A stretch of 64,000 nucleotides of DNA from Nannobrachium achirus (Eukaryota > Chordata > Actinopteri > Myctophiformes > Myctophidae): assembly GCA_963921795.1 (NCBI GenBank), contig OY997640.1, forward strand, positions 56,572,671 to 56,636,670, read 5' to 3'. The notes beneath the pieces were generated by a model. The model had not been told where the DNA came from, made no database searches, and worked only from the letters and a program-made list of their open reading frames with translations. Position numbers and translations under genes: made by a program. This document shows, piece by piece, positions 1 to 64,000 of this stretch (position 1 is the stretch's first letter; every line of letters starts with the position of its first letter).

Positions 1-69
1 GGTTGTATAATTGGGATAATTGACGGGTCGGCGGTCATTATCGATAAATCAATCCCTTCATCCCTTCAT

Positions 70-251
70 ACATTTTTTTCGCAAAGCAAAGCCGTTGCAC
101 AAAAGTAGTGAAAACAGCAGAGCTACAAGCACACAATGCCTCGCGGTGCGAGGCGTTGTGTGCTTGTAGATCGGCTGTTTTCACTAGTTTAAATCATTTT
201 TAAAATGATAAATACAAAACATACAAGGTTTCCACCCGACAACGACGATAT
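70..251 (-). mobile_element. Partial non-autonomous element, family B (hairpin-cored, ATATCGTC ends)
   Basis: Reverse-orientation copy of the element seen whole at 27682-27900. The right side reads through TTTAAATCATTTTTAAAATG and a terminal repeat ending GACGATAT near 251. The left side keeps the GCAAAGCAAAGCC stretch but lacks about 20 internal bases and the outer terminal repeat. The core is the hairpin at 108-184. There is no coding capacity. Confidence 0.75.
108..184. repeat. Hairpin module copy 1
   Basis: Near-perfect palindrome starting GTGAAAACAGCAG and ending CTGTTTTCAC, with stem CACACAATGCCTCGC pairing with GCGAGGCGTTGTGTG. It belongs to the CACACAACGCC subfamily and sits in a family B element. 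Confidence 0.9.
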
Positions 252-549
252 GTATGTACAGATGTGCCATTTCACAACTTCACACGTCCTGCCATTGGCA
301 AGACAATAGATTTCCAGTGGATTGGTATCTCTGACTTCGAAGTTTAAATCTACCCGTGAAGGTGCTGCTTTTCAATGGGAATGGATTGGTTTCTTGCCAT
401 TTGTGAGTTTCTGCAAAAAATATGCTCCATTCTCCATACAAATTTGAAAAGCAAAACAGGGAAAGAAACCTGGGGGGAAAATGCATTTACAGGAAATGTG
501 TAGGAAATGAGCAGTAAAGCCTGAAGACTTGAAACGGCACATCTATGTA
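252..549. other. Single-copy spacer
   Basis: Mixed-composition DNA between two mobile elements. I see no repeat, splice pattern or coding signal. Confidence 0.5.
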
Positions 550-557
550 TTACTCCT

Positions 558-985
558 CAGGGACGTGCTGGGCCCCTGATTCAGCCCGGGAAAAAGAGTT
601 GGAGAGGCCCTCTCTATAGCACTGCTGCTGCTACTCAAAGATTTGCCATTTCAGATCATGACAAGTGACAAGCCAGTGGGCCAATTACATGAATTAGGCC
701 TATATTTCGTTGTTGTTGGGTGTCCAAACCCGTTGGTTTTCTATTTTATCATTTAAAAAATGATTTAAACGAGTGAAAACAGCCGATCTACAAGCACACA
801 ACGCCTCGAGGTGCGAGGCGTTGTGTGCTTGTAGATCTGCTGTTTTCACTACTTTTGTGCAAACAGTTTCATTTTTACTTTTGTGCAAACAGTTTAATTT
901 TTTTCCTAATGGCCCGGCCTGGACCGGCCGAGAATGAACCGGCCGTTCCGTTGTCCCGCTTTTCCCAATGGCCAGCACGTCCCTG
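558..985. mobile_element. Non-autonomous hAT element, family A, with perfect 8-bp target duplication
   Basis: The ends are inverted: CAGGGACGTGCTGG at the left and CCAGCACGTCCCTG at the right. The flanks carry an identical 8-bp direct repeat TTACTCCT at 550-557 and 986-993. An 8-bp duplication and CAGGG ends are hallmarks of the hAT superfamily. The element is 428 bp, has no transposase frame, and contains part of a family B element with hairpin copy 2. A related copy lies at 55541-56090. Confidence 0.9.
773..849. repeat. Hairpin module copy 2
   Basis: Palindrome GTGAAAACAGCCGATC to GATCTGCTGTTTTCAC with a CACACAACGCCTCG stem, located inside the hAT family A element at 558-985. Confidence 0.9.
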
Positions 986-993
986 TTACTCCT

Positions 994-2337
994 ACAGAAT
1001 TTGTCCAAACATCACACAAATCGGTACACATTATATAGATAGTCATTTGATCAAGACGAACCTGGCCGATTTTTCATATTTCATCCTGATTGGCAATAAC
1101 TTCATCATCATTAATCCCTCAACTTCCACAGATTCCACTCAACTTTAACTGAATTTCGAACATTTCTGGCCCACAATAACCTACCAGACCTGGCGGAGGC
1201 CTGTGCTCCGAGGAGCACTTTTTCTAGTTATTACTATGTCAGTTTGAAATGTATGAGTCACGAGTGAGTGACATTTGCAGATTGCATGTCGCCATAGTAA
1301 CTGGAATAAATATTGGTTTAACAGACCTTTTCACACTTGCCAACATGCTGTATAAATGTGTCCAGGTTTATTTTCTGTTGCAGTGGTTGTGTATATCAAT
1401 AGCTGACAGGAAATAAACTTGGACCCAAACCGTTCCCAACGCAATCCCGTGGACAAGGTCTATAACTTGACTTTTGTGCTAGGCAAAATACCAAATCTAT
1501 AAATGAAATAATGAAACTTTTCATTTCCTTGATTACTACATTAGTCATGTTAAATGTTAGGCTAGACTGTATTGCTTCAGGCATTTAAGGGCATAAGCCA
1601 ATAGTTCATTATGTTATTAGTAATTGCATGGTGGTTATTAAGCATGCATCCACTGCTTCTGTTTCTAGACACACATGCACGCGCACACATGCATGCACAC
1701 AGGAATGGATTTGGGAATTGCTGTCTTAAGTGATTATTGTTTTTCTCAGAATGTATATATTTATACTGTAAAGTTGATGATTCAGTGTAACAATGTGTTG
1801 ACTGCAAAGAGCAGTGCATAATGTGTATTGACGTTTTTAAGATATAGAGGTTCTATATAACAAAATATGCAAATTCATAATGAGTGCCTTTCGATAATAA
1901 GTTAACATAGTAACAGACAGAACTTGTCGTGAATTCCCATTAATGGAAAGCAAACTCCAGGATGTCCTTAAAAGTCTATCCTTAAACATAACAATACATC
2001 ACAAGGCTGAAATGATTTCCTGTCAATCTACACTGCTAACAATAAAGGCATAAAAGCCCCAAAAAATACATTTAAAAGACAAATATTGTACTGTTAAAGT
2101 ACATGGAAATAATTGTGTTGAACTCCATATACTTGCTATTGCAAAACTCATTCATGTAAGCAGGTTGGCAGAAATCTTATCCAAAACCATTAATTTTTAG
2201 GAAATGGGAAAAAGATATGTACATATATGCTAGTTATTATTTAATCACAAGCTCTTGTTAATACTTTTCATTGGTTAATATGTATTAAACCCACAGACAG
2301 ACTTAACGTAACAGACTCAAACATTTTCAGGAATAGC
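994..2337. other. Single-copy AT-rich DNA
   Basis: No mobile-element ends, splice pattern or credible coding frame seen. A short CA/GCAC-rich patch lies near 1671-1700. Confidence 0.5.
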
Positions 2338-2385
2338 AACAATAGCAGATCTACTAGCTCACAACCTGAAGCATTGCGACAGAAG
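2338..2385. repeat. Half hairpin module (left arm only), copy 3
   Basis: Left arm AATAGCAGATCTACTAGCTC is present. The right arm is missing or eroded. Confidence 0.55.
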
Positions 2386-3009
2386 AATCTCCCAGCCAGG
2401 CGATACAAAAGCCTATAATAATGGTACCCAATGCCTCCCTGCTTCAGGCTCCTTGGCATTCAGCATCAAGGGTTGCTTGCTACATATACTGTAGAGTCAT
2501 GTCCAGGGGGTGTACTTGTACATGATGGCTGGGAGGTGTATTTGTAGTCTACATCAAGCCGCCTCTATACTCTCACACTACTCAAGGAGATAGGAGGCTC
2601 CTGCCCTATGGGCCACGGAGCTCGGAAACCTTTGGTTCCCAAGGCTGCTTACTATGCAAACCACATGAGACAAATAGACCTGGGGTGCAACTCTGCCCAC
2701 ACCTACAACTTTTCAACCAAAAAAACACTCTTTGCCCCTAAGGTAAAGAATCTCTTCAGGGAAGCTATAGCCTAATCTTTCCCTCCACGTTTCATGAATA
2801 TCTGTTTATTCATTGTTAGCTATGTGCATTACTGTCTTTCCAGTGATGTGCCATTCTGTAGACTGGTTGACTACCATGAGCATGTATTGTGAGGGTCATT
2901 CATCCTTGCTAATGTCATTGCTGTTGGTCAGAAACCTTTATCTGCATATATAATCTTTTTTCTTCTCATAAACGAATGCCCTATTTTACACTTTGTTGTA
3001 TGACGATGT
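2386..3009. other. Single-copy DNA
   Basis: No coding or repeat structure recognised. Confidence 0.4.
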
Positions 3010-3060
3010 TGCACAAAAGCAAATAGCTGATCTACAAGCTTCCGTTGTGAGCTTTGACAT
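3010..3060. repeat. Eroded hairpin module, copy 4
   Basis: AAATAGCTGATCTACAAGCT followed by a short TTGTGAGCTT remnant. The flank GTTGCACAAAAG resembles family B, and the left flank is shared in inverted form with 54620-54700. Confidence 0.5.
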
Positions 3061-3394
3061 ACTGTAAATGAAAGTGGGTAAATCTGTCTGGTTTTCATAA
3101 CTATTTAACCAATGGAAGGTATTCAGTATTTGTGACTAAATATTAGAGCTACCTACATGTACCATGGTCCATGGGAGCTTTTTGCCTGAAAATATACTGT
3201 ATCTGGCACGATACAGTATATTCTGATAATCCGAATATCATAAACTCAACAACCAACTTCATGCTGACCTGGTACTGTAGTCATCTATTGTTATGAGTAC
3301 AGCTTGATACTATGAAATAAGATTCCATGTGTATAAATATGGTCTGTTCCCTCTTTTAGCAGCGAACCCCACTGCACAACTACTGCACTAGGCT

Positions 3395-3640
3395 ATGATA
3401 TACAGTACTTCTCCCATGAATTCATGCACCCTGGCAAATGCGCCACACATCCTAGACTCTTCTCCCTCCTGGCTCCCAAGCTGTGGAATAAACTCTCCAT
3501 TGCAGTCAGTATTCAATGCAGACTCACTCCCCATTTTCCTCTGCAGTCTGAAAACTCATCTCTACAGTCTCCACCTCAGCCAAGCACCCCTCTTTTTTTG
3601 TATCCTACATGTCGCCTACTTTCATGGATGCTGTATTGAC
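3395..3640 (+). mobile_element. LINE 3' end: reverse-transcriptase C-terminus remnant
   Basis: One frame reads SLLAPKLWNKLSIAVS and a second continues SLKTHLYSLHLSQAPLF. The pattern APKLWN-LP...LK-THLF is typical of the C-terminal tail of several vertebrate LINE reverse transcriptases. The two parts lie in different frames, so at least one indel has occurred. No upstream catalytic motif is visible, so this is a 5'-truncated dead copy. The clade is not certain. Confidence 0.6.
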
Positions 3641-3846
3641 TCACAGGTACAAAAGAAGCTAGAAGAAGGTGAAACATAACAATAACAAACTGAAACCCTT
3701 CCAATGAGGTGGGAAAGTCAGAATCAGTGGTGTATTTATGAGGGTGAATTAATACACTTAATGTGGGGTACGTGACTGAGAAATAAGGGAAGGCATTAAA
3801 GGCAACACAAAAGACACAATCTGAGTGTGATGCAGCTGACACACGT

Positions 3847-4100
3847 GGGTGCGTTTATATGCACATTCAGAATGGCATTCAGAATGAACTTATTCCGAAT
3901 AGAGCTTCATACCCAAACGTTTACACGGGACCTGAATACAAGTATCCCTCATTCCACTGTCGTTTACATGACCAAAGGATTCATTCGGAATAGAACTTTG
4001 GGCATGCGCAAAGTAGGCCTACTTCAGGTCAGAGAAGGGGGGGGGGGGGGGGGGTCATTCCGAATATAAGTGGAATACATCTGTGCATATAAACGCATCC
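3847..4100. mobile_element. Small inverted-repeat element with GTGCGTTTATATGCACA ends
   Basis: The left end GGGTGCGTTTATATGCACA is mirrored at the right as TGTGCATATAAACGCATCC. Internal ATTCCGAATA and ATTCGGAATA motifs recur in both orientations. It is about 254 bp with no coding capacity. The interior holds an 18-base guanine run. No clear target duplication was identified, so the superfamily is unassigned. Confidence 0.7.
4037..4054. repeat. Poly-G run (18 G)
   Basis: Uninterrupted guanine run inside the inverted-repeat element. Its length is likely variable or misassembled. Confidence 0.9.
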
Positions 4101-4181
4101 AATGACATCTGGACAGGCCATAACATGGGAACACTGGCCAGGTGCTCCCAATTAGCTTAATGGCACCTCAGCTCCACCCAT

Positions 4182-4231
4182 CCAGGGTACAACACACACG
4201 CACGCACGCATGCACGAACGTGCGCGCGCGG

Positions 4232-4319
<88 letters not shown>
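4182..4319. repeat. (CA)n microsatellite with GC-rich 5' shoulder
   Basis: GCAC/GCGC-rich start, then a pure CA tract from about 4231 to 4319. Open frames across it encode only His/Thr or Cys/Val repeats and are artefacts. Confidence 0.97.
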
Positions 4320-4847
4320 CAACATTCTGTGATGTTGCTCTCTACTCCCAAGTCCCAACCCTCCACTCCTCTGGAGTGACAGTCCAACATCACGCTGTCT
4401 TGGCTGTCAATGGCTCCCAGTGGGGCATTGACCTACCGGTTGGGCATGAGTTTGCCCTTTATCTCAAGTGGGGCCACCCGGTGGCAGAAGCTCTGAATCA
4501 ACTTGCTCACTGTGACACACTTTGACCGGGAGGGTTCCAGCTGTCCTGACACGAATGCACCCAGAGAGCGTAGGAGAGGCCAATTAATCTCAAATGCAAT
4601 TTTTTTAAATGTGTGTAGGTGGCCTGTTGAAGGTAAAACGGGGTGTTTGGTTGTGTCAAAAGATTAAAATTAAAATTCCAGTCTAAAGGGCCATTCACAC
4701 AGAGCACTTCAACTATAACTATAAAATATAGTTTTAAAAATCAAGTCATATTAAGTCAAGTGACAGTGTTCATACCGACTATAAAGAAATACAATGGTGA
4801 ATGACATATGTAGCACAGAGATTGCCCCTATCTGCCCCTATCTGCCC

Positions 4848-4849
<2 letters not shown>

Positions 4850-4887
<38 letters not shown>

Positions 4888-5000
4888 ATATGTACATGTA
4901 TGTATATCTATAACCCATACCACACACACAGACACACATACACACACACACACACGCGCGCACACACACACGTACGCACACACGCACGTGCGCACACACA
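4850..5000. repeat. Compound (TCTG)n (TCTA)n (CA)n microsatellite
   Basis: TCTG then TCTA tetranucleotides to about 4887, then CA and GCAC repeats from about 4919. Confidence 0.9.
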
Positions 5001-5132
5001 ACCCACTTCCACCCTCATTCACACCTCGCACACACCATATACCCGTTTTAGTTTGATGTTTTGCTGTCTGATTGTTTGTCTCTAGAGAACTGTCTGTCAT
5101 GCTCTCCGGTTTTCTCCTCAGTCGAGATGTAA

Positions 5133-5380
5133 ATGGTGCATTTATATAGCACCTCTATCCAAAGCGCTTTACATAGATTGTGCGTTATATTCACCCATTC
5201 ACACACACGCCGATGGCGGAGGAAACCATGCAAGGCACCAACCTGCTCATCGGGAGCAATTAGGTGTTCAGCTTCTTGCTCAAGGACACTTGAACAGTAA
5301 CTCCGGAGGAGCCCAGGATCAAACTGGGAACCTTCCGTTTGCCAAGCGGCCACTCTACCCCTGAGCCACTGCTGCCCCAT
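5133..5380 (-). mobile_element. tRNA-derived SINE with 9-bp target duplication
   Basis: On the minus strand the head reads GTGGCTCAGGGGTAGAGTGG (pol III A box) and then CAGTTTGATCCTGGG (B box). The tail has the fish SINE-type sequence AAAGCGCTTTGGATAGAGG and TATATAAATGCACC. The flanking direct repeat GAGATGTAA occurs at 5124-5132 and 5381-5389, consistent with target-primed insertion. This is a transposed pol III-type repeat, not a tRNA gene. Confidence 0.85.
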
Positions 5381-5390
5381 GAGATGTAAT

Positions 5391-6990
5391 AACACCACAT
5401 TGTGTCCCCCATTTGCTTAGATTTTATGACAAATGATGAAGAACATAAATGATAAAACAATGAAATAAAACACGGATGTCTCACCGACCACAGTGCCTCC
5501 TCCTCGGGTCATCTCCTTCTGCTGTTACACTGTTATTTCTGGACTGTAACTGATCCTTCTGTTCAGTTAGTTTGTTGTCTGGTCTGCAGAATGTCAAAAC
5601 TGCACTACAACTTGTCCTTCTGTTCAGTCAGGTTCTTACTGTATAGCTCATCATTTTGTACAGATCAGGTTATTTTCTGGACTATATCTGGTCTATGTCT
5701 TTGACCAAGTTTCTCTTTAATAAACACACAATGTTTCTTTTTTCCCTACTTTAAAACCTTGAAAATGTTACACAGATAAATAGGAACTTAAAGTATTCTA
5801 AGTTAGTTCCATTGATTGAAGCCGAAACACAATGAATTGGTTTATTATTAAAATATGCATGCTCTGAAAATGCACCTTGACCAAAGTGGGCTAGTTTCCA
5901 GCTAATCAGCTGGATTAGTCGTTATTTCAAGCGTCAACATTATGCACCAATGGCTTTCTTAGTGGCTTGTTACCTCCATAAAATGGATGCCGGCCAATCA
6001 TATTACAGCTCGCTTTGTTCTGTGGGTACAGCAGGTAGAAAGGGGGAAATGGTCGATAATGAAAGTATTGATTAAATGCCAGACTTGTGATCCAACCATG
6101 TTTGATGGAGCCATGCTGGGAGCCAGAAGGAGTTACAGTGGAACAAACAAGCTGTTCCACAGAAATATTCAATATTAATATTCATTATCAGTATTCCTAT
6201 TCGTCAGTCTATAGTTCGTTTTGTCACAGTTGGACCGTTCCCCTTTTCAAATCAGACTTCATAATAATAGCTTTATTGATATAGCACTTTTCAAAACCAG
6301 TGTTGCAAAGTTCTCTACAAAAATGTATACAATGGATGACAGCGTACAATTCGATTTGATCATTTATTCAGGGACAAAAGCAAAGGGACAAAAACAAGCT
6401 AGCAGGAGAATAAAACATAAGACAGGTTAGTGCTGGTTTAAAACCTGCATTACTTTACTTTTATAACTGCAATGTCTTACTGTAAGTGAAGCTCTGCGTT
6501 TGTAGAAAATTGACAATCACATAATTTGACACATTTTAGCCATTTCCCCAGCTTCCCCAGCGTGACTTTCAGTGAATAGTGAGATATGACAGACAGCAAT
6601 TGGTAACACATTTTGGATGAAAGCCCTTGACTGGAATAGTTATCATCTTACTGTGAAGAGCAATGAAGTGTGCTTTTGGGTGGCTTTTGTATCTCTCTGT
6701 GTTCAGACACATTGACAGGTGACCGGACGGCATCGCAGAGCAACAGTGTTCAAATGAAGGTCGCACTCCAGTCAAATACGCCCCTCTTCTGAAGGTCTCG
6801 GGCTTCTGTTGGCTAAACATTTATAATTCATATCGCATTTATGAGGAGGGCAAGCAGAGAGGAATGTAACCATGAACCTTCCCACATGTCTTACACATGC
6901 ACGAGCGCATGCACGCACACACAGAGTCTCCTTTGAGCAGCCTCAGGATTCATCAAGGAGAGGAGTTTGTGGAGACTCCCAGGCAGTGTT
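5391..6990. other. Mostly single-copy DNA with a SINE-like tail fragment
   Basis: At about 6261-6310 the text TTATTGATATAGCACTTTTC resembles the tail of fish SINEs. The rest shows no coding signal. A short GCAC/CA-rich patch is near 6900-6925. Confidence 0.4.
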
Positions 6991-6997
6991 GTTTTTG

Positions 6998-7170
6998 ACA
7001 GCAGATTTTGATTTAGTTTTAGTCATAGTCATTTAAATAAAATGTAATTTAGTTTTAGTCATAATTTAGTCACCTGAAAAGTTTTAGTTTTAGTCTAATT
7101 TTAGTCAACTAAATATCATAGGATTTTAGGTGACTAAATCTACAGTTGATTTAGTCAACTAAAATATAGG
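6998..7170. repeat. Degenerate TTTTAGTC repeat array
   Basis: ATTTTAGTCAACTAAA and TTTAGTTTTAGTC motifs recur in both orientations over about 170 bp. This is an AT-rich interspersed repeat with internal dyads. The family is not identified. Confidence 0.6.
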
Positions 7171-7216
7171 CCTTGATGGCATCGTAATGACTGATTTTAC
7201 ACTTGGTTGTGTGCTG

Positions 7217-7256
7217 AAAATAGCCGATCTACAAGCTCACAACGCGTCGCAGCGCA
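7217..7256. repeat. Half hairpin module, copy 5
   Basis: Left arm AAAATAGCCGATCTACAAGC followed by TCACAACGCGTCGC. The right arm is absent. Confidence 0.7.
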
Positions 7257-9050
7257 CCCTGAAGAAGGCAAAAGCTGACACGTGTTGGTGCATTTTAATG
7301 TCTCTAGCCCAAAAGGGTATTTCACTTATCAAACCCACCCTGAGTGCCTGGACCTGGGATTTCTCCTGAATATAATTCTCTAGTAGTGAGAGTAGTGAGA
7401 AAGAATCAGGATGTGTACTGTAGTATTTGGCATCTACTCATCTACGAATATGTTTTTGGTTGTTGTAAACTCCCATTCAGCTATGATGAGTTAAAATCCC
7501 TGCATCTTTAATTGTTGAACACTCTGTTTAACAAGCTAAACCCTGTTGTCATCATTTGTCATCCAATTCAAACACATGATAAAAAGATGTGTATGGGAAA
7601 ATCATATCTCCATCTTGAAATGATAAAAAAAGTGTAAGCTATGGGATAAAAGATTTAATTTTGTGATCTATTCATCTCTGCCCACTGCTGTTAATCAATT
7701 CTGCCACAAGGGTCTGTGCATTACATTGTTGTATCTTATGTAACTGTAAGCGCTCCATACGTAACTGCAAAATGATATATTATCAACATTAATTTAGCAA
7801 AGAATCCAACTTTTGATGCACATCAATCACAACACACCTGCAGCGCATTGCACATTCACACATATTTGTTTTTTTAATTAACTTAGGTCAGTCATACTGA
7901 GATGAAAAATTTGCAAGAGAGGGAAGAAAAACAACACAAAGTTTTAGAGACACATACATACAACATTATACATTGAATTGGTTCAGGTTAAGCCATTTAC
8001 TAATTAAAACAATTTAACATTCAAGTCAGGGCAAGATTATTTAAAAAAAATGTCACTTACCACTTAAAGATCAAAACATTTACAGACCTGCATTTATGAC
8101 CATAACCCTAGCTTTAGTTCTTTGAAGCTTGTTCCAGGCCCAAGTGTCAGACAACTGGACATTGTTTTGTCTTTGGTTAAGTCAGCAGGACAATCTTTTG
8201 AGAATGTAGATGATAAATGTTATTGTACTGCAGTGTAATGAATGTGTATAAATATGATGCATCTGTCTCAGAATGGCCTTGTAAATGAAGAGGTGAGACC
8301 ATGTGTGCACTCAGAGCCATCCTGCCTCTCATATAAAGGGTATGTGATTGAGATTTATAAGTTGATGACAAACTCCAGCTCACAACGGTACGTATATAGT
8401 GCTAAATATAGTGCTGCCATAGGATCATTCATATCCTAGATTAAAATCGTCTAGCTGGGCCGGCGGACCACAGCCACATCACTCTGACTCAGACATACGG
8501 TAACAATAAACAAACCCGATAACGCCCACGTACGTAACCTCTAGATATCCAGAACCGTCGATCCAAACATCTCATACTGTATATAGGCATGTCAACATAC
8601 AGGGTATGGGCAAATAGTATAAATACTAATGACATCAGGGATCTCCATATGTGCATAAAAGGGAAACAGAGTTGGGTACAACGGGTACCCTGACAAAGCC
8701 CTCGACACTATGGCTCAGATATATCGTTCGATGTGGTGTGACGTAGGTGTGAAGGCCCCGCGTAACTGCCCGAACCTCTAGTAAATAAATTGCATATACT
8801 GTATTACCAACAAGAAAGTAGCCTCTTTCTTGCTTCAACAGAAATACAAACCATAGAAACCTAGCATTAGTCTACATTTCTTCTTTTCTTTTGTGGTATG
8901 TGATACTTAAAAGCGACAGTTGTGTATTAAAAAACCTTAGTTCCTTGCCTTGTGTAGTGATTATGTGTGTGGGCATATCTGTGGCTTATTCTTGAACCAT
9001 AAAGCAGTTTGGAGTACTTCAAAATCCTTTTGACAGGTCCATGAAAAGGG
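7257..9050. other. Single-copy DNA
   Basis: AT-rich sequence with no supported gene or repeat. Confidence 0.45.
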
Positions 9051-9054
9051 AGGG

Positions 9055-9140
9055 TGTCTGGCTGACTTGGGAGGTTAAACAGTCTGCCCATAACCAAGGA
9101 AAATAGGGTTTGATTCCTCCATGGTGCCCCTGGCTTGGTT
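9055..9140 (+). mobile_element. tRNA-like SINE head fragment (possible)
   Basis: TGGCTGACTTGGGAGGTTAAA resembles an A box region in weakly conserved form and GGGTTTGATTCC a B box, spaced as in tRNA-derived SINEs. No flanking duplication was found. Confidence 0.4.
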
Positions 9141-9159
9141 TGGAGCTGCTTCTTGGCTT

Positions 9160-9187
9160 GGAGCTTGTAGATCTGCTATTTCCGAAA
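9160..9187. repeat. Half hairpin module (right arm), copy 6
   Basis: GAGCTTGTAGATCTGCTATT with no matching left arm. Confidence 0.65.
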
Positions 9188-9189
9188 AC

Positions 9190-10640
9190 CTTGAAAAATG
9201 CTGACAAATGTTGAATATTTAGGGCTGGCAGTGACAGGAACTACAGGCAAAGGGGAGCAGGGAAAAGTTATGAGCAGGGTTGTTTTCTATCCATAGCTTC
9301 AATTAGATCATTTATCACTTTCATTGCTGCAGTAGTATATTCCCATGCTGTTTTCTAAAGCCTGACTGAAGAGTAGCTAAACGGCACGGTTGTGTGTTGT
9401 CACATTAAAACTCCATCTGGTTACACACTAGGTTCTCCAATACTTTCGCTAGAACTGATTATTCTGGGATGGGCTTGTAGTCATTCAGAAGTGAGGGGTC
9501 TACTCCTTTTAATAGGAGACGACTTCTATTCACTGCATGACATTTATTTCAAGAGTGAGGTTAAACAGATAACAGCTCTACCGCATGTGTATGCAGGTGT
9601 GCATACAAGAAAACAAGTATACATGTACAGAGTTACACACATTAACATGCCACACACATGCTGTACATAATATTATGCTGGGATTGAAATCTGAGAAAGC
9701 CCCTAGGGCAGGCCATGCAAGGTGACTTGGGGCATTTGAATCTTGTTCTTAAAGGACCATATACTTTTCACAGCATAACAATGCCAATGCTTTGATAAAA
9801 GATAAAGGCTGCCATATAGTTCACTTTTGAATCACCTATTCAAGTTTCAAATGTAATGATTTGAAAAAGGCTGTAATGTCAAGGCAATTGTCAGGATAAC
9901 TTTGTCACCCACTGACGTCTGTGGGTTACAAGTAGACCTATGGTAAACACTATAAACGATTCGTACAAAGTATGTAAAATGATTAAATAAGATATACTAT
10001 AAATAATCAGATACAATAATACTTAATACAAATAAAGGACATAATATTTAAAGCAGTGGTGTTTTGGCTGTTCTCCAGCTGAAGAACCACTATAGCATCA
10101 CAGAAGCTGTCAAGCAAGGCGCAGGATGATCTGAATACATTCTCAAAGAGATCTATTCTGTTTCTGTGCAATAGTCTCCACAGTGGTGGGCCTATCATTG
10201 TTATCAACACAATGAATGTATCAAAGTTTTACATTTGTAGTCCATTTGTCTGGAGACATTTTGTCTGTCTCACCGCCACTCAGAGTCTAGTCCACTGCTG
10301 TCTCTCAGCTAACTTTGTAAAAGTGTCAATGAGACAATGCAACAGCAGTACGTTCAGAGGAAGGTCAAACGGGCTTCATACCGATCCATCATCTAACGTA
10401 GCAGCTGAGGGGTCAGTTTAGGCCGGGCCAAACGTTTATTATTCATGAGCGGTGAAAGGGAGCAGCACGCAAGTCTCCAAGGTGAGGACAAATGAATATA
10501 AACACATCCATGGTTCTTCTTCGTCTTCTTCCTCACTCTCGGAGGGGATTTTACCCTTGGAGCCGTTGTAGTATGCATCAATATATTGACTGACTGGTAT
10601 AACACAGTCACGTCCCCAGGGAGTGCTTCCTTCGTTCTTC
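9190..10640. other. Single-copy DNA
   Basis: No supported genes or repeats. Confidence 0.4.
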
Positions 10641-10641
10641 C

Positions 10642-10700
<59 letters not shown>
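10641..10700. repeat. (TCTG)n microsatellite
   Basis: About 14 tandem CTGT units. Open frames through it are artefacts. Confidence 0.97.
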
Positions 10701-11232
10701 TCCTCATTGTTAAACAAAAGGAAAGTTCCCCCGGGCCTGGCATTAAGACGTTTTAGCTGGTTCACTTTGATGAAGAAAGCCGTTCATGAGTTCACTCGCC
10801 TCTAATGTGGATGTCACAGGAGATGGAGGAAAACTTCAAAAAGTGCTTTTAAATTCAATTACTGTAACACTTTCTATGAACACGCTGTAACTCTGTATTC
10901 TGGGGGCTATGGAGATGTATGTAGCTCCTGCCGCCCCATTCTTTATCGTGACTCTGGAATATGGGTTTCCATTACCGCCCAACCCCAGACTGTCTCCAAA
11001 TGGCTCTGAGTTCACTTGCCTGGTGAGATGATTTTTATTCATATCCCTCCGACAAAACCAAAGGAACACACTGTACCTAGTGTTTAGTTTGGGGCCCACA
11101 TAAAACATTCTTCTGTGGAAACACATTAATGGCAATATCGGGGTATAGGTCAGCAAACGCTGTGAGTCATCCCCCTCCCCGGATGTAACTACAGACTGAA
11201 AACATGAGCTGATAAAAGGAAGGGAGGGAGGT

Positions 11233-11234
<2 letters not shown>
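10701..11234. other. Single-copy DNA
   Basis: No supported features. Confidence 0.4.

Positions 11235-11297
<63 letters not shown>
11235..11297. repeat. (GA)n microsatellite
   Basis: About 31 uninterrupted GA units. Confidence 0.97.
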
Positions 11298-11301
<4 letters not shown>

Positions 11302-11440
11302 GTGGGGCTTAAAGGACAACTTTAGTTTTTTACAACAAGGGTTCATATTTTAGATTGTAATTAAAGAATATCAAATATGAGTGTTAAAATGATTTCATTT
11401 ACTTCTTTCTATTGTTTTAGAGATTCTTATTTCAGTGTTT

Positions 11441-11630
11441 GGGGGCATGCGTACAAGGGGCTAAATAATAAATATGTCATTTTACACAGAATAAGCCCAT
11501 TCCCAAGATACAACGCAACCTTTCGGATATGACTTATGGGGTTTAGAAGTGTTACTGTAAATAGCAATAAAGAAACTGCTGGCTTATTGTTTCTAAAAAT
11601 ACATATTTAGCCACTTGTACGCATGCCCCC
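11441..11630. mobile_element. Foldback element with GGGGGCATGCGTACAAG arms
   Basis: Left arm GGGGGCATGCGTACAAGG followed by GGCTAAATA is mirrored at the right by TATTTAGCCACTTGTAC and GCATGCCCCC. The motif GCGTACGCATGCCCC is repeated just outside. The upstream TTAAAGGACAACTTTAG near 11309 could be the start of a larger TTAA-type element. Confidence 0.6.
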
Positions 11631-11650
11631 ATGCGTACGCATGCCCCACC

Positions 11651-11707
11651 AAAAACATACAAATTTGAAACTTGGAGTTACAAGGTTTCTGCCCGACAGT
11701 GACGAAA
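11651..11707. mobile_element. Family B terminal fragment
   Basis: Only the right terminal region remains: AAATTTGAAACTTGGAG, CAAGGTTTCTGCCCGACAG and GACGAAAT. It matches the right end of the whole element at 27682-27900. Confidence 0.75.
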
Positions 11708-11959
11708 TGCACCTTCTGGTGCAAACTCTGACTGCATGAACATCTCGTTTTTACACTTCTTTGACTGTGATCTTTAACTTTGACGTAAAATATTGTTGCT
11801 TTTAGCTATATTATTGCATATTACAACCTCAATGTTTTTCTATCCCTATTAAAATAATAATTGTCAGCCCTGTCTGTGGACAAGCGCAATGAGGGGATGG
11901 ATGTCACACTTCTACAGGCCATGATTCTCATGGATATAATAGATTACAGGGTAGTTAGT

Positions 11960-12075
11960 CCAGGATAGAGCGTAGTTAAGTGTCGTGCTCAGGGACATTT
12001 CAACACATTGACAGGCCAGTGGGTGAATCGCGACCTTCCGATTCCCAGACGGCCTCTCTGCCCACTCAGCTAAGG
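11960..12075 (-). mobile_element. tRNA-derived SINE fragment
   Basis: Reading the minus strand, CTTAGCTGAGTGGGCAGAG (A-box like) is followed by AAGGTCGCGATTC (B-box like), then GTGTTGAAATGTCCCTGAGC. A related piece in the other orientation lies at 47189-47285. Confidence 0.6.
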
Positions 12076-12886
12076 CCAGCTGGTGTACCTGTGGGAACTG
12101 TCAGGAAATGCCAACCCACCTGGAGAGGGAATGCTGCTAGAAAAGCACTGAAAAATGTGTCAGCAGGATGGCATACATGAATATTCTGCGCTTTGAGCAA
12201 GGCATACTACACATCTACTGCACATACTACAAAAGTTCTCCCGAACATCTCTTCCACAATCGCCAAATGCTAGATAGACAATCAATAACCTATCAAGACA
12301 CAGAGTTCATGAACATTTATTTTTAACTCTTATTATAAGATATTTTGGAATGTCTTTTTGAATTTTCATTTATGTTACTGTAAGCAGCTACTGTAGCTAG
12401 GTAAGGCTTCAGCTCATTTTGTTTCCAGAAGGAGTTATCAGTTATGTATGTGGCATGTCAAACTGGAAGTGGGAAATTACCTAATATCCACTTTACTTTC
12501 TACACATTTGCAGTGTGCAGCCTACAGATGGGTAGGTTCAAATTACTTGAGAGACTACATCATACATAACATGACACATATCCTTCTGGCACTTGAAGAG
12601 AACTCCCTGGCAATAAGAATATGCATGCTGTCTACCGGCAACGTTTAGATCCATTGCTGGTGGTGGTATTTTCCGTCATCGGGTCCTTTGCACTTGCAGC
12701 ACTTCCCATGACAATTGCTCTTTGAAGGTCTAGGACGTATCCACAGTCCTTGTTGGCCATCACCATGCACAAGCTATACTTTCCAGGTTTTGTATTGTCT
12801 CTGAGGAGCAGAAGGAACATAGCAAACTACAATTTCCATAATGGGTGCCATGATTACTACTGTATCTATGTGGCCACATCAATTGT
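12076..12886. other. Single-copy DNA with a possible terminal exon on the minus strand
   Basis: Between 12632 and 12800 the minus strand has a pyrimidine-rich acceptor (CTTCTGCTCCTCAG) and then an open frame of about 55 codons ending in a stop near 12645. Its peptide contains KPGKYSLCMVMANK and GYVLDLQR. I do not recognise the protein and see no donor-linked upstream exon, so this is only a candidate. Confidence 0.2.
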
Positions 12887-13030
12887 GTCCAGTTAGCTCA
12901 GCTGGTAGAGCGGATCACAAGGTCATGGGTTTGATTCTTAGCACTGCCAACTCAACGTATGAGGAGCAAGGCTTGGGTGTGGCAAGTACTAGGAGCGTGT
13001 TGGGCTCCGCGTGTTACCAGCTGATACCGA
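12887..13030 (+). mobile_element. tRNA-like SINE or tRNA pseudogene
   Basis: GTTAGCTCAGCTGGTAGAGC is a good A box and GGGTTTGATTCTTAGC a good B box, spaced as in tRNA. The putative acceptor stem does not pair convincingly and non-tRNA sequence follows. I favour a tRNA-derived SINE head over a functional tRNA. Confidence 0.6.
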
Positions 13031-13305
13031 CAATAAGCCACTCCTGACCTGCTTGCTTAACATCAATAACATTAGATTGTTAATTAAATACTAAATATCA
13101 CATCCTAATAGAATGTATAAAAATGTATAAAAATACATTTTCAGGTGGACACCAATTTCACCAAATCAGGAGAGACATCCCATTATCAGCTTCAATTTGA
13201 TATAGTTCCAGTTCAATTTTGTCTGACCATTTCACTTTTCGTTTCATCACTTCGCTGTATGAGTTATCTCTCCTGATTCAATGACATTGGTATCCTGACC
13301 TGAAA

Positions 13306-13698
13306 TAACCTGACTGCGCCAGATGGTGGCAGTAGTGCATACCGCCCTACTTTGCCATCTGAGATCTCTCGGGGAGAGTTGATAACACTCGTAAAGTCCC
13401 GGGCCGGACGAATCAGCGGCAGCTACGGGCGGGCTCTGAGCGGCTCTGAGCCAATAGAGTCTGATTGCAGACCACGTGGAAACCCAGGAGGCGGATTCTG
13501 GGTGTAACGTCATGCAGACAGGCCAATATGAGTGGTTGGAGTTGGCACTCCCAGACTGTGATAGAGAGACGGCCCCATCCAATCACCTGCAAAAGAATTT
13601 GAAAAAATGGTCTGCCCGAGCGATCCCAGATGATGGTAAGCAGAGCGGTATGCAGCCAGGCATACGCACTGCTGCCACCATCTGGCGCAGTCAGGTTA
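13306..13698. mobile_element. Foldback element with TAACCTGACTGCGCCAGAT arms
   Basis: The left end TAACCTGACTGCGCCAGAT followed by GGTGGCAGTAGTGC is mirrored at the right by GCACTGCTGCCACC and ATCTGGCGCAGTCAGGTTA. Similarity continues inwards through ATACCGC and the CATCTG/GATC/CTCGG stretch, giving arms of roughly 80-90 bp with an extra block in the right arm. It is about 393 bp. No transposase frame is present and the superfamily is not assigned. Confidence 0.75.
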
Positions 13699-13737
13699 GA
13701 CCTGAAAGTGTGTTTTCCGTTTATTAAAGGGATTATT

Positions 13738-13811
13738 AATATCCATGAATTCAAGTCTCCATGGGGTGAGTAATCGATGGAAAAAAGTAATTTTGGGGGT
13801 GAGCAATCCTT
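13738..13811. mobile_element. Internally deleted Kolobok-like TTAA element
   Basis: Flanked by TTAA at 13734-13737 and 13812-13815. The right part AAGTCTCCATGG, GAGTAATCGATGG and TTTTGGGGGTGAGCAATCC matches the right arm of the larger copy at 51278-51551. The left arm is cut to a few bases. Confidence 0.65.
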
Positions 13812-13819
13812 TTAAGTGC

Positions 13820-14704
13820 TGGAGAGACAAGGAGACATACCATACCAGACCGTATATTAACAAAGCAATGTCACTTTCACCACCATTATGTGATCTTGCC
13901 AACACACAAATAAGCACACACAAATAACCAGACAACTACAAAAGGCTACACCTGCAGGCAGGGTAAAGGAAGAGAGAGAGATGCTCCCAGCATCTCATGT
14001 TTGGGATCAGAGAGAGAGTCAGTGAAGTACTAAGGTCGCTCTCAGCCTATTCTCAAGGCCCTCATCTGCACACCTCTCTGTTTCCTGCAGATTTGTTGAT
14101 CTGGGGAGACTAAATGAATCCACACTCGTGCCACAGTCCTAATCTCCTCCACCGCAGGGAGGGAGCCGAGCACTCTAGTAGGAACATGCTCTGGCCACGG
14201 TTTGGGTTCACAGACTATTTCCTCATAGATTGGTCCCACCCTTCTTTGCCTACAATTTCTTTAATCTTTGTTGCTGTGAATGATAGATTGCCAGAATATT
14301 TTTTGGTGATCCTGTTTATCTTTATCATGCATGGGTCCATCCATGCTGTATTCCTTCCGCATTTCATTTTGAACCAGTGTTAAACACCATGCAGTATGTT
14401 CTATTGCCTGCAACACCATCTTACACTCCATACTTTCTATTTCCCTCCCTCCCCCCACCGTTTACTGGGATATTCTATTCCTTTTATTTTTTTCCCCCTA
14501 CATTTCAATAATGTTACCGGACCATGAAATGTGACATACTCTCCGACTTGTGATTTAACCGACCTCTGTCCGCTCCACGGGGGAGGTAGTGCAGTGGGTG
14601 GTCAGCATTCTACTTCCAACCATTTACTGTATATATCTCCATGAATGTCGGGAAAGGGTACATCTGCAGAAATACAAGTAGGCTTTTTACCTTACCATTT
14701 AAAT
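13820..14704. other. Single-copy DNA
   Basis: No coding or repeat structure recognised. Confidence 0.4.
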
Positions 14705-15088
14705 CAGGACCCCTTAGTTGAGAAATAGATGAAACAGGGACCCCCACAACCCTTTTCATAGATTCCATATCATTTCATTGTTTGACAACACAATTATCAG
14801 TGTGTGTTGGATTCATGTCAAGTTTGTGTTTCACCGTCAATACTTAATAAACTTGACCTTTCACTCTGTACTTAGTCTGCTCTTTTTCCCCTCTACACTA
14901 AAGCGCTTTGCCAAAAATAGCCGATCTACATGCTCACTTGTAGATCTGCTATTTTTGGCTAAAGTTTTCAGAATAAGTGGTTAATATAAAGAAGAAAAAA
15001 AGTTTCTATCACACAAAGATTTGGAGGACCCCCTGTAGTAACTCTGAGGACCCCCTAGTGGTCCCGGACCCCCTGTTGAAGACCACTG
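14705..15088 (-). mobile_element. Non-autonomous hAT element, family C (reverse), left end shortened
   Basis: It matches the complete family C copy at 49020-49489 in reverse orientation. The right end reads CCCTGTTGAAGACCACTG, the left begins inside the element at AGGACCCCTTAG, and GGGACCCCCACAACCC and CAATACTTAATAAACTTGAC are shared. The core hairpin at 14911-14958 is shortened. A 15-bp direct repeat CCTTACCATTTAAAT lies at 14690-14704 and 15110-15124, longer than a hAT duplication. Confidence 0.8.
14911..14958. repeat. Hairpin module copy 7 (short stem)
   Basis: CCAAAAATAGCCGATCTACA, a 5-6 base middle, then TGTAGATCTGCTATTTTTGG-like right arm. The GC-rich upper stem is deleted. It lies in the middle of the family C hAT. 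Confidence 0.85.
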
Positions 15089-15640
15089 CTCTATTATGTT
15101 AAGATTTGTCCTTACCATTTAAATAAATACAACATAACAATGGATTAAACATAGATACACAGTACAGTATGCTCAGAAAGGAAGACTCTCAAATATACTA
15201 GCCAATATGTCTGAACCCTATACTTTTCATTGAGAAGCTCAGCATTCAGTAGCTGACATCATCAAACAGTTGCATAGCTGCACATACTCTACATTTCTTT
15301 TAGCATATGCCAAAGGTTGCAAGGAATTCCTGGAGTGATATCACATCAGAGATATTGTTTTTTAAAGCAACCACCAACTATTGCAACACAGCTACTTCAC
15401 CCCTGCTACAGCAATCTGCAAAAATGCCTCCCAATCAGGCCCCACAAGTGGCCCCTAGAGGGAGAGCTGCTCCTTACACCTAACTGGAACAAAGTGGTTT
15501 GAACCTTTTCTTTTGTGCCAAAAATACTATTTTAGATTAGTAATAGAGTCAAGGAAAGGCCACACAGTCACAGAAGTCAGTAAGATTCTTCCAGAAATCT
15601 GCCTAATATTAAATTGTATGTTGCATGCAAAATTAGCAAT
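15089..15640. other. Single-copy DNA
   Basis: No supported features apart from the 15-bp direct repeat noted for the neighbouring element. Confidence 0.4.
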
Positions 15641-15646
15641 TTTTGC

Positions 15647-16080
15647 CTGAAGTCTGCACCAGAGGAAATCATGGGGTCGCTAAAATCAGGAGGGGTCTTC
15701 CTTTCATGTGCGCAGTTTCAAATTTGGCCTAAGGGTGGTGCCAGTTAAAGGCCACTGGATCCTGCAAATCACAGGGGGCCATCCTCTGGGGATCATGTAC
15801 GGTATGCACTCAGTTTCATGCCAATCTGCAGTCCATGTGATGTGATGTTTGAGATATCTTGTGCCCAATTGGACATTTGGCTTAACATAAAGGTGGTGCT
15901 AGAGGAAAGGTCATTGAATCACCAAAGTCTGTAAGTATGGGGAGCATGGAAATGCACAAACAAGGCATGTTAAAACTACTTAATGGATTGCCATGGAATT
16001 TTCAGTGTAAAATGTGTGCAAGTGGAAATTCTGGACTATATGGTACTAGACTAGAGAAAAGTCCATGGGGTCAGGGATCA
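15647..16080. repeat. Diverged tandem-like repeat
   Basis: Segments of the type GGTGGTGCTAGAGGAAAGG-TCATTGAATCACC recur near 15655, 15731, 15891 and 16045 with heavy divergence. Units are roughly 80-160 bp apart. The origin is unknown. Confidence 0.4.
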
Positions 16081-17100
16081 GGGGACATGGTACTGGGACC
16101 ACCAATTCAAACACTATTTGAGTCCTGCTTCCATGTTCACCGCCATCTACTTTCCTGGGAGATCCAACACTTTTTTGCTATGCATACCATAACCAACGCA
16201 TGTTCATATCGTACAAACACACCACATAGGTCCCCAGGCATTGACTACAACCTCTTGTGTTTGACACAGAAGCCCCATATAGCTAATGTCCATTCTGTAT
16301 TTATTCTGATGCTCCCAACAGGCCTTCTTAACCTCTCATGCCCAACAGAGCAAGCAGAGCGTGACCCAAGGTGATGGCACTCAATACTTGGCCTCCAGGA
16401 AATGTCAATCAAAGGAAGCCAGCCCAGGAATATGACAGGAAACAGTCCTGCCAGAGATTATATTTTTGCACGCCAGTGGAGTCTGACAGGTCATGAGAAA
16501 GATGACCTCCATGTCTGCTATGATTGATTAGCCTGAAGCTTACTGATGGGGAACGGTGTCTTGTCTTGCAGGTTGGGGTTACCAGAGTTAAACTGTGTTA
16601 TGCGGCCACCATGGGAGGGTTCTGTCACTCATGTTAACCTGCACTGAATTCTTGTGGTGGAACTCTGGCCTCCGTGCTAGTTGTGAATGATCAGTCTGGA
16701 CAGGTAAGTTTGTTGAAGGGCCAGCTGATACCAGAGTTATATTGTGTGGCACACACTATTAGAGTATATATGATACCTCTCTTATTTTGAATTGAACTTA
16801 ATCTTTGGGCTACGAATATGAGCTGTTTATGATGGATCAGACTGTGGAGGAGAGGGAGCTTGTGTTTTCGGTGTTGAGTGTTACCTGACACTCTGTATTA
16901 TGCTACAGTATCCGGCTCATTGGCTGTGAATATGAACTCCATGTTAGTGAAGCTTGTTTGGCCTGAAGCTAACTAGGGACAGGTGTCTTGTCCTTACAGA
17001 GTTACATTCACCATCATTGCTCCAGTCTTAATATCATCTTTTTCCACACACTATTACCAGTGAGACATTTACTCAGACACAGACGCACATACATACTCAC
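16081..17100. other. Single-copy DNA
   Basis: Open frames here have no recognisable domains. Related TGGCCTGAAGCT-type phrases occur near 16530 and 16960, suggesting an old local duplication. Confidence 0.35.
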
Positions 17101-17166
17101 ACAGACACACAGGCATACGCACGCACGCACGCACGCACGCACGCAGGCACGCACGCACGCAGGCAG

Positions 17167-17217
<51 letters not shown>

Positions 17218-17230
17218 CCCACCCACCCAC
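17101..17230. repeat. (GCAC)n microsatellite
   Basis: About 24 GCAC-type units with GCAG interruptions, ending in CCCA repeats. Confidence 0.95.
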
Positions 17231-17529
17231 AAAGATGCTCACTCAGTCATATGCTATTTTCACACATGCACAGAAAAACTCACTCTCTCTCCCACTATAA
17301 CTACACACAGATGCCCTCACACTCTCTCTGTCTCAGACACACAGTGGCTACAGCCCGGGTCTCCGTTTGCTAAGATCACAGACGTTTTAGGGTCTTTTTG
17401 CTTTGAGACAGCCTCACTGGTGTCCATATAAGCCAATCCTTGACCTGCACTTGAGCTCCTGACCTGAAGGGGGTGAGCTGGAGGTCTGGGCAGAGGTGAC
17501 ACCCTTCAAACTGGCATGTTTGTCATTTG

Positions 17530-18000
17530 CATTTTCCATGCCTGAGTTGGTATTGTGCCATGCTTACACAGCATCATGTAGAGGACTGCTTTGGGCAGCC
17601 TGGTGTCCTCCATGTGTGAGGCAGCTGACAAAGCAGCAGGGTTCATTTGATTTGATGCTGCTTAGTCTGCTTCACGATCCAGTTTTCTGAGCCATAGAGT
17701 AGGTAAATACACCTGTTCTGTAGATCAGGCTTCTGGATGTAATAATTAATTATGCAGTAGGTGGTTTGTCACACACTTGTTCATTGCACTGGACAAATGG
17801 ACTGTTTGCTTTGGCAAGTCTGTTGTCAATGTCATTGGTGATGGAAACATAAAGGAATGTTGAGCTGGTTCACTGCATTGAGACAGGTGTTTTCAATGAT
17901 GATGGATGGTGAGTTGTCACCGTGAATCCACTGGATGCTGTCTACCGCTCATTGTCGAGATTTGTCACCGGTGACAGTGATAACACAAACAGTTGTCTCC
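17530..18000 (-). mobile_element. LINE remnant with degenerate reverse-transcriptase C-terminal region
   Basis: On the minus strand, frames give ITNDIDNRLAKANSPF and then LLYGSENWIVKQTKQHQI. The ordered pair 'I...D...R..KA' and 'LLYGSE-W' is characteristic of the region after the catalytic RT core in fish LINEs often annotated as craniofacial development protein 2-like. Several frameshifts and stops separate the pieces, so it is inactive. Confidence 0.6.
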
Positions 18001-20200
18001 AGCATGTAAAGGAAAGGTTTGATCATCTTTATTTTGAACAAACAAGGTTGGTTAGACGTCTCATTAAGATTTGACCATATTTGTAAAACTTCTACAGAAG
18101 AAATGCTCTATATCTCACGCTTTTTCCCCCCCAAAACACTCCCAACAGTCTCCAACAGTATGGAACAGTCGTGCTTCCTCTGTGCCTTCCTTAGCTGTGG
18201 GTGCTCAGCAAAACGCAAAACGTGTAAGTTATTTTTTCTTTTTTAAATTATTGTGGATTCTTTTTTAGTCTTGGCACAGTATACTCACTTGGATACTTGG
18301 AACAAACTACACAGCACATTAAACTTAAACTCTCAGCCACAGCAGCAGTTCAAAAGCCTGATGTCAGAGCACGGACAGAACTTTACTGAAACTGTTTTTA
18401 ACATTTGACTGGAGTGGTTACAAAATGTTCTATATTTTATAACATTGTCAATGAGAAAGAATAAACTCAATTGATTATGACCTTGACCTTTGCCCTTTTC
18501 ACGCCAAACTGCTCTTCAGGGCAGCCTGCTGACCACCATTCCCACAGAGTTCTAAAGCTATTACTATACAGTATGATGAAAGACAGACAGGGGTGATGAC
18601 CCTCCATTGGCGGAGGCTCATTCCTAAATGGTTTCTCAAGGTGAAATCACGGCCGTTGATGATGGTGATGACGAGAAGGTGGCTGGTAGAGTACTTGGTT
18701 AAATCATGAGCAGTTCTGTGATGTGTCTGTTGGTGGTCTTTCAAAGAAGACAGCGTGATGGGTTGAAAATACTGTATCACTGTCAATGACATGCTGTGAA
18801 CAAGTCAGTAAGCTGGTCGAGAAGTGAATCACCCCACTGCTTGCATAATGCACCTCAGCTAGAATCCAATCTATTCCATTTGATTTGTGTGATACTGTAT
18901 TAATTTGCTCATAGTGGATGCAAATGTATTTTTATCCAGGCTTATATCCTGTTCTGATCTTGTTTCATGCTGTGCACAGATGTTTGGTAGGGCAGGTGCT
19001 CATTCTAGAAACTGGCAGTCAGAGGAACACATTTTTAAATGTTATATCTGTTATATGTTATAACAGATTGATAACTCAACATCATAAGCAAAGCAACATC
19101 ACACATACTGCACTGCTTCCATGATTTTTCACGCAATTAAATGGTTGAATTTACTTATAGCATAAGCGATCGAGATCACGTGAAGATATGTTAGATACAC
19201 ATCAGCAGCAAAAAACATTGTTTTCCTATATGGTACGTGCACACCTGGTGTGCGCTCCTCTTTTGTGCTCGTGTTTGCGTTTTTCTTGTCACATTGCTTT
19301 GCAACCAAGAGCACGAAGTAGCACTGGCTGCTCAAGAAAAAAATGCATCCAAGATGTTTCTGAAGCACTTGCACCTGTCTCGGTGTGTTCACCCCTACCA
19401 CTGTTCATGTTTTGTAGTGAGCATATGGCGTACACCTGGCAGAGACCAACTGCAGTTCAGTTCAGCGAGAAATACATTAAATAATTATAGGCAAAAGAAA
19501 TGCACACTTTCCCATGAAGGCTCTTCAAAGGGTGCACCCTGGTTGGCTTCTCTGCCTTCACGTGCCAGGGGGTTCTGTGGATGCTAGTTGCTAGTTGGAC
19601 ATTCCTACTGTCATCAAAAGAGACTGCAGTTGCGATGAGGTCCTCTATTGTCAGCAGGGACAGGGTAGAGCCTTCTGATGATCGTAGAGGTGATTGTGTT
19701 TGGACAATAATGTTCTTTTATGAAGAAATGTCATTAACACATTATGCGAATCACAATGCTTCATATATATCCACATCTGCATACAGATGTGTCCTCTTTC
19801 CAAAGAACAGTCCAGCTATTTTTGATGACACACAGCTTGCCTTGCAGGGGTTTGCATGCTGTTCTGTATGTTGATTTTGCAACCAGGTTGGTAGGACAGA
19901 TAATCATTTTAGCAGGGTAGATTCATTTTGCGTGGAGAAGGGTTTGGTTAACATGGTTGTTTTTCATCAAAACAATCTTTGATTCTTCTTGGACAGCCCA
20001 GCTAGCTACATTTGTTTCCTGAAGAGGGTTTTCAGCTCTTTCATCTTTCATCATGAGCTTGGAGTTTTTTGGGATGGGTGCCTTTATTCTTCAGTTGATT
20101 AAGAATTGTGCATCCTGCTCCATATTCACTCGTTCTCTGTTCTGCATACATGGTCCTTCCAATGTCAGAAGAAAATGACGCTTTGGGCAGCTATCCAAAA
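18001..20200. other. Mostly single-copy DNA
   Basis: No convincing genes. A minus-strand open frame at 18499-18792 has no recognisable domain. Confidence 0.35.
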
Positions 20201-20207
20201 TGCTTGG

Positions 20208-20412
20208 TCACTCAGGCGACATTCACACAGGCACGTTTTATGACGATTAAAATGAATCCTATAACGTATTGTTGGAAAATACACAACGTTTGGGCATGTG
20301 TGAAGACGCATCCGTATTCTTTTTCGAATAAAAGAAACGAATGCAAATCCACAAAAAAACGGTGGTTTCGATGCGCTACCACAAACGCTTCCCTGTTGGT
20401 GTGAATCCATCC
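20208..20412. mobile_element. Possible small inverted-repeat element (ATTCACAC ends)
   Basis: GGCGACATTCACACAGGCACG at the left faces GGTGTGAATCC at the right, about 200 bp apart. The arms are short, so the call is weak. Confidence 0.35.
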
Positions 20413-20639
20413 GTCTCAAATACAGGCAATGAAACATTGTGGTAGGCTATAGAGCTATGTGCGGGTTAAATCCATAGTTATTTATAAAAGGTTAAATCCC
20501 CCCGTCTGTTCTCATTAGATTTCTGACGATTCTGGCCGCCTCCTCCCCTCATTGATTTCTGATCACCGCTCCCTCGATCGCACATGGTGTATTATTTGTG
20601 AGGAGTTGTTGCTCACAGTTAGATAAAAGGAAAGTGCCA

Positions 20640-20822
20640 CAGGAGTCACTTGTATAGCTGTATATCATATATAGGCTATTAGCCTAATATAATATAGGCC
20701 GATGTGTGGGTCTGTCTCGCCCTTGCTCGCGCGCGCGGATCTCTGTGCCAAATCGTGTCCAAATGGAGACGCTTCATGCGCGGAGCGCACAGAGGGAGCC
20801 AGCGGAGGACAAGACGAGGGTC

Positions 20823-20858
<36 letters not shown>

Positions 20859-21040
20859 GTTGACGCTCTACTCTTCGTAGATATTCATATCTTGCTAATG
20901 TATTTGCTGTCTGGTTTATTGCTGGTAGATTTTGCGAGTCCCTCCGGCCGCCGCTGGTTTTATTTTTTGATCGCCCGTTACGACCCCTGTATGAAGCCTG
21001 TGCCTCAATTTTGCGGCGGTCCTGCAGGTACATTGTGAGT
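20640..21040. promoter_or_regulatory. CpG-rich patch, candidate promoter or first exon
   Basis: CG dinucleotides are dense from about 20715 to 21010 (GCGCGCGCG, CCTCCGGCCGCCGC) within AT-rich surroundings. A (GA)n run lies at 20826-20855. A plausible plus-strand splice donor (CCTGCAG/GTACATT) is near 21027. No TATA box or coding exon can be assigned, and the promoter role is inferred. Confidence 0.3.
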
Positions 21041-21408
21041 TGAACTTGAAGAATTAATAAACACAGGGAGATGGAGGAGGCACTATTATGCAGCTTGGAT
21101 ACATGTCCCATGGACAGACGTGGACGATTCCTTGTTTGTTTCGGATGACAAAGTGCAGTGCGAGCGCAAACGTATCAATTAAATATGCAAGAATGTAGCA
21201 ACTTCACCCCTCCCATTCGCACGACTAAACCGAATTATATTATGAGAATGTGGCCTCAGAGAGCTGCTGGATGGTGTTTTTGCCCCTGGTGGTCAACAAC
21301 CAAACAGCGCTGAACATACAGGCTGCAGCTAACTGCATTGCCATGTTGTTACCTATACCATTTTAACTTTCTCCCACTCTTCCTGTATGCACTGGGAGTT
21401 GTTAAAAG
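21041..21408. other. Single-copy DNA
   Basis: No features recognised beyond the neighbouring CpG-rich patch. Confidence 0.35.
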
Positions 21409-21814
21409 CAGAGGTTCACAAACTGGGGGTCCAAGATGATTGTGCAACTTTAATTGACTGCCAACTGAACCCGAGACTCAAGAGATATTCCCGTTGGTCC
21501 AGGCTGCCATGACTGAGATTCCAAAGATCGAGGCCTATTTGTTTAATTTCATTTAATCCAAAATGGCGATGGTGCCGAAGTTTAATGGAGTTTGGACAAT
21601 GGTTTAATTGGCCAAATTGTCAAATTGAAATATTACGTATGAAAGAGGCAAACAACACTTCGCAGAGCGACACGTTGTGAGCTTGTAGTTCAGCTATTTT
21701 CACAGTCAAAATGTAATGGCTCAACTCTTGCAAGTGCTTGTCAGGGTGGGGGGGTCCCCAGTTCAAATATGATTTTTTTGGGGGGTTACGGCCTGAAAAG
21801 TTTGGGAACCCTTG
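21409..21814 (-). mobile_element. Non-autonomous hAT element, family D, with 8-bp target duplication
   Basis: Left end CAGAGGTTCACAAACTGGG faces right end AGTTTGGGAACCCTTG. Flanks are GTTAAAAG (21401-21408) and GTTTAAAG (21815-21822), matching at 7 of 8 bases. The core has only a right hairpin arm (21655-21702). The right section (GTGCTTGTCAGGGTGG, TCCCCAGTTCAAATATGA) is shared with fragments at 42352-42475 and, inverted, with 41795-42224. Confidence 0.85.
21655..21702. repeat. Half hairpin module, copy 8
   Basis: CACGTTGTGAGCTTGTAG followed by TTCAGCTATTTTCAC. The left arm is eroded. Confidence 0.7.
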
Positions 21815-21822
21815 GTTTAAAG

Positions 21823-21900
21823 CAGTGTTTCTCAAACAGTGGGTCGGCACCCATGTTGGGGTCACAGACCACAGACGCATTTTTATAGTCCACAAGTAAA
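21823..21900. mobile_element. hAT left-end fragment
   Basis: CAGTGTTTCTCAAACAGTGG starts directly after the target duplication of the element at 21409-21814 and resembles Charlie-type hAT ends. No matching right end was found. Confidence 0.55.
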
Positions 21901-21996
21901 TTATGTATTTGTTTTATGCTTTAAGTTATTTCAAATATTTTAAATGACTATTCAACATTTTTCAAAAGAATTTCAAAACTGTTAAAAAAATTAATC

Positions 21997-22000
<4 letters not shown>

Positions 22001-22051
<51 letters not shown>

Positions 22052-22060
22052 GCGCTCGCG

Positions 22061-22151
<91 letters not shown>
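22001..22151. repeat. (CA)n microsatellite with central (CG)n
   Basis: CA units flank an alternating CG block at about 22037-22065. The whole tract is alternating purine-pyrimidine. Confidence 0.97.
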
Positions 22152-22154
<3 letters not shown>

Positions 22155-22264
22155 ACCCAAACTCATGGCACCAAACCATCTGTTCCTACACATCTGGGCT
22201 GGTCACCACCTGCCATATTGGCTGAAATGCAAACGTCCTTCCCGTAATTGAACCAGAGTCAAGC

Positions 22265-22330
22265 ACATGGATTGACTGTGCGCGTGTGTGCATGTGTGCG
22301 TGCGTGCGTGCGTGTGTGTGTGTGCATGCA
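22265..22330. repeat. Short TG/TGCG repeat
   Basis: GTGTGTGCATGTGTGCGTGC pattern, interrupted. Confidence 0.8.
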
Positions 22331-22604
22331 ACATTTATTTGTAAAGGATCCCCATTAGCAGCATGATGCCATGGCAAACAACTACTTACTGGGGTCCACA
22401 CATTAAAAACATTTATAAAACATATTACAAAACACACAAAAAACCTGCAATACATTGCATTCATTCAAATTACATTTACATCAATATAAAAAACTAATTA
22501 GATTGCATTCATTCACATTGCAGTTACATCAATATAAAACAGATTAAAACGTATAACTTATATGAATTAATTTAGCCTAGCCTTTTGTGTGTGTGTCTAT
22601 ACAC

Positions 22605-22605
22605 T

Positions 22606-22688
<83 letters not shown>

Positions 22689-22689
22689 A

Positions 22690-22783
<94 letters not shown>

Positions 22784-22820
22784 ACTCGCGTGCATGCGTC
22801 TGTGCATGCGTGCACGCGCA
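22605..22820. repeat. (GT)n microsatellite
   Basis: Two pure TG blocks separated by TACAGTA near 22686, ending in a GTGCATGCGTGC shoulder. Confidence 0.97.
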
Positions 22821-23014
22821 TGTGTCTTTGCAGAGTGCGCATGCTTTTTAGGAACACGTGTTCACCAACATATTAAATGTAAAGAATGGCAGCAAGAGCC
22901 GCTGATACAAACGACCTACGGCCTGGTCGCGACTTAGGCCACGACTTGGAGGTCGTAGGTCCCGGTTCTGGAGGTTTTGCGCGATCTCGGTCGTAATTCA
23001 GCGACCTGGGAAGT

Positions 23015-23166
23015 CCGCGATCGAAACTCTACGCTTGCTAAGGGAAGGGACGCGAGTTTAGAAACTCTACGCTTGCTAAGGGAAGGAGCGCCGCGATCGA
23101 AACTCTACGCTTGCTAAGGGAAGGGACGCGAGTTTAGAAACTCTACGCTTGCTAAGGGAAGGAGCG
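23015..23166. repeat. Two tandem 76-bp units inside the foldback element
   Basis: Both units start CCGCGATCGAAACTCTACGC and each contains CTCTACGCTTGCTAAGGG twice, so the inner motif occurs four times. Confidence 0.9.
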
Positions 23167-23209
23167 CTCGTTTTCAACAGCGTCGGCAGGTTAGCTACTC
23201 AGTGTCGGC

Positions 23210-23313
23210 AGGTTAGGGTTAGGGTTAGGGTTAGGGTTAGGGTTAGGGTTAGAGTTGGGGTTAGGGTTAAGGTTAGGGTTAGAGTTAGAGTTGGGGTTAG
23301 GGTTAAGGATAGG
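23210..23313 (+). repeat. Interstitial telomere-type (GGGTTA)n repeat
   Basis: About seven perfect GGGTTA units followed by degenerate GGGTTA/GAGTTA/GGGGTTA units. Bounded on both sides by the foldback arms, so it is not a chromosome end. Confidence 0.92.
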
Positions 23314-23679
23314 TTTTGGTGCACCTCGCGCGGTCCAAGTGACTACAATGGAGCGCTTCCTACCTCCGGTTCAGCCAATCACAAGCTTCAAAAGGTTGAA
23401 TAGCGCTGCTGCTCTAGAATATTCTGCAAAAAGACCTTTTAAATACGACCGCGGACTTCCCAGGTCGCTGAACAACGGCCCGATCGCGCAACAACGGCCC
23501 GGGGACGACCGAGGTGGCGCAACCACGGCCGGGGGTCGCGAAACTAGACCGGCCGCGACCTAACAAGTATGTACCGCGAACTACGACCTCCAGAACCGGG
23601 ACCTACGACCTCCAGGTCGTGGCCTAGGTCGCGACCAGGCCGTAGGTCGTTCGTATCAGCGGCTGTCTCTCAAGAATGG

Positions 23680-26600
23680 TGCATTCACACAGTATCAAAG
23701 GCATTTGGCCTTGGTAAATTCATTATTCACTCCGGTTATTTAATAACACAAAGGCAGAGTGTGTTGAATAGAAAACAATATTAAGTCCCTTAATAACAAT
23801 GGGCGAGAGGAGATCCATCCATCAGACTCCCCTGTGAGCGTAACAGAAAGATCGATATCCTAATAGTTTGTTAATGCCACTTAATTTGTAGTTAAATGTA
23901 AATTCTATGGGATTTTCTCTAAATACATCACTGTCGAATCAACTCAGATAACACCGTCCCAGTCACTGTGGGTTTTCTGTTGCCATTTTATTTCTCATTG
24001 TTTTCCCATCCCAACCCATTATTAACTTTTGACGTGAATTATACTGTTCTACTGGAATGTGTGCCTATTTGTTTTATTGTTTTTGTTTTGTTTTGGTAAT
24101 CAGGGAACTGAGCCAGAGAAGCTCTTGGTGGCATCATTTGCAATTCAGGCACACATTTGAGCATTTGAATGAAACACTGCAGCAATACAGTTAATGTTAA
24201 TTAGAAAGGCCTCAAGAAAAATGCAATCTTAAAAGAAGGGGATCTGATGCAACGCTCTAAGATTGACAAAATATGGGAAGTTTAGAAAGTTGAGGTATTC
24301 GTATTTATGCGTTTTTTAGCTTTTTTCATGGTTCTGTTTGGAACAAGACCTATAGTAACAGGAACGCGCACCCCAAAACACACTCGCCCCATGTTTTGCG
24401 CACTGCGTGAGGCAGACGACTTGGCCCGCTTAGTGATAACAGACTGCAGCATCTAATATTCCTTTTTTTTTATATATTAAGGAAGTACTTTGGCCAAACA
24501 TTGTTACAAATGATGTCCCTAAGTCCACTTCAGGCGCCGTCTGAAGTGGAAGTGCACTTGCTGTCCCTCAAATCGGAGCCCTGTTTTGGGGCGAGCGTTC
24601 TTATAATTGACCTATGATATTATGATTGTTGACAAGCGCCCTCTTGGTAACTCAAGAACTGTGATGTGATATAATTTTGCGTTCTCTGAGCTGTTATTAC
24701 AGCCATGCTGTGCTGCAATCAGCCATGCCGAATTAGAAGAAAAAATTTAGGACTACCGCTGGCGAGGTCAGGGCTAGCAGCATGTGAGCACTTCACTCTT
24801 GATGGAGTTAAATGAGAAGTTTCTTGACTGGGGGTGCTGTGGGAGACGTTAGTTTAAGAAGCATGCTGTTTAATCCTGCAACGAAGAGGTTTGAGTGTCT
24901 CCTGTGACAAACACTTGCAAGAGGATGTCATTTTTCGCACTGTGAATAAGATGACAATTTAAAATGAAATAATGAATTAATACTTAACTATAATTACATT
25001 CCTCAATTTGCAAGTCTGTATCAGAAGTCATGGTGAAGATGGGTCAGATGTGTTTGAATTTAAATCATTCTCATTGGAGCTGCCCCAACATATGGAAACA
25101 CTTTGTTTAATCTTGTGTGTTTCAAGTACATGTAATTTAAAATTTGCGTGTCTCTGGATAAAAAATGAACCCCATTACATTAAAAGAGGAAAATGTAATT
25201 TCTGAAGGACGATTAGATTAAAAAGGGCCACTTGAGTTCAGCATTCGACAAGGTCCTTTGTGTCATAAAGTTTAGTTTGTATTACTTAAAACCCACGAGG
25301 AAGACTGTATTGTCAAAGCGGTGGTTGTCCTTTTAATAAACGTTTGCATCGTGGCTAAGAGCTGTGTGCGGCCTCATTCTTATATTATTACCTGCCCTGG
25401 TCAGCACCTCATCAACAACACAGGTGTGCGCTCCCTCCTTTGTGTGTTTGTACTTGACATGCTGTTTCCTTCAACTGTAGAAGAGACAGGGGAGCTTTCT
25501 CGAAAACCCTTCTCTCTCTGTAATTTGACACAGATGACCGACACACTCCCTGCGAATGAAAGTGTAATTTAAAGCCATTCCTACCGCCCCGAATGTGCTC
25601 TTTCTGCGGACAAAGGTAAAACATTTTGTTTATCAATAGAAAAACTGAAATAATAGTGGTGGAGCTTTGCGGTAGTATAGGCAGGCACAGAAGTTGAACC
25701 GGTCCCATGAATACAACCGTGAAATTAAGTTATTATATACGGTAAATCTTGCCTATAGCAACAACTTGGTCAGGGCTGGCTCTGGCAGAGAACATAGGCA
25801 TAAAACCAATTGGTGTTGTAATCTTTTACTTTCCTTACCACCCTCCACATGATTCAGACTCAGAGAGTACACACTTTGTTTTCCTGTCTAATATGGCCGA
25901 TGTCTTCGAAATCCCCCAAAAGCCTCATTTCCATCCCACAATTTCCGTTCCACTTCTGCGTCTAAACCTTTGACATTAGGCACTCCCCTGATAGCGCTAA
26001 TAAATAACCTTTAAGCCCCACGGTCACGCTAATAGCATTAGAAGTAATTAGCTGGTCAGTGTGGTTTTATGCAAGGCCTTCTTTGGATCAATCCACCTCT
26101 GAATTCCTGCCCCTGATTAGTATTGCAGGGAAGAGCTTGGTGATATATGGCTATAAGGGCTTAGATATAGCTGAATGCCCGGTGTGTTTTCCATAATTTA
26201 ACCTCTGAAAAGAAGTCAAGGTCTGTTTGCCTCAGCACAGACACAGCTAAGAGCAGGATGAATATGGTGTGAGCAGTTGAATAAATCTACAGTCCCTTTA
26301 TAGCAGGAAGAATATGCCTTACAAAGACAAATAACATAAGCTGGAAGGTTATACTAAGTATATCATTTATTAAAAAAAATATTAATAAATACATGTATTT
26401 ATTGCACATGGTAGAATGTTACTGGAGCTTTTTATATTAATTAACCTTAGAGGGAGAAATATTGAGTTTAGTAGCTAAAGTTAATGAGGTGGCATGTGTT
26501 CAATTAATTAAAATGTATTTCATCAAGAGCTGAAAACTAAATGTACTGTAGGACCTTTTTGAATTATCATAAATGTAGTCGCTGCAGTGTTTACTCAAAA

Positions 26601-26880
26601 GAAACATAGATTCCCCCCCCCCCATAGAGCTAATCAGCCGCCCCAGGGTGGAACCTCTGTGACTTTATAAGACTTGAAAAGAAATACTGTAGGCGGTGGA
26701 TTAACTTTTTTCTTTCCTTTTTTCACTGACAGTCTGTTGGTTGTCAGACGTCTAAATAACGTATTCACTCTTTCCTGCACAGTGCAATCCTCATCAGTGT
26801 TAAGTTAAGCATGGACTTGAACCCTACGGTCCATGGGCATGCATGTCTCGATAGACAAACATTCAGGGAAAATAGACAAA
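23680..26880. other. Repeat-poor AT-rich block, candidate conserved non-coding DNA
   Basis: More than 3 kb without recognisable mobile elements. Homeodomain-like cores such as TTAATTA and ATTAGA recur, especially at about 26000-26560. A short C run lies at about 26611-26623. No coding exon seen. Conservation is inferred from texture only. Confidence 0.3.
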
Positions 26881-26887
26881 CATTTGT

Positions 26888-26956
26888 TGAAAATAGCAGC
26901 TCTACAAGCCTACAACGTGTCGCATCATGTTGTGAGTTAGTAGATCAGCTGTTTTT
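26888..26956. repeat. Hairpin module copy 9
   Basis: AAAATAGCAGCTCTACAAGC to GTAGATCAGCTGTTTTT, with CTACAACGTGTCGC facing a TGTTGTGAG stem side. Several stem mismatches indicate age. Confidence 0.8.
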
Positions 26957-27459
26957 GTCAAAGATATTTGGTATAGAGGAAGGCCACCTGCTACTGAGAA
27001 AACGGGAGGGGAACAAGTAGGACCCTGGCCTGGGTCAACAAAGTATAAGAATGTACAAATGTAACTAAAGGGACCCTTGCTGGTCCTTTCAGTTACCTTT
27101 GAATGCTCGGGGTAAGGGTTTTACAGTGTGTTTTTCCTTTCTTATTTTCACAAGCATCCTTCAGCCAGGGTGCTTAGTGACTTATTATTCTACTTCTAAA
27201 ATATTCTTGCAATCCTAGAAGCAGTGCAGTCAGTGAGTGCCACAGGGAAAGACAAACCTCCCCTGTCTTGAGGAAGCCTGAATCTAAAAGCTGAGCCACA
27301 CACATGCATAGTATAGAATATTTCAACACCTTGGGAGCGAGGCAACAATTTAGAAGCAGCGCTTCTTTTTCAAAATATATTATTGTCAGTGGGAGAAGCG
27401 TTGCTTGCCATTCAAAGTGGGAATTTTGCAGTGCGTTTTAAAGGGAATAGGCACTTCCC

Positions 27460-27620
27460 TTTGTATCTCTGTCTGTTGATGCAAACAGCGGGGAAGCTGA
27501 GAGGTATAGGTGTAGGCGAGAGACACGGGGTAAAGCTCTGGTGGCACTAAATCTCAGCCCAGCAGGGGGGAGCATGGCTACAGAGCCCAGCATCTCAACC
27601 ACTAAGCCATGGACATTCAA
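27460..27620 (-). mobile_element. Possible SINE with tRNA-like head
   Basis: On the minus strand CCATGGCTTAGTGGTTGAGA resembles an A-box head. The B box is not clear and no flanking duplication was found. Confidence 0.35.
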
Positions 27621-27681
27621 GCACTGGAATAGGATTCAATACATTTGTTGGCCTCGCTTGCCTCCCTGCATGCCTTTCAGC

Positions 27682-27900
27682 ATATCGTCGTTGTCGGATG
27701 GAAACCTTGTATGTCCAAAACCGTTTGTTTTGTATCATTTTAAAAATGAAAACAGCTGATCTACAAGCGCACAACACCTCGCGGTGTTTTCACTACTTTT
27801 GTGCGACGGCCTTGTATGATGAAGCAGGGCTTTGCTTTGTGAAAAAAATTACAAATTTGAAACTTGGAGATACAAGGTTTCTGCCCGACAGTGACGATAT
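27682..27900 (+). mobile_element. Complete non-autonomous element, family B
   Basis: Terminal inverted repeats: ATATCGTCGTTGTCGG and GAAACCTTGTATGTCC at the left mirror GATACAAGGTTTCTGCC and CGACAGTGACGATAT at the right, about 35-40 bp with a few mismatches. The core is a shortened hairpin (27748-27793). The flank after the core (CACTACTTTTGTGC, GATGAAGCAGGGCTTTGC) is shared with copies at 70-251, 48444-48687 and 55680-55950. No target duplication is certain. Confidence 0.85.
27748..27793. repeat. Hairpin module copy 10 (shortened)
   Basis: GAAAACAGCTGATCTACAAG followed by CGCACAACACC, with the right arm cut to GGTGTTTTCAC. Confidence 0.75.
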
Positions 27901-27949
27901 CCAAGGCTATCTGTATCCAGAGAGCACTTTGAGTGCTTATTGAAACTGG

Positions 27950-28210
27950 TGAAGTGCAAGGATGTCGCCGATTGGCATGATGCAAGGGGAGAAAGGGATG
28001 GCGCTACAATGGAAGATGGCTGTGTGGATGCCAATTTGGTCGGTCCTGATGGGGACACGGTGCCGTTGCCAGGTGATCACGGAAAGAGTCATCCACGTGA
28101 TTTATAGTTGGCGCTGTGGAGAATACTATGACAGTCAAGGTTGATGTGACTTTTCAAGGGGAATCAGAGGAGATGCAGTTGGAAATGTGTCATGTTTCAG
28201 AGACGAAGGG
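27950..28210. other. Single-copy DNA
   Basis: No supported features. Confidence 0.35.
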
Positions 28211-28240
28211 TGGGTGGGTGGGGGGGGGGGGGGGGGGGTG
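28211..28240. repeat. G-rich run
   Basis: GGGTGGGTGGGTGGG runs into about 20 consecutive guanines. Confidence 0.92.
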
Positions 28241-28674
28241 TTGACATGGAGATTGAAACCAGAGGCAAAGAAATGCAACAATTGAAGGGAGCGTCCTGGT
28301 TGCTCAACCACTGAGTGGCAGATATCAAGCATGAGTCACTGAATGGGGATTGTCACTATGTTCCCCAGGTTCTACGTTCCCCGGGTTATATGTTCCCCTC
28401 TTAAGTACCATGCATAGTAGTACATAAGGACCGCAGGAATACACAAGCAACGGAGGGTGAGAGAACTTTACTCCGTTTGGTCCGGTTTGACTCCCAGTAC
28501 GTAACACTCCGGATGATTTATCTCAGTATACGGACCTTTACGGACAGCACCCAACTGGACGGACTGAACGGACTGAAGATGTATCCGTAGCAAGAAGTAC
28601 CCACGGCCACCGTTGTCAATCGTAGGCGCAGACGTGCAGTAGTGAGGAAAATTACTTTTCCTCTGCTCTATGAC

Positions 28675-28740
28675 AGCGGTTCTCAAACTGTATGTCCCAA
28701 TGAGAAATATATTGTATCAAGAAACGGTAAAAAAAAGTAA
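28675..28740. mobile_element. hAT left-end fragment
   Basis: CAGCGGTTCTCAAACTGTATG is a typical hAT terminus. No right end was identified before the CA tract. Confidence 0.45.
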
Positions 28741-28757
28741 CCTTGTAACAGGACGGC

Positions 28758-28865
<108 letters not shown>

Positions 28866-29480
28866 ATCACACAGTCACACACACACCGCCTATCCTCCTC
28901 CGACAGCTGCCAACAAGACGAGGCACACAAGAAGAGCTGATTAATTAGCTCAGAGGCTCATCATATACTTGGGAATTATATGCGGGTGTGTGTTTTGTTA
29001 TAATCACTCCGGGTCCTGATCCATATGTGGTTAAATCTGTACCCTTGCAGAGTTTTACATTTACCATGAATGCGCGAAGCAACTTTGCCGACAGACAGCA
29101 GAACCTGCAGTCCAGACTGTTACCACTTATAACATCACGTCGTTGGGTCAAGAAATTCTGTGGTTCTACATATTTTGGCTGCTTCGCTTTTGTTAGCTAT
29201 TCTTTTCTGTGCTGCGATGCACAATATGTGGCGCGCGGCCCAACGGAGAGCGCTCGGCACGGACATAATGTATAGGAGGAACTATGTATGTCGACGGAAT
29301 TACTGTACGTAATCCCTCACCCAAAACGTACACAAAATCAACCATACGTAACTATAAATGGCCCTTCACCATATGGTTACGGTTACAGTTAGGGTTACCG
29401 GTTAGGGTTAGGGGCGGACATAAAATCCAGGGAATGCTAACGGAATGCTATACATTCCACATGCTGAAAGATGACTAGGC

Positions 29481-29759
29481 TCAACCTCTTGCTGGAATAA
29501 CAAATACGTTGGATCTTGCACCAGCAGCACACAGTAAACCCAATGCACTGCCCCGCATCCTGTAATCCTCGATCAGCTCTTTGGTAATGTCCTGGCACCA
29601 TTGTGTCAGGTTCTCCATTTCTCTCCTGCAGGCTGTCTCATTGTCATCAGTGATCAGGCATATCATTGGGTGTAAAGGGAGTAGAGAATGGGGCTCAGAA
29701 CGCACTCCAGGGTGGCTCCTGTGTTGAGGGTCAGGAGGGCAGTAGTCTCGCGTGGCCAA
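29481..29759 (-). mobile_element. LINE remnant: reverse-transcriptase palm region
   Basis: Minus-strand frames give LNTGATLECVLSPILYSLYT, matching the LNTGAPQGCVLSPLLYSLFT signature of L2/Rex-like LINEs, then ITDDNETACRREMENLTQWC and TKELIEDYR, matching the following RT stretch. The catalytic F-DD box is not intact here. The pieces are collinear but change frame, so the copy is dead. Confidence 0.8.
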
Positions 29760-29828
29760 ACTGTTGCCTCCGCGATTTGGTCAAATGCTCCCGGCATACA
29801 GTCTGGCAAACCGGAATAGAAATGATGA

Positions 29829-29889
29829 GTGCGAGATGAAGCGGAAGTGAAGCCCCCTCGTCACTTCCGCTTCAGTCTCACATCGCACA
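29829..29889. repeat. Imperfect hairpin with GAAGCGGAAGTGA arms
   Basis: GTGCGAGATGAAGCGGAAGT faces CACTTCCGCTTCAGTCTCAC followed by ATCGCAC, around an eight- to ten-base loop. Unrelated to the main hairpin family. Confidence 0.75.
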
Positions 29890-31300
29890 CATTTATTATT
29901 ATAAAAATAAAAATCATATAAGCATGTTTAGCTTGCTGCTTAGCAGAAATTACATTTTAAAATATATTTTCTTGAACGGTAATTCCCGTTTCCATTACTC
30001 GCCGTTAGGTAGCTGCTGTTCCAGACTCTATATAGCATTCAGAGATTGTGGAATAGTTGTCTGGCTACGCGAGACTAGGAGGGCAGAGGTGTTGGAGTCT
30101 GAAGTTGACTACTGTATGCTGTTGAACTCTGAGTAGTACATGTAATCTATGAACAGCATTCTTAGGAGTTCCTTTTCGCCATGTGGGAGAGGTATGTAGT
30201 GTTGTGGCTATGTTGACTGTGGATGTGGCCACAGGGCAGATCATTTTTGAGGGGCAGAAGACCAAACTGAGGGGCTACACCAGCCATATGGCCTCCATGA
30301 AATTCCTGCCCTTTTTCTATCTACAGGGAATACCACTATAGTGTACTGTAGGTAATGTGTGCAGTAGCAACCAGAACGGCCTACAGAGCAGTGCAAGAAA
30401 CAGAATAACCATTTCATTTTTTCAGTCAGATCTATGTTCCTGTCTGCCTGAAACATGAGAGGAAAAACTAAACTGGAGCCCCATTGGAAATGGAAACATC
30501 CAGAGTTAACCATGTCTAAATAAAACAAAATCACATTGCAATGCTTCATTTGCTGATGGTATGAGATCTTCATGGACTTCATATATTTTATTTTCCAATA
30601 AGTTGAGGTTGGAAAGGAGGATGCTGTGGAGGGCTGTTTGGTCTAAATTAAAACACAGAGAGACCGACTTTTTTCCCCCTGCAATTCTGCCTTCTCTTTG
30701 ATGTTAATCCCGCTGTTCCTGTGGTCTGGGGCATGGTGCGTTCAGGCGACAGATCCCAGTGGATTAAATACTGTATGGGGTGAGTGATCGCTGAATCTCT
30801 TAAGTCCAATAGCGTGTCTCTGTCATATACTGTTAAGTAGGAGGCTACTGTGGAGGTTAGAAAAATACAATAAGTAAGTAAGTAAGTAAGTAAGTAAATA
30901 CATACATAAAATGCTACATTGTTGGTGTGGAGCCCAAAATGCAGCAGCCACACTTGGCGCCATGTTGGATCTCATCTGACAGGCCATAGATCACACACGC
31001 TGAGGACAAGTAGGTAGATGAGGTTAACAAAGGTTTTATTCACCCTGTTCTTAGTGTGCAAATTCTATATACATTGAATGTCCCCAAACACCGATGGTAC
31101 AATGGGCCTCATTCACCAATGTTTCATCATCGTCCAAATGTGTTCTTCTTTCTTAAGACCCACTTACGCAGTTGTCAAGCGATACAGTCGTGCTGTGAAA
31201 TATAAATTACTAGCGTGACAGCCTCAAGCACGCTCATGAGCAGCGGGTGGGGGTGGAGAGGCTGGGAAAAAAATATCTGACTGCTGCAAGAATAACACTT
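29890..31300. other. Mostly single-copy DNA
   Basis: A (GTAA)n tract lies at about 30869-30897. GGGCCTCATTCACCAATG near 31105 resembles the end of a fish DNA transposon, but its partner was not found. Confidence 0.35.
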
Positions 31301-31319
31301 AATTTATATTTCTTGTATT

Positions 31320-31900
31320 TTGGGACTATTATGTGAGTTCATTGTCTAGCCCCGGAGGCTTGTTAAGCTCCAGTCAATAATGCATCCAGAAACATGTAAA
31401 TTGCTGTTTTATCTGTTGGTCATGCCTAACTTGGCATTGGCTCATAAAGGAACAAGCAGTTTACAAGGTTATGCCACTATCTTTTCTCTCACCGCTCATA
31501 AAGCTGCCCTGATTCACCTTCTCCATTCCCCCTGGCTGTGCTCTGGTCCACTCAAATTAGAGGTGTGTTCTAATTAACTTTAGGTTAATTGTTCTGAAAG
31601 CCTGTTAATACAGCGTGTTGGGTGGTTGGAGTCGCGTCTCTTACTGTGGCCGCTCCCTCCCCAAGCCAGGATCTCTTTAGCTGGTTATGGAGCAAACGTG
31701 GAGCGCAGAAAAATAATTACGACACTTAATTACTAAACCTGTGGCATCAGCTGATTATTATTGAGCATGCCTTTTAATTACGGCAAACACTGATGGAAAG
31801 AGTCTGGCCTGGCCACCCGCCACTGAGCACCAGCCAAGAACATCGTGAGGCCAGTGCCAGTTCAGTCATTGGCTCAAGAAAAAACATGTGAAATTCACCA
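31320..31900. other. Repeat-free block, candidate conserved non-coding DNA
   Basis: Contains several TTAATTA and TAATTAC cores (for example near 31575, 31715 and 31775) and lacks mobile-element signatures. Conservation is inferred and untested. Confidence 0.25.
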
Positions 31901-32063
31901 CCTGCTGTAACTAAAGTTATGCTATAGTATGCTTCCACTGACTGCCGTACAATCCTTTTGTAAAATTTGTACACACAGTCACACACTGAATCACAAGTGG
32001 ATAAATTAAAAAGGATTTGTGGCAATGACTACAACTTGACATCTAGCCTTGTTTATTATATTC

Positions 32064-32861
32064 TAGCTGGGGCCAAACTGGGAAAGTGTGTGCACTTGGT
32101 GGAGAGTTTTTGATTTTTGGTATGGTGTTAGGTATGGGTATAAGGTTTTCAAAAACCATCGCAAACAAGTTGGGCTCGCCCCCTAGTGGTCTGTTTGCAA
32201 TGAATCAAATATTAGATACGTCAGTATACGGTTCAAACCCCAAATAATTGATGAAAGAGAATTTTCAATGGATTCTGTTACTATTGGGTATGATAAACAA
32301 CATACTAAACCTTCTGGAAGAAATAACTACCGGAAAGGCACCATTATCAAGATGGCGTCCACGATGGCTGCCGGGAGCAGAAAATGCCTATAAACTGTGT
32401 TTTAATGTGTAAAAATTCATAATAAATCTGCACTTGGTGAAGAGTTTTAGATTTTTGGTATGGTGTTAGGTATGTGTATAAGGTTTTCAAAAACCATCGC
32501 AAATAAGTTGGGCTCGCCCCCTAGGGGTCTGTTTGCAATGAATTCAATAGTAGATTTGTCAGTATATGGTTGAAACCCCAAATAATTGGTACAAGAGATT
32601 TTTCAATGGATTCTGTTACTATTGCTTATGATAAACAACATACTAAAGAGAAAAATCTCTTTCATCAATTATTTGGGGATTGAACCGTATACTGAGTATC
32701 TAATATTTGATCCATTGCAAACAGACCACTAGGGGGCGAGCCCAACTTGTTTGCGATGGTTTTTGAAAACCTTATACCCATACCTAACACCATACCAAAA
32801 ATCAAAAACTCTCCACCAAGTGCACCAAATTGATGATTTTTGACCAGTTTGGCCCTAGCTA
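32064..32861. mobile_element. Foldback element with three copies of a ~200-bp arm
   Basis: Ends TAGCTGGGGCCAAACTGG and CCAGTTTGGCCCTAGCTA are inverted. Copy 1 (32094-32306) and copy 2 (32430-32648) are direct; copy 3 (32650-32823) is inverted. All share GCACTTGGTG, GTATGGTGTTAGGTATG, AAAACCATCGCAAA and GGGCTCGCCCCCTAG. Copies 2 and 3 meet nearly head-to-head at about 32649. No transposase frame is present. Confidence 0.85.
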
Positions 32862-33540
32862 TTCCTGGCAGAACCAAAAACATTGATTTCAAGGTACTGT
32901 ATGTTGTGGTTGAAGACAGGCTTCCTACATCAATAGTTCAGTCTGTTGTGTGTGGCTACTAGTTTTCATCATAGTGAGATACAATAGATTAAAGTTGAGT
33001 TTCTGGGTTTTGCCACTGCAAACACGAAAATGCTTTCCTTTGTAACCACAAAGTAATTACTTGTATAATTCAGTAAGTATGTTAATGTTTTTGGAATGGT
33101 CACAGGCTGATTCACATGAAGTCCGAGAACCAGATTGGGGTCAAGTCCCGAAATCCACGTACTTTCAAGACAAGTAGGTATCCCTGCAGTCAGGACTGCA
33201 CGGTTCTTTATTCCATGTTAAGATCTGTCATAACGACAGATGTGTTGTGCTGAAATGGCACATACCTGCCAACATTACCATATGCACTTGGGTGTCTCCT
33301 CTGAAGCGGTTCCCACAAAGTGCTCCTACGTTAGTCTAGGGCTCCTGTCTCATGGATAGTTAATTAGCCTCCGTCTTTTTGTACCGGTGAGTTATTCATC
33401 ACATATGCTCTTTGATTGCATCAGGTGTTCCTGCTTGTTCCCGTGCCCTTCTCACTTATTTCCAGAAGGAAGTGTCAGCAAGGTAGCGGTTTTGCTACTT
33501 AAAACCCATTTAGGCCTAGAATTATTGAATGCTTTAACCA
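32862..33540. other. Single-copy DNA
   Basis: No supported features. Confidence 0.35.
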
Positions 33541-33542
33541 GT

Positions 33543-33604
33543 GAAAAATAGCAGATATACAAGCTTACAGCCGCGCTGCGAGCTTGTAGATCTGCTATTT
33601 TTGA
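33543..33604. repeat. Hairpin module copy 11
   Basis: GAAAAATAGCAGATATACAA to TTGTAGATCTGCTATTTTT with a shortened CAGCCGCGCTGCGAG apex. Confidence 0.9.
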
Positions 33605-33779
33605 AAAAGTCGTGAAAATGTGTGCAAATCTTTGAATATATGTATTTTCAAAGCGAACGTTTGTAACTCAAATTTTGCTTCTGGGTGGTCCCTGGAACTA
33701 AATATTTTGAGATGGGGGTCCGTGGCCAAATAAATATCATTTTGGGGATCCTTCACATGAAAAAGTTTCAGAACCACTG
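33543..33779 (-). mobile_element. hAT family E fragment with terminal hairpin
   Basis: The right end AAGTTTCAGAACCACTG is a hAT-type terminus in reverse. Internal GAACTAAATATTTTGAGATG and GGCCAAATAAATATCA stretches match the segment between two hairpins at 52549-52731. The left end is not identified. Confidence 0.7.
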
Positions 33780-33938
33780 TCTCTCAAGAACAGACTAACT
33801 GAGCTCCAGTTAAGTGAAAAGGACCTTTTCTTTGACGATGGCAAGCCAGATTGCTGACATAGAAACATAGGTTTTTCAAAAAAAAAAGGATTCAAAAGAC
33901 ACAGAATCGGGTCAAAATTCTAATTTTCACGATTTTTC

Positions 33939-34011
33939 AAAAATAGCAGATCTACAAGCGCACAGCGCGGCACTCTGTGCCGCGCTGTGAGCTTGTAGAT
34001 CTGCTATTTTT
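33939..34011. repeat. Hairpin module copy 12
   Basis: Almost perfect palindrome: AAAAATAGCAGATCTACAAG, CGCACAGCGCGGCAC, mirrored by GTGCCGCGCTGTGAG and CTTGTAGATCTGCTATTTTT. CAGCGCGGCAC subfamily. Confidence 0.95.
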
Positions 34012-34193
34012 CAATAGTTAAAGCATAAAATAATGATACACAATACAGTGTACCCGTTCTGAATGCGTTAAACCCCAGGCAGCCCATTGTAATTCAATGG
34101 AAATCTCAGCGGGGCAGTGCACTGTGCAGGTGAATGAGCACTGCTCTCTCCTCCTCAGACCACTATAGTCAAGGTGCCCCTGTGCCGTGCTAG

Positions 34194-34684
34194 CAGTGGT
34201 GTAAAGTAACTAAGTATTATTTACTTAAGTACTGTACATAAGAACAGTTTTGAGGTATTTGAGTATTTCTAATTTCGAATACCTTTACTTCTACTCCACT
34301 ACATCTCGGATCCAAATGTAGGCCTACTTTTACTTCACTACAATTATTTGAACACTTTTGTTACTACAGTAGTTACTTTGTTGATTGATTATTATTAGGA
34401 TTACAAAACACACATTAACCTCTTCAGCCCCTACAGTATATACTGTACATTTCAGCCATTTGAAAATAGCAAGTGAGCTTGTCCATCTGGGATTTTCAAA
34501 ATAGTTTAGACATTCTGCACAATGACTACTTTTACTATTGGTTCTTTAAGTACATACCAATATACCAATACTTTTGTACTTTTACCCATTTTTTATTCCA
34601 GACTTGTACTTGTAACAGAGTATTCTACATTGCAATATTGATACTTTTACTTAAGTAAAAGATTTAGCACTTTTTCCACCACTC
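34194..34684. mobile_element. Non-autonomous hAT element, family F, with 8-bp target duplication
   Basis: Left end CAGTGGTGTAAAGTAACTAA faces right end CTTTTTCCACCACTC. Flanks CGTGCTAG (34186-34193) and CATGCTAG (34685-34692) match at 7 of 8. Interior shows repeated TACTTTTACTTAAGTA dyads. A degenerate hairpin module (34457-34504) sits near the middle. A 139-bp relative is at 48030-48168. Confidence 0.88.
34457..34504. repeat. Degenerate hairpin module, copy 13
   Basis: TTTGAAAATAGCAAGTGAGC then TTGTCCATCTGGGATTTTC. The GATCTACAAGC part of the left arm is deleted. Confidence 0.6.
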
Positions 34685-34998
34685 CATGCTAGTCACCTGA
34701 CACCAAAGTGCTCAGTGGTCAACAGCAAAATGATTGTCCTTCTACCAGGCAAGCAACCATGTGTGAATTTCTGTAAGTGTTATAGAACCACTGTTAAGTG
34801 TTTTTACTGGAGGAGAAATAAAGGTTTGTCCAAACAACAGAAAATATAAAGCCTCAAAATACAAAATGGGTGTTAACTAGCTAGATTACTTAGCTGAATT
34901 ACTGTAAATAATGTCAAATCAAGTTGAAACGCCACTTAAATCTATCTCTGTACTTGGAGAACCCAGACGTATGTCAGTGATGTCAGTCATCATGAGTT

Positions 34999-35030
34999 TG
35001 AAACAGTGCCCAAATTTGGGCACTGTTTCA
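34999..35030. repeat. Perfect 32-bp palindrome
   Basis: The arm TGAAACAGTGCCCAAA is followed at once by its exact complement, with no spacer. GTGATGTCAG occurs on either side three times (near 34977, 35083 and 35121), suggesting a local duplication. Confidence 0.9.
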
Positions 35031-35309
35031 GCATGTGGCTGTTACCATGGCGGGGACGCATGCGCAGTACAGTGGTATCAGTGATGTCAGTTATCTCCAA
35101 ATGTGGGCACTGTTAAGTATCAGTGATGTCAGCATGTGTGTATATCAGACAGACATCGGACAGACAGACATTCGGTCGTTTATTAGTGGGACTAGAAGCT
35201 CGGCCGCCCTTGTCGGCGACCTGGCCAACTCGGGAACGATGTAAATAGGGAATGAATGTCCCGCCCTTTAATGCAAACCCCATTATACCTGTTGTCATAG
35301 GATCTGTTT

Positions 35310-35600
35310 TGACCATCTGCCTGTGTCCATTTATGCCCATATATGGAGATATCTGTCAACGTCCATTTTATGCCCATATATGGAGATCTCTGTAGGACCC
35401 GTTTTGACCATCTGTTTGCCTGTGTCCATTTATGCCCATATATGGAGTTATCTGTGAATCTGTCTATCTGCGTCCATTTTATGCCCATATATGGAGATAT
35501 CTGTATCTGTCTGTCTATGTCCATTTTATGCCCATATATGGAGATTTATTTCTGTCTGCGTCCATTTTATGCCTATATATTGATATCTCTGTATCTGTCT
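35310..35600. repeat. Minisatellite with a CCATATATGG motif in each unit
   Basis: GTCCATTTTATGCCCATATA-type units recur with 38-62 bp spacing. CCATATATGG is present at 35337, 35374, 35436, 35485 and 35532, with a decayed sixth near 35572. The motif matches the CArG consensus CC(A/T)6GG. TCTGTCTGT stretches separate the units. Confidence 0.85.
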
Positions 35601-36090
35601 GTCTAAGGACCCTGCAATAATACACAGCCTTCTTGCTTTGCCACCCATGGGGAATGATGCCCCTCCAGTTGTTAGGCAATACCCATCATACCCGTTGTTC
35701 GCAGAGATTTGTTGCATTTATAGATAGATGAGATTACATGCAGAAATACAATAAAGAAAAAACTATTTTTCACTGTCCTGTCCTGTACTTATCTTACTTA
35801 CATTCCCGCTTCCTGTTGTCTTCCAAGAAACCAAACCTCGACAGCACAGATTTATACAGAGCTCTATAGATACAGAATAGTGTGTATTGCAGCCAGTATC
35901 GGTTTACTAGTAAAATAAACTCTTGGACACATCAGTAATATTAATCTTAGAGATGAGTTTCTCCTCCAGATGAATTGCAGACCACGCATAGAAAGTGCTT
36001 GTGAGACCATTTAAACTAATACAGAAGCATCAGGGCCAGGGGACATTATTAGCTGAAGGAATGGTGTTAACCCATTCAGCCAATATTACT
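35601..36090. other. Single-copy DNA
   Basis: No supported features. Confidence 0.35.
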
Positions 36091-36650
36091 TGAATTACAT
36101 CTATAACTTGAAATGACATTTTGCCGGAGACATGGGTCTGGTCTAGGTGGATGAGGAAGCCCACAGACATACGAGGAAAAATCTGCTTCTCATTTAAAGC
36201 TTTTCAGTTGCTCATGAGACGTAAGGGAGCCACACTTTTGTTTCTCATGTGTGCTTCATTAGAAGATCAGATATTGCTCTCCTTGAAGCTCCTTGTAGAT
36301 CCTAAAGGTGCTTTAGGATCTTTAAGGAGCTTCTCATTTGGAGCCATGTTTGAGAAGAATTTGAGTATCTTATTCTGAGATTACAGGGAGTGAGAGACGA
36401 GATGTAGGGGAGCACTCTCTATTGACTCATTAGTGTATCCTATATTACTCTCATATTGAGCCAAATATGAGAAATAATTGAGTAGCTTTATTTGAGATGA
36501 TAGGAGCAATAAATGAGACATAGGTGAGAGCTCTCTGATGGCTCATTTAAGTCTCTTAACTGTGACCCAAGATTCTTACTTTGAGCCATTAATGAGCAAT
36601 AATTGAGATTTAATTACCCAGAACCTTTTTTTTCTCACTTGGAGCTGTAA
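36090..36650. repeat. Interspersed repeat rich in TTTGAG/AATGAGA motifs
   Basis: Reiterated motifs such as AGCAATAAATGAGACATAG, GAGCTCTC and TGGCTCATT. Similar texture and motifs recur at 46080-46560. The open frame at 36121-36378 has no recognised domain and probably reflects the repeat. Confidence 0.5.
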
Positions 36651-37239
36651 ATGAGATACAGTATACATGCAGATATTTTGATATAAAAACAATACAATAA
36701 TTTCCTTCAATAAAACTTTATTTAATTTCCTTCAATAAAACTTTATTTTCTGTAAGGTGGCTGAAGATGAAGTGCTTTTAACAGTAGTCTTTTAAAAGAC
36801 TACTTTGGAAAAGGTTTGGGTTGTGTATTTACCTTGCCATGATGTAACTCTAAGGTGGCCAAGAAAACAATACATTTTAGTTATACAACAACCCAAACTA
36901 CGACCAAAGTGGTCTTTTATTCCAAATAAAATAAAAACAAACATCACAGTTCCTCCCCTTACTACTCATGAATGCAGTGCCAAACAAGAAAGTGACCCTA
37001 ATCAAATCAATGTGACCAAAACAGTCACTGCTACTTAAGTCAAATACATGCAAAAAAAAACACATGCAATAATACTTAACTAATTAAATGCGCACAGCTT
37101 AAAAGTTCACTTAAGAGTGCAAAGTGCCCATTGGTCAGTGCAAAAAGCAGAAGTGACATGTACTCCCAGCAAAACCGGACAGGAACAAACAGTCAGTGAT
37201 AACTATTCCAGTTATAAGTTACAGTTGTCCTTACCAAAC
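36651..37239. other. Single-copy DNA with a short tandem duplication
   Basis: TTTCCTTCAATAAAACTTTA occurs twice in tandem at about 36700-36747. Nothing else recognised. Confidence 0.4.
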
Positions 37240-37717
37240 GACCGTTGTGTTTCATTGTATAATGTGAGGACAACATTCACGAAGGACTGCCAGTCTCTCA
37301 CGTCTCCGTCCTGGGTAGATGAATCTATCTGTTCCTCTGTCTCTTACTCCAGTATCCGAGGATCTCGGGTGGGAGTTCTTAAAGATTGTATTAAGTTTCC
37401 TGCACCCTGGCCAATTCCTCCACCCCTGCAAGGAGAACCCAACAACGGTGTCCGCCTTCCTCACCAGTCTGTTGAGGTTGAAGGTGTCACCCGCTCAGTT
37501 GTTCCTCCCCAGCACGTTATTCCAAAGAAAACTGCTCCACTTGCCATACCAGATTGGTAGAACATCTGTAGCATCCTGTTGCACACGCCAAACGATCCCG
37601 TCTTCTCAGGAAGAGCAGGCTGTTCTTACCCTTCCTGTGAATCGCCTCTGCGTTGTGCGACCAGTGTTTCCACGGACACCGCCTTCCATCCAGCTTCGGT
37701 GCCATACCGTAAGACAT
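37240..37717 (-). mobile_element. LINE remnant: reverse-transcriptase thumb/C-terminal region
   Basis: Minus-strand frames give AEAIHRKGKNSLLFLRRR, then a CWG-type stretch, then NLNRLVRKADTVVGFSLQGW. The order 'AI-KKGQ-RL-FLRRLR ... CWGG ... L-RLVRKA-SV-G' is the standard downstream part of L2/Rex1-like RT. Frame changes show it is inactive. Plus-strand open frames here are shadows. Confidence 0.8.
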
Positions 37718-38100
37718 AGTCTGCAGACAGGGAAGATGAAATTAGCTATATAAGCACAGTCAACATGTTTTCCCCACGCCAGTGATGTCGTTCGAACCTT
37801 CTCTCAGTCAGTGGGGGAAAATAAAAGATACAATGTTACATTAAACCCTGAGACACAATCTCTTCCATTGAAATAACCAAAGAGTTAATGATCGTTTCGG
37901 CCTACACCTGCCACTGTTCAGCGACTGTTGCAGCGCAGCTATCTACAAGACTCTTATTAAGAAGGACCCAGAAGGGGCACTGTTTGATGTAAAGTCATCA
38001 ACAAAACTTCCAGCTAAACCTTCAGTTTTAGAGGGGCTTTCAACAGGATAATCACAAGGTTTGTGTGCTTTATTAAGATAAAGTACCAAAGAAATTAGAA
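37718..38100. other. Unassigned DNA, possibly transposon interior
   Basis: A plus-strand reading near 37940-38055 (SAAIYKTLIKKDPEGALFDV) is open for about 40 codons but is not recognised. Confidence 0.25.
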
Positions 38101-38104
38101 CAAC

Positions 38105-39470
38105 CAGGCTGACCGCATTTAAGACAAGTAAGCAATTTACCCCGAGTGAGAGGACATTATGCTCTCATAATGTCCGCAGTGCGGGTGTGATCGGACGAGG
38201 CGCCAGCCGAGTCCGATAACACCCGCACTCAGGACATTATGAGAGCATAATGTCCGACCCCGAGTGGTAAATAGCTTTTCTACCACTTTTTCCCGTATAC
38301 ATGAAAGAAAACACATAGTTGTAACTTGCAAGGATCTTAAGTTACAATCATTATTGCCTATAAAACTTCCGCCATAACAACAAATAGTGCCACAAACAAC
38401 ATCTTCTACTCACCACCAGATGGCGCCAACTCCATGCTGAGACAGATGTCTAGCTTACGCGACCGAGTATTTCCCGGTGAATCTGTGCGCAAAGGTGGGG
38501 GCCGATGGGCAAGGAGGGTTGCGAGCTTATGAGAAACAACTAAAATAAGACCTTAAAACCTGGCGAAAACAGTTGCGTGCATTAGCGCAAATGGAAAACA
38601 TTCAATTAACTTCTGAAAAGCCTACACGGCCTTTAAACAGCGTGCATACGGTGCATTAGATGAGGATAAATGAAATCATTAAATGGAAATCATTAAATTA
38701 ACTTCTGAAAAGGCTTCTTCTAAGCCTACACTATATAGCCTACTAAAAACGAGTGAATCTTGCCACACGTGAATAATTGTGGTTCAGTGGTTGTAAACAA
38801 TAACACAGACAATATAAAATCCTTAGTCTAGTTGTGGGAAGAAAAGGATATCATCATCATCATGGCCCCAAATAACTTTTAAATATCTTGCAATTGGAGA
38901 CGAGTCTCTTACTAAATCGGCAAGAGTGCCTCTCATTTTCAATACATAAAGGCTAAGCTATAGAACCTCTCCATCATCAGCAATAGTCAGTGGTGGTGCG
39001 TGTCCCCCAGACCCCCACACTCCCAAGCCCCCACCTTTGCGCACAGATTCACCGGGAAATACTCGGTCGCCTAGCTTACAGCTAAGCTAACGTCAGTTAA
39101 AAGCACCGTTCCGGCCGTAAATAGAGGCTGTTCGCTTCCAGAAAGGCATAGGTTCAGAGAAAAGGGGCTTTAAAGTTGGCGGATTGCATTGGATCCAAAT
39201 AAATCGGCGACGATAGTACGCACGTTAGTAAACATAGGACAGCTGCGACCGTCATTTGTTGGTGGGGGGAAAGGTGTTCCGACCATAGGTTCCGACTCCC
39301 TCCTGAAGTCCCCGGATGCGTTCATCGCGTATTGATCTCGGAAATGTGCCTCATTTGCATGTACATCCGGGCATTTCACACATTCCGGCTATTGTGGCCT
39401 CATTTACTACTGTTTTAAGCCAATCACAATCCAGTATTTGAACACGTGACTCGAAAAAGTGGTAGAAAGT
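38105..39470. mobile_element. DNA transposon remnant with nested palindromic ends
   Basis: GGACATTATG-CTCT-CATAATGTCC is a hairpin at about 38150-38175, repeated in similar form at 38232-38257, with CAGTGCGGGTGT and ACACCCGCACT between them. Further out, TTCTACCACTTTTTC near 38278 is mirrored by GAAAAAGTGGTAGAA near 39452. CGACCGAGTATTTCCCGG near 38460 is mirrored near 39055. A minus-strand open frame at 39170-39379 is not recognised. The superfamily cannot be fixed; ISL2EU/Harbinger-like elements are one possibility. Confidence 0.6.
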
Positions 39471-39838
39471 GTCTTTCCTGAACAAAGTCTGTGGATTAAC
39501 TTCAAGTGCGTTGTTAGTGAGTTGGCATTGGCCTGAGGGACTTTACAAATAAAACAAAACATCTCAGTATCAAATCAGTGCATCATCAGAGCACTCAGAT
39601 AACAATATACTTTTCAGTATTAAAATTCAGTGCAGCATCAGAGCCCTCAAAATAAATCTTCTCAGTTTAGCATCAGAACCCTCAAAACCATCTCAAAAGT
39701 ATCAGAAATCAGTGCAGAATCAAGAGCCGGGAGTCTCTGGTAGGGGACCCAACCGGTAGGAGACAATATAATCTCAAAAGTATTAAATAAATAAAAACAA
39801 AATAAAAATAATAATCAGTGCAGCATCCGAGCTCTCAT

Positions 39839-41548
39839 TTATTTGACCCTGGGATTGACCTTGGTGGTAGCAGCATCTATCTGGTAAACAGCACTTTGCA
39901 AGAAGTGGTAGACATTAGCCAGATCCCGGTTGTACGAGGTAGCGAAGACGAAATGATTTTTAAAAAGCGTGTCGAAAGAGGCAAGGGAGTCTGGTGACTT
40001 ACACGGGATTGCACGTTTGTCAATCACAATGAAGTATTTGTGTATGGTACACCTCTGGGTCCCCACAGCCAGTAGATAGGGTTGACGACTCTCGTGATGC
40101 TGTCCAGATGCCCCTCGACACTGGTCCCAGTCTGTGACAAGAGAACTTCATTAGTCATGTTATTACAATTAATATGTTTGCAGTTTAGAGCCCCAACTTT
40201 ATGAGATAGCCACCAGAATCACTTCTTGCCACAAAATGCAACCAACAACATTCTGCCTTATCTTTATTCTGCTAAATGTAAAATAAATAAACATATTCAT
40301 ATCGGTGTATCTCAGGCTGATGGGGATAGATCTGTGGGGGGCGAAAGCAGACAATTATCACAGGGCAGTCGCTGATTACAGATGAGCATGGTTATCGCAT
40401 GATTTCACAAAAGTATAGTTTTAAGGGTGACTATTAGGGACAGAACAGTGAGCCATCTTAAACTTTAATTGAACTATAACCTTACCTAGATGAACTTCGC
40501 AAGGTGGTCAATGGCTTGTCGGGCTGAGAGCTTCCCTGGTCTCTTGTTGCGGCCTTGAGGTGAGGGTGGCATGAGGTGGATAAGGCAAGATGGAGGACAT
40601 CTCACTGTCCCATCCTGAAAATACAAGGGAGAGAAAAAAAACCAGACATTTTTACTAAAATCTCTTCATTTTGGTTTCGAAACCAATTCCCTCTTCCATT
40701 AGTATTAGTCATTTAATTCCAGCATACCATTTTCCAGTTGTCCTGTTGGGATTCAGCTTTATGAAGCAGATCTTCAAGGTCGCCTGTCTGGGTGAGGCCA
40801 TGGCTTTGTTCAAGGACTTTCTGCCTGTAGCGAGTAGGCCCCTTTTCCAGGAACTTGGAAAAGGGGCAGCGATGCAGCGATGTCATCACCAAACATCAGA
40901 CTGAAATTCTGCTCCATCTGCAGACAAGATGGAATACAGACGACAACATGGCATACATTTTTAATAGGTTCACCTTATGACCAGGGCTGTGATCTGTTTA
41001 AAGTCATTTTTCATTTCAGTTCGACTTTAAGGCAATACATACCATTCCCGCAATGTCAAGAAATCTTGGAAAGGTGGTGAATATTTCAGAGGACTTCACT
41101 GGGTCATGAACCATTGCTTGGCGATGGGTGAAGGTGTGTTTCATCTTCTCCTCGACGATTGCTTCATCAGTTGTATGGTTCATCAGTGCGATGGCCTCAC
41201 AACACTGGGTTTTGACAGGGGATTCTGACACTCTGTAATGATCCTCTCTCCTCCAGGTTTGGCCATCAGAATGTTTTCAATCATCTAAGTGGGAGGGGGG
41301 AAAAGGGGGGGACAGGGATTTGGTGGCCAAATATATTTACAGTAGCACAAATGTAAACCATGCCCCCCATACTTCTCCGCAATTGTACTTTGCCATTTAC
41401 CCCCCTGCTGCCCCCTTTATCAGAATCACCATCTTGATCTCCATTTCAAACAGTCATCTGCAAATCTTACCTGAGCGAGATGAGTCAGGTCAGCTCTGTT
41501 CCTTTGGGCAGGACACGGCTGCAAAATGGTGGTGTCATCAGTCCCCAT
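39839..41548 (-). pseudogene. Five-exon minus-strand pseudogene, probably of a SAMD3-like/uncharacterised teleost protein family
   Basis: Exons follow from matching splice sites: 41548-41471, 41284-41043, 40917-40728, 40614-40486 and 40131-39839, with donors GTAAG, GTATGT, GTATGC, GTAAGG and acceptors CTTAG, TGTCTGCAG, TTTTCAG, TCACAG. Introns are 186, 125, 113 and 354 bp. All boundaries fit phase 0. Readable peptides include KMKHTFTHRQAMVHDPVKSS, FPRFLDIAG, KFLEKGPTRYRQKVLEQSHG, RPGKLSARQAIDHLAKF and DTLFKNHFVFATSYNRDL. They recall teleost SAMD3-like proteins; this is from memory. Exons 2, 3 and 5 each have a net one-base indel, and exon 4 ends in an in-frame TAG (40488-40486). The start ATG is only the first in-frame one seen, and upstream exons may be missing. 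Confidence 0.65.
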
Positions 41549-41794
41549 TGTCTGCACTGGAGCTGAGAAAGGCTAGTTTCAGTGAGCCTCACTGAATCTA
41601 GCATGTTGACATAACAGGAGTGATTATAATAACATGTGATTAGCAAGAGGGGATCATTTGTGTTAAGAGTAATGTAAAAGAGATATTATTAATAAATATT
41701 GCGTGCCGGATCAAACAACATGAAGTGCTTTTGCGCACTGCTGCCAGTAGCCTACTTATTTAGCGTCTGGTACTAACTCTGCTGTCACGTACTG
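41549..41794. other. Spacer
   Basis: AT-rich DNA between the pseudogene and a hAT element. No promoter recognised. Confidence 0.3.
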
Positions 41795-42224
41795 CAGTTG
41801 TTCTCAAACTTTTCAGGCCGCAACCCCAAAAATAATCATATTTTAACTGGGGACCCCCCACCCTGACGAGCACTAAGAGTTGGGACAGTACATTTTGTAT
41901 AACACTGTTCTATTGTGAAAGTCTAGCAGATCTACATGCTCACAACGCCTCGCATTGCGAGGCTTTGTGAGCATGTAGATCTTCTATTTTCACAATCTCT
42001 GAGTCTAATATTTGATCATTTGGCCCAATGTTTAGTCTGTCATTTTAGAGGTATTAAAAAGTCCTTAAATTGTCACTTTAGAAATGTGCAAATACCCTCT
42101 ATACACTTAAAGTTTGTTGGTTTGTTTACTGTTGAGAAAACAATGATTAGCCAATCATCAGGGGACCCCCCAAAATAATTTAGGGACGCCCCTGGGGGTC
42201 CCGACCCAAAGGTTGAGAACCACA
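41795..42224 (+). mobile_element. Non-autonomous hAT element, family D
   Basis: Left end CAGTTGTTCTCAAACTTTTC faces right end GGTTGAGAACCACAT. It shares GGGGACCCCCCACCCTGAC with the reverse copy at 21409-21814. The hairpin core is complete (41913-41995). Flanking 8-mers do not match, so the outer bases have decayed. Confidence 0.8.
41913..41995. repeat. Hairpin module copy 14
   Basis: TTGTGAAAGTCTAGCAG and GATCTACATGCTCACAACG mirrored by TTTGTGAGCATGTAGATC and TTCTATTTTCACAA, apex GCCTCGCATTGCGAGGC. ACATGC replaces ACAAGC on the left and GCATGT replaces GCTTGT on the right, a paired change. Confidence 0.92.
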
Positions 42225-42351
42225 TTTCTAATACCTCAAAAGAACAGGGGAACAAAGGAAAGAAAAGACCGTTATAACATTAAAAGTAAACAAATTATAT
42301 AAAAACTGGTCAAACGTTGCCCAAATTGTCAAATGATATAAGAGGCAACAA

Positions 42352-42475
42352 TTGTGAAAATAACAGATCTACAAGCTCACTGCATTCCAAGTGCTTGTCA
42401 GGGTGGAGGGTCCCCAGTTCAAATATGACTATTTTGGGGGGTCCCCAGTTCAAATATGATTATTTGGGGGGCTTA
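42352..42475 (-). mobile_element. Family D hAT fragment
   Basis: Left hairpin arm (TTGTGAAAATAACAGATCTA, 42352-42380) followed by AAGTGCTTGTCAGGGTGG and two copies of GTCCCCAGTTCAAATATGA. The right end is lost. Confidence 0.75.
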
Positions 42476-42959
42476 AGTGGTTAACAGTCAACAGGATCAC
42501 TGATTACATTAATTATGAGAAGCAGTGTTCTTGGTGACATCACCACCAACAAGTGCCACAGGATATAAATAACAACAAGTGGGCTTGAGACCAGTATATT
42601 ATACCAAAACTTCATAGGATAGACCAAGGATATTCTCCTCAAAAATATAAAATAAATAAAAAATACCAACAGTACAAAGGCAGGGCCCTTAGCCAATGAG
42701 GCTAAGGGCACAGGGTATATATTTGTGCCCATATGAGCCCACACTGTTTTGTATGAACAGTATTTCTAGTTAAGAACTGGTCCTCAAACTGTTTTTTTAT
42801 TTAAAGGACCCCCTGTTTTTAGTATGCATATGGCCATGATCCCCCATCATCCATAACTCCCCTAGAACTGTACAAATGGAACCAGATGGACCTGTTAGGG
42901 TTAATTTGGTTCCATTTGTATACTCTACTACCATTGCTAGCTAACATTAGCCACAAATA

Positions 42960-42960
<1 letters not shown>
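42476..42960. other. Single-copy DNA with a possible hAT end
   Basis: CTGGTCCTCAAACTGTTTTTT near 42778 resembles a hAT terminus with GGACCCCC behind it. No partner found. Confidence 0.35.

Positions 42961-42961
<1 letters not shown>

Positions 42962-43036
<75 letters not shown>
42962..43036. repeat. (CA)n microsatellite
   Basis: Pure CA tract of about 37 units. GCTAGCTAAC motifs flank it on both sides. Confidence 0.97.
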
Positions 43037-43041
<5 letters not shown>

Positions 43042-43231
43042 GAACAGCTGCTAGCTAACTTTGGCTCTGTTAGCCACAATACCACACAACAGGCTGCAAG
43101 CTGTGCACAAATACACAGCAAAGCACCTTCTGTTAATACAAAATAAAAAAACGTCCACTTCTATCAAAAGGGAAGCTTATCTTACACATTTTGAACATTC
43201 AGTTCCATTAGGATGTAGTCTACTGTAAAAA

Positions 43232-43277
43232 CGTTAGCATCAGCTAGTGTTAGCATTAGCTAGCGTTAGCATTAGCT
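43232..43277. repeat. GTTAGCATTAGCTA tandem repeat
   Basis: Three imperfect units of GTTAGCATTAGCTAGC. Confidence 0.8.
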
Positions 43278-43800
43278 TAGTTGTACTGGTTGGATGAACC
43301 TTTCAGAAAAATACACACTTTGTACAAAAACACTGCAGACAACATTCTTAAGTAACATACAGTACATGTAGGTTACTTTATCCAGTGGCTATGTTGTTTC
43401 ACCTACCTAAAAAGGATAAAGTCCATGAGAGCATATAACTCCTGGTTGTTCTTCTCTTCAGCACTGACTGACTGAGGTTCAAAATGGCAGCCAGCCCAGA
43501 CTGGTTCAAACCAGTTCCAAGTCGTTCCAATAGCTCCTCTCTGTCTTGAGGAGCAATAGATGAGCAGCAAATGAGCAGCAAATGTTTCCTCTGAGAAAGT
43601 ATAATAATAAGGATATGCCCCGCCTCCTACAGAGCTCTGTTTCCTGCTAGATCAAAGCAATATGTGATGTCACTGTTCTCATCCTTCCCAGTTGTTGTTT
43701 GGGCAATTAACCCTTTGACTGACTGCTGCTGAAGCAATAATGCATTGTTTTTCATGAACTACTGTACACTTATCTAAAGATTAGATCTGATCAGATCAGA
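43278..43800. other. Single-copy DNA
   Basis: No supported genes. GATCAGATCAGATC lies just before the following hAT end. Confidence 0.35.
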
Positions 43801-43801
43801 T

Positions 43802-44293
43802 CAGGGGTCTTCAACAGGGGGTCCGCGACCCCTAGGGGGTCCGCGGGGATACTGCAGGGGGTCCCCTAAAAAAGGGGGGGGGAAATATATAGGATATATA
43901 TAAATATATAATTTATTTTAAGAAAGAAAAAAAAGAAAAAATATATATTTTAATAGCATTATTATTATAGCAGTATTGAATGCACAATGTGATTTTACAC
44001 AATTTTATACATAAATATACAATATATGTTGTAGCCCCCTTCCCTACCCTACAAGGTATCTCAGTTATAACTATTATAATTATAATAAACATACTATAAA
44101 GTGTTAGGCCTATACATCATTGGAAAAAATACTATTTTTGTCAATACTGCATGTAGAAATACTCTGTAACAAATCATTCTAAATTTACTTAAAGTACAAA
44201 ACTGTTGGTATGAAAATGTATTTAAAGTGCAAAAGTAGAAAGTACTCATTATGCAGAATCTTTGAAAAGAGCAGATCTACAAGCTTACAATGG
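43802..44293. mobile_element. Nested hAT fragments ending in a half hairpin
   Basis: CAGGGGTCTTCAACAGGGGG starts a family C copy at 43802. From about 44120, AAAGTACTCATTATGCAG and similar text belong to family F, leading to a left hairpin arm AAAAGAGCAGATCTACAAGC (44263-44293, copy 16). Boundaries between fragments are unclear. Confidence 0.5.
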
Positions 44294-44367
44294 CATTGGT
44301 AACATTTTTGAGAGGCCATTTTTGCGACCGTTAGGTCGCAGTTACTATCAAAACCTTCACTGGCAGT

Positions 44368-44411
44368 CTGTCTGCCTGTCCGTCTGTCCGTCTGTCCGTC
44401 CGTCCGTCCAC
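44368..44411. repeat. (GTCT/GTCC)n repeat
   Basis: Tandem CTGTC, TCTGTCCG and TCCGTCCG units. Confidence 0.9.
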
Positions 44412-44929
44412 ATCACGGCACACCACACTTTTGCCCTTCTCCACAACCGTTGCCCCTATCCATGCCAAACTTTGCACACACACTCCTTGCCTGCCAATCC
44501 ACAAGCTCCACCCCTCCAGAGACCCCTGGAGCTCCAGGGACCCCCAGGGACCCCCTGGCGCCACTGCCAAAAAGTCAAAAGTAGCCGATCATACATGTGC
44601 TTATCTCCTGGTTAGGGAGTCTTACTGGTATTGTTCTGCTCCAGGATTCTGGCTACCCCCCCTAAATCACATGCGCTGAGTCAGAATATGCAGGTTTTAT
44701 TCCAATGCGCAAACAGGAAGTGTCTCAAAACTGCCACTTCCTGGTGTGTTTTGGGTATTACGAGTTGGTAGGTGCTCCGATATATTTTTTTCTCATGTCT
44801 GCATGTCATTTTAAGCCTCAGGTCGACATTCAGTAACCCTAATATCCTATCGTGATTTTATAGTAATTCAAAGGAGGCTAACCCTAGTTTAATCCTAGGA
44901 ATGTCGCACAGAAATAAAACACACCTCCA

Positions 44930-45125
44930 CGTGTTCGTCTCGGTGAGCTATTCAACATACTAAAAGATGCGCCCTTGACACATGATGGTTTCGGACTTAT
45001 AACACGAAATAGCTAACCCTAGGGTCAGCTATTTCGCGTTATAAGTCAAAGACGATGCGACATCAGACCTTGGTTCCGAGATATGTTGTAGAGCTCTCCG
45101 AGACGAACGTGTGGATGTCTTGGTT
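44930..45125. mobile_element. Foldback element 1 with GTTCGTCTCGGTGAGC arms
   Basis: CCACGTGTTCGTCTCGG near 44936 is mirrored by CCGAGACGAACGTGTGG near 45100. In the centre GGACTTATAACACGAAATAG is mirrored by CTATTTCGCGTTATAAGTC around AACCCTAGGGT. It forms one long interrupted hairpin. Confidence 0.7.
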
Positions 45126-45267
45126 ATCCTCCTACGACCTTTCTTCCCTGGGATCTCCAATTTGACTAAGGGTCATAGAGTCTATAAACGTTAGAGCACA
45201 TTGAATGCCAGGCCAGAGAAAGCTATCTCCTCACAGGAGTGTCTGTGTGGGATGAACCTTATACTGG

Positions 45268-45293
45268 CGTGTTCAGCTCGCAGAGACGAACAT

Positions 45294-45337
<44 letters not shown>

Positions 45338-45450
45338 CTCCTCTATACGACACTCCTGTGCCGAGAGAACGGCCCCTAAAGTTAGAATTAGGGTTAGCCC
45401 TCTAGGGGTCATACATCAACGCGTTCGTCTCAGCGAGCTGATCAAGAATC
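45268..45450. mobile_element. Foldback element 2, related to foldback 1, with TG repeat inside
   Basis: TTCAGCTCGCAGAGACGAAC near 45272 is mirrored by GTTCGTCTCAGCGAGCTGAT near 45424. A (TG)n tract lies at 45297-45335 inside. The arm motif is shared with foldback 1. Confidence 0.65.
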
Positions 45451-46079
45451 TTTTTGCCATGTGTCTGTGCGTCCCCTAGAACCCGAGCTAGCTCTTTTAG
45501 AAGGGTTAGAAATCGACTAAAGCATTTTTACGTGACGGGATAAGACTAAGAAAGATCTAACTGATCAGTCTTGATCACATGACTAGCGATTTGTGTGAAA
45601 TTTGAAGGAGTAATATAAGAAAATATGTATTACGTAAGTCGGCCTGCTGGTGGCGCTATAAAAGGCATGTGACAAATGTAGGGCAAAGTTGAAGTTTTAG
45701 TCATGCTGCATAAATTGTTGAAACTCATGTAGTAGTAATAATATCTTAAAATGTAACTAACTTATAATGGTTATCCCCCAAATTAGCATTCTATTGATGC
45801 AGACCCTTAGTTTTCATTAGATAACGTTTCTGTAAGTTCTATACTTTATCTTAATAAACTATCTGATACATTGCTTTTAACATTCTTAAATTGGCATGAG
45901 ATTGGTTCTGTATGTGATAAAATTGAGACATAATTTATCTAATTGTTGGTATCATTCGAGAGCTTGTACTAGCTAGAATGATATATACTTAAGACATTTT
46001 CTGAATATGCTATAAATAAAGCAAGTGAATTAAAATGAGCATTAAACACAAATGCATGATCAAATGAGAATGATTGAAG
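45451..46079. other. Single-copy AT-rich DNA
   Basis: No supported features. Confidence 0.35.
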
Positions 46080-46560
46080 ACTGCATCGTTTATAGCTATA
46101 TACTGGCCAATCTGAGTCTTTAATGTGACTTAAATGAGATAATCTTGAGAGCTCTTTTACAGCTCAACAGTGGTCATTCTGAGACAGACCTGAGATGTAA
46201 CAAAAAGCCTTAATTGAGCTTTAAATGAGATTATATTGAAAGCTATTTTTATATCACTTGGAGCTAAGTTTGAGACGCAACAATCCAGATGAATTGAGCA
46301 ATATTTGAGACATTATTGAGCTCTCCTGTATAGCTCATCAGAGCTTCCATCTGAGGCATGTTGCTCCCCAGAAATAGAGGAGAAACAGGAGCAATACCTG
46401 AGATCTCCTTTTTGTATCACCTTGATCTCATTTGTGGCTTGAGAAACAAAAGAGCAATAGATGAGGGCTCAATCATGGATTCTGCTTTCCTCTGGGATAC
46501 ACATATTGCAGCAGGAAAGGATGGAGTCAAAGATACACATATAGATGAAGTAGAGACAAA
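46080..46560. repeat. Interspersed repeat rich in TTTGAG/AATGAGA motifs, second copy
   Basis: Motifs ACTTAAATGAGATAATC, GAGCTTTAAATGAGATTA and AGAGCAATAGATGAGGGCTC match the texture of 36090-36650. Confidence 0.5.
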
Positions 46561-47188
46561 GTAAACGATGGTGTGTAAAGATATGTGGATTAACTAGATT
46601 GATTCCAAGGGAAATTCTGTTGACATGGCATCACTGTAGTACGGATGAAACAAAGCTGAAGATAAGGGTAAAGGTAGGTAACAATAAAAATACAGGATGA
46701 CTTAACATCAGACCTGGCCCTCTGCACCTGGGCTGGTCAGGTGTGTAGGCCTATAGTTTCTAACCCAGCTTCTAAGCCATATCGGGAGGTCTGAGGACCT
46801 GCTATGCGCTTTCCCTTAGCCCTGTGTGCACAATTGCAGTTTTTGATGGACAGCGCAACAGCACACCTCCAGCTGCAAATAACTAAGGCATAACGTTTAG
46901 CAGCTAAGGCAGCTGTACCATGTTGTTTAGGGGTAATGCCAGTGCCTTGTGCGCAATGAATATGCGGACGACAGGGCCCAAAGTCTATTGCGCATTCGTA
47001 GCACTATCACATAAACATAATTTCATGGTTTGAACTTAATTAACAAGTTCAGCTCTGGAGGTGTCTTCTTTTTCTGGGCATGTTCACAACACTTCCCACA
47101 CAATGGCTCCTCCTGCCAACCCCGGGAGCAGACACTTCCACGCCTAGCTTTAAATGCGTTATTGCATTTGAACTTTTTCCTACTGCTG
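46561..47188. other. Single-copy DNA
   Basis: No supported features. Confidence 0.35.
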
Positions 47189-47285
47189 TGGGCTTAGAGG
47201 CTGTCTGGTAATCAGAAGGTCGCTGATCCGCCTCCTGGCCCCCGTCTATGTGTTGAAGTGTCCCTAAGCAAGCCACGGCTATGTG
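47189..47285 (+). mobile_element. tRNA-derived SINE fragment
   Basis: GGCTTAGAGGCTGTCTGGTAA, GAAGGTCGCTGATCC and GTGTTGAAGTGTCCCTAAGC match, in opposite orientation, the SINE piece at 11960-12075. Confidence 0.6.
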
Positions 47286-47654
47286 TGCATAACTAGAAGG
47301 TGGCATTAATATTTCCTGTTCCCGGTTCTTTTTTCATAACTTCATTTGATTGCCTCAGCAGCAGATTTGAACCGGAAAAACACAGAAGGTGTTGTTTGTT
47401 TCCACCTCTGCAGCCCACTTGGACATGGATATTCTGGTCTGATTTGGAGTTGGTTGGTTTGGTTTTCAGAGTGGTTGGCATCTTTGAAGGGCTGGGATCC
47501 AGATTTCCTTTGTTTTTATACATATGCTGACACTTCTTGATGCAAATAGCCTTGTTTTTCTTCCTCTTCACATCCATATCTTTATTTGTAAAAAAAAAAA
47601 AATCAAACCATCGGTTTGAAGTGGAGCAGTGAATTTCAGCAGCGCCAGCTATAT

Positions 47655-47785
<131 letters not shown>

Positions 47786-47840
47786 ATGTGCGTGTGTCTA
47801 GGCTGCTATACCTTCTCAATCTCTTCCTGTTTTTATAATC

Positions 47841-47970
47841 CGGTCACGCACCGTTGTACTAAAGAAACATAACTCTGGCCACGCACCATATTACTAATGA
47901 AACATAACTCCGGCCATACACCGTAGTACTAATGAAACATAGCTCTGGCTATACACCGTTGTACTAATGG
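47841..47970. repeat. 35-bp minisatellite, 3.7 units
   Basis: Units start at 47841, 47876, 47911 and 47946, each CGGCCACGCACCGT-like followed by TACTAATGAAACATAACTC. Units diverge by a few bases. Confidence 0.9.
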
Positions 47971-48029
47971 AGCTGTGGTGTTCACAGCTCCAAAAAAAGA
48001 GGGAAAAAACTGTTTGCAGTAACTCACAC

Positions 48030-48168
48030 CAGTGGTGTAAAGTAACTAAGTACATTTACTTAAGTACGGTACTTAAGTACAGTTTTTAGGTACTTTTACT
48101 TCACTGGAGTATTTCCAACTGTCATACTTTTACTTAAATAAAGAATGTGAGTATATTTTCCACCACTG
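48030..48168. mobile_element. Short hAT element, family F, with 8-bp target duplication
   Basis: CAGTGGTGTAAAGTAACTAA to TTTTCCACCACTG. Flanks ACTCACAC (48022-48029) and AGTCACAC (48169-48176) match at 7 of 8. It lacks the hairpin module present in the longer copy at 34194-34684. Confidence 0.88.
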
Positions 48169-48170
48169 AG

Positions 48171-48173
<3 letters not shown>

Positions 48174-48234
<61 letters not shown>
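48174..48234. repeat. (CA)n microsatellite
   Basis: Pure CA tract directly abutting the hAT element. Confidence 0.97.
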
Positions 48235-48235
<1 letters not shown>

Positions 48236-48443
48236 GGCCATCAATTATTTTCATACCGCTGTCACTCCTTCACCCAGGATGATACGAGGAACCATGCAGG
48301 AAGGAACCAGTGAATCGTTGACTTGAATCCACCGTGCCTGGCCTCAAAAATTACCTCCAGACCCCCCTGCTCCTCCGTGAGCTGGAGCTTTCCACCACCA
48401 CTCTTAGAATAATAAAACAGTAACACTGCTAGTGGCATGAACA

Positions 48444-48687
48444 AATCGTCGTTGTCCAAAACCATTCGTTTTGTATTTATCCATTTTTAAAATGATTTAA
48501 ACTAGTGAAAACAGCCGATCTACAAGCACACAACGCCTCGCACTGCGAGGTGTTGTGTCCTTGTAGATCTGCTGTTTTCACTACTTTTGTGCAACAGCCT
48601 TGTGTGATGAAGCAGGGCTTTACTTTGCGAAAGAACGTACAAATTTGAAACTTGGAGATATGAGGTTTTCACCCGACAACAACAAAA
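48444..48687 (+). mobile_element. Non-autonomous element, family B
   Basis: Left AATCGTCGTTGTCCAAAACC (about 20 bases of the left repeat deleted), hairpin core 48505-48581, right AAATTTGAAACTTGGAG and TTCACCCGACAACAAC. Same order as 27682-27900. Confidence 0.85.
48505..48581. repeat. Hairpin module copy 17
   Basis: GTGAAAACAGCCGATCTACA, GCACACAACGCCTCGC mirrored by GCGAGGTGTTGTGTCC and TTGTAGATCTGCTGTTTTC. Confidence 0.92.
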
Positions 48688-49019
48688 TACTCCTCAGTAG
48701 TAGATAAAATGCACGTATCCTGTTCATGTGTATGTGATTGACATTTTGTGAGTGGGAGTGATTTATAACCCCCTGACAGGTTGACCAGCTATGATTGAAT
48801 TATGACAGTGGGGGATAACCCGCGACTACCCCTCCCCTTAATTCCTCTCACTTCCACAGACCACAGGCCCCCCATTGCGGCTGTGACGATTGGCTTGCAC
48901 ACTGTACTGCCCCTCGACCACAGCCCCTTGTCTGGCTTGCCGCCCATAGTGAGTGTACTGCGTGTGTTACTGTAGCTTAGCTTTTCTCCACTATGGATTC
49001 CACTGAATATAATACACAT
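48688..49019. other. Single-copy DNA
   Basis: No supported features. Confidence 0.35.
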
Positions 49020-49489
49020 CAAGGGACTTCAACAGGGGGTCCGGGACCCCTAGGGGGTCCTCAGAGTTACTACTTGGGTTTCTATCACTCAAAATCTTTG
49101 TGTGATAGAAACCTTTTTTTTATATTAACCACTTGAACCCTAGGGTCCATATTCTGAGAACTTTAGCCAAAAATAGCAGATCTACAAGCTCACAACGCCT
49201 CGCGCTGCGAGGCGTTGTGAGCTTGTAGATCGGCTATTTTCAGCAAAGAGGTTTGGTGTAGAGGGGGAAAAAAGCAGACTGTACAGAGTGAAAGGTCAAG
49301 CTTATTAAGTATTGACGGTTCAAGTGGTTAAATATCTGAAAACACAAATTGACATAAATCCAAAATACACTGATGATTGCGCCGTCAAACGATGAAACTA
49401 TATGGTATCTCTGGGTTGTGGGGGTCCCTGATTCATCTCTCTCTATCTCGACTAAGGGGTCCTCGGCCTGAAAACGTTGAAGACCCCTG
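49020..49489 (+). mobile_element. Complete non-autonomous hAT element, family C
   Basis: Left CAAGGGACTTCAACAGGGGG faces right CGTTGAAGACCCCTG. Flanks ATACACAT (49012-49019) and ATATACAG (49490-49497) match at 6 of 8. The hairpin core (49168-49241) lies about one third along. Shares long stretches with the reverse copy at 14705-15088. No transposase frame. Confidence 0.85.
49168..49241. repeat. Hairpin module copy 18
   Basis: CAAAAATAGCAGATCTACAA, GCTCACAACGCCTCGCG mirrored by GCGAGGCGTTGTGAGC and TTGTAGATCGGCTATTTT. Near-perfect stem, CTCACAACGCC subfamily. Confidence 0.95.
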
Positions 49490-49965
49490 ATATACAGTAT
49501 AGAATATTATTACATTATTATCATTACATAATACAAATATAATGATACTGTACATTTTACCACCAGGCCAGCCAAACTCTAGACATGGATTGTATGAATG
49601 TCTCTACTGTACTACTGAATTCCCTCAAATCAATCTCTACCAAACGTCATTCAAACTTTCAAAGGGACTTGGTTACAGACAGTGTGCTGAAAACCAGTTG
49701 TGTATGCATTTTTTTTTATTGGATAATATCCAGCGCATCACATAGTGGAGAGAATTTAAGCTGAAGCATACACCCACTGTAGCGGCAAAGGCAGGCTTAT
49801 AAAAGGGGGTGTGGGCGAGGGGTAGGGTGTGAGTTCATTGTCATAGCTGCGATGTTGGCGGGGAGAAGGCGTAACCCTAAGCCCCAGTTATAATTCAATC
49901 ATGGCCTGTCAACCTGTCGGGAGGTCATAAATCAAATTCACTCACTCTCACACACTTGCGCCACG
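49490..49965. other. Single-copy DNA
   Basis: No supported features. Confidence 0.35.
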
Positions 49966-50004
49966 CATGCGCACACGCACGCACGCACGCACGCACGCAC
50001 ACAT

Positions 50005-50046
<42 letters not shown>
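49966..50046. repeat. (GCAC)n(CA)n microsatellite
   Basis: GCAC units, a CACATAAACAC break, then CA units. Confidence 0.95.
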
Positions 50047-50048
<2 letters not shown>

Positions 50049-50247
50049 TTTCACAGACTGTTCTTGGTCTTATATTGCTGCTTCCCCCGGCCTCATCTGT
50101 TCTTCTAAGATCACAGGCTATGCAATTTAATCCTTGCAATTAACTCCTTCACTATTACTTCACTTTAGTGCAGAATGCAGAGGAATTGCCCTGCAAAAAC
50201 AACCTCAGAATGGATGGACGGATGATCCTGCAACTTGGTGGGAATAA

Positions 50248-50572
50248 CGGCCGGGCTACGTTTTGCGCGCGTCAGTGCGTATGCGGGGCGTGCGCGCGTA
50301 TGCGCGTTTTGGATAGATCCAATGTCTATCAATTCAGCCGGCTACAACAGGCGTACGGATAGCGCGAACCAAGGATACGCATTCCCTAAAAATAGGATCG
50401 GTTCTATTTTTTAAGCACGCGTATATGCGTTTTGTACACAGGCTATCTGGTCTTCCTCACATATACTCCCTCCTTGGTGTAGCCTGGAGCGTTTACACAT
50501 ACGCGAGCGTCTTCACGGACAGTACGCGTGTATGTGCACATTTTTTGGTGTAGTCCAGCCGTATTGAGTAGG
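50248..50572. mobile_element. CpG-rich inverted-repeat element (possible)
   Basis: Left ACGGCCGGGCTACG faces right GGTGTAGTCCAGCCGTA. The inside is rich in GCGCGC, GTATGCG and ACGCGTATATGCG motifs in both orientations. Target duplication not seen. Confidence 0.45.
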
Positions 50573-51270
50573 AAGGGTTCCCTGCAGGCCCGCCACTAGG
50601 CACACGCACAGTACGAGCTGGGAAGGTCAAAATTAGGCTACGTAAAAGGTCAATAGCCTAGGCAGAAATGTACAATCGTAGGACAAGTTATGTTGGTGCA
50701 AGCAGGGTTTACGACCCCGGGAGTATTTGTTTAAATGCTCTTATAATTGGCACTCGTCTAGAGCAAGCTTTTAGGACGTGACCACTGACCAGCCCAGTAC
50801 AGCAGATTGTTGCGAGTTCATATTCTGCCTCAGGAGTTCTATATAATCACAGGAACCATTTTCTAAATGTGGATTTGAACTTATATCTTGCATTACATCG
50901 GTCGTGATCCGGGCGCTCTCCCAAACAGAGCTTTGTGATTCATTCTGGAACAAAGCGGACCGAACCATAAGAATTCCTCGAAAAGAAAAGAATAAAGATT
51001 TTTGGCTGTCTTTTCTTTCTCAATCTGCTGCCCTTCTTTTTCTCCTCTCCGTGCTGCTCTTGACTTTGGCTGAGTAATAAATCATTGAGTTCAGATGAAG
51101 GAGCGGGGAGCGCGCTCACACGGTCCCTGTGACCCAGAAACCCCAGCAGAGCTCTGTTCTTCACTTGGTTGAGTATCTGACAGAGCTCCTCAGGTCAGCC
51201 CAGGCCCTCCCAATCTGTCTTCACCTTTCAGCTGCTTCTGCACACACAAAATCTGTGCTGTTCATTTAAC
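50573..51270. other. Single-copy DNA
   Basis: No convincing coding exon. Confidence 0.35.
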
Positions 51271-51277
51271 CCATTAA

Positions 51278-51551
51278 AGGAGTAGTTCACCCCCAAAATG
51301 ACTTTTTTCTATTGATTACTCATGCCATGGAGAGTGCAGTTCAATAATATTTTTTGTTTTTTGTCACATTCCTAAGACAAAAATTTGATTGGAGTAAATG
51401 TACCCCCATCCGGAACGAATGGGGGTAAATTTATTGTTATCACATTTTTGTCTTAGGAATGTGACAAAAAACGAAAAATATTATTGAACTCAAGTCTCCA
51501 TGGCGTGACTAATCAATAGAAAAAAAGTCATTTTGGGGGTGAACTACTCCT
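51278..51551. mobile_element. Kolobok-like palindromic element flanked by TTAA
   Basis: Flanked by TTAA (51274-51277, 51552-51555). Arms AGGAGTAGTTCACCCCCAAA onwards are mirrored for about 110-120 bp (TCTATTGATTACTCATG, TTTTTTGTCACATTCCTAAG) around a short centre with GGGGGTAAAT and GTACCCCCAT. TTAA duplication and a (A)GGGAGTAGTTCACCC-type start match my memory of fish Kolobok-derived elements; piggyBac-like is the alternative. Confidence 0.75.
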
Positions 51552-51605
51552 TTAAGACGCGTTATTACTCATTATTACTTTAACCATTATTTATGCTTTA
51601 ACTAT

Positions 51606-51680
51606 AAAAAAATAGCAGATATACAAGCTCACAGCGTGGCACCGAGTGCCGCGCTGCGAGCTTGTAGATCTGCTATTTTT
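51606..51680. repeat. Hairpin module copy 19
   Basis: AAAAATAGCAGATATACAAG, CTCACAGCGTGGCAC mirrored by GTGCCGCGCTGCGAG and CTTGTAGATCTGCTATTTTT. The flank GAACATTTGTGCAAGTCTTT resembles family E. Confidence 0.93.
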
Positions 51681-52150
51681 GAAAAATCATGAACATTTGT
51701 GCAAGTCTTTGAATATTTTGACCCGATTCTATAAATGTCTTCTGAATACTTCTAAGCAACATGATGGATTTGATGTCGTAGTGTGTTGCGCAAATGATTA
51801 CAATGGAAGAGTTTGCATTATAAAAAGTGGTACAGTAGTGGCTGCTTGACAAGTGATTTGCAAATAGATTGCTGGGCTGAACATAAAGATACCCCTTATT
51901 AAGGTTGTTCAAGGTTCACATGGTGTTTATTATTACGAGATATGTAAACATTATGAGCATGCAGAGGCATGCATCAGCTGTAAATTGACCTGTGCCACTT
52001 ACTCCCATGATATCAACAACATCTAATGTAGACATTATTGTGAGCATGTGGAAGCTGTAACTGCCTGTGCCAATGTCCTTGGCTTTGGCTACAGCTCGTT
52101 CATCTGTCTATTTTTCCGGTGGGGGGAAGCTCTTCTGGCAGCCTGCTGCC
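51681..52150. other. Family E tail then single-copy DNA
   Basis: TTTGAATATTTTGACCCGATT at 51710 continues family E and then fades. Nothing else recognised. Confidence 0.35.
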
Positions 52151-52475
52151 AGCTAGCGGCTTCGTGGCTATACGTAGAAGGCCTGCAGGACCTTAGTTGG
52201 GGCCCATGCCGAACCTCTTCAATCACCGGAGAAAGTAGAGGCATTGTTGTGCCTTCTTCACCACCTGTTCAATGTGTACTTCCCAGGTGAGTTTGTCAGT
52301 GACGTGCACTGCCAGGAATTTGAACTCGTTGACCCTCTCTCCACTGCCGCGCCTTCTGTATGGGTGGGGGTGTGTTCTCTGTCTGGCCTCCTATAGTCCA
52401 CCAGGGGCGTCACACCAAATTCTGGGCCCTGAGTACAAGGATTCACTGCGGGCCCCCCATGAATGTTAGCTATTG

Positions 52476-52548
52476 AAAAATAGCAGATATACAAGCTCAC
52501 AGCGCGGCACCGAGTGCCGTGCTGCGAGCTTGTAGATCTGCTATTTTT
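52476..52548. repeat. Hairpin module copy 20
   Basis: AAAAATAGCAGATATACAAG, CTCACAGCGCGGCAC mirrored by GTGCCGTGCTGCGAG and TTGTAGATCTGCTATTTTT. Confidence 0.93.
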
Positions 52549-52731
52549 GAAAAATCATGAAAATGTGTGCAAGAAACCTATGTCAAGGACCCCCAAGATG
52601 ATATGTATTTGGCCACGGACCCCCATCTCAAAATATTTAGCTCCAGGGACCCCCAGAAGCAAAATTTGAGTTAGAAATGTTCGCTTAAAAAATACATATT
52701 CAAAGATTTTCACACATTTTCACAACTTTTC

Positions 52732-52804
52732 AAAAATAGCAGATCTACAAGCTCGCAGCGCGGCACTCGGTGCCGCGCTGTGAGCTTGTATATCTTCTAT
52801 TTTT
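52732..52804. repeat. Hairpin module copy 21
   Basis: AAAAATAGCAGATCTACAAG, CTCGCAGCGCGGCAC mirrored by GTGCCGCGCTGTGAG and CTTGTATATCTTCTATTTTT. It is the inverted partner of copy 20: the text outside matches as reverse complement. Confidence 0.93.
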
Positions 52805-52911
52805 CAATAGATGAAGTTATTAGGGCCCCTCCACCTTGGGCCCCAGTAACTCAGTCCCATACTTTCCTACCCCTTGTGACGCCCCTGAGTCCACCATCAG
52901 CTCTTTGGTCT

Positions 52912-53093
52912 TTTTAAAAATATTCTGGGGGCTTTTCCATTGAAAGAGATAGTAGACTGACAGGAACTGGGGAGAGAGAGATGGGGAGTGTCGCACAGCA
53001 AAGGTCGTCGGGACCGGGAGTCGAACCCGGGACACGCTGTCAGGCTGCATTAGCAGCCTAGGATGCCCAGACGGTTATGCCAACCGTCCGGGC
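52912..53093 (-). mobile_element. tRNA-derived SINE with 14-bp target duplication, inserted in the LINE
   Basis: On the minus strand it starts GGCCCGGACGGTTGGCATAA and has the B box GGGTTCGACTCCCGG. The direct repeat CAGCTCTTTGGTCT lies at 52898-52911 and 53094-53107, and removing the body restores the LINE reading. Retrotransposed, pol III type. Confidence 0.88.
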
Positions 53094-53220
53094 CAGCTCT
53101 TTGGTCTTGTTGGCGTTGACGATTTTGTCAGGTTCTTCGCCACGCAGTCCTACCGGTACGTGCTGAGGGTCAGGGGGTGGTAGAGGTTTTAGATCCCATC
53201 CTCAGCCACCTGTCATGGTT

Positions 53221-53733
53221 CTGACAGAAAGTCCAGGATCCAGCTGGCTGCACACGCTGGGGTTGAGCCTTAGTTCTAGAACTTCTGTTCAGTATTCTGC
53301 ATTTAAGTTTAATATGCGCATAAAATGTAAATGAATGAATAACGATACGCTTTAAAAGCCTAACTTCATATATTACTCAGTTCACAATGTGTCAATCACT
53401 TTCATTTCATTTCAAAATATGTCTGATAAATCTTATGAAATTAATTTGAAAACATAATATGTGAAATAATCTATCAGTTTGCAGTTACACTTTAAGCATT
53501 ATGGCTGATGCTTTTAAGCACAAAGAAAGTAGAAAATGTGCAGTTAACATCAAGAAATATAGAAAAGTATACCGTCTGCACACTGGTATTTTCTTAGATA
53601 CCGTAAAATAGCTTACCATCCCTACAGTTTGTTTAGTAGAAAAGTTTTTTTAGACCACCCAAATCAGTTTCTACAAAATACAAAATAGAAAGAAAATGGA
53701 ATAAATGAAAATAGCTTTTCTATGAAAACCTTC
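53221..53733. other. AT-rich DNA
   Basis: No supported features. Confidence 0.35.
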
Positions 53734-53768
53734 TGTGTGTGCGCGTGTGCGTGCGTGTGTGTGTGTGC

Positions 53769-53853
<85 letters not shown>

Positions 53854-53887
53854 CGCGTGTGTGTGCGCGTGTGTGTGCACGCGTGTG

Positions 53888-53961
<74 letters not shown>

Positions 53962-53982
53962 TGTGTGTGTACGTGTGTGTGA
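53734..53982. repeat. Complex (TG)n microsatellite
   Basis: Two long TG blocks with GTGCGCGTG interruptions between them, ending in TACGTG units. Confidence 0.97.
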
Positions 53983-55540
53983 CACACATTGGCCCACTGT
54001 AGATAGAATAAACATCACAGGATCTGAGGCTTGTGCCAAGTCTGATTGCTTTTAAATGTTCTCCACCGCACATATTTTTGAAAATGATAAATACACCTTT
54101 CTTCTTTTTACCTAATGTTTATTAGTTTATTTTATGCTTTGAAATTATACTTTTTGGTATTTGAAAGCATTTTCATGACTTATTTATTGAATTGCATCTG
54201 TGTGCTATACAAATAAACTTGCCTATAATTGCCTGGCCTTGACTTGTATGTGTGCATAATGCGTGTGTGCTTGCGCGTGTGCGTGCGCGCGCGTGTGCGT
54301 GTGGTTAAAATCAACATGTTTGTACCGGTATGCTCCCCTGCCCAATACAGGGCTCTACAGATGAAGTCCAGCTAGCCTCTGGAGAAGAGAGTGTAGTTAA
54401 GAACATGTTCACGAGGACAGATTCATTTTTGGAATGGTCAAGCCTGAAGTTCAATGTCATAAAATGTGATGCTCTGTATGAGAGGAGCGTGGAGGGAATG
54501 GTTGGCACTATGGATGTAACAGTTAATCAAACTAAACAACTGAATCAATCAATTTGAATAAGATAATCATTTATTGTATTCCATTTTCATCTTTTTAAAC
54601 ATACAAGGCCTAGCAGCAAATGCGACGCATTGTGAACTTTCAGACCGGCTATTTTAAGTATGTTTGTATGACACTGCTGTACGACAAAGTATGGAATAGG
54701 GCTTAAGTGGTTAATTAGACGAATCAATTTAGTACATATTAAAACAGTTTGCTGTTGATTTATACAAAAATTAAGATGAAAATATTAAAAACCACACTTC
54801 TCAATTATTTGTTGAATTGAAAAAGTAATCGACAGAATGATATATGGACTTTTATTTTATTTTATTCTCTCTCTTAACCCATTTAGGCCTAACCTATTAG
54901 TTAGGCTTAGATCAGAAATTAGCCTACAAAAACAAATATGTTGCTACATACTGTACATGTACTGTAAGCCCCTCCCATACACTAAAATGTGTTCCCGGCC
55001 TGAAGTGGATCCGACTACCATCACCATAATATAAAAGTCCATATATGGGTATTCCCCAGAATCCCTTTTATGCCCAAATATGGAGCACTGGCCAGATGGC
55101 CAAGACATGGCACGACCTCGAGGCTGCATGTCGCCCTGAGGTGTCTTACCAGTATAGCAGGAGAATGGAAGGAGCAGTTACAGTATGATATCATGTTGTC
55201 TGACTTCACATTCAGGTTGGACTTGATTGACAGATGCCCACTGCCTCTGACTATATGAAGTTGGAAGCTATCAGACAGCTGGCACCGTCTATTGTACATC
55301 TGTTCTCCAACATCCACATCCAACACAAACTGCTAAATGAAAAGAAGGAGAACGGTGTGCTTAGTGTGAAAGTGTCTCTGACTAAACACACACACAGCAC
55401 TCATGACATTATTTTTCATCCACAGTGGGTGAGAAGGCTGGGGATGCCAAACATGGCATTGATTTATGCCAGCATGTGGATTTACCTACCTTGTGAATCT
55501 GATGAATAATGATGACAAGGATACAGTGGTGGACGTTAAC
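53983..55540. other. Mostly single-copy DNA with fragments
   Basis: 54260-54300 is a short TGCG repeat. 53990-54230 resembles 57790-57975 in AT-rich text. 54343-54520 has an open frame (SSLKFNVIKCDALYERS) faintly like LINE RT. An eroded hairpin arm lies at 54620-54656. CATATATGGG near 55030 recalls the 35.3-kb minisatellite. No gene supported. Confidence 0.3.
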
Positions 55541-56090
55541 CAGGGACAGTAACCCTGATTCAGCCGGGGAAAAAGAGTTGGAGAGGCCCTCATTGCACGC
55601 TATAGAGCTGCTGCTACTCAAAGATTTGCCATTTCAGATCATGACAAGTGACAAGCCAGTGGGCCAATTACATGAGTTATATTTCGTTTTTGTCGGGTGG
55701 AAACCTTGTAAGTCCGAAACCGTTTGTTTTGTATTCATCATTTTAAAAATGATTTAAAGTTGTGAAAACAGCCGATCTACAAGCACATAACGCCTCGCAC
55801 CGTGAGGCGTTGTGTGCTTGTAGATCTGCTGTTTTCACTACTTTTGTGCAACGGTCTTGTATGATGAAGCAGGGCTTTGCTTTGCGAAAAAATGTACACA
55901 TTTGAAACTTGAAGATACGAGGTTTCTGCCCGACAGTGACGATTTACTTTGTTGGCCGCCCAGCCCCCAAAATGGAACGAAGGCTGACATTTTATTTTAA
56001 TTTTTTTCCTAATGGCCGGCCTGGACCGGCCAGGAATGAACCGGCCGTTCGGGAGTTGTCCCGCTTTTCCCAATAGCCAGCACGTCCCTG
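55541..56090 (+). mobile_element. Non-autonomous hAT element, family A, with family B nested inside
   Basis: Left CAGGGACAGTAACCCTGATT and right CAGCACGTCCCTG. Flanks ACGTTAAC (55533-55540) and ACAGTAAC (56091-56098) match at 6 of 8. The shared block GATCATGACAAGTGACAAGC leads into family B (about 55678-55945) at the same point as in the 558-985 copy, so both descend from one ancestor already carrying family B. Confidence 0.82.
55762..55838. repeat. Hairpin module copy 23
   Basis: GTGAAAACAGCCGATCTACA, GCACATAACGCCTCGC mirrored by GTGAGGCGTTGTGTGC and TTGTAGATCTGCTGTTTTC. Confidence 0.92.
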
Positions 56091-56229
56091 ACAGTAACGT
56101 AATAGAGCTACATTTACTTGAATACCGTACTTAAGTAAACGTGTCTGTACTTTACGTGAATATTTGTATTTTTGGATAAAATAGCGATAATAGGCCCTCT
56201 ACAAGCTCAGCTTGTAGATCTGCTATTTT
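56091..56229. mobile_element. Family F hAT fragment with short hairpin (copy 24)
   Basis: ACATTTACTTGAATACCGTA and ACTTAAGTAAAC match family F. The short hairpin at 56177-56229 (CTCTACAAGCTCAGCTTGTAGA) ends in TCTGCTATTTT. Outer ends are missing. Confidence 0.6.
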
Positions 56230-56373
56230 AACAATTTGTTTTTTAAAATAATTGTTAATCAATCGTAATTAAAGGTTTGACTATCAGAAGTGATTTGAAG
56301 TCATATCGTCCAGCCCTGGTAGCAGACACAGTAATTTGCTAACAGCTGCAGAACAACATCAACAACAATGGAC

Positions 56374-56843
56374 TAGGGATGGGACGATAAGCGATATTAT
56401 CGTTTATCGTGATAAAAAACACTCACGATAATCGTTATCGTGGAGATCTAATTTATCGTGATATCCTCCTCCGTCACGCACTGGGATCAATTCACCTTTT
56501 ATTTGCTGAGCTGCATATCCGGTACCACTTAAACCCTCTATAATTGGTAAAAGGTACTTATAATAGGCCTAATATGTACCGGTACTTAATACAGTCTTTT
56601 TTCCACTCTCTACCAAATCTCTATGACAAAAAATAGCAGATCTACAAGATCTACAAGCTGGAAGAGATCTACAAGCTCACAACGCATCACGTTGCGACGC
56701 GTTGTGAGCGTGTAGATCTGCTATTTTTTGGCAAATGTTCCGCCCCGGAATAATGGATTTTGATTATCGCGATAATATCGTAAATCGCGATTTCTTTGGT
56801 CACAATAATCGTGATATGAAATGTTCATTTTGTCCCATCCCTA
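56374..56843. mobile_element. Non-autonomous hAT element, family H, with 8-bp target duplication
   Basis: Left TAGGGATGGGACGATAAGCG faces right TTTGTCCCATCCCTA. Flanks CAATGGAC (56366-56373) and CAATGGAT (56844-56851) match at 7 of 8. TATCGTGATA and CGATAATATCG repeats fill both sub-ends. The hairpin module with an expanded left arm lies at 56628-56729. No transposase frame. Confidence 0.88.
56628..56729. repeat. Hairpin module copy 25 with reiterated left arm
   Basis: CAAAAAATAGCAGATCTACA is followed by two further GATCTACAAG-type repeats before the CTCACAACGCATCACG stem side, mirrored by GCGACGCGTTGTGAGC and GTAGATCTGCTATTTTTTG. The left arm is about 30 bases longer than the right. Confidence 0.88.
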
Positions 56844-56851
56844 CAATGGAT

Positions 56852-57635
<784 letters not shown>

Positions 57636-57976
57636 TCTACTGTTCCCAGAGTTGAAACTACCAACTGGAAAAAGTGTGAATTCTGTCAATGGTACAGAAG
57701 GTGTTTGGTCTCCTGTGAGACCCAGGTTTGAATCCTAGTGAGGTAAAAAAAAAAGTTACAGATTGCAGCAAATGATGCAGCGGTTAGTTAGTATGCCACA
57801 GCCACACATACTGGAGTTGAAACAAGCATCCACAGAATCTAAGGCTTAATTGTGCCAACTCTGATGACTTTTTATACACTTTCAATGAAAGTCCACAACA
57901 CATTTCTTTTTTAGCTTGTGTGTATTAGTTTTAGGTATTTGAATGACTTTTCATTACTTATGTATTGAATTGCCCT

Positions 57977-58008
<32 letters not shown>

Positions 58009-58160
58009 GGGTGCGTGCATGTGCGTGCACATGTGATAATGTATTCTTCATTAGGTGAGCCTTGTCTTTTTGAACTAAAGTGCACTTGGTGGGAGGTGTG
58101 AGTCTGTGAGATTAGATATCTCTAATGCATTCCCTTCTCACCGATGAGTCATCTCATGCC
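57636..58160. other. Mixed DNA with a possible SINE tail and a TG tract
   Basis: CCCAGGTTTGAATCCTAG near 57720 resembles a pol III B box followed by an A run. A short (TG)n lies at 57976-58006. AT-rich text at 57790-57975 resembles 53990-54230. Confidence 0.35.
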
Positions 58161-58640
58161 TGTTGACAGACAACATCCTTTACAAGGGAATATCGAGCTG
58201 GATTTGTAATGATCATATTTATATTGCAGCCTTGAACTTAATTGTAGTCATTCACCCAAAGATATTTTTTTTTCTGTATGTACCAGGAAAAGAGTTGTTT
58301 GCGCTCTTCGAATTAATTGCCTCTCAACATGTAGTAATTAAGGCGGACAATGTTGTTCTCAAGTTGATTCCACATCTAAAATAGCACTGAGCCCACAACA
58401 ACCCCATAGTGGGAGAGTGGAACATGCAAACAATTAAGAGAAACAACGCTTTGAGATGGCCGCGCACGTCCACCCACTCACACCCCTGTGTGCTGATAAC
58501 CTTTCAAATTTGTAAAATTAATTGAGAAAATTAATTTCTCCTCATTGCCAACCAAGACAATAATCACAAGTTATTATATAACTGTCCCCGCCAGCGTATA
58601 TTGAGGCAACGAAGCATGACATAATTGCCATTCACTTTTT
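58160..58640. other. Repeat-free block, candidate conserved non-coding DNA
   Basis: GAATTAATTGCC, GTAGTAATTAAGG and AAAATTAATTGAG provide clustered homeodomain-type cores in an otherwise balanced, repeat-free segment. Conservation is inferred only. Confidence 0.3.
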
Positions 58641-58785
58641 AGGTTTATTTCCTGAAAGGTTATGTAAGGTTATGTGAAGAGGGTAAGCTACGCACACGTT
58701 CTATGCCATGCCATAGATTGTCTTGACTTGCAAGTCAAGTAAAACAATGCTGCTATTGATGTTAGTTTTTATATGCATTCAATAT

Positions 58786-58975
58786 AATTGTATTGAGGAA
58801 CAGTATCTAGAGTACAGAGTAAGTTTCTGACTGGGCAGTATGGGCTGTCATTCCAAGAATTGGTTGACAGGTTGTCACTATTTGACAGTCTGGCGATGAC
58901 AAACCCATATTTAGCTCATACTGCCCAGTCAGTCAGAAACATACTGTGCCCTTTAGATACCTCAATACAATGATA
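58786..58975. mobile_element. Foldback element with TTTCTGACTGGGCAGTATG arms
   Basis: TGTATTGAGG, TATCTAGAG and GTTTCTGACTGGGCAGTATG at the left are mirrored by CATACTGCCCAGTCAG, TCAGAAAC, TAGATA and CCTCAATACA at the right. About 190 bp; no coding capacity. Confidence 0.75.
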
Positions 58976-59840
58976 TATAGTGTGCACTGTGTGCACACAG
59001 ACAAACAAGACATCAGAAAACAACGTGTCATATGTCGTCTTTTATTTTACTGAACAGATTATTTTACGAAGGACGCAGTCATTCAATGATGACCTAGTGT
59101 TTATTCATACGCTTGTCCACCCAGCTCTCATTGACTTCAATGCATTCCATTCCGTCTGGCTCCAGTTTATTGCCGCCCAGTGCAGCAAACCTGCCAGCTG
59201 GAATTGCTGGACCAAGAAAGTGACGTTCATGTCCTTATTTACCTAAGCACGTATTTACATAGCCTCAATCTGGGAACCCATCATCAAAGAAAGTGCGACG
59301 CCCACTCGGTCTGTCAGCCATCATTGACTCTGTCTCGAGAGATTGACATAGCCTTGATTCCAGAGATCCCACAGCCTGTCTGCCAATTGGCAATGATGAC
59401 CTTAAACTAACCAATAAAACCACAGCATGGCCATCCGTCCAGGCTATGCGACCGTCCACGCCTATTATCTCATAGCCCGAAGCCCAAACTACATGCAGAC
59501 TTGGCCAATCTGTTGAAGGAAAACACCTTGCAGACAAACAGACAGTTTTCTCAATTTTATAGGATTTTAAAGTAGGATAGTATAGGGTTGCAATCTGATG
59601 GATTTTGAAATATGGTATTATTCAGTGTCCAGAGCTATTCGTCAAGCAGAAGAGGAATTCAAATAACAGTCTGTAACTGTCCTTATAGACTTTTGACTCT
59701 CTTGCATGAACATTGCCAAACTTCCAGCAGCTCAGTATTTCATTTATTTTTGATTATTTTGATTTGGTTTTGACTCTTAGGGCCCTTACCCCTTAAGCCT
59801 AAACTTTTTTGTAAATGTTAGTATTTTAATAGGTGGCGTG
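58976..59840. other. Single-copy DNA
   Basis: Open frames have no recognised domain. Confidence 0.35.
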
Positions 59841-59846
59841 CAAGAT

Positions 59847-59925
59847 ATGGCCCTTAAAAGTCGGGCCATATCTGTGGCCCAACTGGACTGAAGATATGGC
59901 CCAAAGTTGGGCCATATCTGTCTGT
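59847..59925. repeat. Short inverted/direct repeat cluster of GATATGGCCC
   Basis: GATATGGCCC occurs directly at about 59847 and 59893, and inverted as GGGCCATATC at about 59864 and 59910. Confidence 0.8.
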
Positions 59926-60915
59926 ACCCGTGCTGTGTTTCATTCTCGCTGCTGTTGCTGCTATCTATGATACCAAAATGTCCCTCCGGGATCAATAAAG
60001 GTTTATCTTAAATGAATAAAGAGAAAGGCGGTGGCCTTATTTGCGCTTGCACCACCACCTTATTAAAGTGGATACAAAGCCAAACATAGTTTATCCCTGA
60101 ATCAGCTACAAGAAAGAAAAAGAAAACCATGAATACTAAGTGGACTTTTTTTTTATTCAAACCTTTGCCTTAAAGAAGATGTGCAGCCGAGGACAGACAT
60201 TTTTAGAATTTGACATATTTCTCTGTTTGATTGCATCAGACAAAATAATTATTTTCACTCAACCAACAAGCTGGGCCAATGTATTACCACAATATCTGGT
60301 CTTCTGTTTACATCCATTTTCCAGTGGAAAAACACATTAAAACTTTCTTATTTTCAAGTTGTGACGACGCTCTCATTTTTGACTGACAGGTCTGTAATAA
60401 GATTCCAAGGAACAATTTAGTGGCTCTATACTACCCACCAATTACAAGCCAGTTACCGAAAGCACAAGGACATGTCCATCTACCCTCAGTACATACTCAC
60501 GTCTGTTGCATACTCATGAATGCATGCACATTTCTTTTGACTTTGTGCTGATAAAAGAATTGCAGGAAAAAGAAACCCTGTCTGCCTTTTCCCCCTTAGC
60601 TTATGAGTGGCAGGGGTTCTTGGATTTCTGGTAATGCTGCATTCAAGACCACCTAAAGCAATAACAAGTCAGGACCAAGGGAGTGCAAGGCAGGGCAGAG
60701 ACCAAAGGGGATCAAGACTGAGACCAGAGGGGGATCGAGACTGAGACCGGGTGAGAGCGATACCAAGACAAGAAGTATTTCTAATCCTATAGAGGCCATG
60801 ATGACCAAATAGGCTAATTGTTTTTTCAAGGTACAACAGAAGTCTTTATTAATTTAAATAAAATAAAGTACAGATACATAGTGTACATACTACTACTGTA
60901 ATTGTATATAGCAAA
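59926..60915. other. Single-copy DNA
   Basis: No supported features. Confidence 0.35.
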
Positions 60916-60918
60916 TAT

Positions 60919-61016
60919 TATTTTACTGACTTGCTCTGACTGAAAGCTCGGAATTGGGTTATTAATTGGGTTATTATTTTACTGACTTGCTCTGACTGAA
61001 AGCTCGGAATTGGGTA
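60919..61016. repeat. Tandem duplication of a ~54-bp unit
   Basis: TTATTTTACTGACTTGCTCT and ACTGAAAGCTCGGAATTGGG occur twice, separated by TTATTAATTGGG. Confidence 0.9.
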
Positions 61017-61700
61017 TAATAAAGACAAAACAGTATACGGTAAAGGTCTTTTCACACGTGAAAATAGCATGAAAATAAAAAAATCTACCTCACAATATGT
61101 CAATCACGTTTGCACACTGCCGCCCGTTTCGTATTTATTTTCGGACCAGGGTTGATTTTTTTTTCGATTTTCGCATCTGTCGCCACTGAGTCCCTTGCTC
61201 TCTCTCTCTCTCTTTCCTCTCTCTCCCCCTGGCCTCCGGATTTCTAAAACGCAACGAAAAAACGCAGTGCAGTGTGCAACCAGCTTAACACCTTACAATT
61301 CTACTGACTGACACCTTGGCCTACTATAATAATGCCCTAAATTTAAAAGTATGAGTAAATAGATTACACCACTGTTACAGTATGATATCATTTTACAAAC
61401 TAGGGTGCTCCGTGGAGTTTATATCTCTGCCAGGCTATGTTGCCTATATCCATGACCATGGCCGTGTAAACTGTGGGTTGAAGCTGCCAGGAACTGAGGG
61501 AAATAGCATGTTTACAACCTACGGTTCAACTTCTTTGCATTTGTGGCACGCCCTATGGGCAGACAAAAGGGGGCTTTTGGATTAACGCCCTCAACATGTG
61601 ACTCCAATTTGAGTGATTGAATGCTGCGTTCAGGATATATCCACGGGTTTCCAACGTCCCATAGTGCATTGCTCAGACGTTGTACCGAGCTTCCGGCGCC
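61017..61700. other. Single-copy DNA with a hAT end fragment
   Basis: AGATTACACCACTG near 61360 resembles the family F right terminus. CT-rich run near 61195-61230. Confidence 0.35.
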
Positions 61701-61707
61701 GCAGCCG

Positions 61708-61772
61708 AGTGTGATTTACAAGCTCAAAACGGGCTGCATCTGCGACGCGACGTGAGCTTGTATGTCTGCTGT
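61708..61772. repeat. Degenerate hairpin module, copy 26
   Basis: GATTTACAAGCTCAAAACGG faces CGACGTGAGCTTGTATGTCT and GCTGTTAAACC. Clearly eroded but collinear with the family. Confidence 0.65.
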
Positions 61773-62610
61773 TAAACCGGAAGTGTGGTCCAAATAATCT
61801 CCAGTAAACTCCCGCGGAAACAGGTGGATAAATGTTTGTGTAAGGAATACAGTAGGCTCCTCCCACTAAATTTGGAAGCCGACAGTATGAAGTATCAAAA
61901 CCCTGTTTTCAACAAATATTGACTCCAGAGATCATGTGTAACTCAAAGAAATCATGTTCTCCAACAAACAGTGGAAGACATAGCATTTGGTGTCCCCTGT
62001 GTACAGTATACCTTGCTTTGTTTAGAGGCCTCATTATGCAATAAATATCATAATTACACAATTTCGGGCACGTTTTTTGTTAATAGACCCCTTCCACTAA
62101 CCTTGGAAGTCAATCATAGGCAATCATAATGGAATATGAAAAATGTTTATCACTCCAGAGATAATGTGTGAGTGCAATTTCTGAGTTTTGGATCAAATCT
62201 GGAGGAGTGCAGAAAATGCTATTGGCAAAAAATAAGTCATAAATGGCTGTAATGTAGCCTATATGGGGAGGTGTGTTATAATCCAAAGTCATTTTGAGGA
62301 ATTATAGCCCACAATGTAAAGTGGGCTGGAATAGCGCCACCATAATGGAGATTTGAAAAATGTGAGGTGGAGTCTTTAAATATAACTCTATGGGTGGAGT
62401 GTCTTCCTTGCCTATAGAGGATGCCTGCACAAAACGTTTGCAAGATCAGCTCCAGACTCACTCAGAGTCTGTCCTCAGAGGACTCTGCATTTCTCTAAAG
62501 TTTGCTACGCAGCTTTAAGAGACTTCCTGTAAATATATGGATGCTATTTTGGTTTTGGTTAATTCTCTGATTTATTGTTGAATTAATTACTTAATTTTCT
62601 CAGGCCTGGC
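61773..62610. other. Single-copy DNA
   Basis: No supported features. Confidence 0.35.
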
Positions 62611-62617
62611 AGACATA

Positions 62618-62622
62618 CGCTG

Positions 62623-62690
<68 letters not shown>

Positions 62691-62740
62691 TGTGCGTGCG
62701 CGTGTGCGCGTGTGTGTGTGTGTGTGTGTGTGCGTGTGCA
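62618..62740. repeat. (TG)n(TGCG)n microsatellite
   Basis: Short TG runs flank about 14 GTGC units. Confidence 0.96.
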
Positions 62741-63025
62741 AGCCAAGTGCAGCCAGTGGCTAGAGATCCCATAGCCTGCAGGGATGTAAATAGCAACAGA
62801 GGTAACCGTGACAACAGATGCCAAAGCCCGAACTCTGAATCTCCGGTGTTCACACAAAAATGCTAATACAGCTTAAATTACTTGAAAAACAGCCTTCCTC
62901 ACAGTCTTCAAGCGTTAATGGTCAATGCCCGTGTGCGAAGGAGCGAATACACTTCCCGGCACCGGCGTCTGGCACGTGCCGCTGCCAGAAAATGTATTCG
63001 CTGTCCCTCGTTCAGATCAAAGCAT

Positions 63026-63057
63026 TAGACAGACAGACAGATAGACAGACAGATAGA
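63026..63057. repeat. (AGAC)n short tandem repeat
   Basis: AGACAGACAGAC with AGAT interruptions. Confidence 0.9.
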
Positions 63058-63725
63058 AATGCTTGATTTTGTACAAAATAACACAAAAAGAACATGTAAC
63101 ATCCATTGTGCTCACGGTGTACTCTCAGAGTCTCAGGAGATGTGATTCCGGGATGATTTGAGGTAGTATGGTTAATTTTTGTTTCCGTCTAGTTAACTAG
63201 ACCGAGGGAATTAAAGAAAAATGGCTCATTTGCTATGTGCAAATGAGCAAGTCCTCTGGGAATTGTGTAACAGCTTGGAGTTTGTTCTATATACCAAGTT
63301 TGTTTGATGAATGCCAAATGTTGTGTGCTGGAAAGTGCATTCATGTCTCATTGTTGTTTACACATGAGTGCATGCAGATGTTTGGCAGAGTGAAGCTTTG
63401 AGGACTGCTCTCCTGATAGCTGCACAGTAATGTTCAATCATTGTCAAGTGGTTTGCTGGCATCTGCTTTCATGTGTTATGTGAACAACAGTAGGAGGATT
63501 ATGGATATGGACATGATAATGAGTTTTTTATTAAGATTTACAGCTAGGAGGATACCGACATACAATATGATCATGTCCTTCATGCCCTTGCTGTTTGGTT
63601 ACAGCAACTGTTCACTGGGGAGGGGGATCTAACCCTCACCCTCTGTGAACTCTACACGTATTACACTCTTCTTCTCTGTCAGGTGACAAGAAGTGACTGG
63701 CAATTGCATGCAATTCATTTAGATC
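63058..63725. other. Single-copy DNA
   Basis: No supported features. Confidence 0.35.
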
Positions 63726-63795
63726 AGAGGTCTTCAAAGCTTTTGGCCAAGCTGAGAGAGAGCTGAACAGGGACCTACATATTATTGTGTATTGT
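63726..63795. mobile_element. hAT left-end fragment
   Basis: CAGAGGTCTTCAAAGCTTTT is a family C-like hAT terminus. No right end is found before the window ends. Confidence 0.45.
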
Positions 63796-64000
63796 ACAGT
63801 ATGAATTCATTCATTTATTTAGAGAAAGCCTTCCATGCAACTTGAGGCATGAGGCTTGATAGGGAGCTAGATCGCCATGTTTGACTGATTGTCTCACCAA
63901 TGCTGTAATTTGCAAACTTAACAAGAGCAAATTACACATGAAGTTTGCATTTACACAGATAGTCAAGTACTCGACCTTTCCGCATAATAACTCTGTCAAA

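Follow-up and report, generated by a model that had tools for sequence, protein, structure and literature searches.

Human MADE1 is an 80-bp element of mariner origin that moves alone and makes TA duplications. Non-autonomous transposons are usually classed by their ends, and their interiors are taken as filler. The closest precedent for the hairpin analyzed here is the CMITEs of the coral Acropora. In the available portion of PMC2872659, these are MITE families with unlike terminal repeats and a common conserved 75-base interior, TTAA duplications and piggyBac-type ends. One new Acropora element came about when a CMITE inserted into other sequence, and the authors suggest that the interior takes part in transposition (PMC2872659, same portion). 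The abstract of PMC6887750 describes SINE highly conserved domains, such as V in MER6, as a core common to different-ended elements that has moved between classes. Zebrafish Angel is presented in the available part of PMC3636048 as a high-copy DNA transposon with long inverted repeats able to form a stem-loop.

The hairpin described below is a near-perfect palindrome of ~75-83 bp that recurs inside many otherwise unlike small transposons of Nannobrachium achirus. The analysis centered on a 64-kb stretch of its genome (the window), and paper searches found none describing the hairpin, the one on the arm sequence returning a single unrelated paper. In these elements the interior is the most conserved part, and its conservation spans three duplication classes and comes with paired arm changes. 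The hairpin is probably a conserved palindromic core of non-autonomous DNA transposons that spread by nesting and module exchange and has a putative role in cis.

Occurrence of the hairpin in the window and genome

A preliminary description of the window located 12 hairpins and estimated about 25 copies. All 12 are present at those positions, and a search with these 12 plus one hand-made arm query returned 25 places (E ≤ 1e-3). The 12 queries alone, with the database size fixed, gave 24 places; the same queries gave 0 matches in the reversed window and 20 reversed chunks. The exact 19-base arm occurs in the window three times on the + strand and six times on the - strand, and the arm design is common to all contexts, with at least 212 motif matches in 29 sources. 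The hairpin is not peculiar to the window, a possibility ruled out by 95 hairpin places in 20 chunks of 10 kb (200 kb) from elsewhere in the genome. Exact arm matches number 242,092 across the genome and exact arm pairs number 71,519, each against 0 for a reversed-pattern control.

RNA folding of four of the 12 listed hairpins gave z-scores of -13.5 to -15.7, and the predicted folds of six hairpins are very stable at -55 to -64 kcal/mol. This stability is what would be expected if the hairpin works as RNA, either miRNA-like or as dsRNA, to the benefit of the elements or after co-option by the host, and the available part of PMC1784062 gives MADE1 as the source of the mir-548 family. An RNA function is nevertheless improbable: Rfam gave no above-threshold match at any window hairpin, and use at the DNA level predicts the same pairing.

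Element letters A to H follow the preliminary description, and J, K, L, M, N, P, Q, R and U were added in this analysis. The letter E denotes here the CAGTGGTTCTCAACC kind (41795-42223; also loci L026 and L021). Positions are window coordinates unless a locus is named. The window contains the following features.

87-247, - strand: partial B unit with hairpin 108-184
558-985, + strand: family A hAT-type element (CAGGGACGTG) with 8-bp duplication TTACTCCT, holding an internally deleted B unit and hairpin
773-849, no strand assigned: B-type hairpin within the A element, from sequence search and RNA fold
14706-15088, + strand: family C element without its left end, shortened hairpin 14912-14957
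21409-21814, + strand: hAT-type element D (CAGAGGTTC; E-like), duplication GTTAAAAG/GTTTAAAG, half-decayed hairpin 21648-21704
26888-26957, no strand assigned: decayed hairpin, one flank C/H-core-like by eye
27686-27896, + strand: B unit with no surrounding hAT recognized, ATAT on either side, only a remnant left of hairpin 27747-27786
33543-34012, + strand: TTAA-core (G) unit with hairpins at either side, 33543-33604 and 33937-34012
34194-34683, - strand: F element (CAGTGGTGTAAAG), hairpin largely deleted
41795-42223, - strand: E-type hAT element, ends approximate (by eye), hairpin 41913-41995
48453-48683, + strand: B unit with shortened left end, hairpin 48505-48581
49020-49489, - strand: family C element (CAGGGGTCTTCAAC) surrounding a TTAACCACTTGAACC...GGTTCAAGTGGTTAA core, hairpin 49168-49242
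51577-51715, + strand: TTAA-core (G2) fragment, hairpin 51606-51682
52402-52887, - strand: hAT-type element G (CAGGGGCGTC) with at least 7 bp (AGTCCAC) flanking both sides and two hairpins, 52475-52550 and 52730-52805
55542-56090, + strand: second A element, left end damaged (by eye), hairpin 55760-55838, enclosing B unit 55685-55941 with ATTT on both sides
56374-56843, + strand: hAT-type element H (TAGGGATGGGAC), duplication CAATGGAC/CAATGGAT, hairpin 56628-56729, which by eye contains a short internal duplication
61713-61773, no strand assigned: old hairpin in a family R repeated context also found at L012 5880-5940

By eye, a CAGTGGTTCTG-type end lies near 33780, between the hairpins of the G unit. 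It is probably the CAGTGGTTCTG end of the preliminary description and lies within the G core.

Carriers of the hairpin

The hairpin lies within hAT-type elements, so named for their 8-bp duplications and terminal repeats; their ends fall into some nine kinds. The outer ends of A, C, D, F, G, H, J, K, L and M are short terminal inverted repeats starting CAG or TAG. The 8-bp duplication is exact in A (four copies), one K copy, F, M and G at L005 and L014, and has one mismatch in C (two copies), J, the second K copy, L, H, D and G at L020. A loose scan for target site duplications (TSDs) gave 27 rows for 134 hairpins, of which eight were dropped by eye (window 49168, L015 7215, L020 7611, two in L003, L013 7790, L024 1968 and the composite L019 9371). 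An exact-TSD scan gave 17 raw pairs, seven with a hairpin, and several of the pairs are chance. The hairpin is a regular part of the element middle in the hAT families E and M. Among the matches listed on C1, 90 of 98 exact M right flanks adjoin an exact hairpin end; M flank sites number 4,929 or, with a looser pattern, 6,703, totals that are not comparable and were compared via listed coordinates only.

The preliminary description proposed that the palindrome may move by itself. The window and 20 chunks hold 34 well-kept hairpins, and 33 of them have a flank in common with another copy; the remaining one (L025 1-67) runs off the end of its chunk and can be judged only in part. In this sample, the shared flanks leave present-day independent hopping unsupported as the main cause of the distribution. 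A larger set, in which 46/46 shared a flank, included loci retrieved by hairpin queries, so 33/34 is the fair count. Half flanks were common to another copy in 129/236 cases compared to 30/238 at random positions. Clustering of ±400 bp flanks chained 122 of 147 hairpins via other repeats and was replaced by grouping of oriented half flanks, which left 39/147 hairpins without an assigned flank on either side.

B (ATATCGTC) had been described as one more outer end. It is instead a mobile unit of ~255 bp, also found inside other elements, with the hairpin as a regular part and 4-bp A[AT][AT]T duplications. The left flank is A[AT][AT]T in 19 of the 21 B copies with both ends. The 4-bp flanks are identical in 16/21 and have at most one mismatch in 19/21, compared to 0/21 for the adjacent next 4 bp, and B flanks paired at random already match at 0.34. 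Sola1 elements make 4-bp A[AT][AT]T target duplications, and B, which follows this rule, may be Sola1-like. A literature search for a paper stating the Sola1 4-bp rule found none. B is nested within A, K, J and one H-type hAT (L042). The empty-site comparison suggested by the preliminary description succeeded for J, where L006 was set against L019 and L065. Much of the puzzle of different ends is nesting.

B also bears on whether the hairpin is or was its own palindromic mini-transposon with a TA target, MADE1-like, that inserted into larger elements and was then carried. The size and near-perfect palindromy of the hairpin fit this origin, as do the TA on both hairpin sides in B and M (by eye) and the B junctions that have one TA and no hairpin, 15 of them exact. 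TA on both sides is absent in most other families, however (by eye), and hairpinless B is rare, with 76 junctions (≤3 mismatches) compared to 36,550 left junctions with the hairpin (≤2 mismatches). Because of the ACTA repeats on either side of the hairpin, slippage deletion yields the same hairpinless product. An A-type hAT contains one hairpinless B (L041), and the other A copies read hold the hairpin, whole or partial. Slippage deletion is thus likelier than a pre-insertion site as the source of these junctions. The shared flanks also differ from the solo movement of a MADE1-like element, and this origin is unlikely.

The second carrier is a partly decayed, TTAA-ended core common to C, F, G and H. 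C and H have a common core, to which the left flank of the H element at 56374-56843 is homologous, and F and G2 have a common flank that reaches the TTAA end. Several of the named families are therefore one core within different hAT ends. C and some G-type loci have ends TTAACC...GGTTAA, and the core that adjoins the hAT ends in G is shortened. A search for an empty site of the core in hAT C gave 0 matches at 0-2 mismatches and four at 3; no site is clear, so nesting in C is something we infer. In the available portion of PMC2872659 the piggyBac criterion is CC[C/T]T after TTAA. Inspected by eye, the cores have TTAACCACTT or TTAACCCATT instead and are thus not classed as piggyBac. A search for a piggyBac transposase partner scored 116 of 952 candidates, and 8 loci plus short flanks of 2 more had no matching TTAA ends. 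Hairpins near some piggyBac candidates (L034, L035, L065 and L068) fit the genome-wide density. A viral-contig scan gave two matches, coding-looking by eye and unrelated.

B, the TTAA core, E and M are alike in the hairpin only. The claim of one palindrome between different ends stands for these four, while several of the families first listed reduce to one core. Parts of the set do unite, through the common C/H core, the F/G flank and B in A, J and K, but the unlike flanks of B, the TTAA core, E and M exclude a single end-to-end family for all carriers. A deeper common origin would have all carriers descend from one ancestral TTAA-ended element, with flanks diverged past recognition and no exchange. 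The C-H and F-G flank homology and the common TTAACC ends agree with such descent. It is set against by the flanks of B, E and M, which lack these ends and come with different duplications (4-bp A[AT][AT]T, 8-bp), and by a hairpin that can be aligned where the adjoining flanks cannot. There is little probability that one ancestor explains the carriers.

Arm changes and a putative role in cis

The two arms were compared in 53 distinct hairpins with shuffles that ignore relatedness. Inner cells are paired at 87.5% compared to 74.4 (sd 0.9) in the shuffles, and there are 70 two-sided changes compared to 21.9 (sd 3.6), a number reached by 0/1000 shuffles. Extra pair types are mildly high, the observed number being reached by 55/1000 shuffles. 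Between families, matching changes in both arms prevail. Pairwise comparison of consensus arms gave 50 symmetric and 27 one-sided changes, counts that are not independent and come from hand-typed arms, partial for E and M. The ratio of one-sided to two-sided changes in dead copies is 28:3 in B, 30:0 in G, 6:0 in C, 8:1 in E and 6:0 in M. The consensuses of B, C, M and N have in common an arm asymmetry, GC[A/C]GATC, which is near chance over all 72 readable hairpins (26 AC compared to 21.2 expected, 1 CC compared to 3.1). The matched changes, in step between the two arms, hint that the folded shape may help carriers multiply.

Palindromes are prone to template-switch correction. The hairpin could then be a neutral passenger of a few lucky founders, its palindromy arising from mutational bias and not from use. 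Nesting accounts for much of the spread, and B has two complementary two-sided changes compared to ~0.2 expected, an excess that makes some in-place arm correction possible. Dead copies have mostly one-sided changes, however, whereas families differ by matching ones, and the hairpin recurs in three duplication classes. A neutral passenger is a possible but rather unlikely explanation.

If the hairpin is a conserved palindromic core, carriers would have inserted into hAT elements, as seen for B and as we infer for the TTAA core, and the composites would then have multiplied as hAT families. Insertion followed by multiplication would place the same core between different ends. Source elements would keep the palindrome for a cis function, most likely one that aids copying, and the candidate routes are an internal enhancer or a hairpin or cruciform that promotes template switching in gap repair. 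Given a cis function, the palindrome could also pass between unrelated element types. A stronger version, which is doubtful, makes the palindrome a transferable cis amplification module across superfamilies: whatever the ends of an element, gain would raise its copy number via a host process, either break repair or template switching set off by a cruciform, while elements losing it would no longer multiply.

A cis-acting hairpin would be unusual in that a single DNA structure would serve transposases that are not related to each other, and it would supply a testable rule for the very high copy number of some miniature elements. Even with a passenger, sequence-clustered repeat libraries may wrongly merge or split such families.

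Comparison with known systems

Like MADE1 as presented in the available part of PMC1784062, the fish hairpin is short and palindromic; unlike MADE1, it shows no solo movement among the hairpins sampled. Two-sided substitutions are discussed for the Angel stem as well, but the available part of PMC3636048 treats Angel as a single family and not as the core of different-ended families. SINE domains share with the hairpin a core common to elements with different ends (PMC6887750). They differ in residing in SINE retroposons and a mariner MITE, and the abstract of that paper describes no hairpin. The 60-bp CMITE core printed in the available portion of PMC2872659 does not resemble the fish hairpin by eye. 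The organization described there is nonetheless similar: a conserved interior of similar length, different ends and insertion-born composites. As in the CMITE-like group, the fish families resemble one another more closely in the core than at their ends. In contrast to the CMITEs of that portion of PMC2872659, the fish core is a near-perfect palindrome, is far more numerous, and spans the 8-bp, TTAA and 4-bp A[AT][AT]T duplication classes instead of TTAA throughout.

Hairpins in the window and across the genome

All 12 positions at which the preliminary description placed a palindromic hairpin were confirmed. As queries (E ≤ 1e-3), these hairpins matched 25 places in the window and none in the reversed sequence. 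Hairpin arms of 24-44 nt recur among the 25 longest of the 47 short-range inverted repeats in the window, and RNA folding of four hairpins of the window and two from elsewhere in the genome gave structures far more stable than those of shuffled sequence. Structural features of the window recorded in addition are:

5304-5375 (-): tRNA, the single above-threshold Rfam match in the window
38130-38277: second foldback, its arms 72 nt long and 82% complementary
51290-51538: foldback bounded by TTAAAGGAGTAGTTCACC, whose 123-nt arms are 85% complementary and 3 nt apart; a separate inverted-repeat element that adjoins a hairpin
56628-56729: hairpin longer than its family norm, with small internal duplications of the AGATCTACAAGC arm, as at locus L025 (2871-2964)

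Three hairpin units also lie head to tail with overlapping arms on chromosome C1 (C1:469826-469952).

The window is C3:56572671-56636670 of a 1.66-Gb assembly (large chromosomes read, 49 to 90 Mb) whose repeats and size suggest a teleost. The rest of the assembly was sampled by reading 20 chunks, each 10 kb long, whose round coordinates on 17 other chromosomes were picked before inspection. Identical settings returned 95 hairpin places in the chunks, 19 of which were positive, and 24 in the window; the extrapolated genome total, which counts fragments as well, is approximately 0.7 to 0.8 million places. The arm AAATAGCNGATCTACAAGC has 242,092 exact matches genome-wide, and exact 11-base half arms face each other 18-48 bases apart in 71,519 pairs. 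The backwards-read control for each pattern had 0 matches genome-wide. By these counts the window does not stand out from the rest of the genome.

Carriers of the hairpin

hAT-like ends with 8-bp duplications surround hairpins in families A, C, D, F, G, H, J, K, L and M, where L is a variant of family E. A loose duplication scan produced 27 rows for 134 hairpins, and 8 rows were discarded by eye. The earlier claim of different ends around one palindrome holds, with about nine kinds of ends; B, however, is a nested mobile unit, and the cores of C, F, G and H are related. Nesting accounts for much of the variety of ends.

Unit B, first described as the ATATCGTC family, is ~255 bp long, starts with CGTCGTTGTCGGG and has 4-bp duplications A[AT][AT]T on both sides. 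These flanks were identical in 16 of 21 copies and within one mismatch in 19 of 21, but independent cases are nearer eleven, seven of them identical, because several copies share contexts (A 6, J 4 and K 3, grouped by eye) and randomly re-paired flanks already match at a rate of 0.34. The adjoining 4 bp matched in 0 of 21. B lies within A and K, within J (L019 and L065), within an H-type hAT (L042) and at sites without a recognised hAT. By eye, the empty J site (L006) reads TTATATC-ATAT-TTTAGCG and the filled site reads TTATAGC-ATAT-B-ATAA-TTTAGTG.

The second carrier is the TTAA core. It spans TTAACCACTTGAACC to GGTTCAAGTGGTTAA in C, and the left flank of the H element is a decayed version of that of the C core. 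G cores have the ends TTAACCCATTTAGGCC or TTAACCACTTTAACC where preserved, with a hairpin near each side, and the right flank of F aligns with that of the G subtype G2 down to TTAA. These matches indicate that the four cores are related. A search for an empty site of the core in hAT C found none at 0-2 mismatches and 4 matches at 3, and the core ends lack the piggyBac motif CC[C/T]T in the form quoted in PMC2872659; the core is therefore not filed as piggyBac. In five copies of C (L004, L010, L019, L027 and L024) the hairpin is missing altogether or has lost its centre or an arm, as expected of unstable palindromes. A cluster at C2:71.35-71.84 Mb holds 16 of 116 scored piggyBac-domain matches, all on one strand and 15 stop-free, and is perhaps a tandem domesticated gene family.

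Movement of the hairpin by itself, one of the options first proposed, was examined at 119 places in the window and the 20 chunks. The 90 places of at least 36 bp comprised 34 well-kept and 56 decayed palindromes. These places do not support present-day movement of this kind, as 33 of the 34 well-kept hairpins have a flank in common with another copy; the remaining one (L025 1-67) is truncated by the chunk edge. A flank was shared by 37 of the 56 decayed hairpins, and half flanks were shared in 129 of 236 cases at hairpins versus 30 of 238 at random positions. C1 supplied another 20 loci with the exact arm: 15 had a known context, L054 was C-like by eye and four (L049, L051, L057 and L061) were left unassigned, although the end of L051 is C-like by eye.

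Carriers rarely occur without the hairpin. B has 36,550 hairpin-bearing left junctions (≤2 mismatches) versus 76 hairpinless junctions (≤3 mismatches), 15 of them exact. Five inspected hairpinless loci represent four contexts (two are copies of one locus) and give no sign of a hairpinless B family. M has 4,929 right flanks (≤1 mismatch), and the exact hairpin end TTTCCAC adjoins 90 of the 98 exact M right flanks listed on C1.

Pairing between the arms

The flanks of B, the TTAA core, E, M and a further context, N, are unrelated, and the arms are homologous. At GC[A/C]GATC, the consensuses of B, C, M and N have A in one arm and C in the other. The pairs in 72 readable hairpins (36 AA, 26 AC and 1 CC, where independent arms predict 36.1, 21.2 and 3.1) are weak as a count, so the weight of this asymmetry lies in its recurrence across families.

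Consensus differences between families are mainly the identical change in both arms (for example AACAGC/AATAGC, ACATGC/ACAAGC and CACAGCGCGGCAC/CACAACGCCTCGC). A set of 53 distinct 53-base hairpins was taken from the head of C1. Paired inner cells made up 87.5% of the total versus 74.4 (sd 0.9) in 1000 shuffles, and two-sided changes occupied 70 cells versus 21.9 (sd 3.6), a number reached by 0 of 1000 shuffles; both contrasts are overstated because the shuffles ignore relatedness of the hairpins. Extra pair types were less extreme, with 55 of 1000 shuffles reaching the observed number. Within families, changes from the consensus were mainly one-sided, with one-sided to two-sided ratios of 28:3 in 492 cells for B, 30:0 in 642 for G, 6:0 in 135 for C, 8:1 in 81 for E and 6:0 in 96 for M. 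The symmetry of the arms therefore probably arose in the source lineages, a pattern that would follow either from selection on these sources or from copying between arms during amplification.

A candidate role and known relatives

From sequence comparison, we infer that the hairpin would have a cis role in its carriers, because three duplication classes carry it, pairing is retained and hairpinless carriers are rare. Elements of the hAT, TTAA and A[AT][AT]T classes should rely on different transposases, so host repair or replication would be a likelier basis than transposase binding for a role common to all carriers.

Among the openly licensed papers listed, none was seen to describe a palindromic core common to several superfamilies. 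The closest precedent is the coral CMITEs, which have differing terminal repeats and a 75-base internal region in common, and from which a new element arose through insertion (PMC2872659). MADE1, Angel and SINE core domains each resemble parts of the hairpin system.
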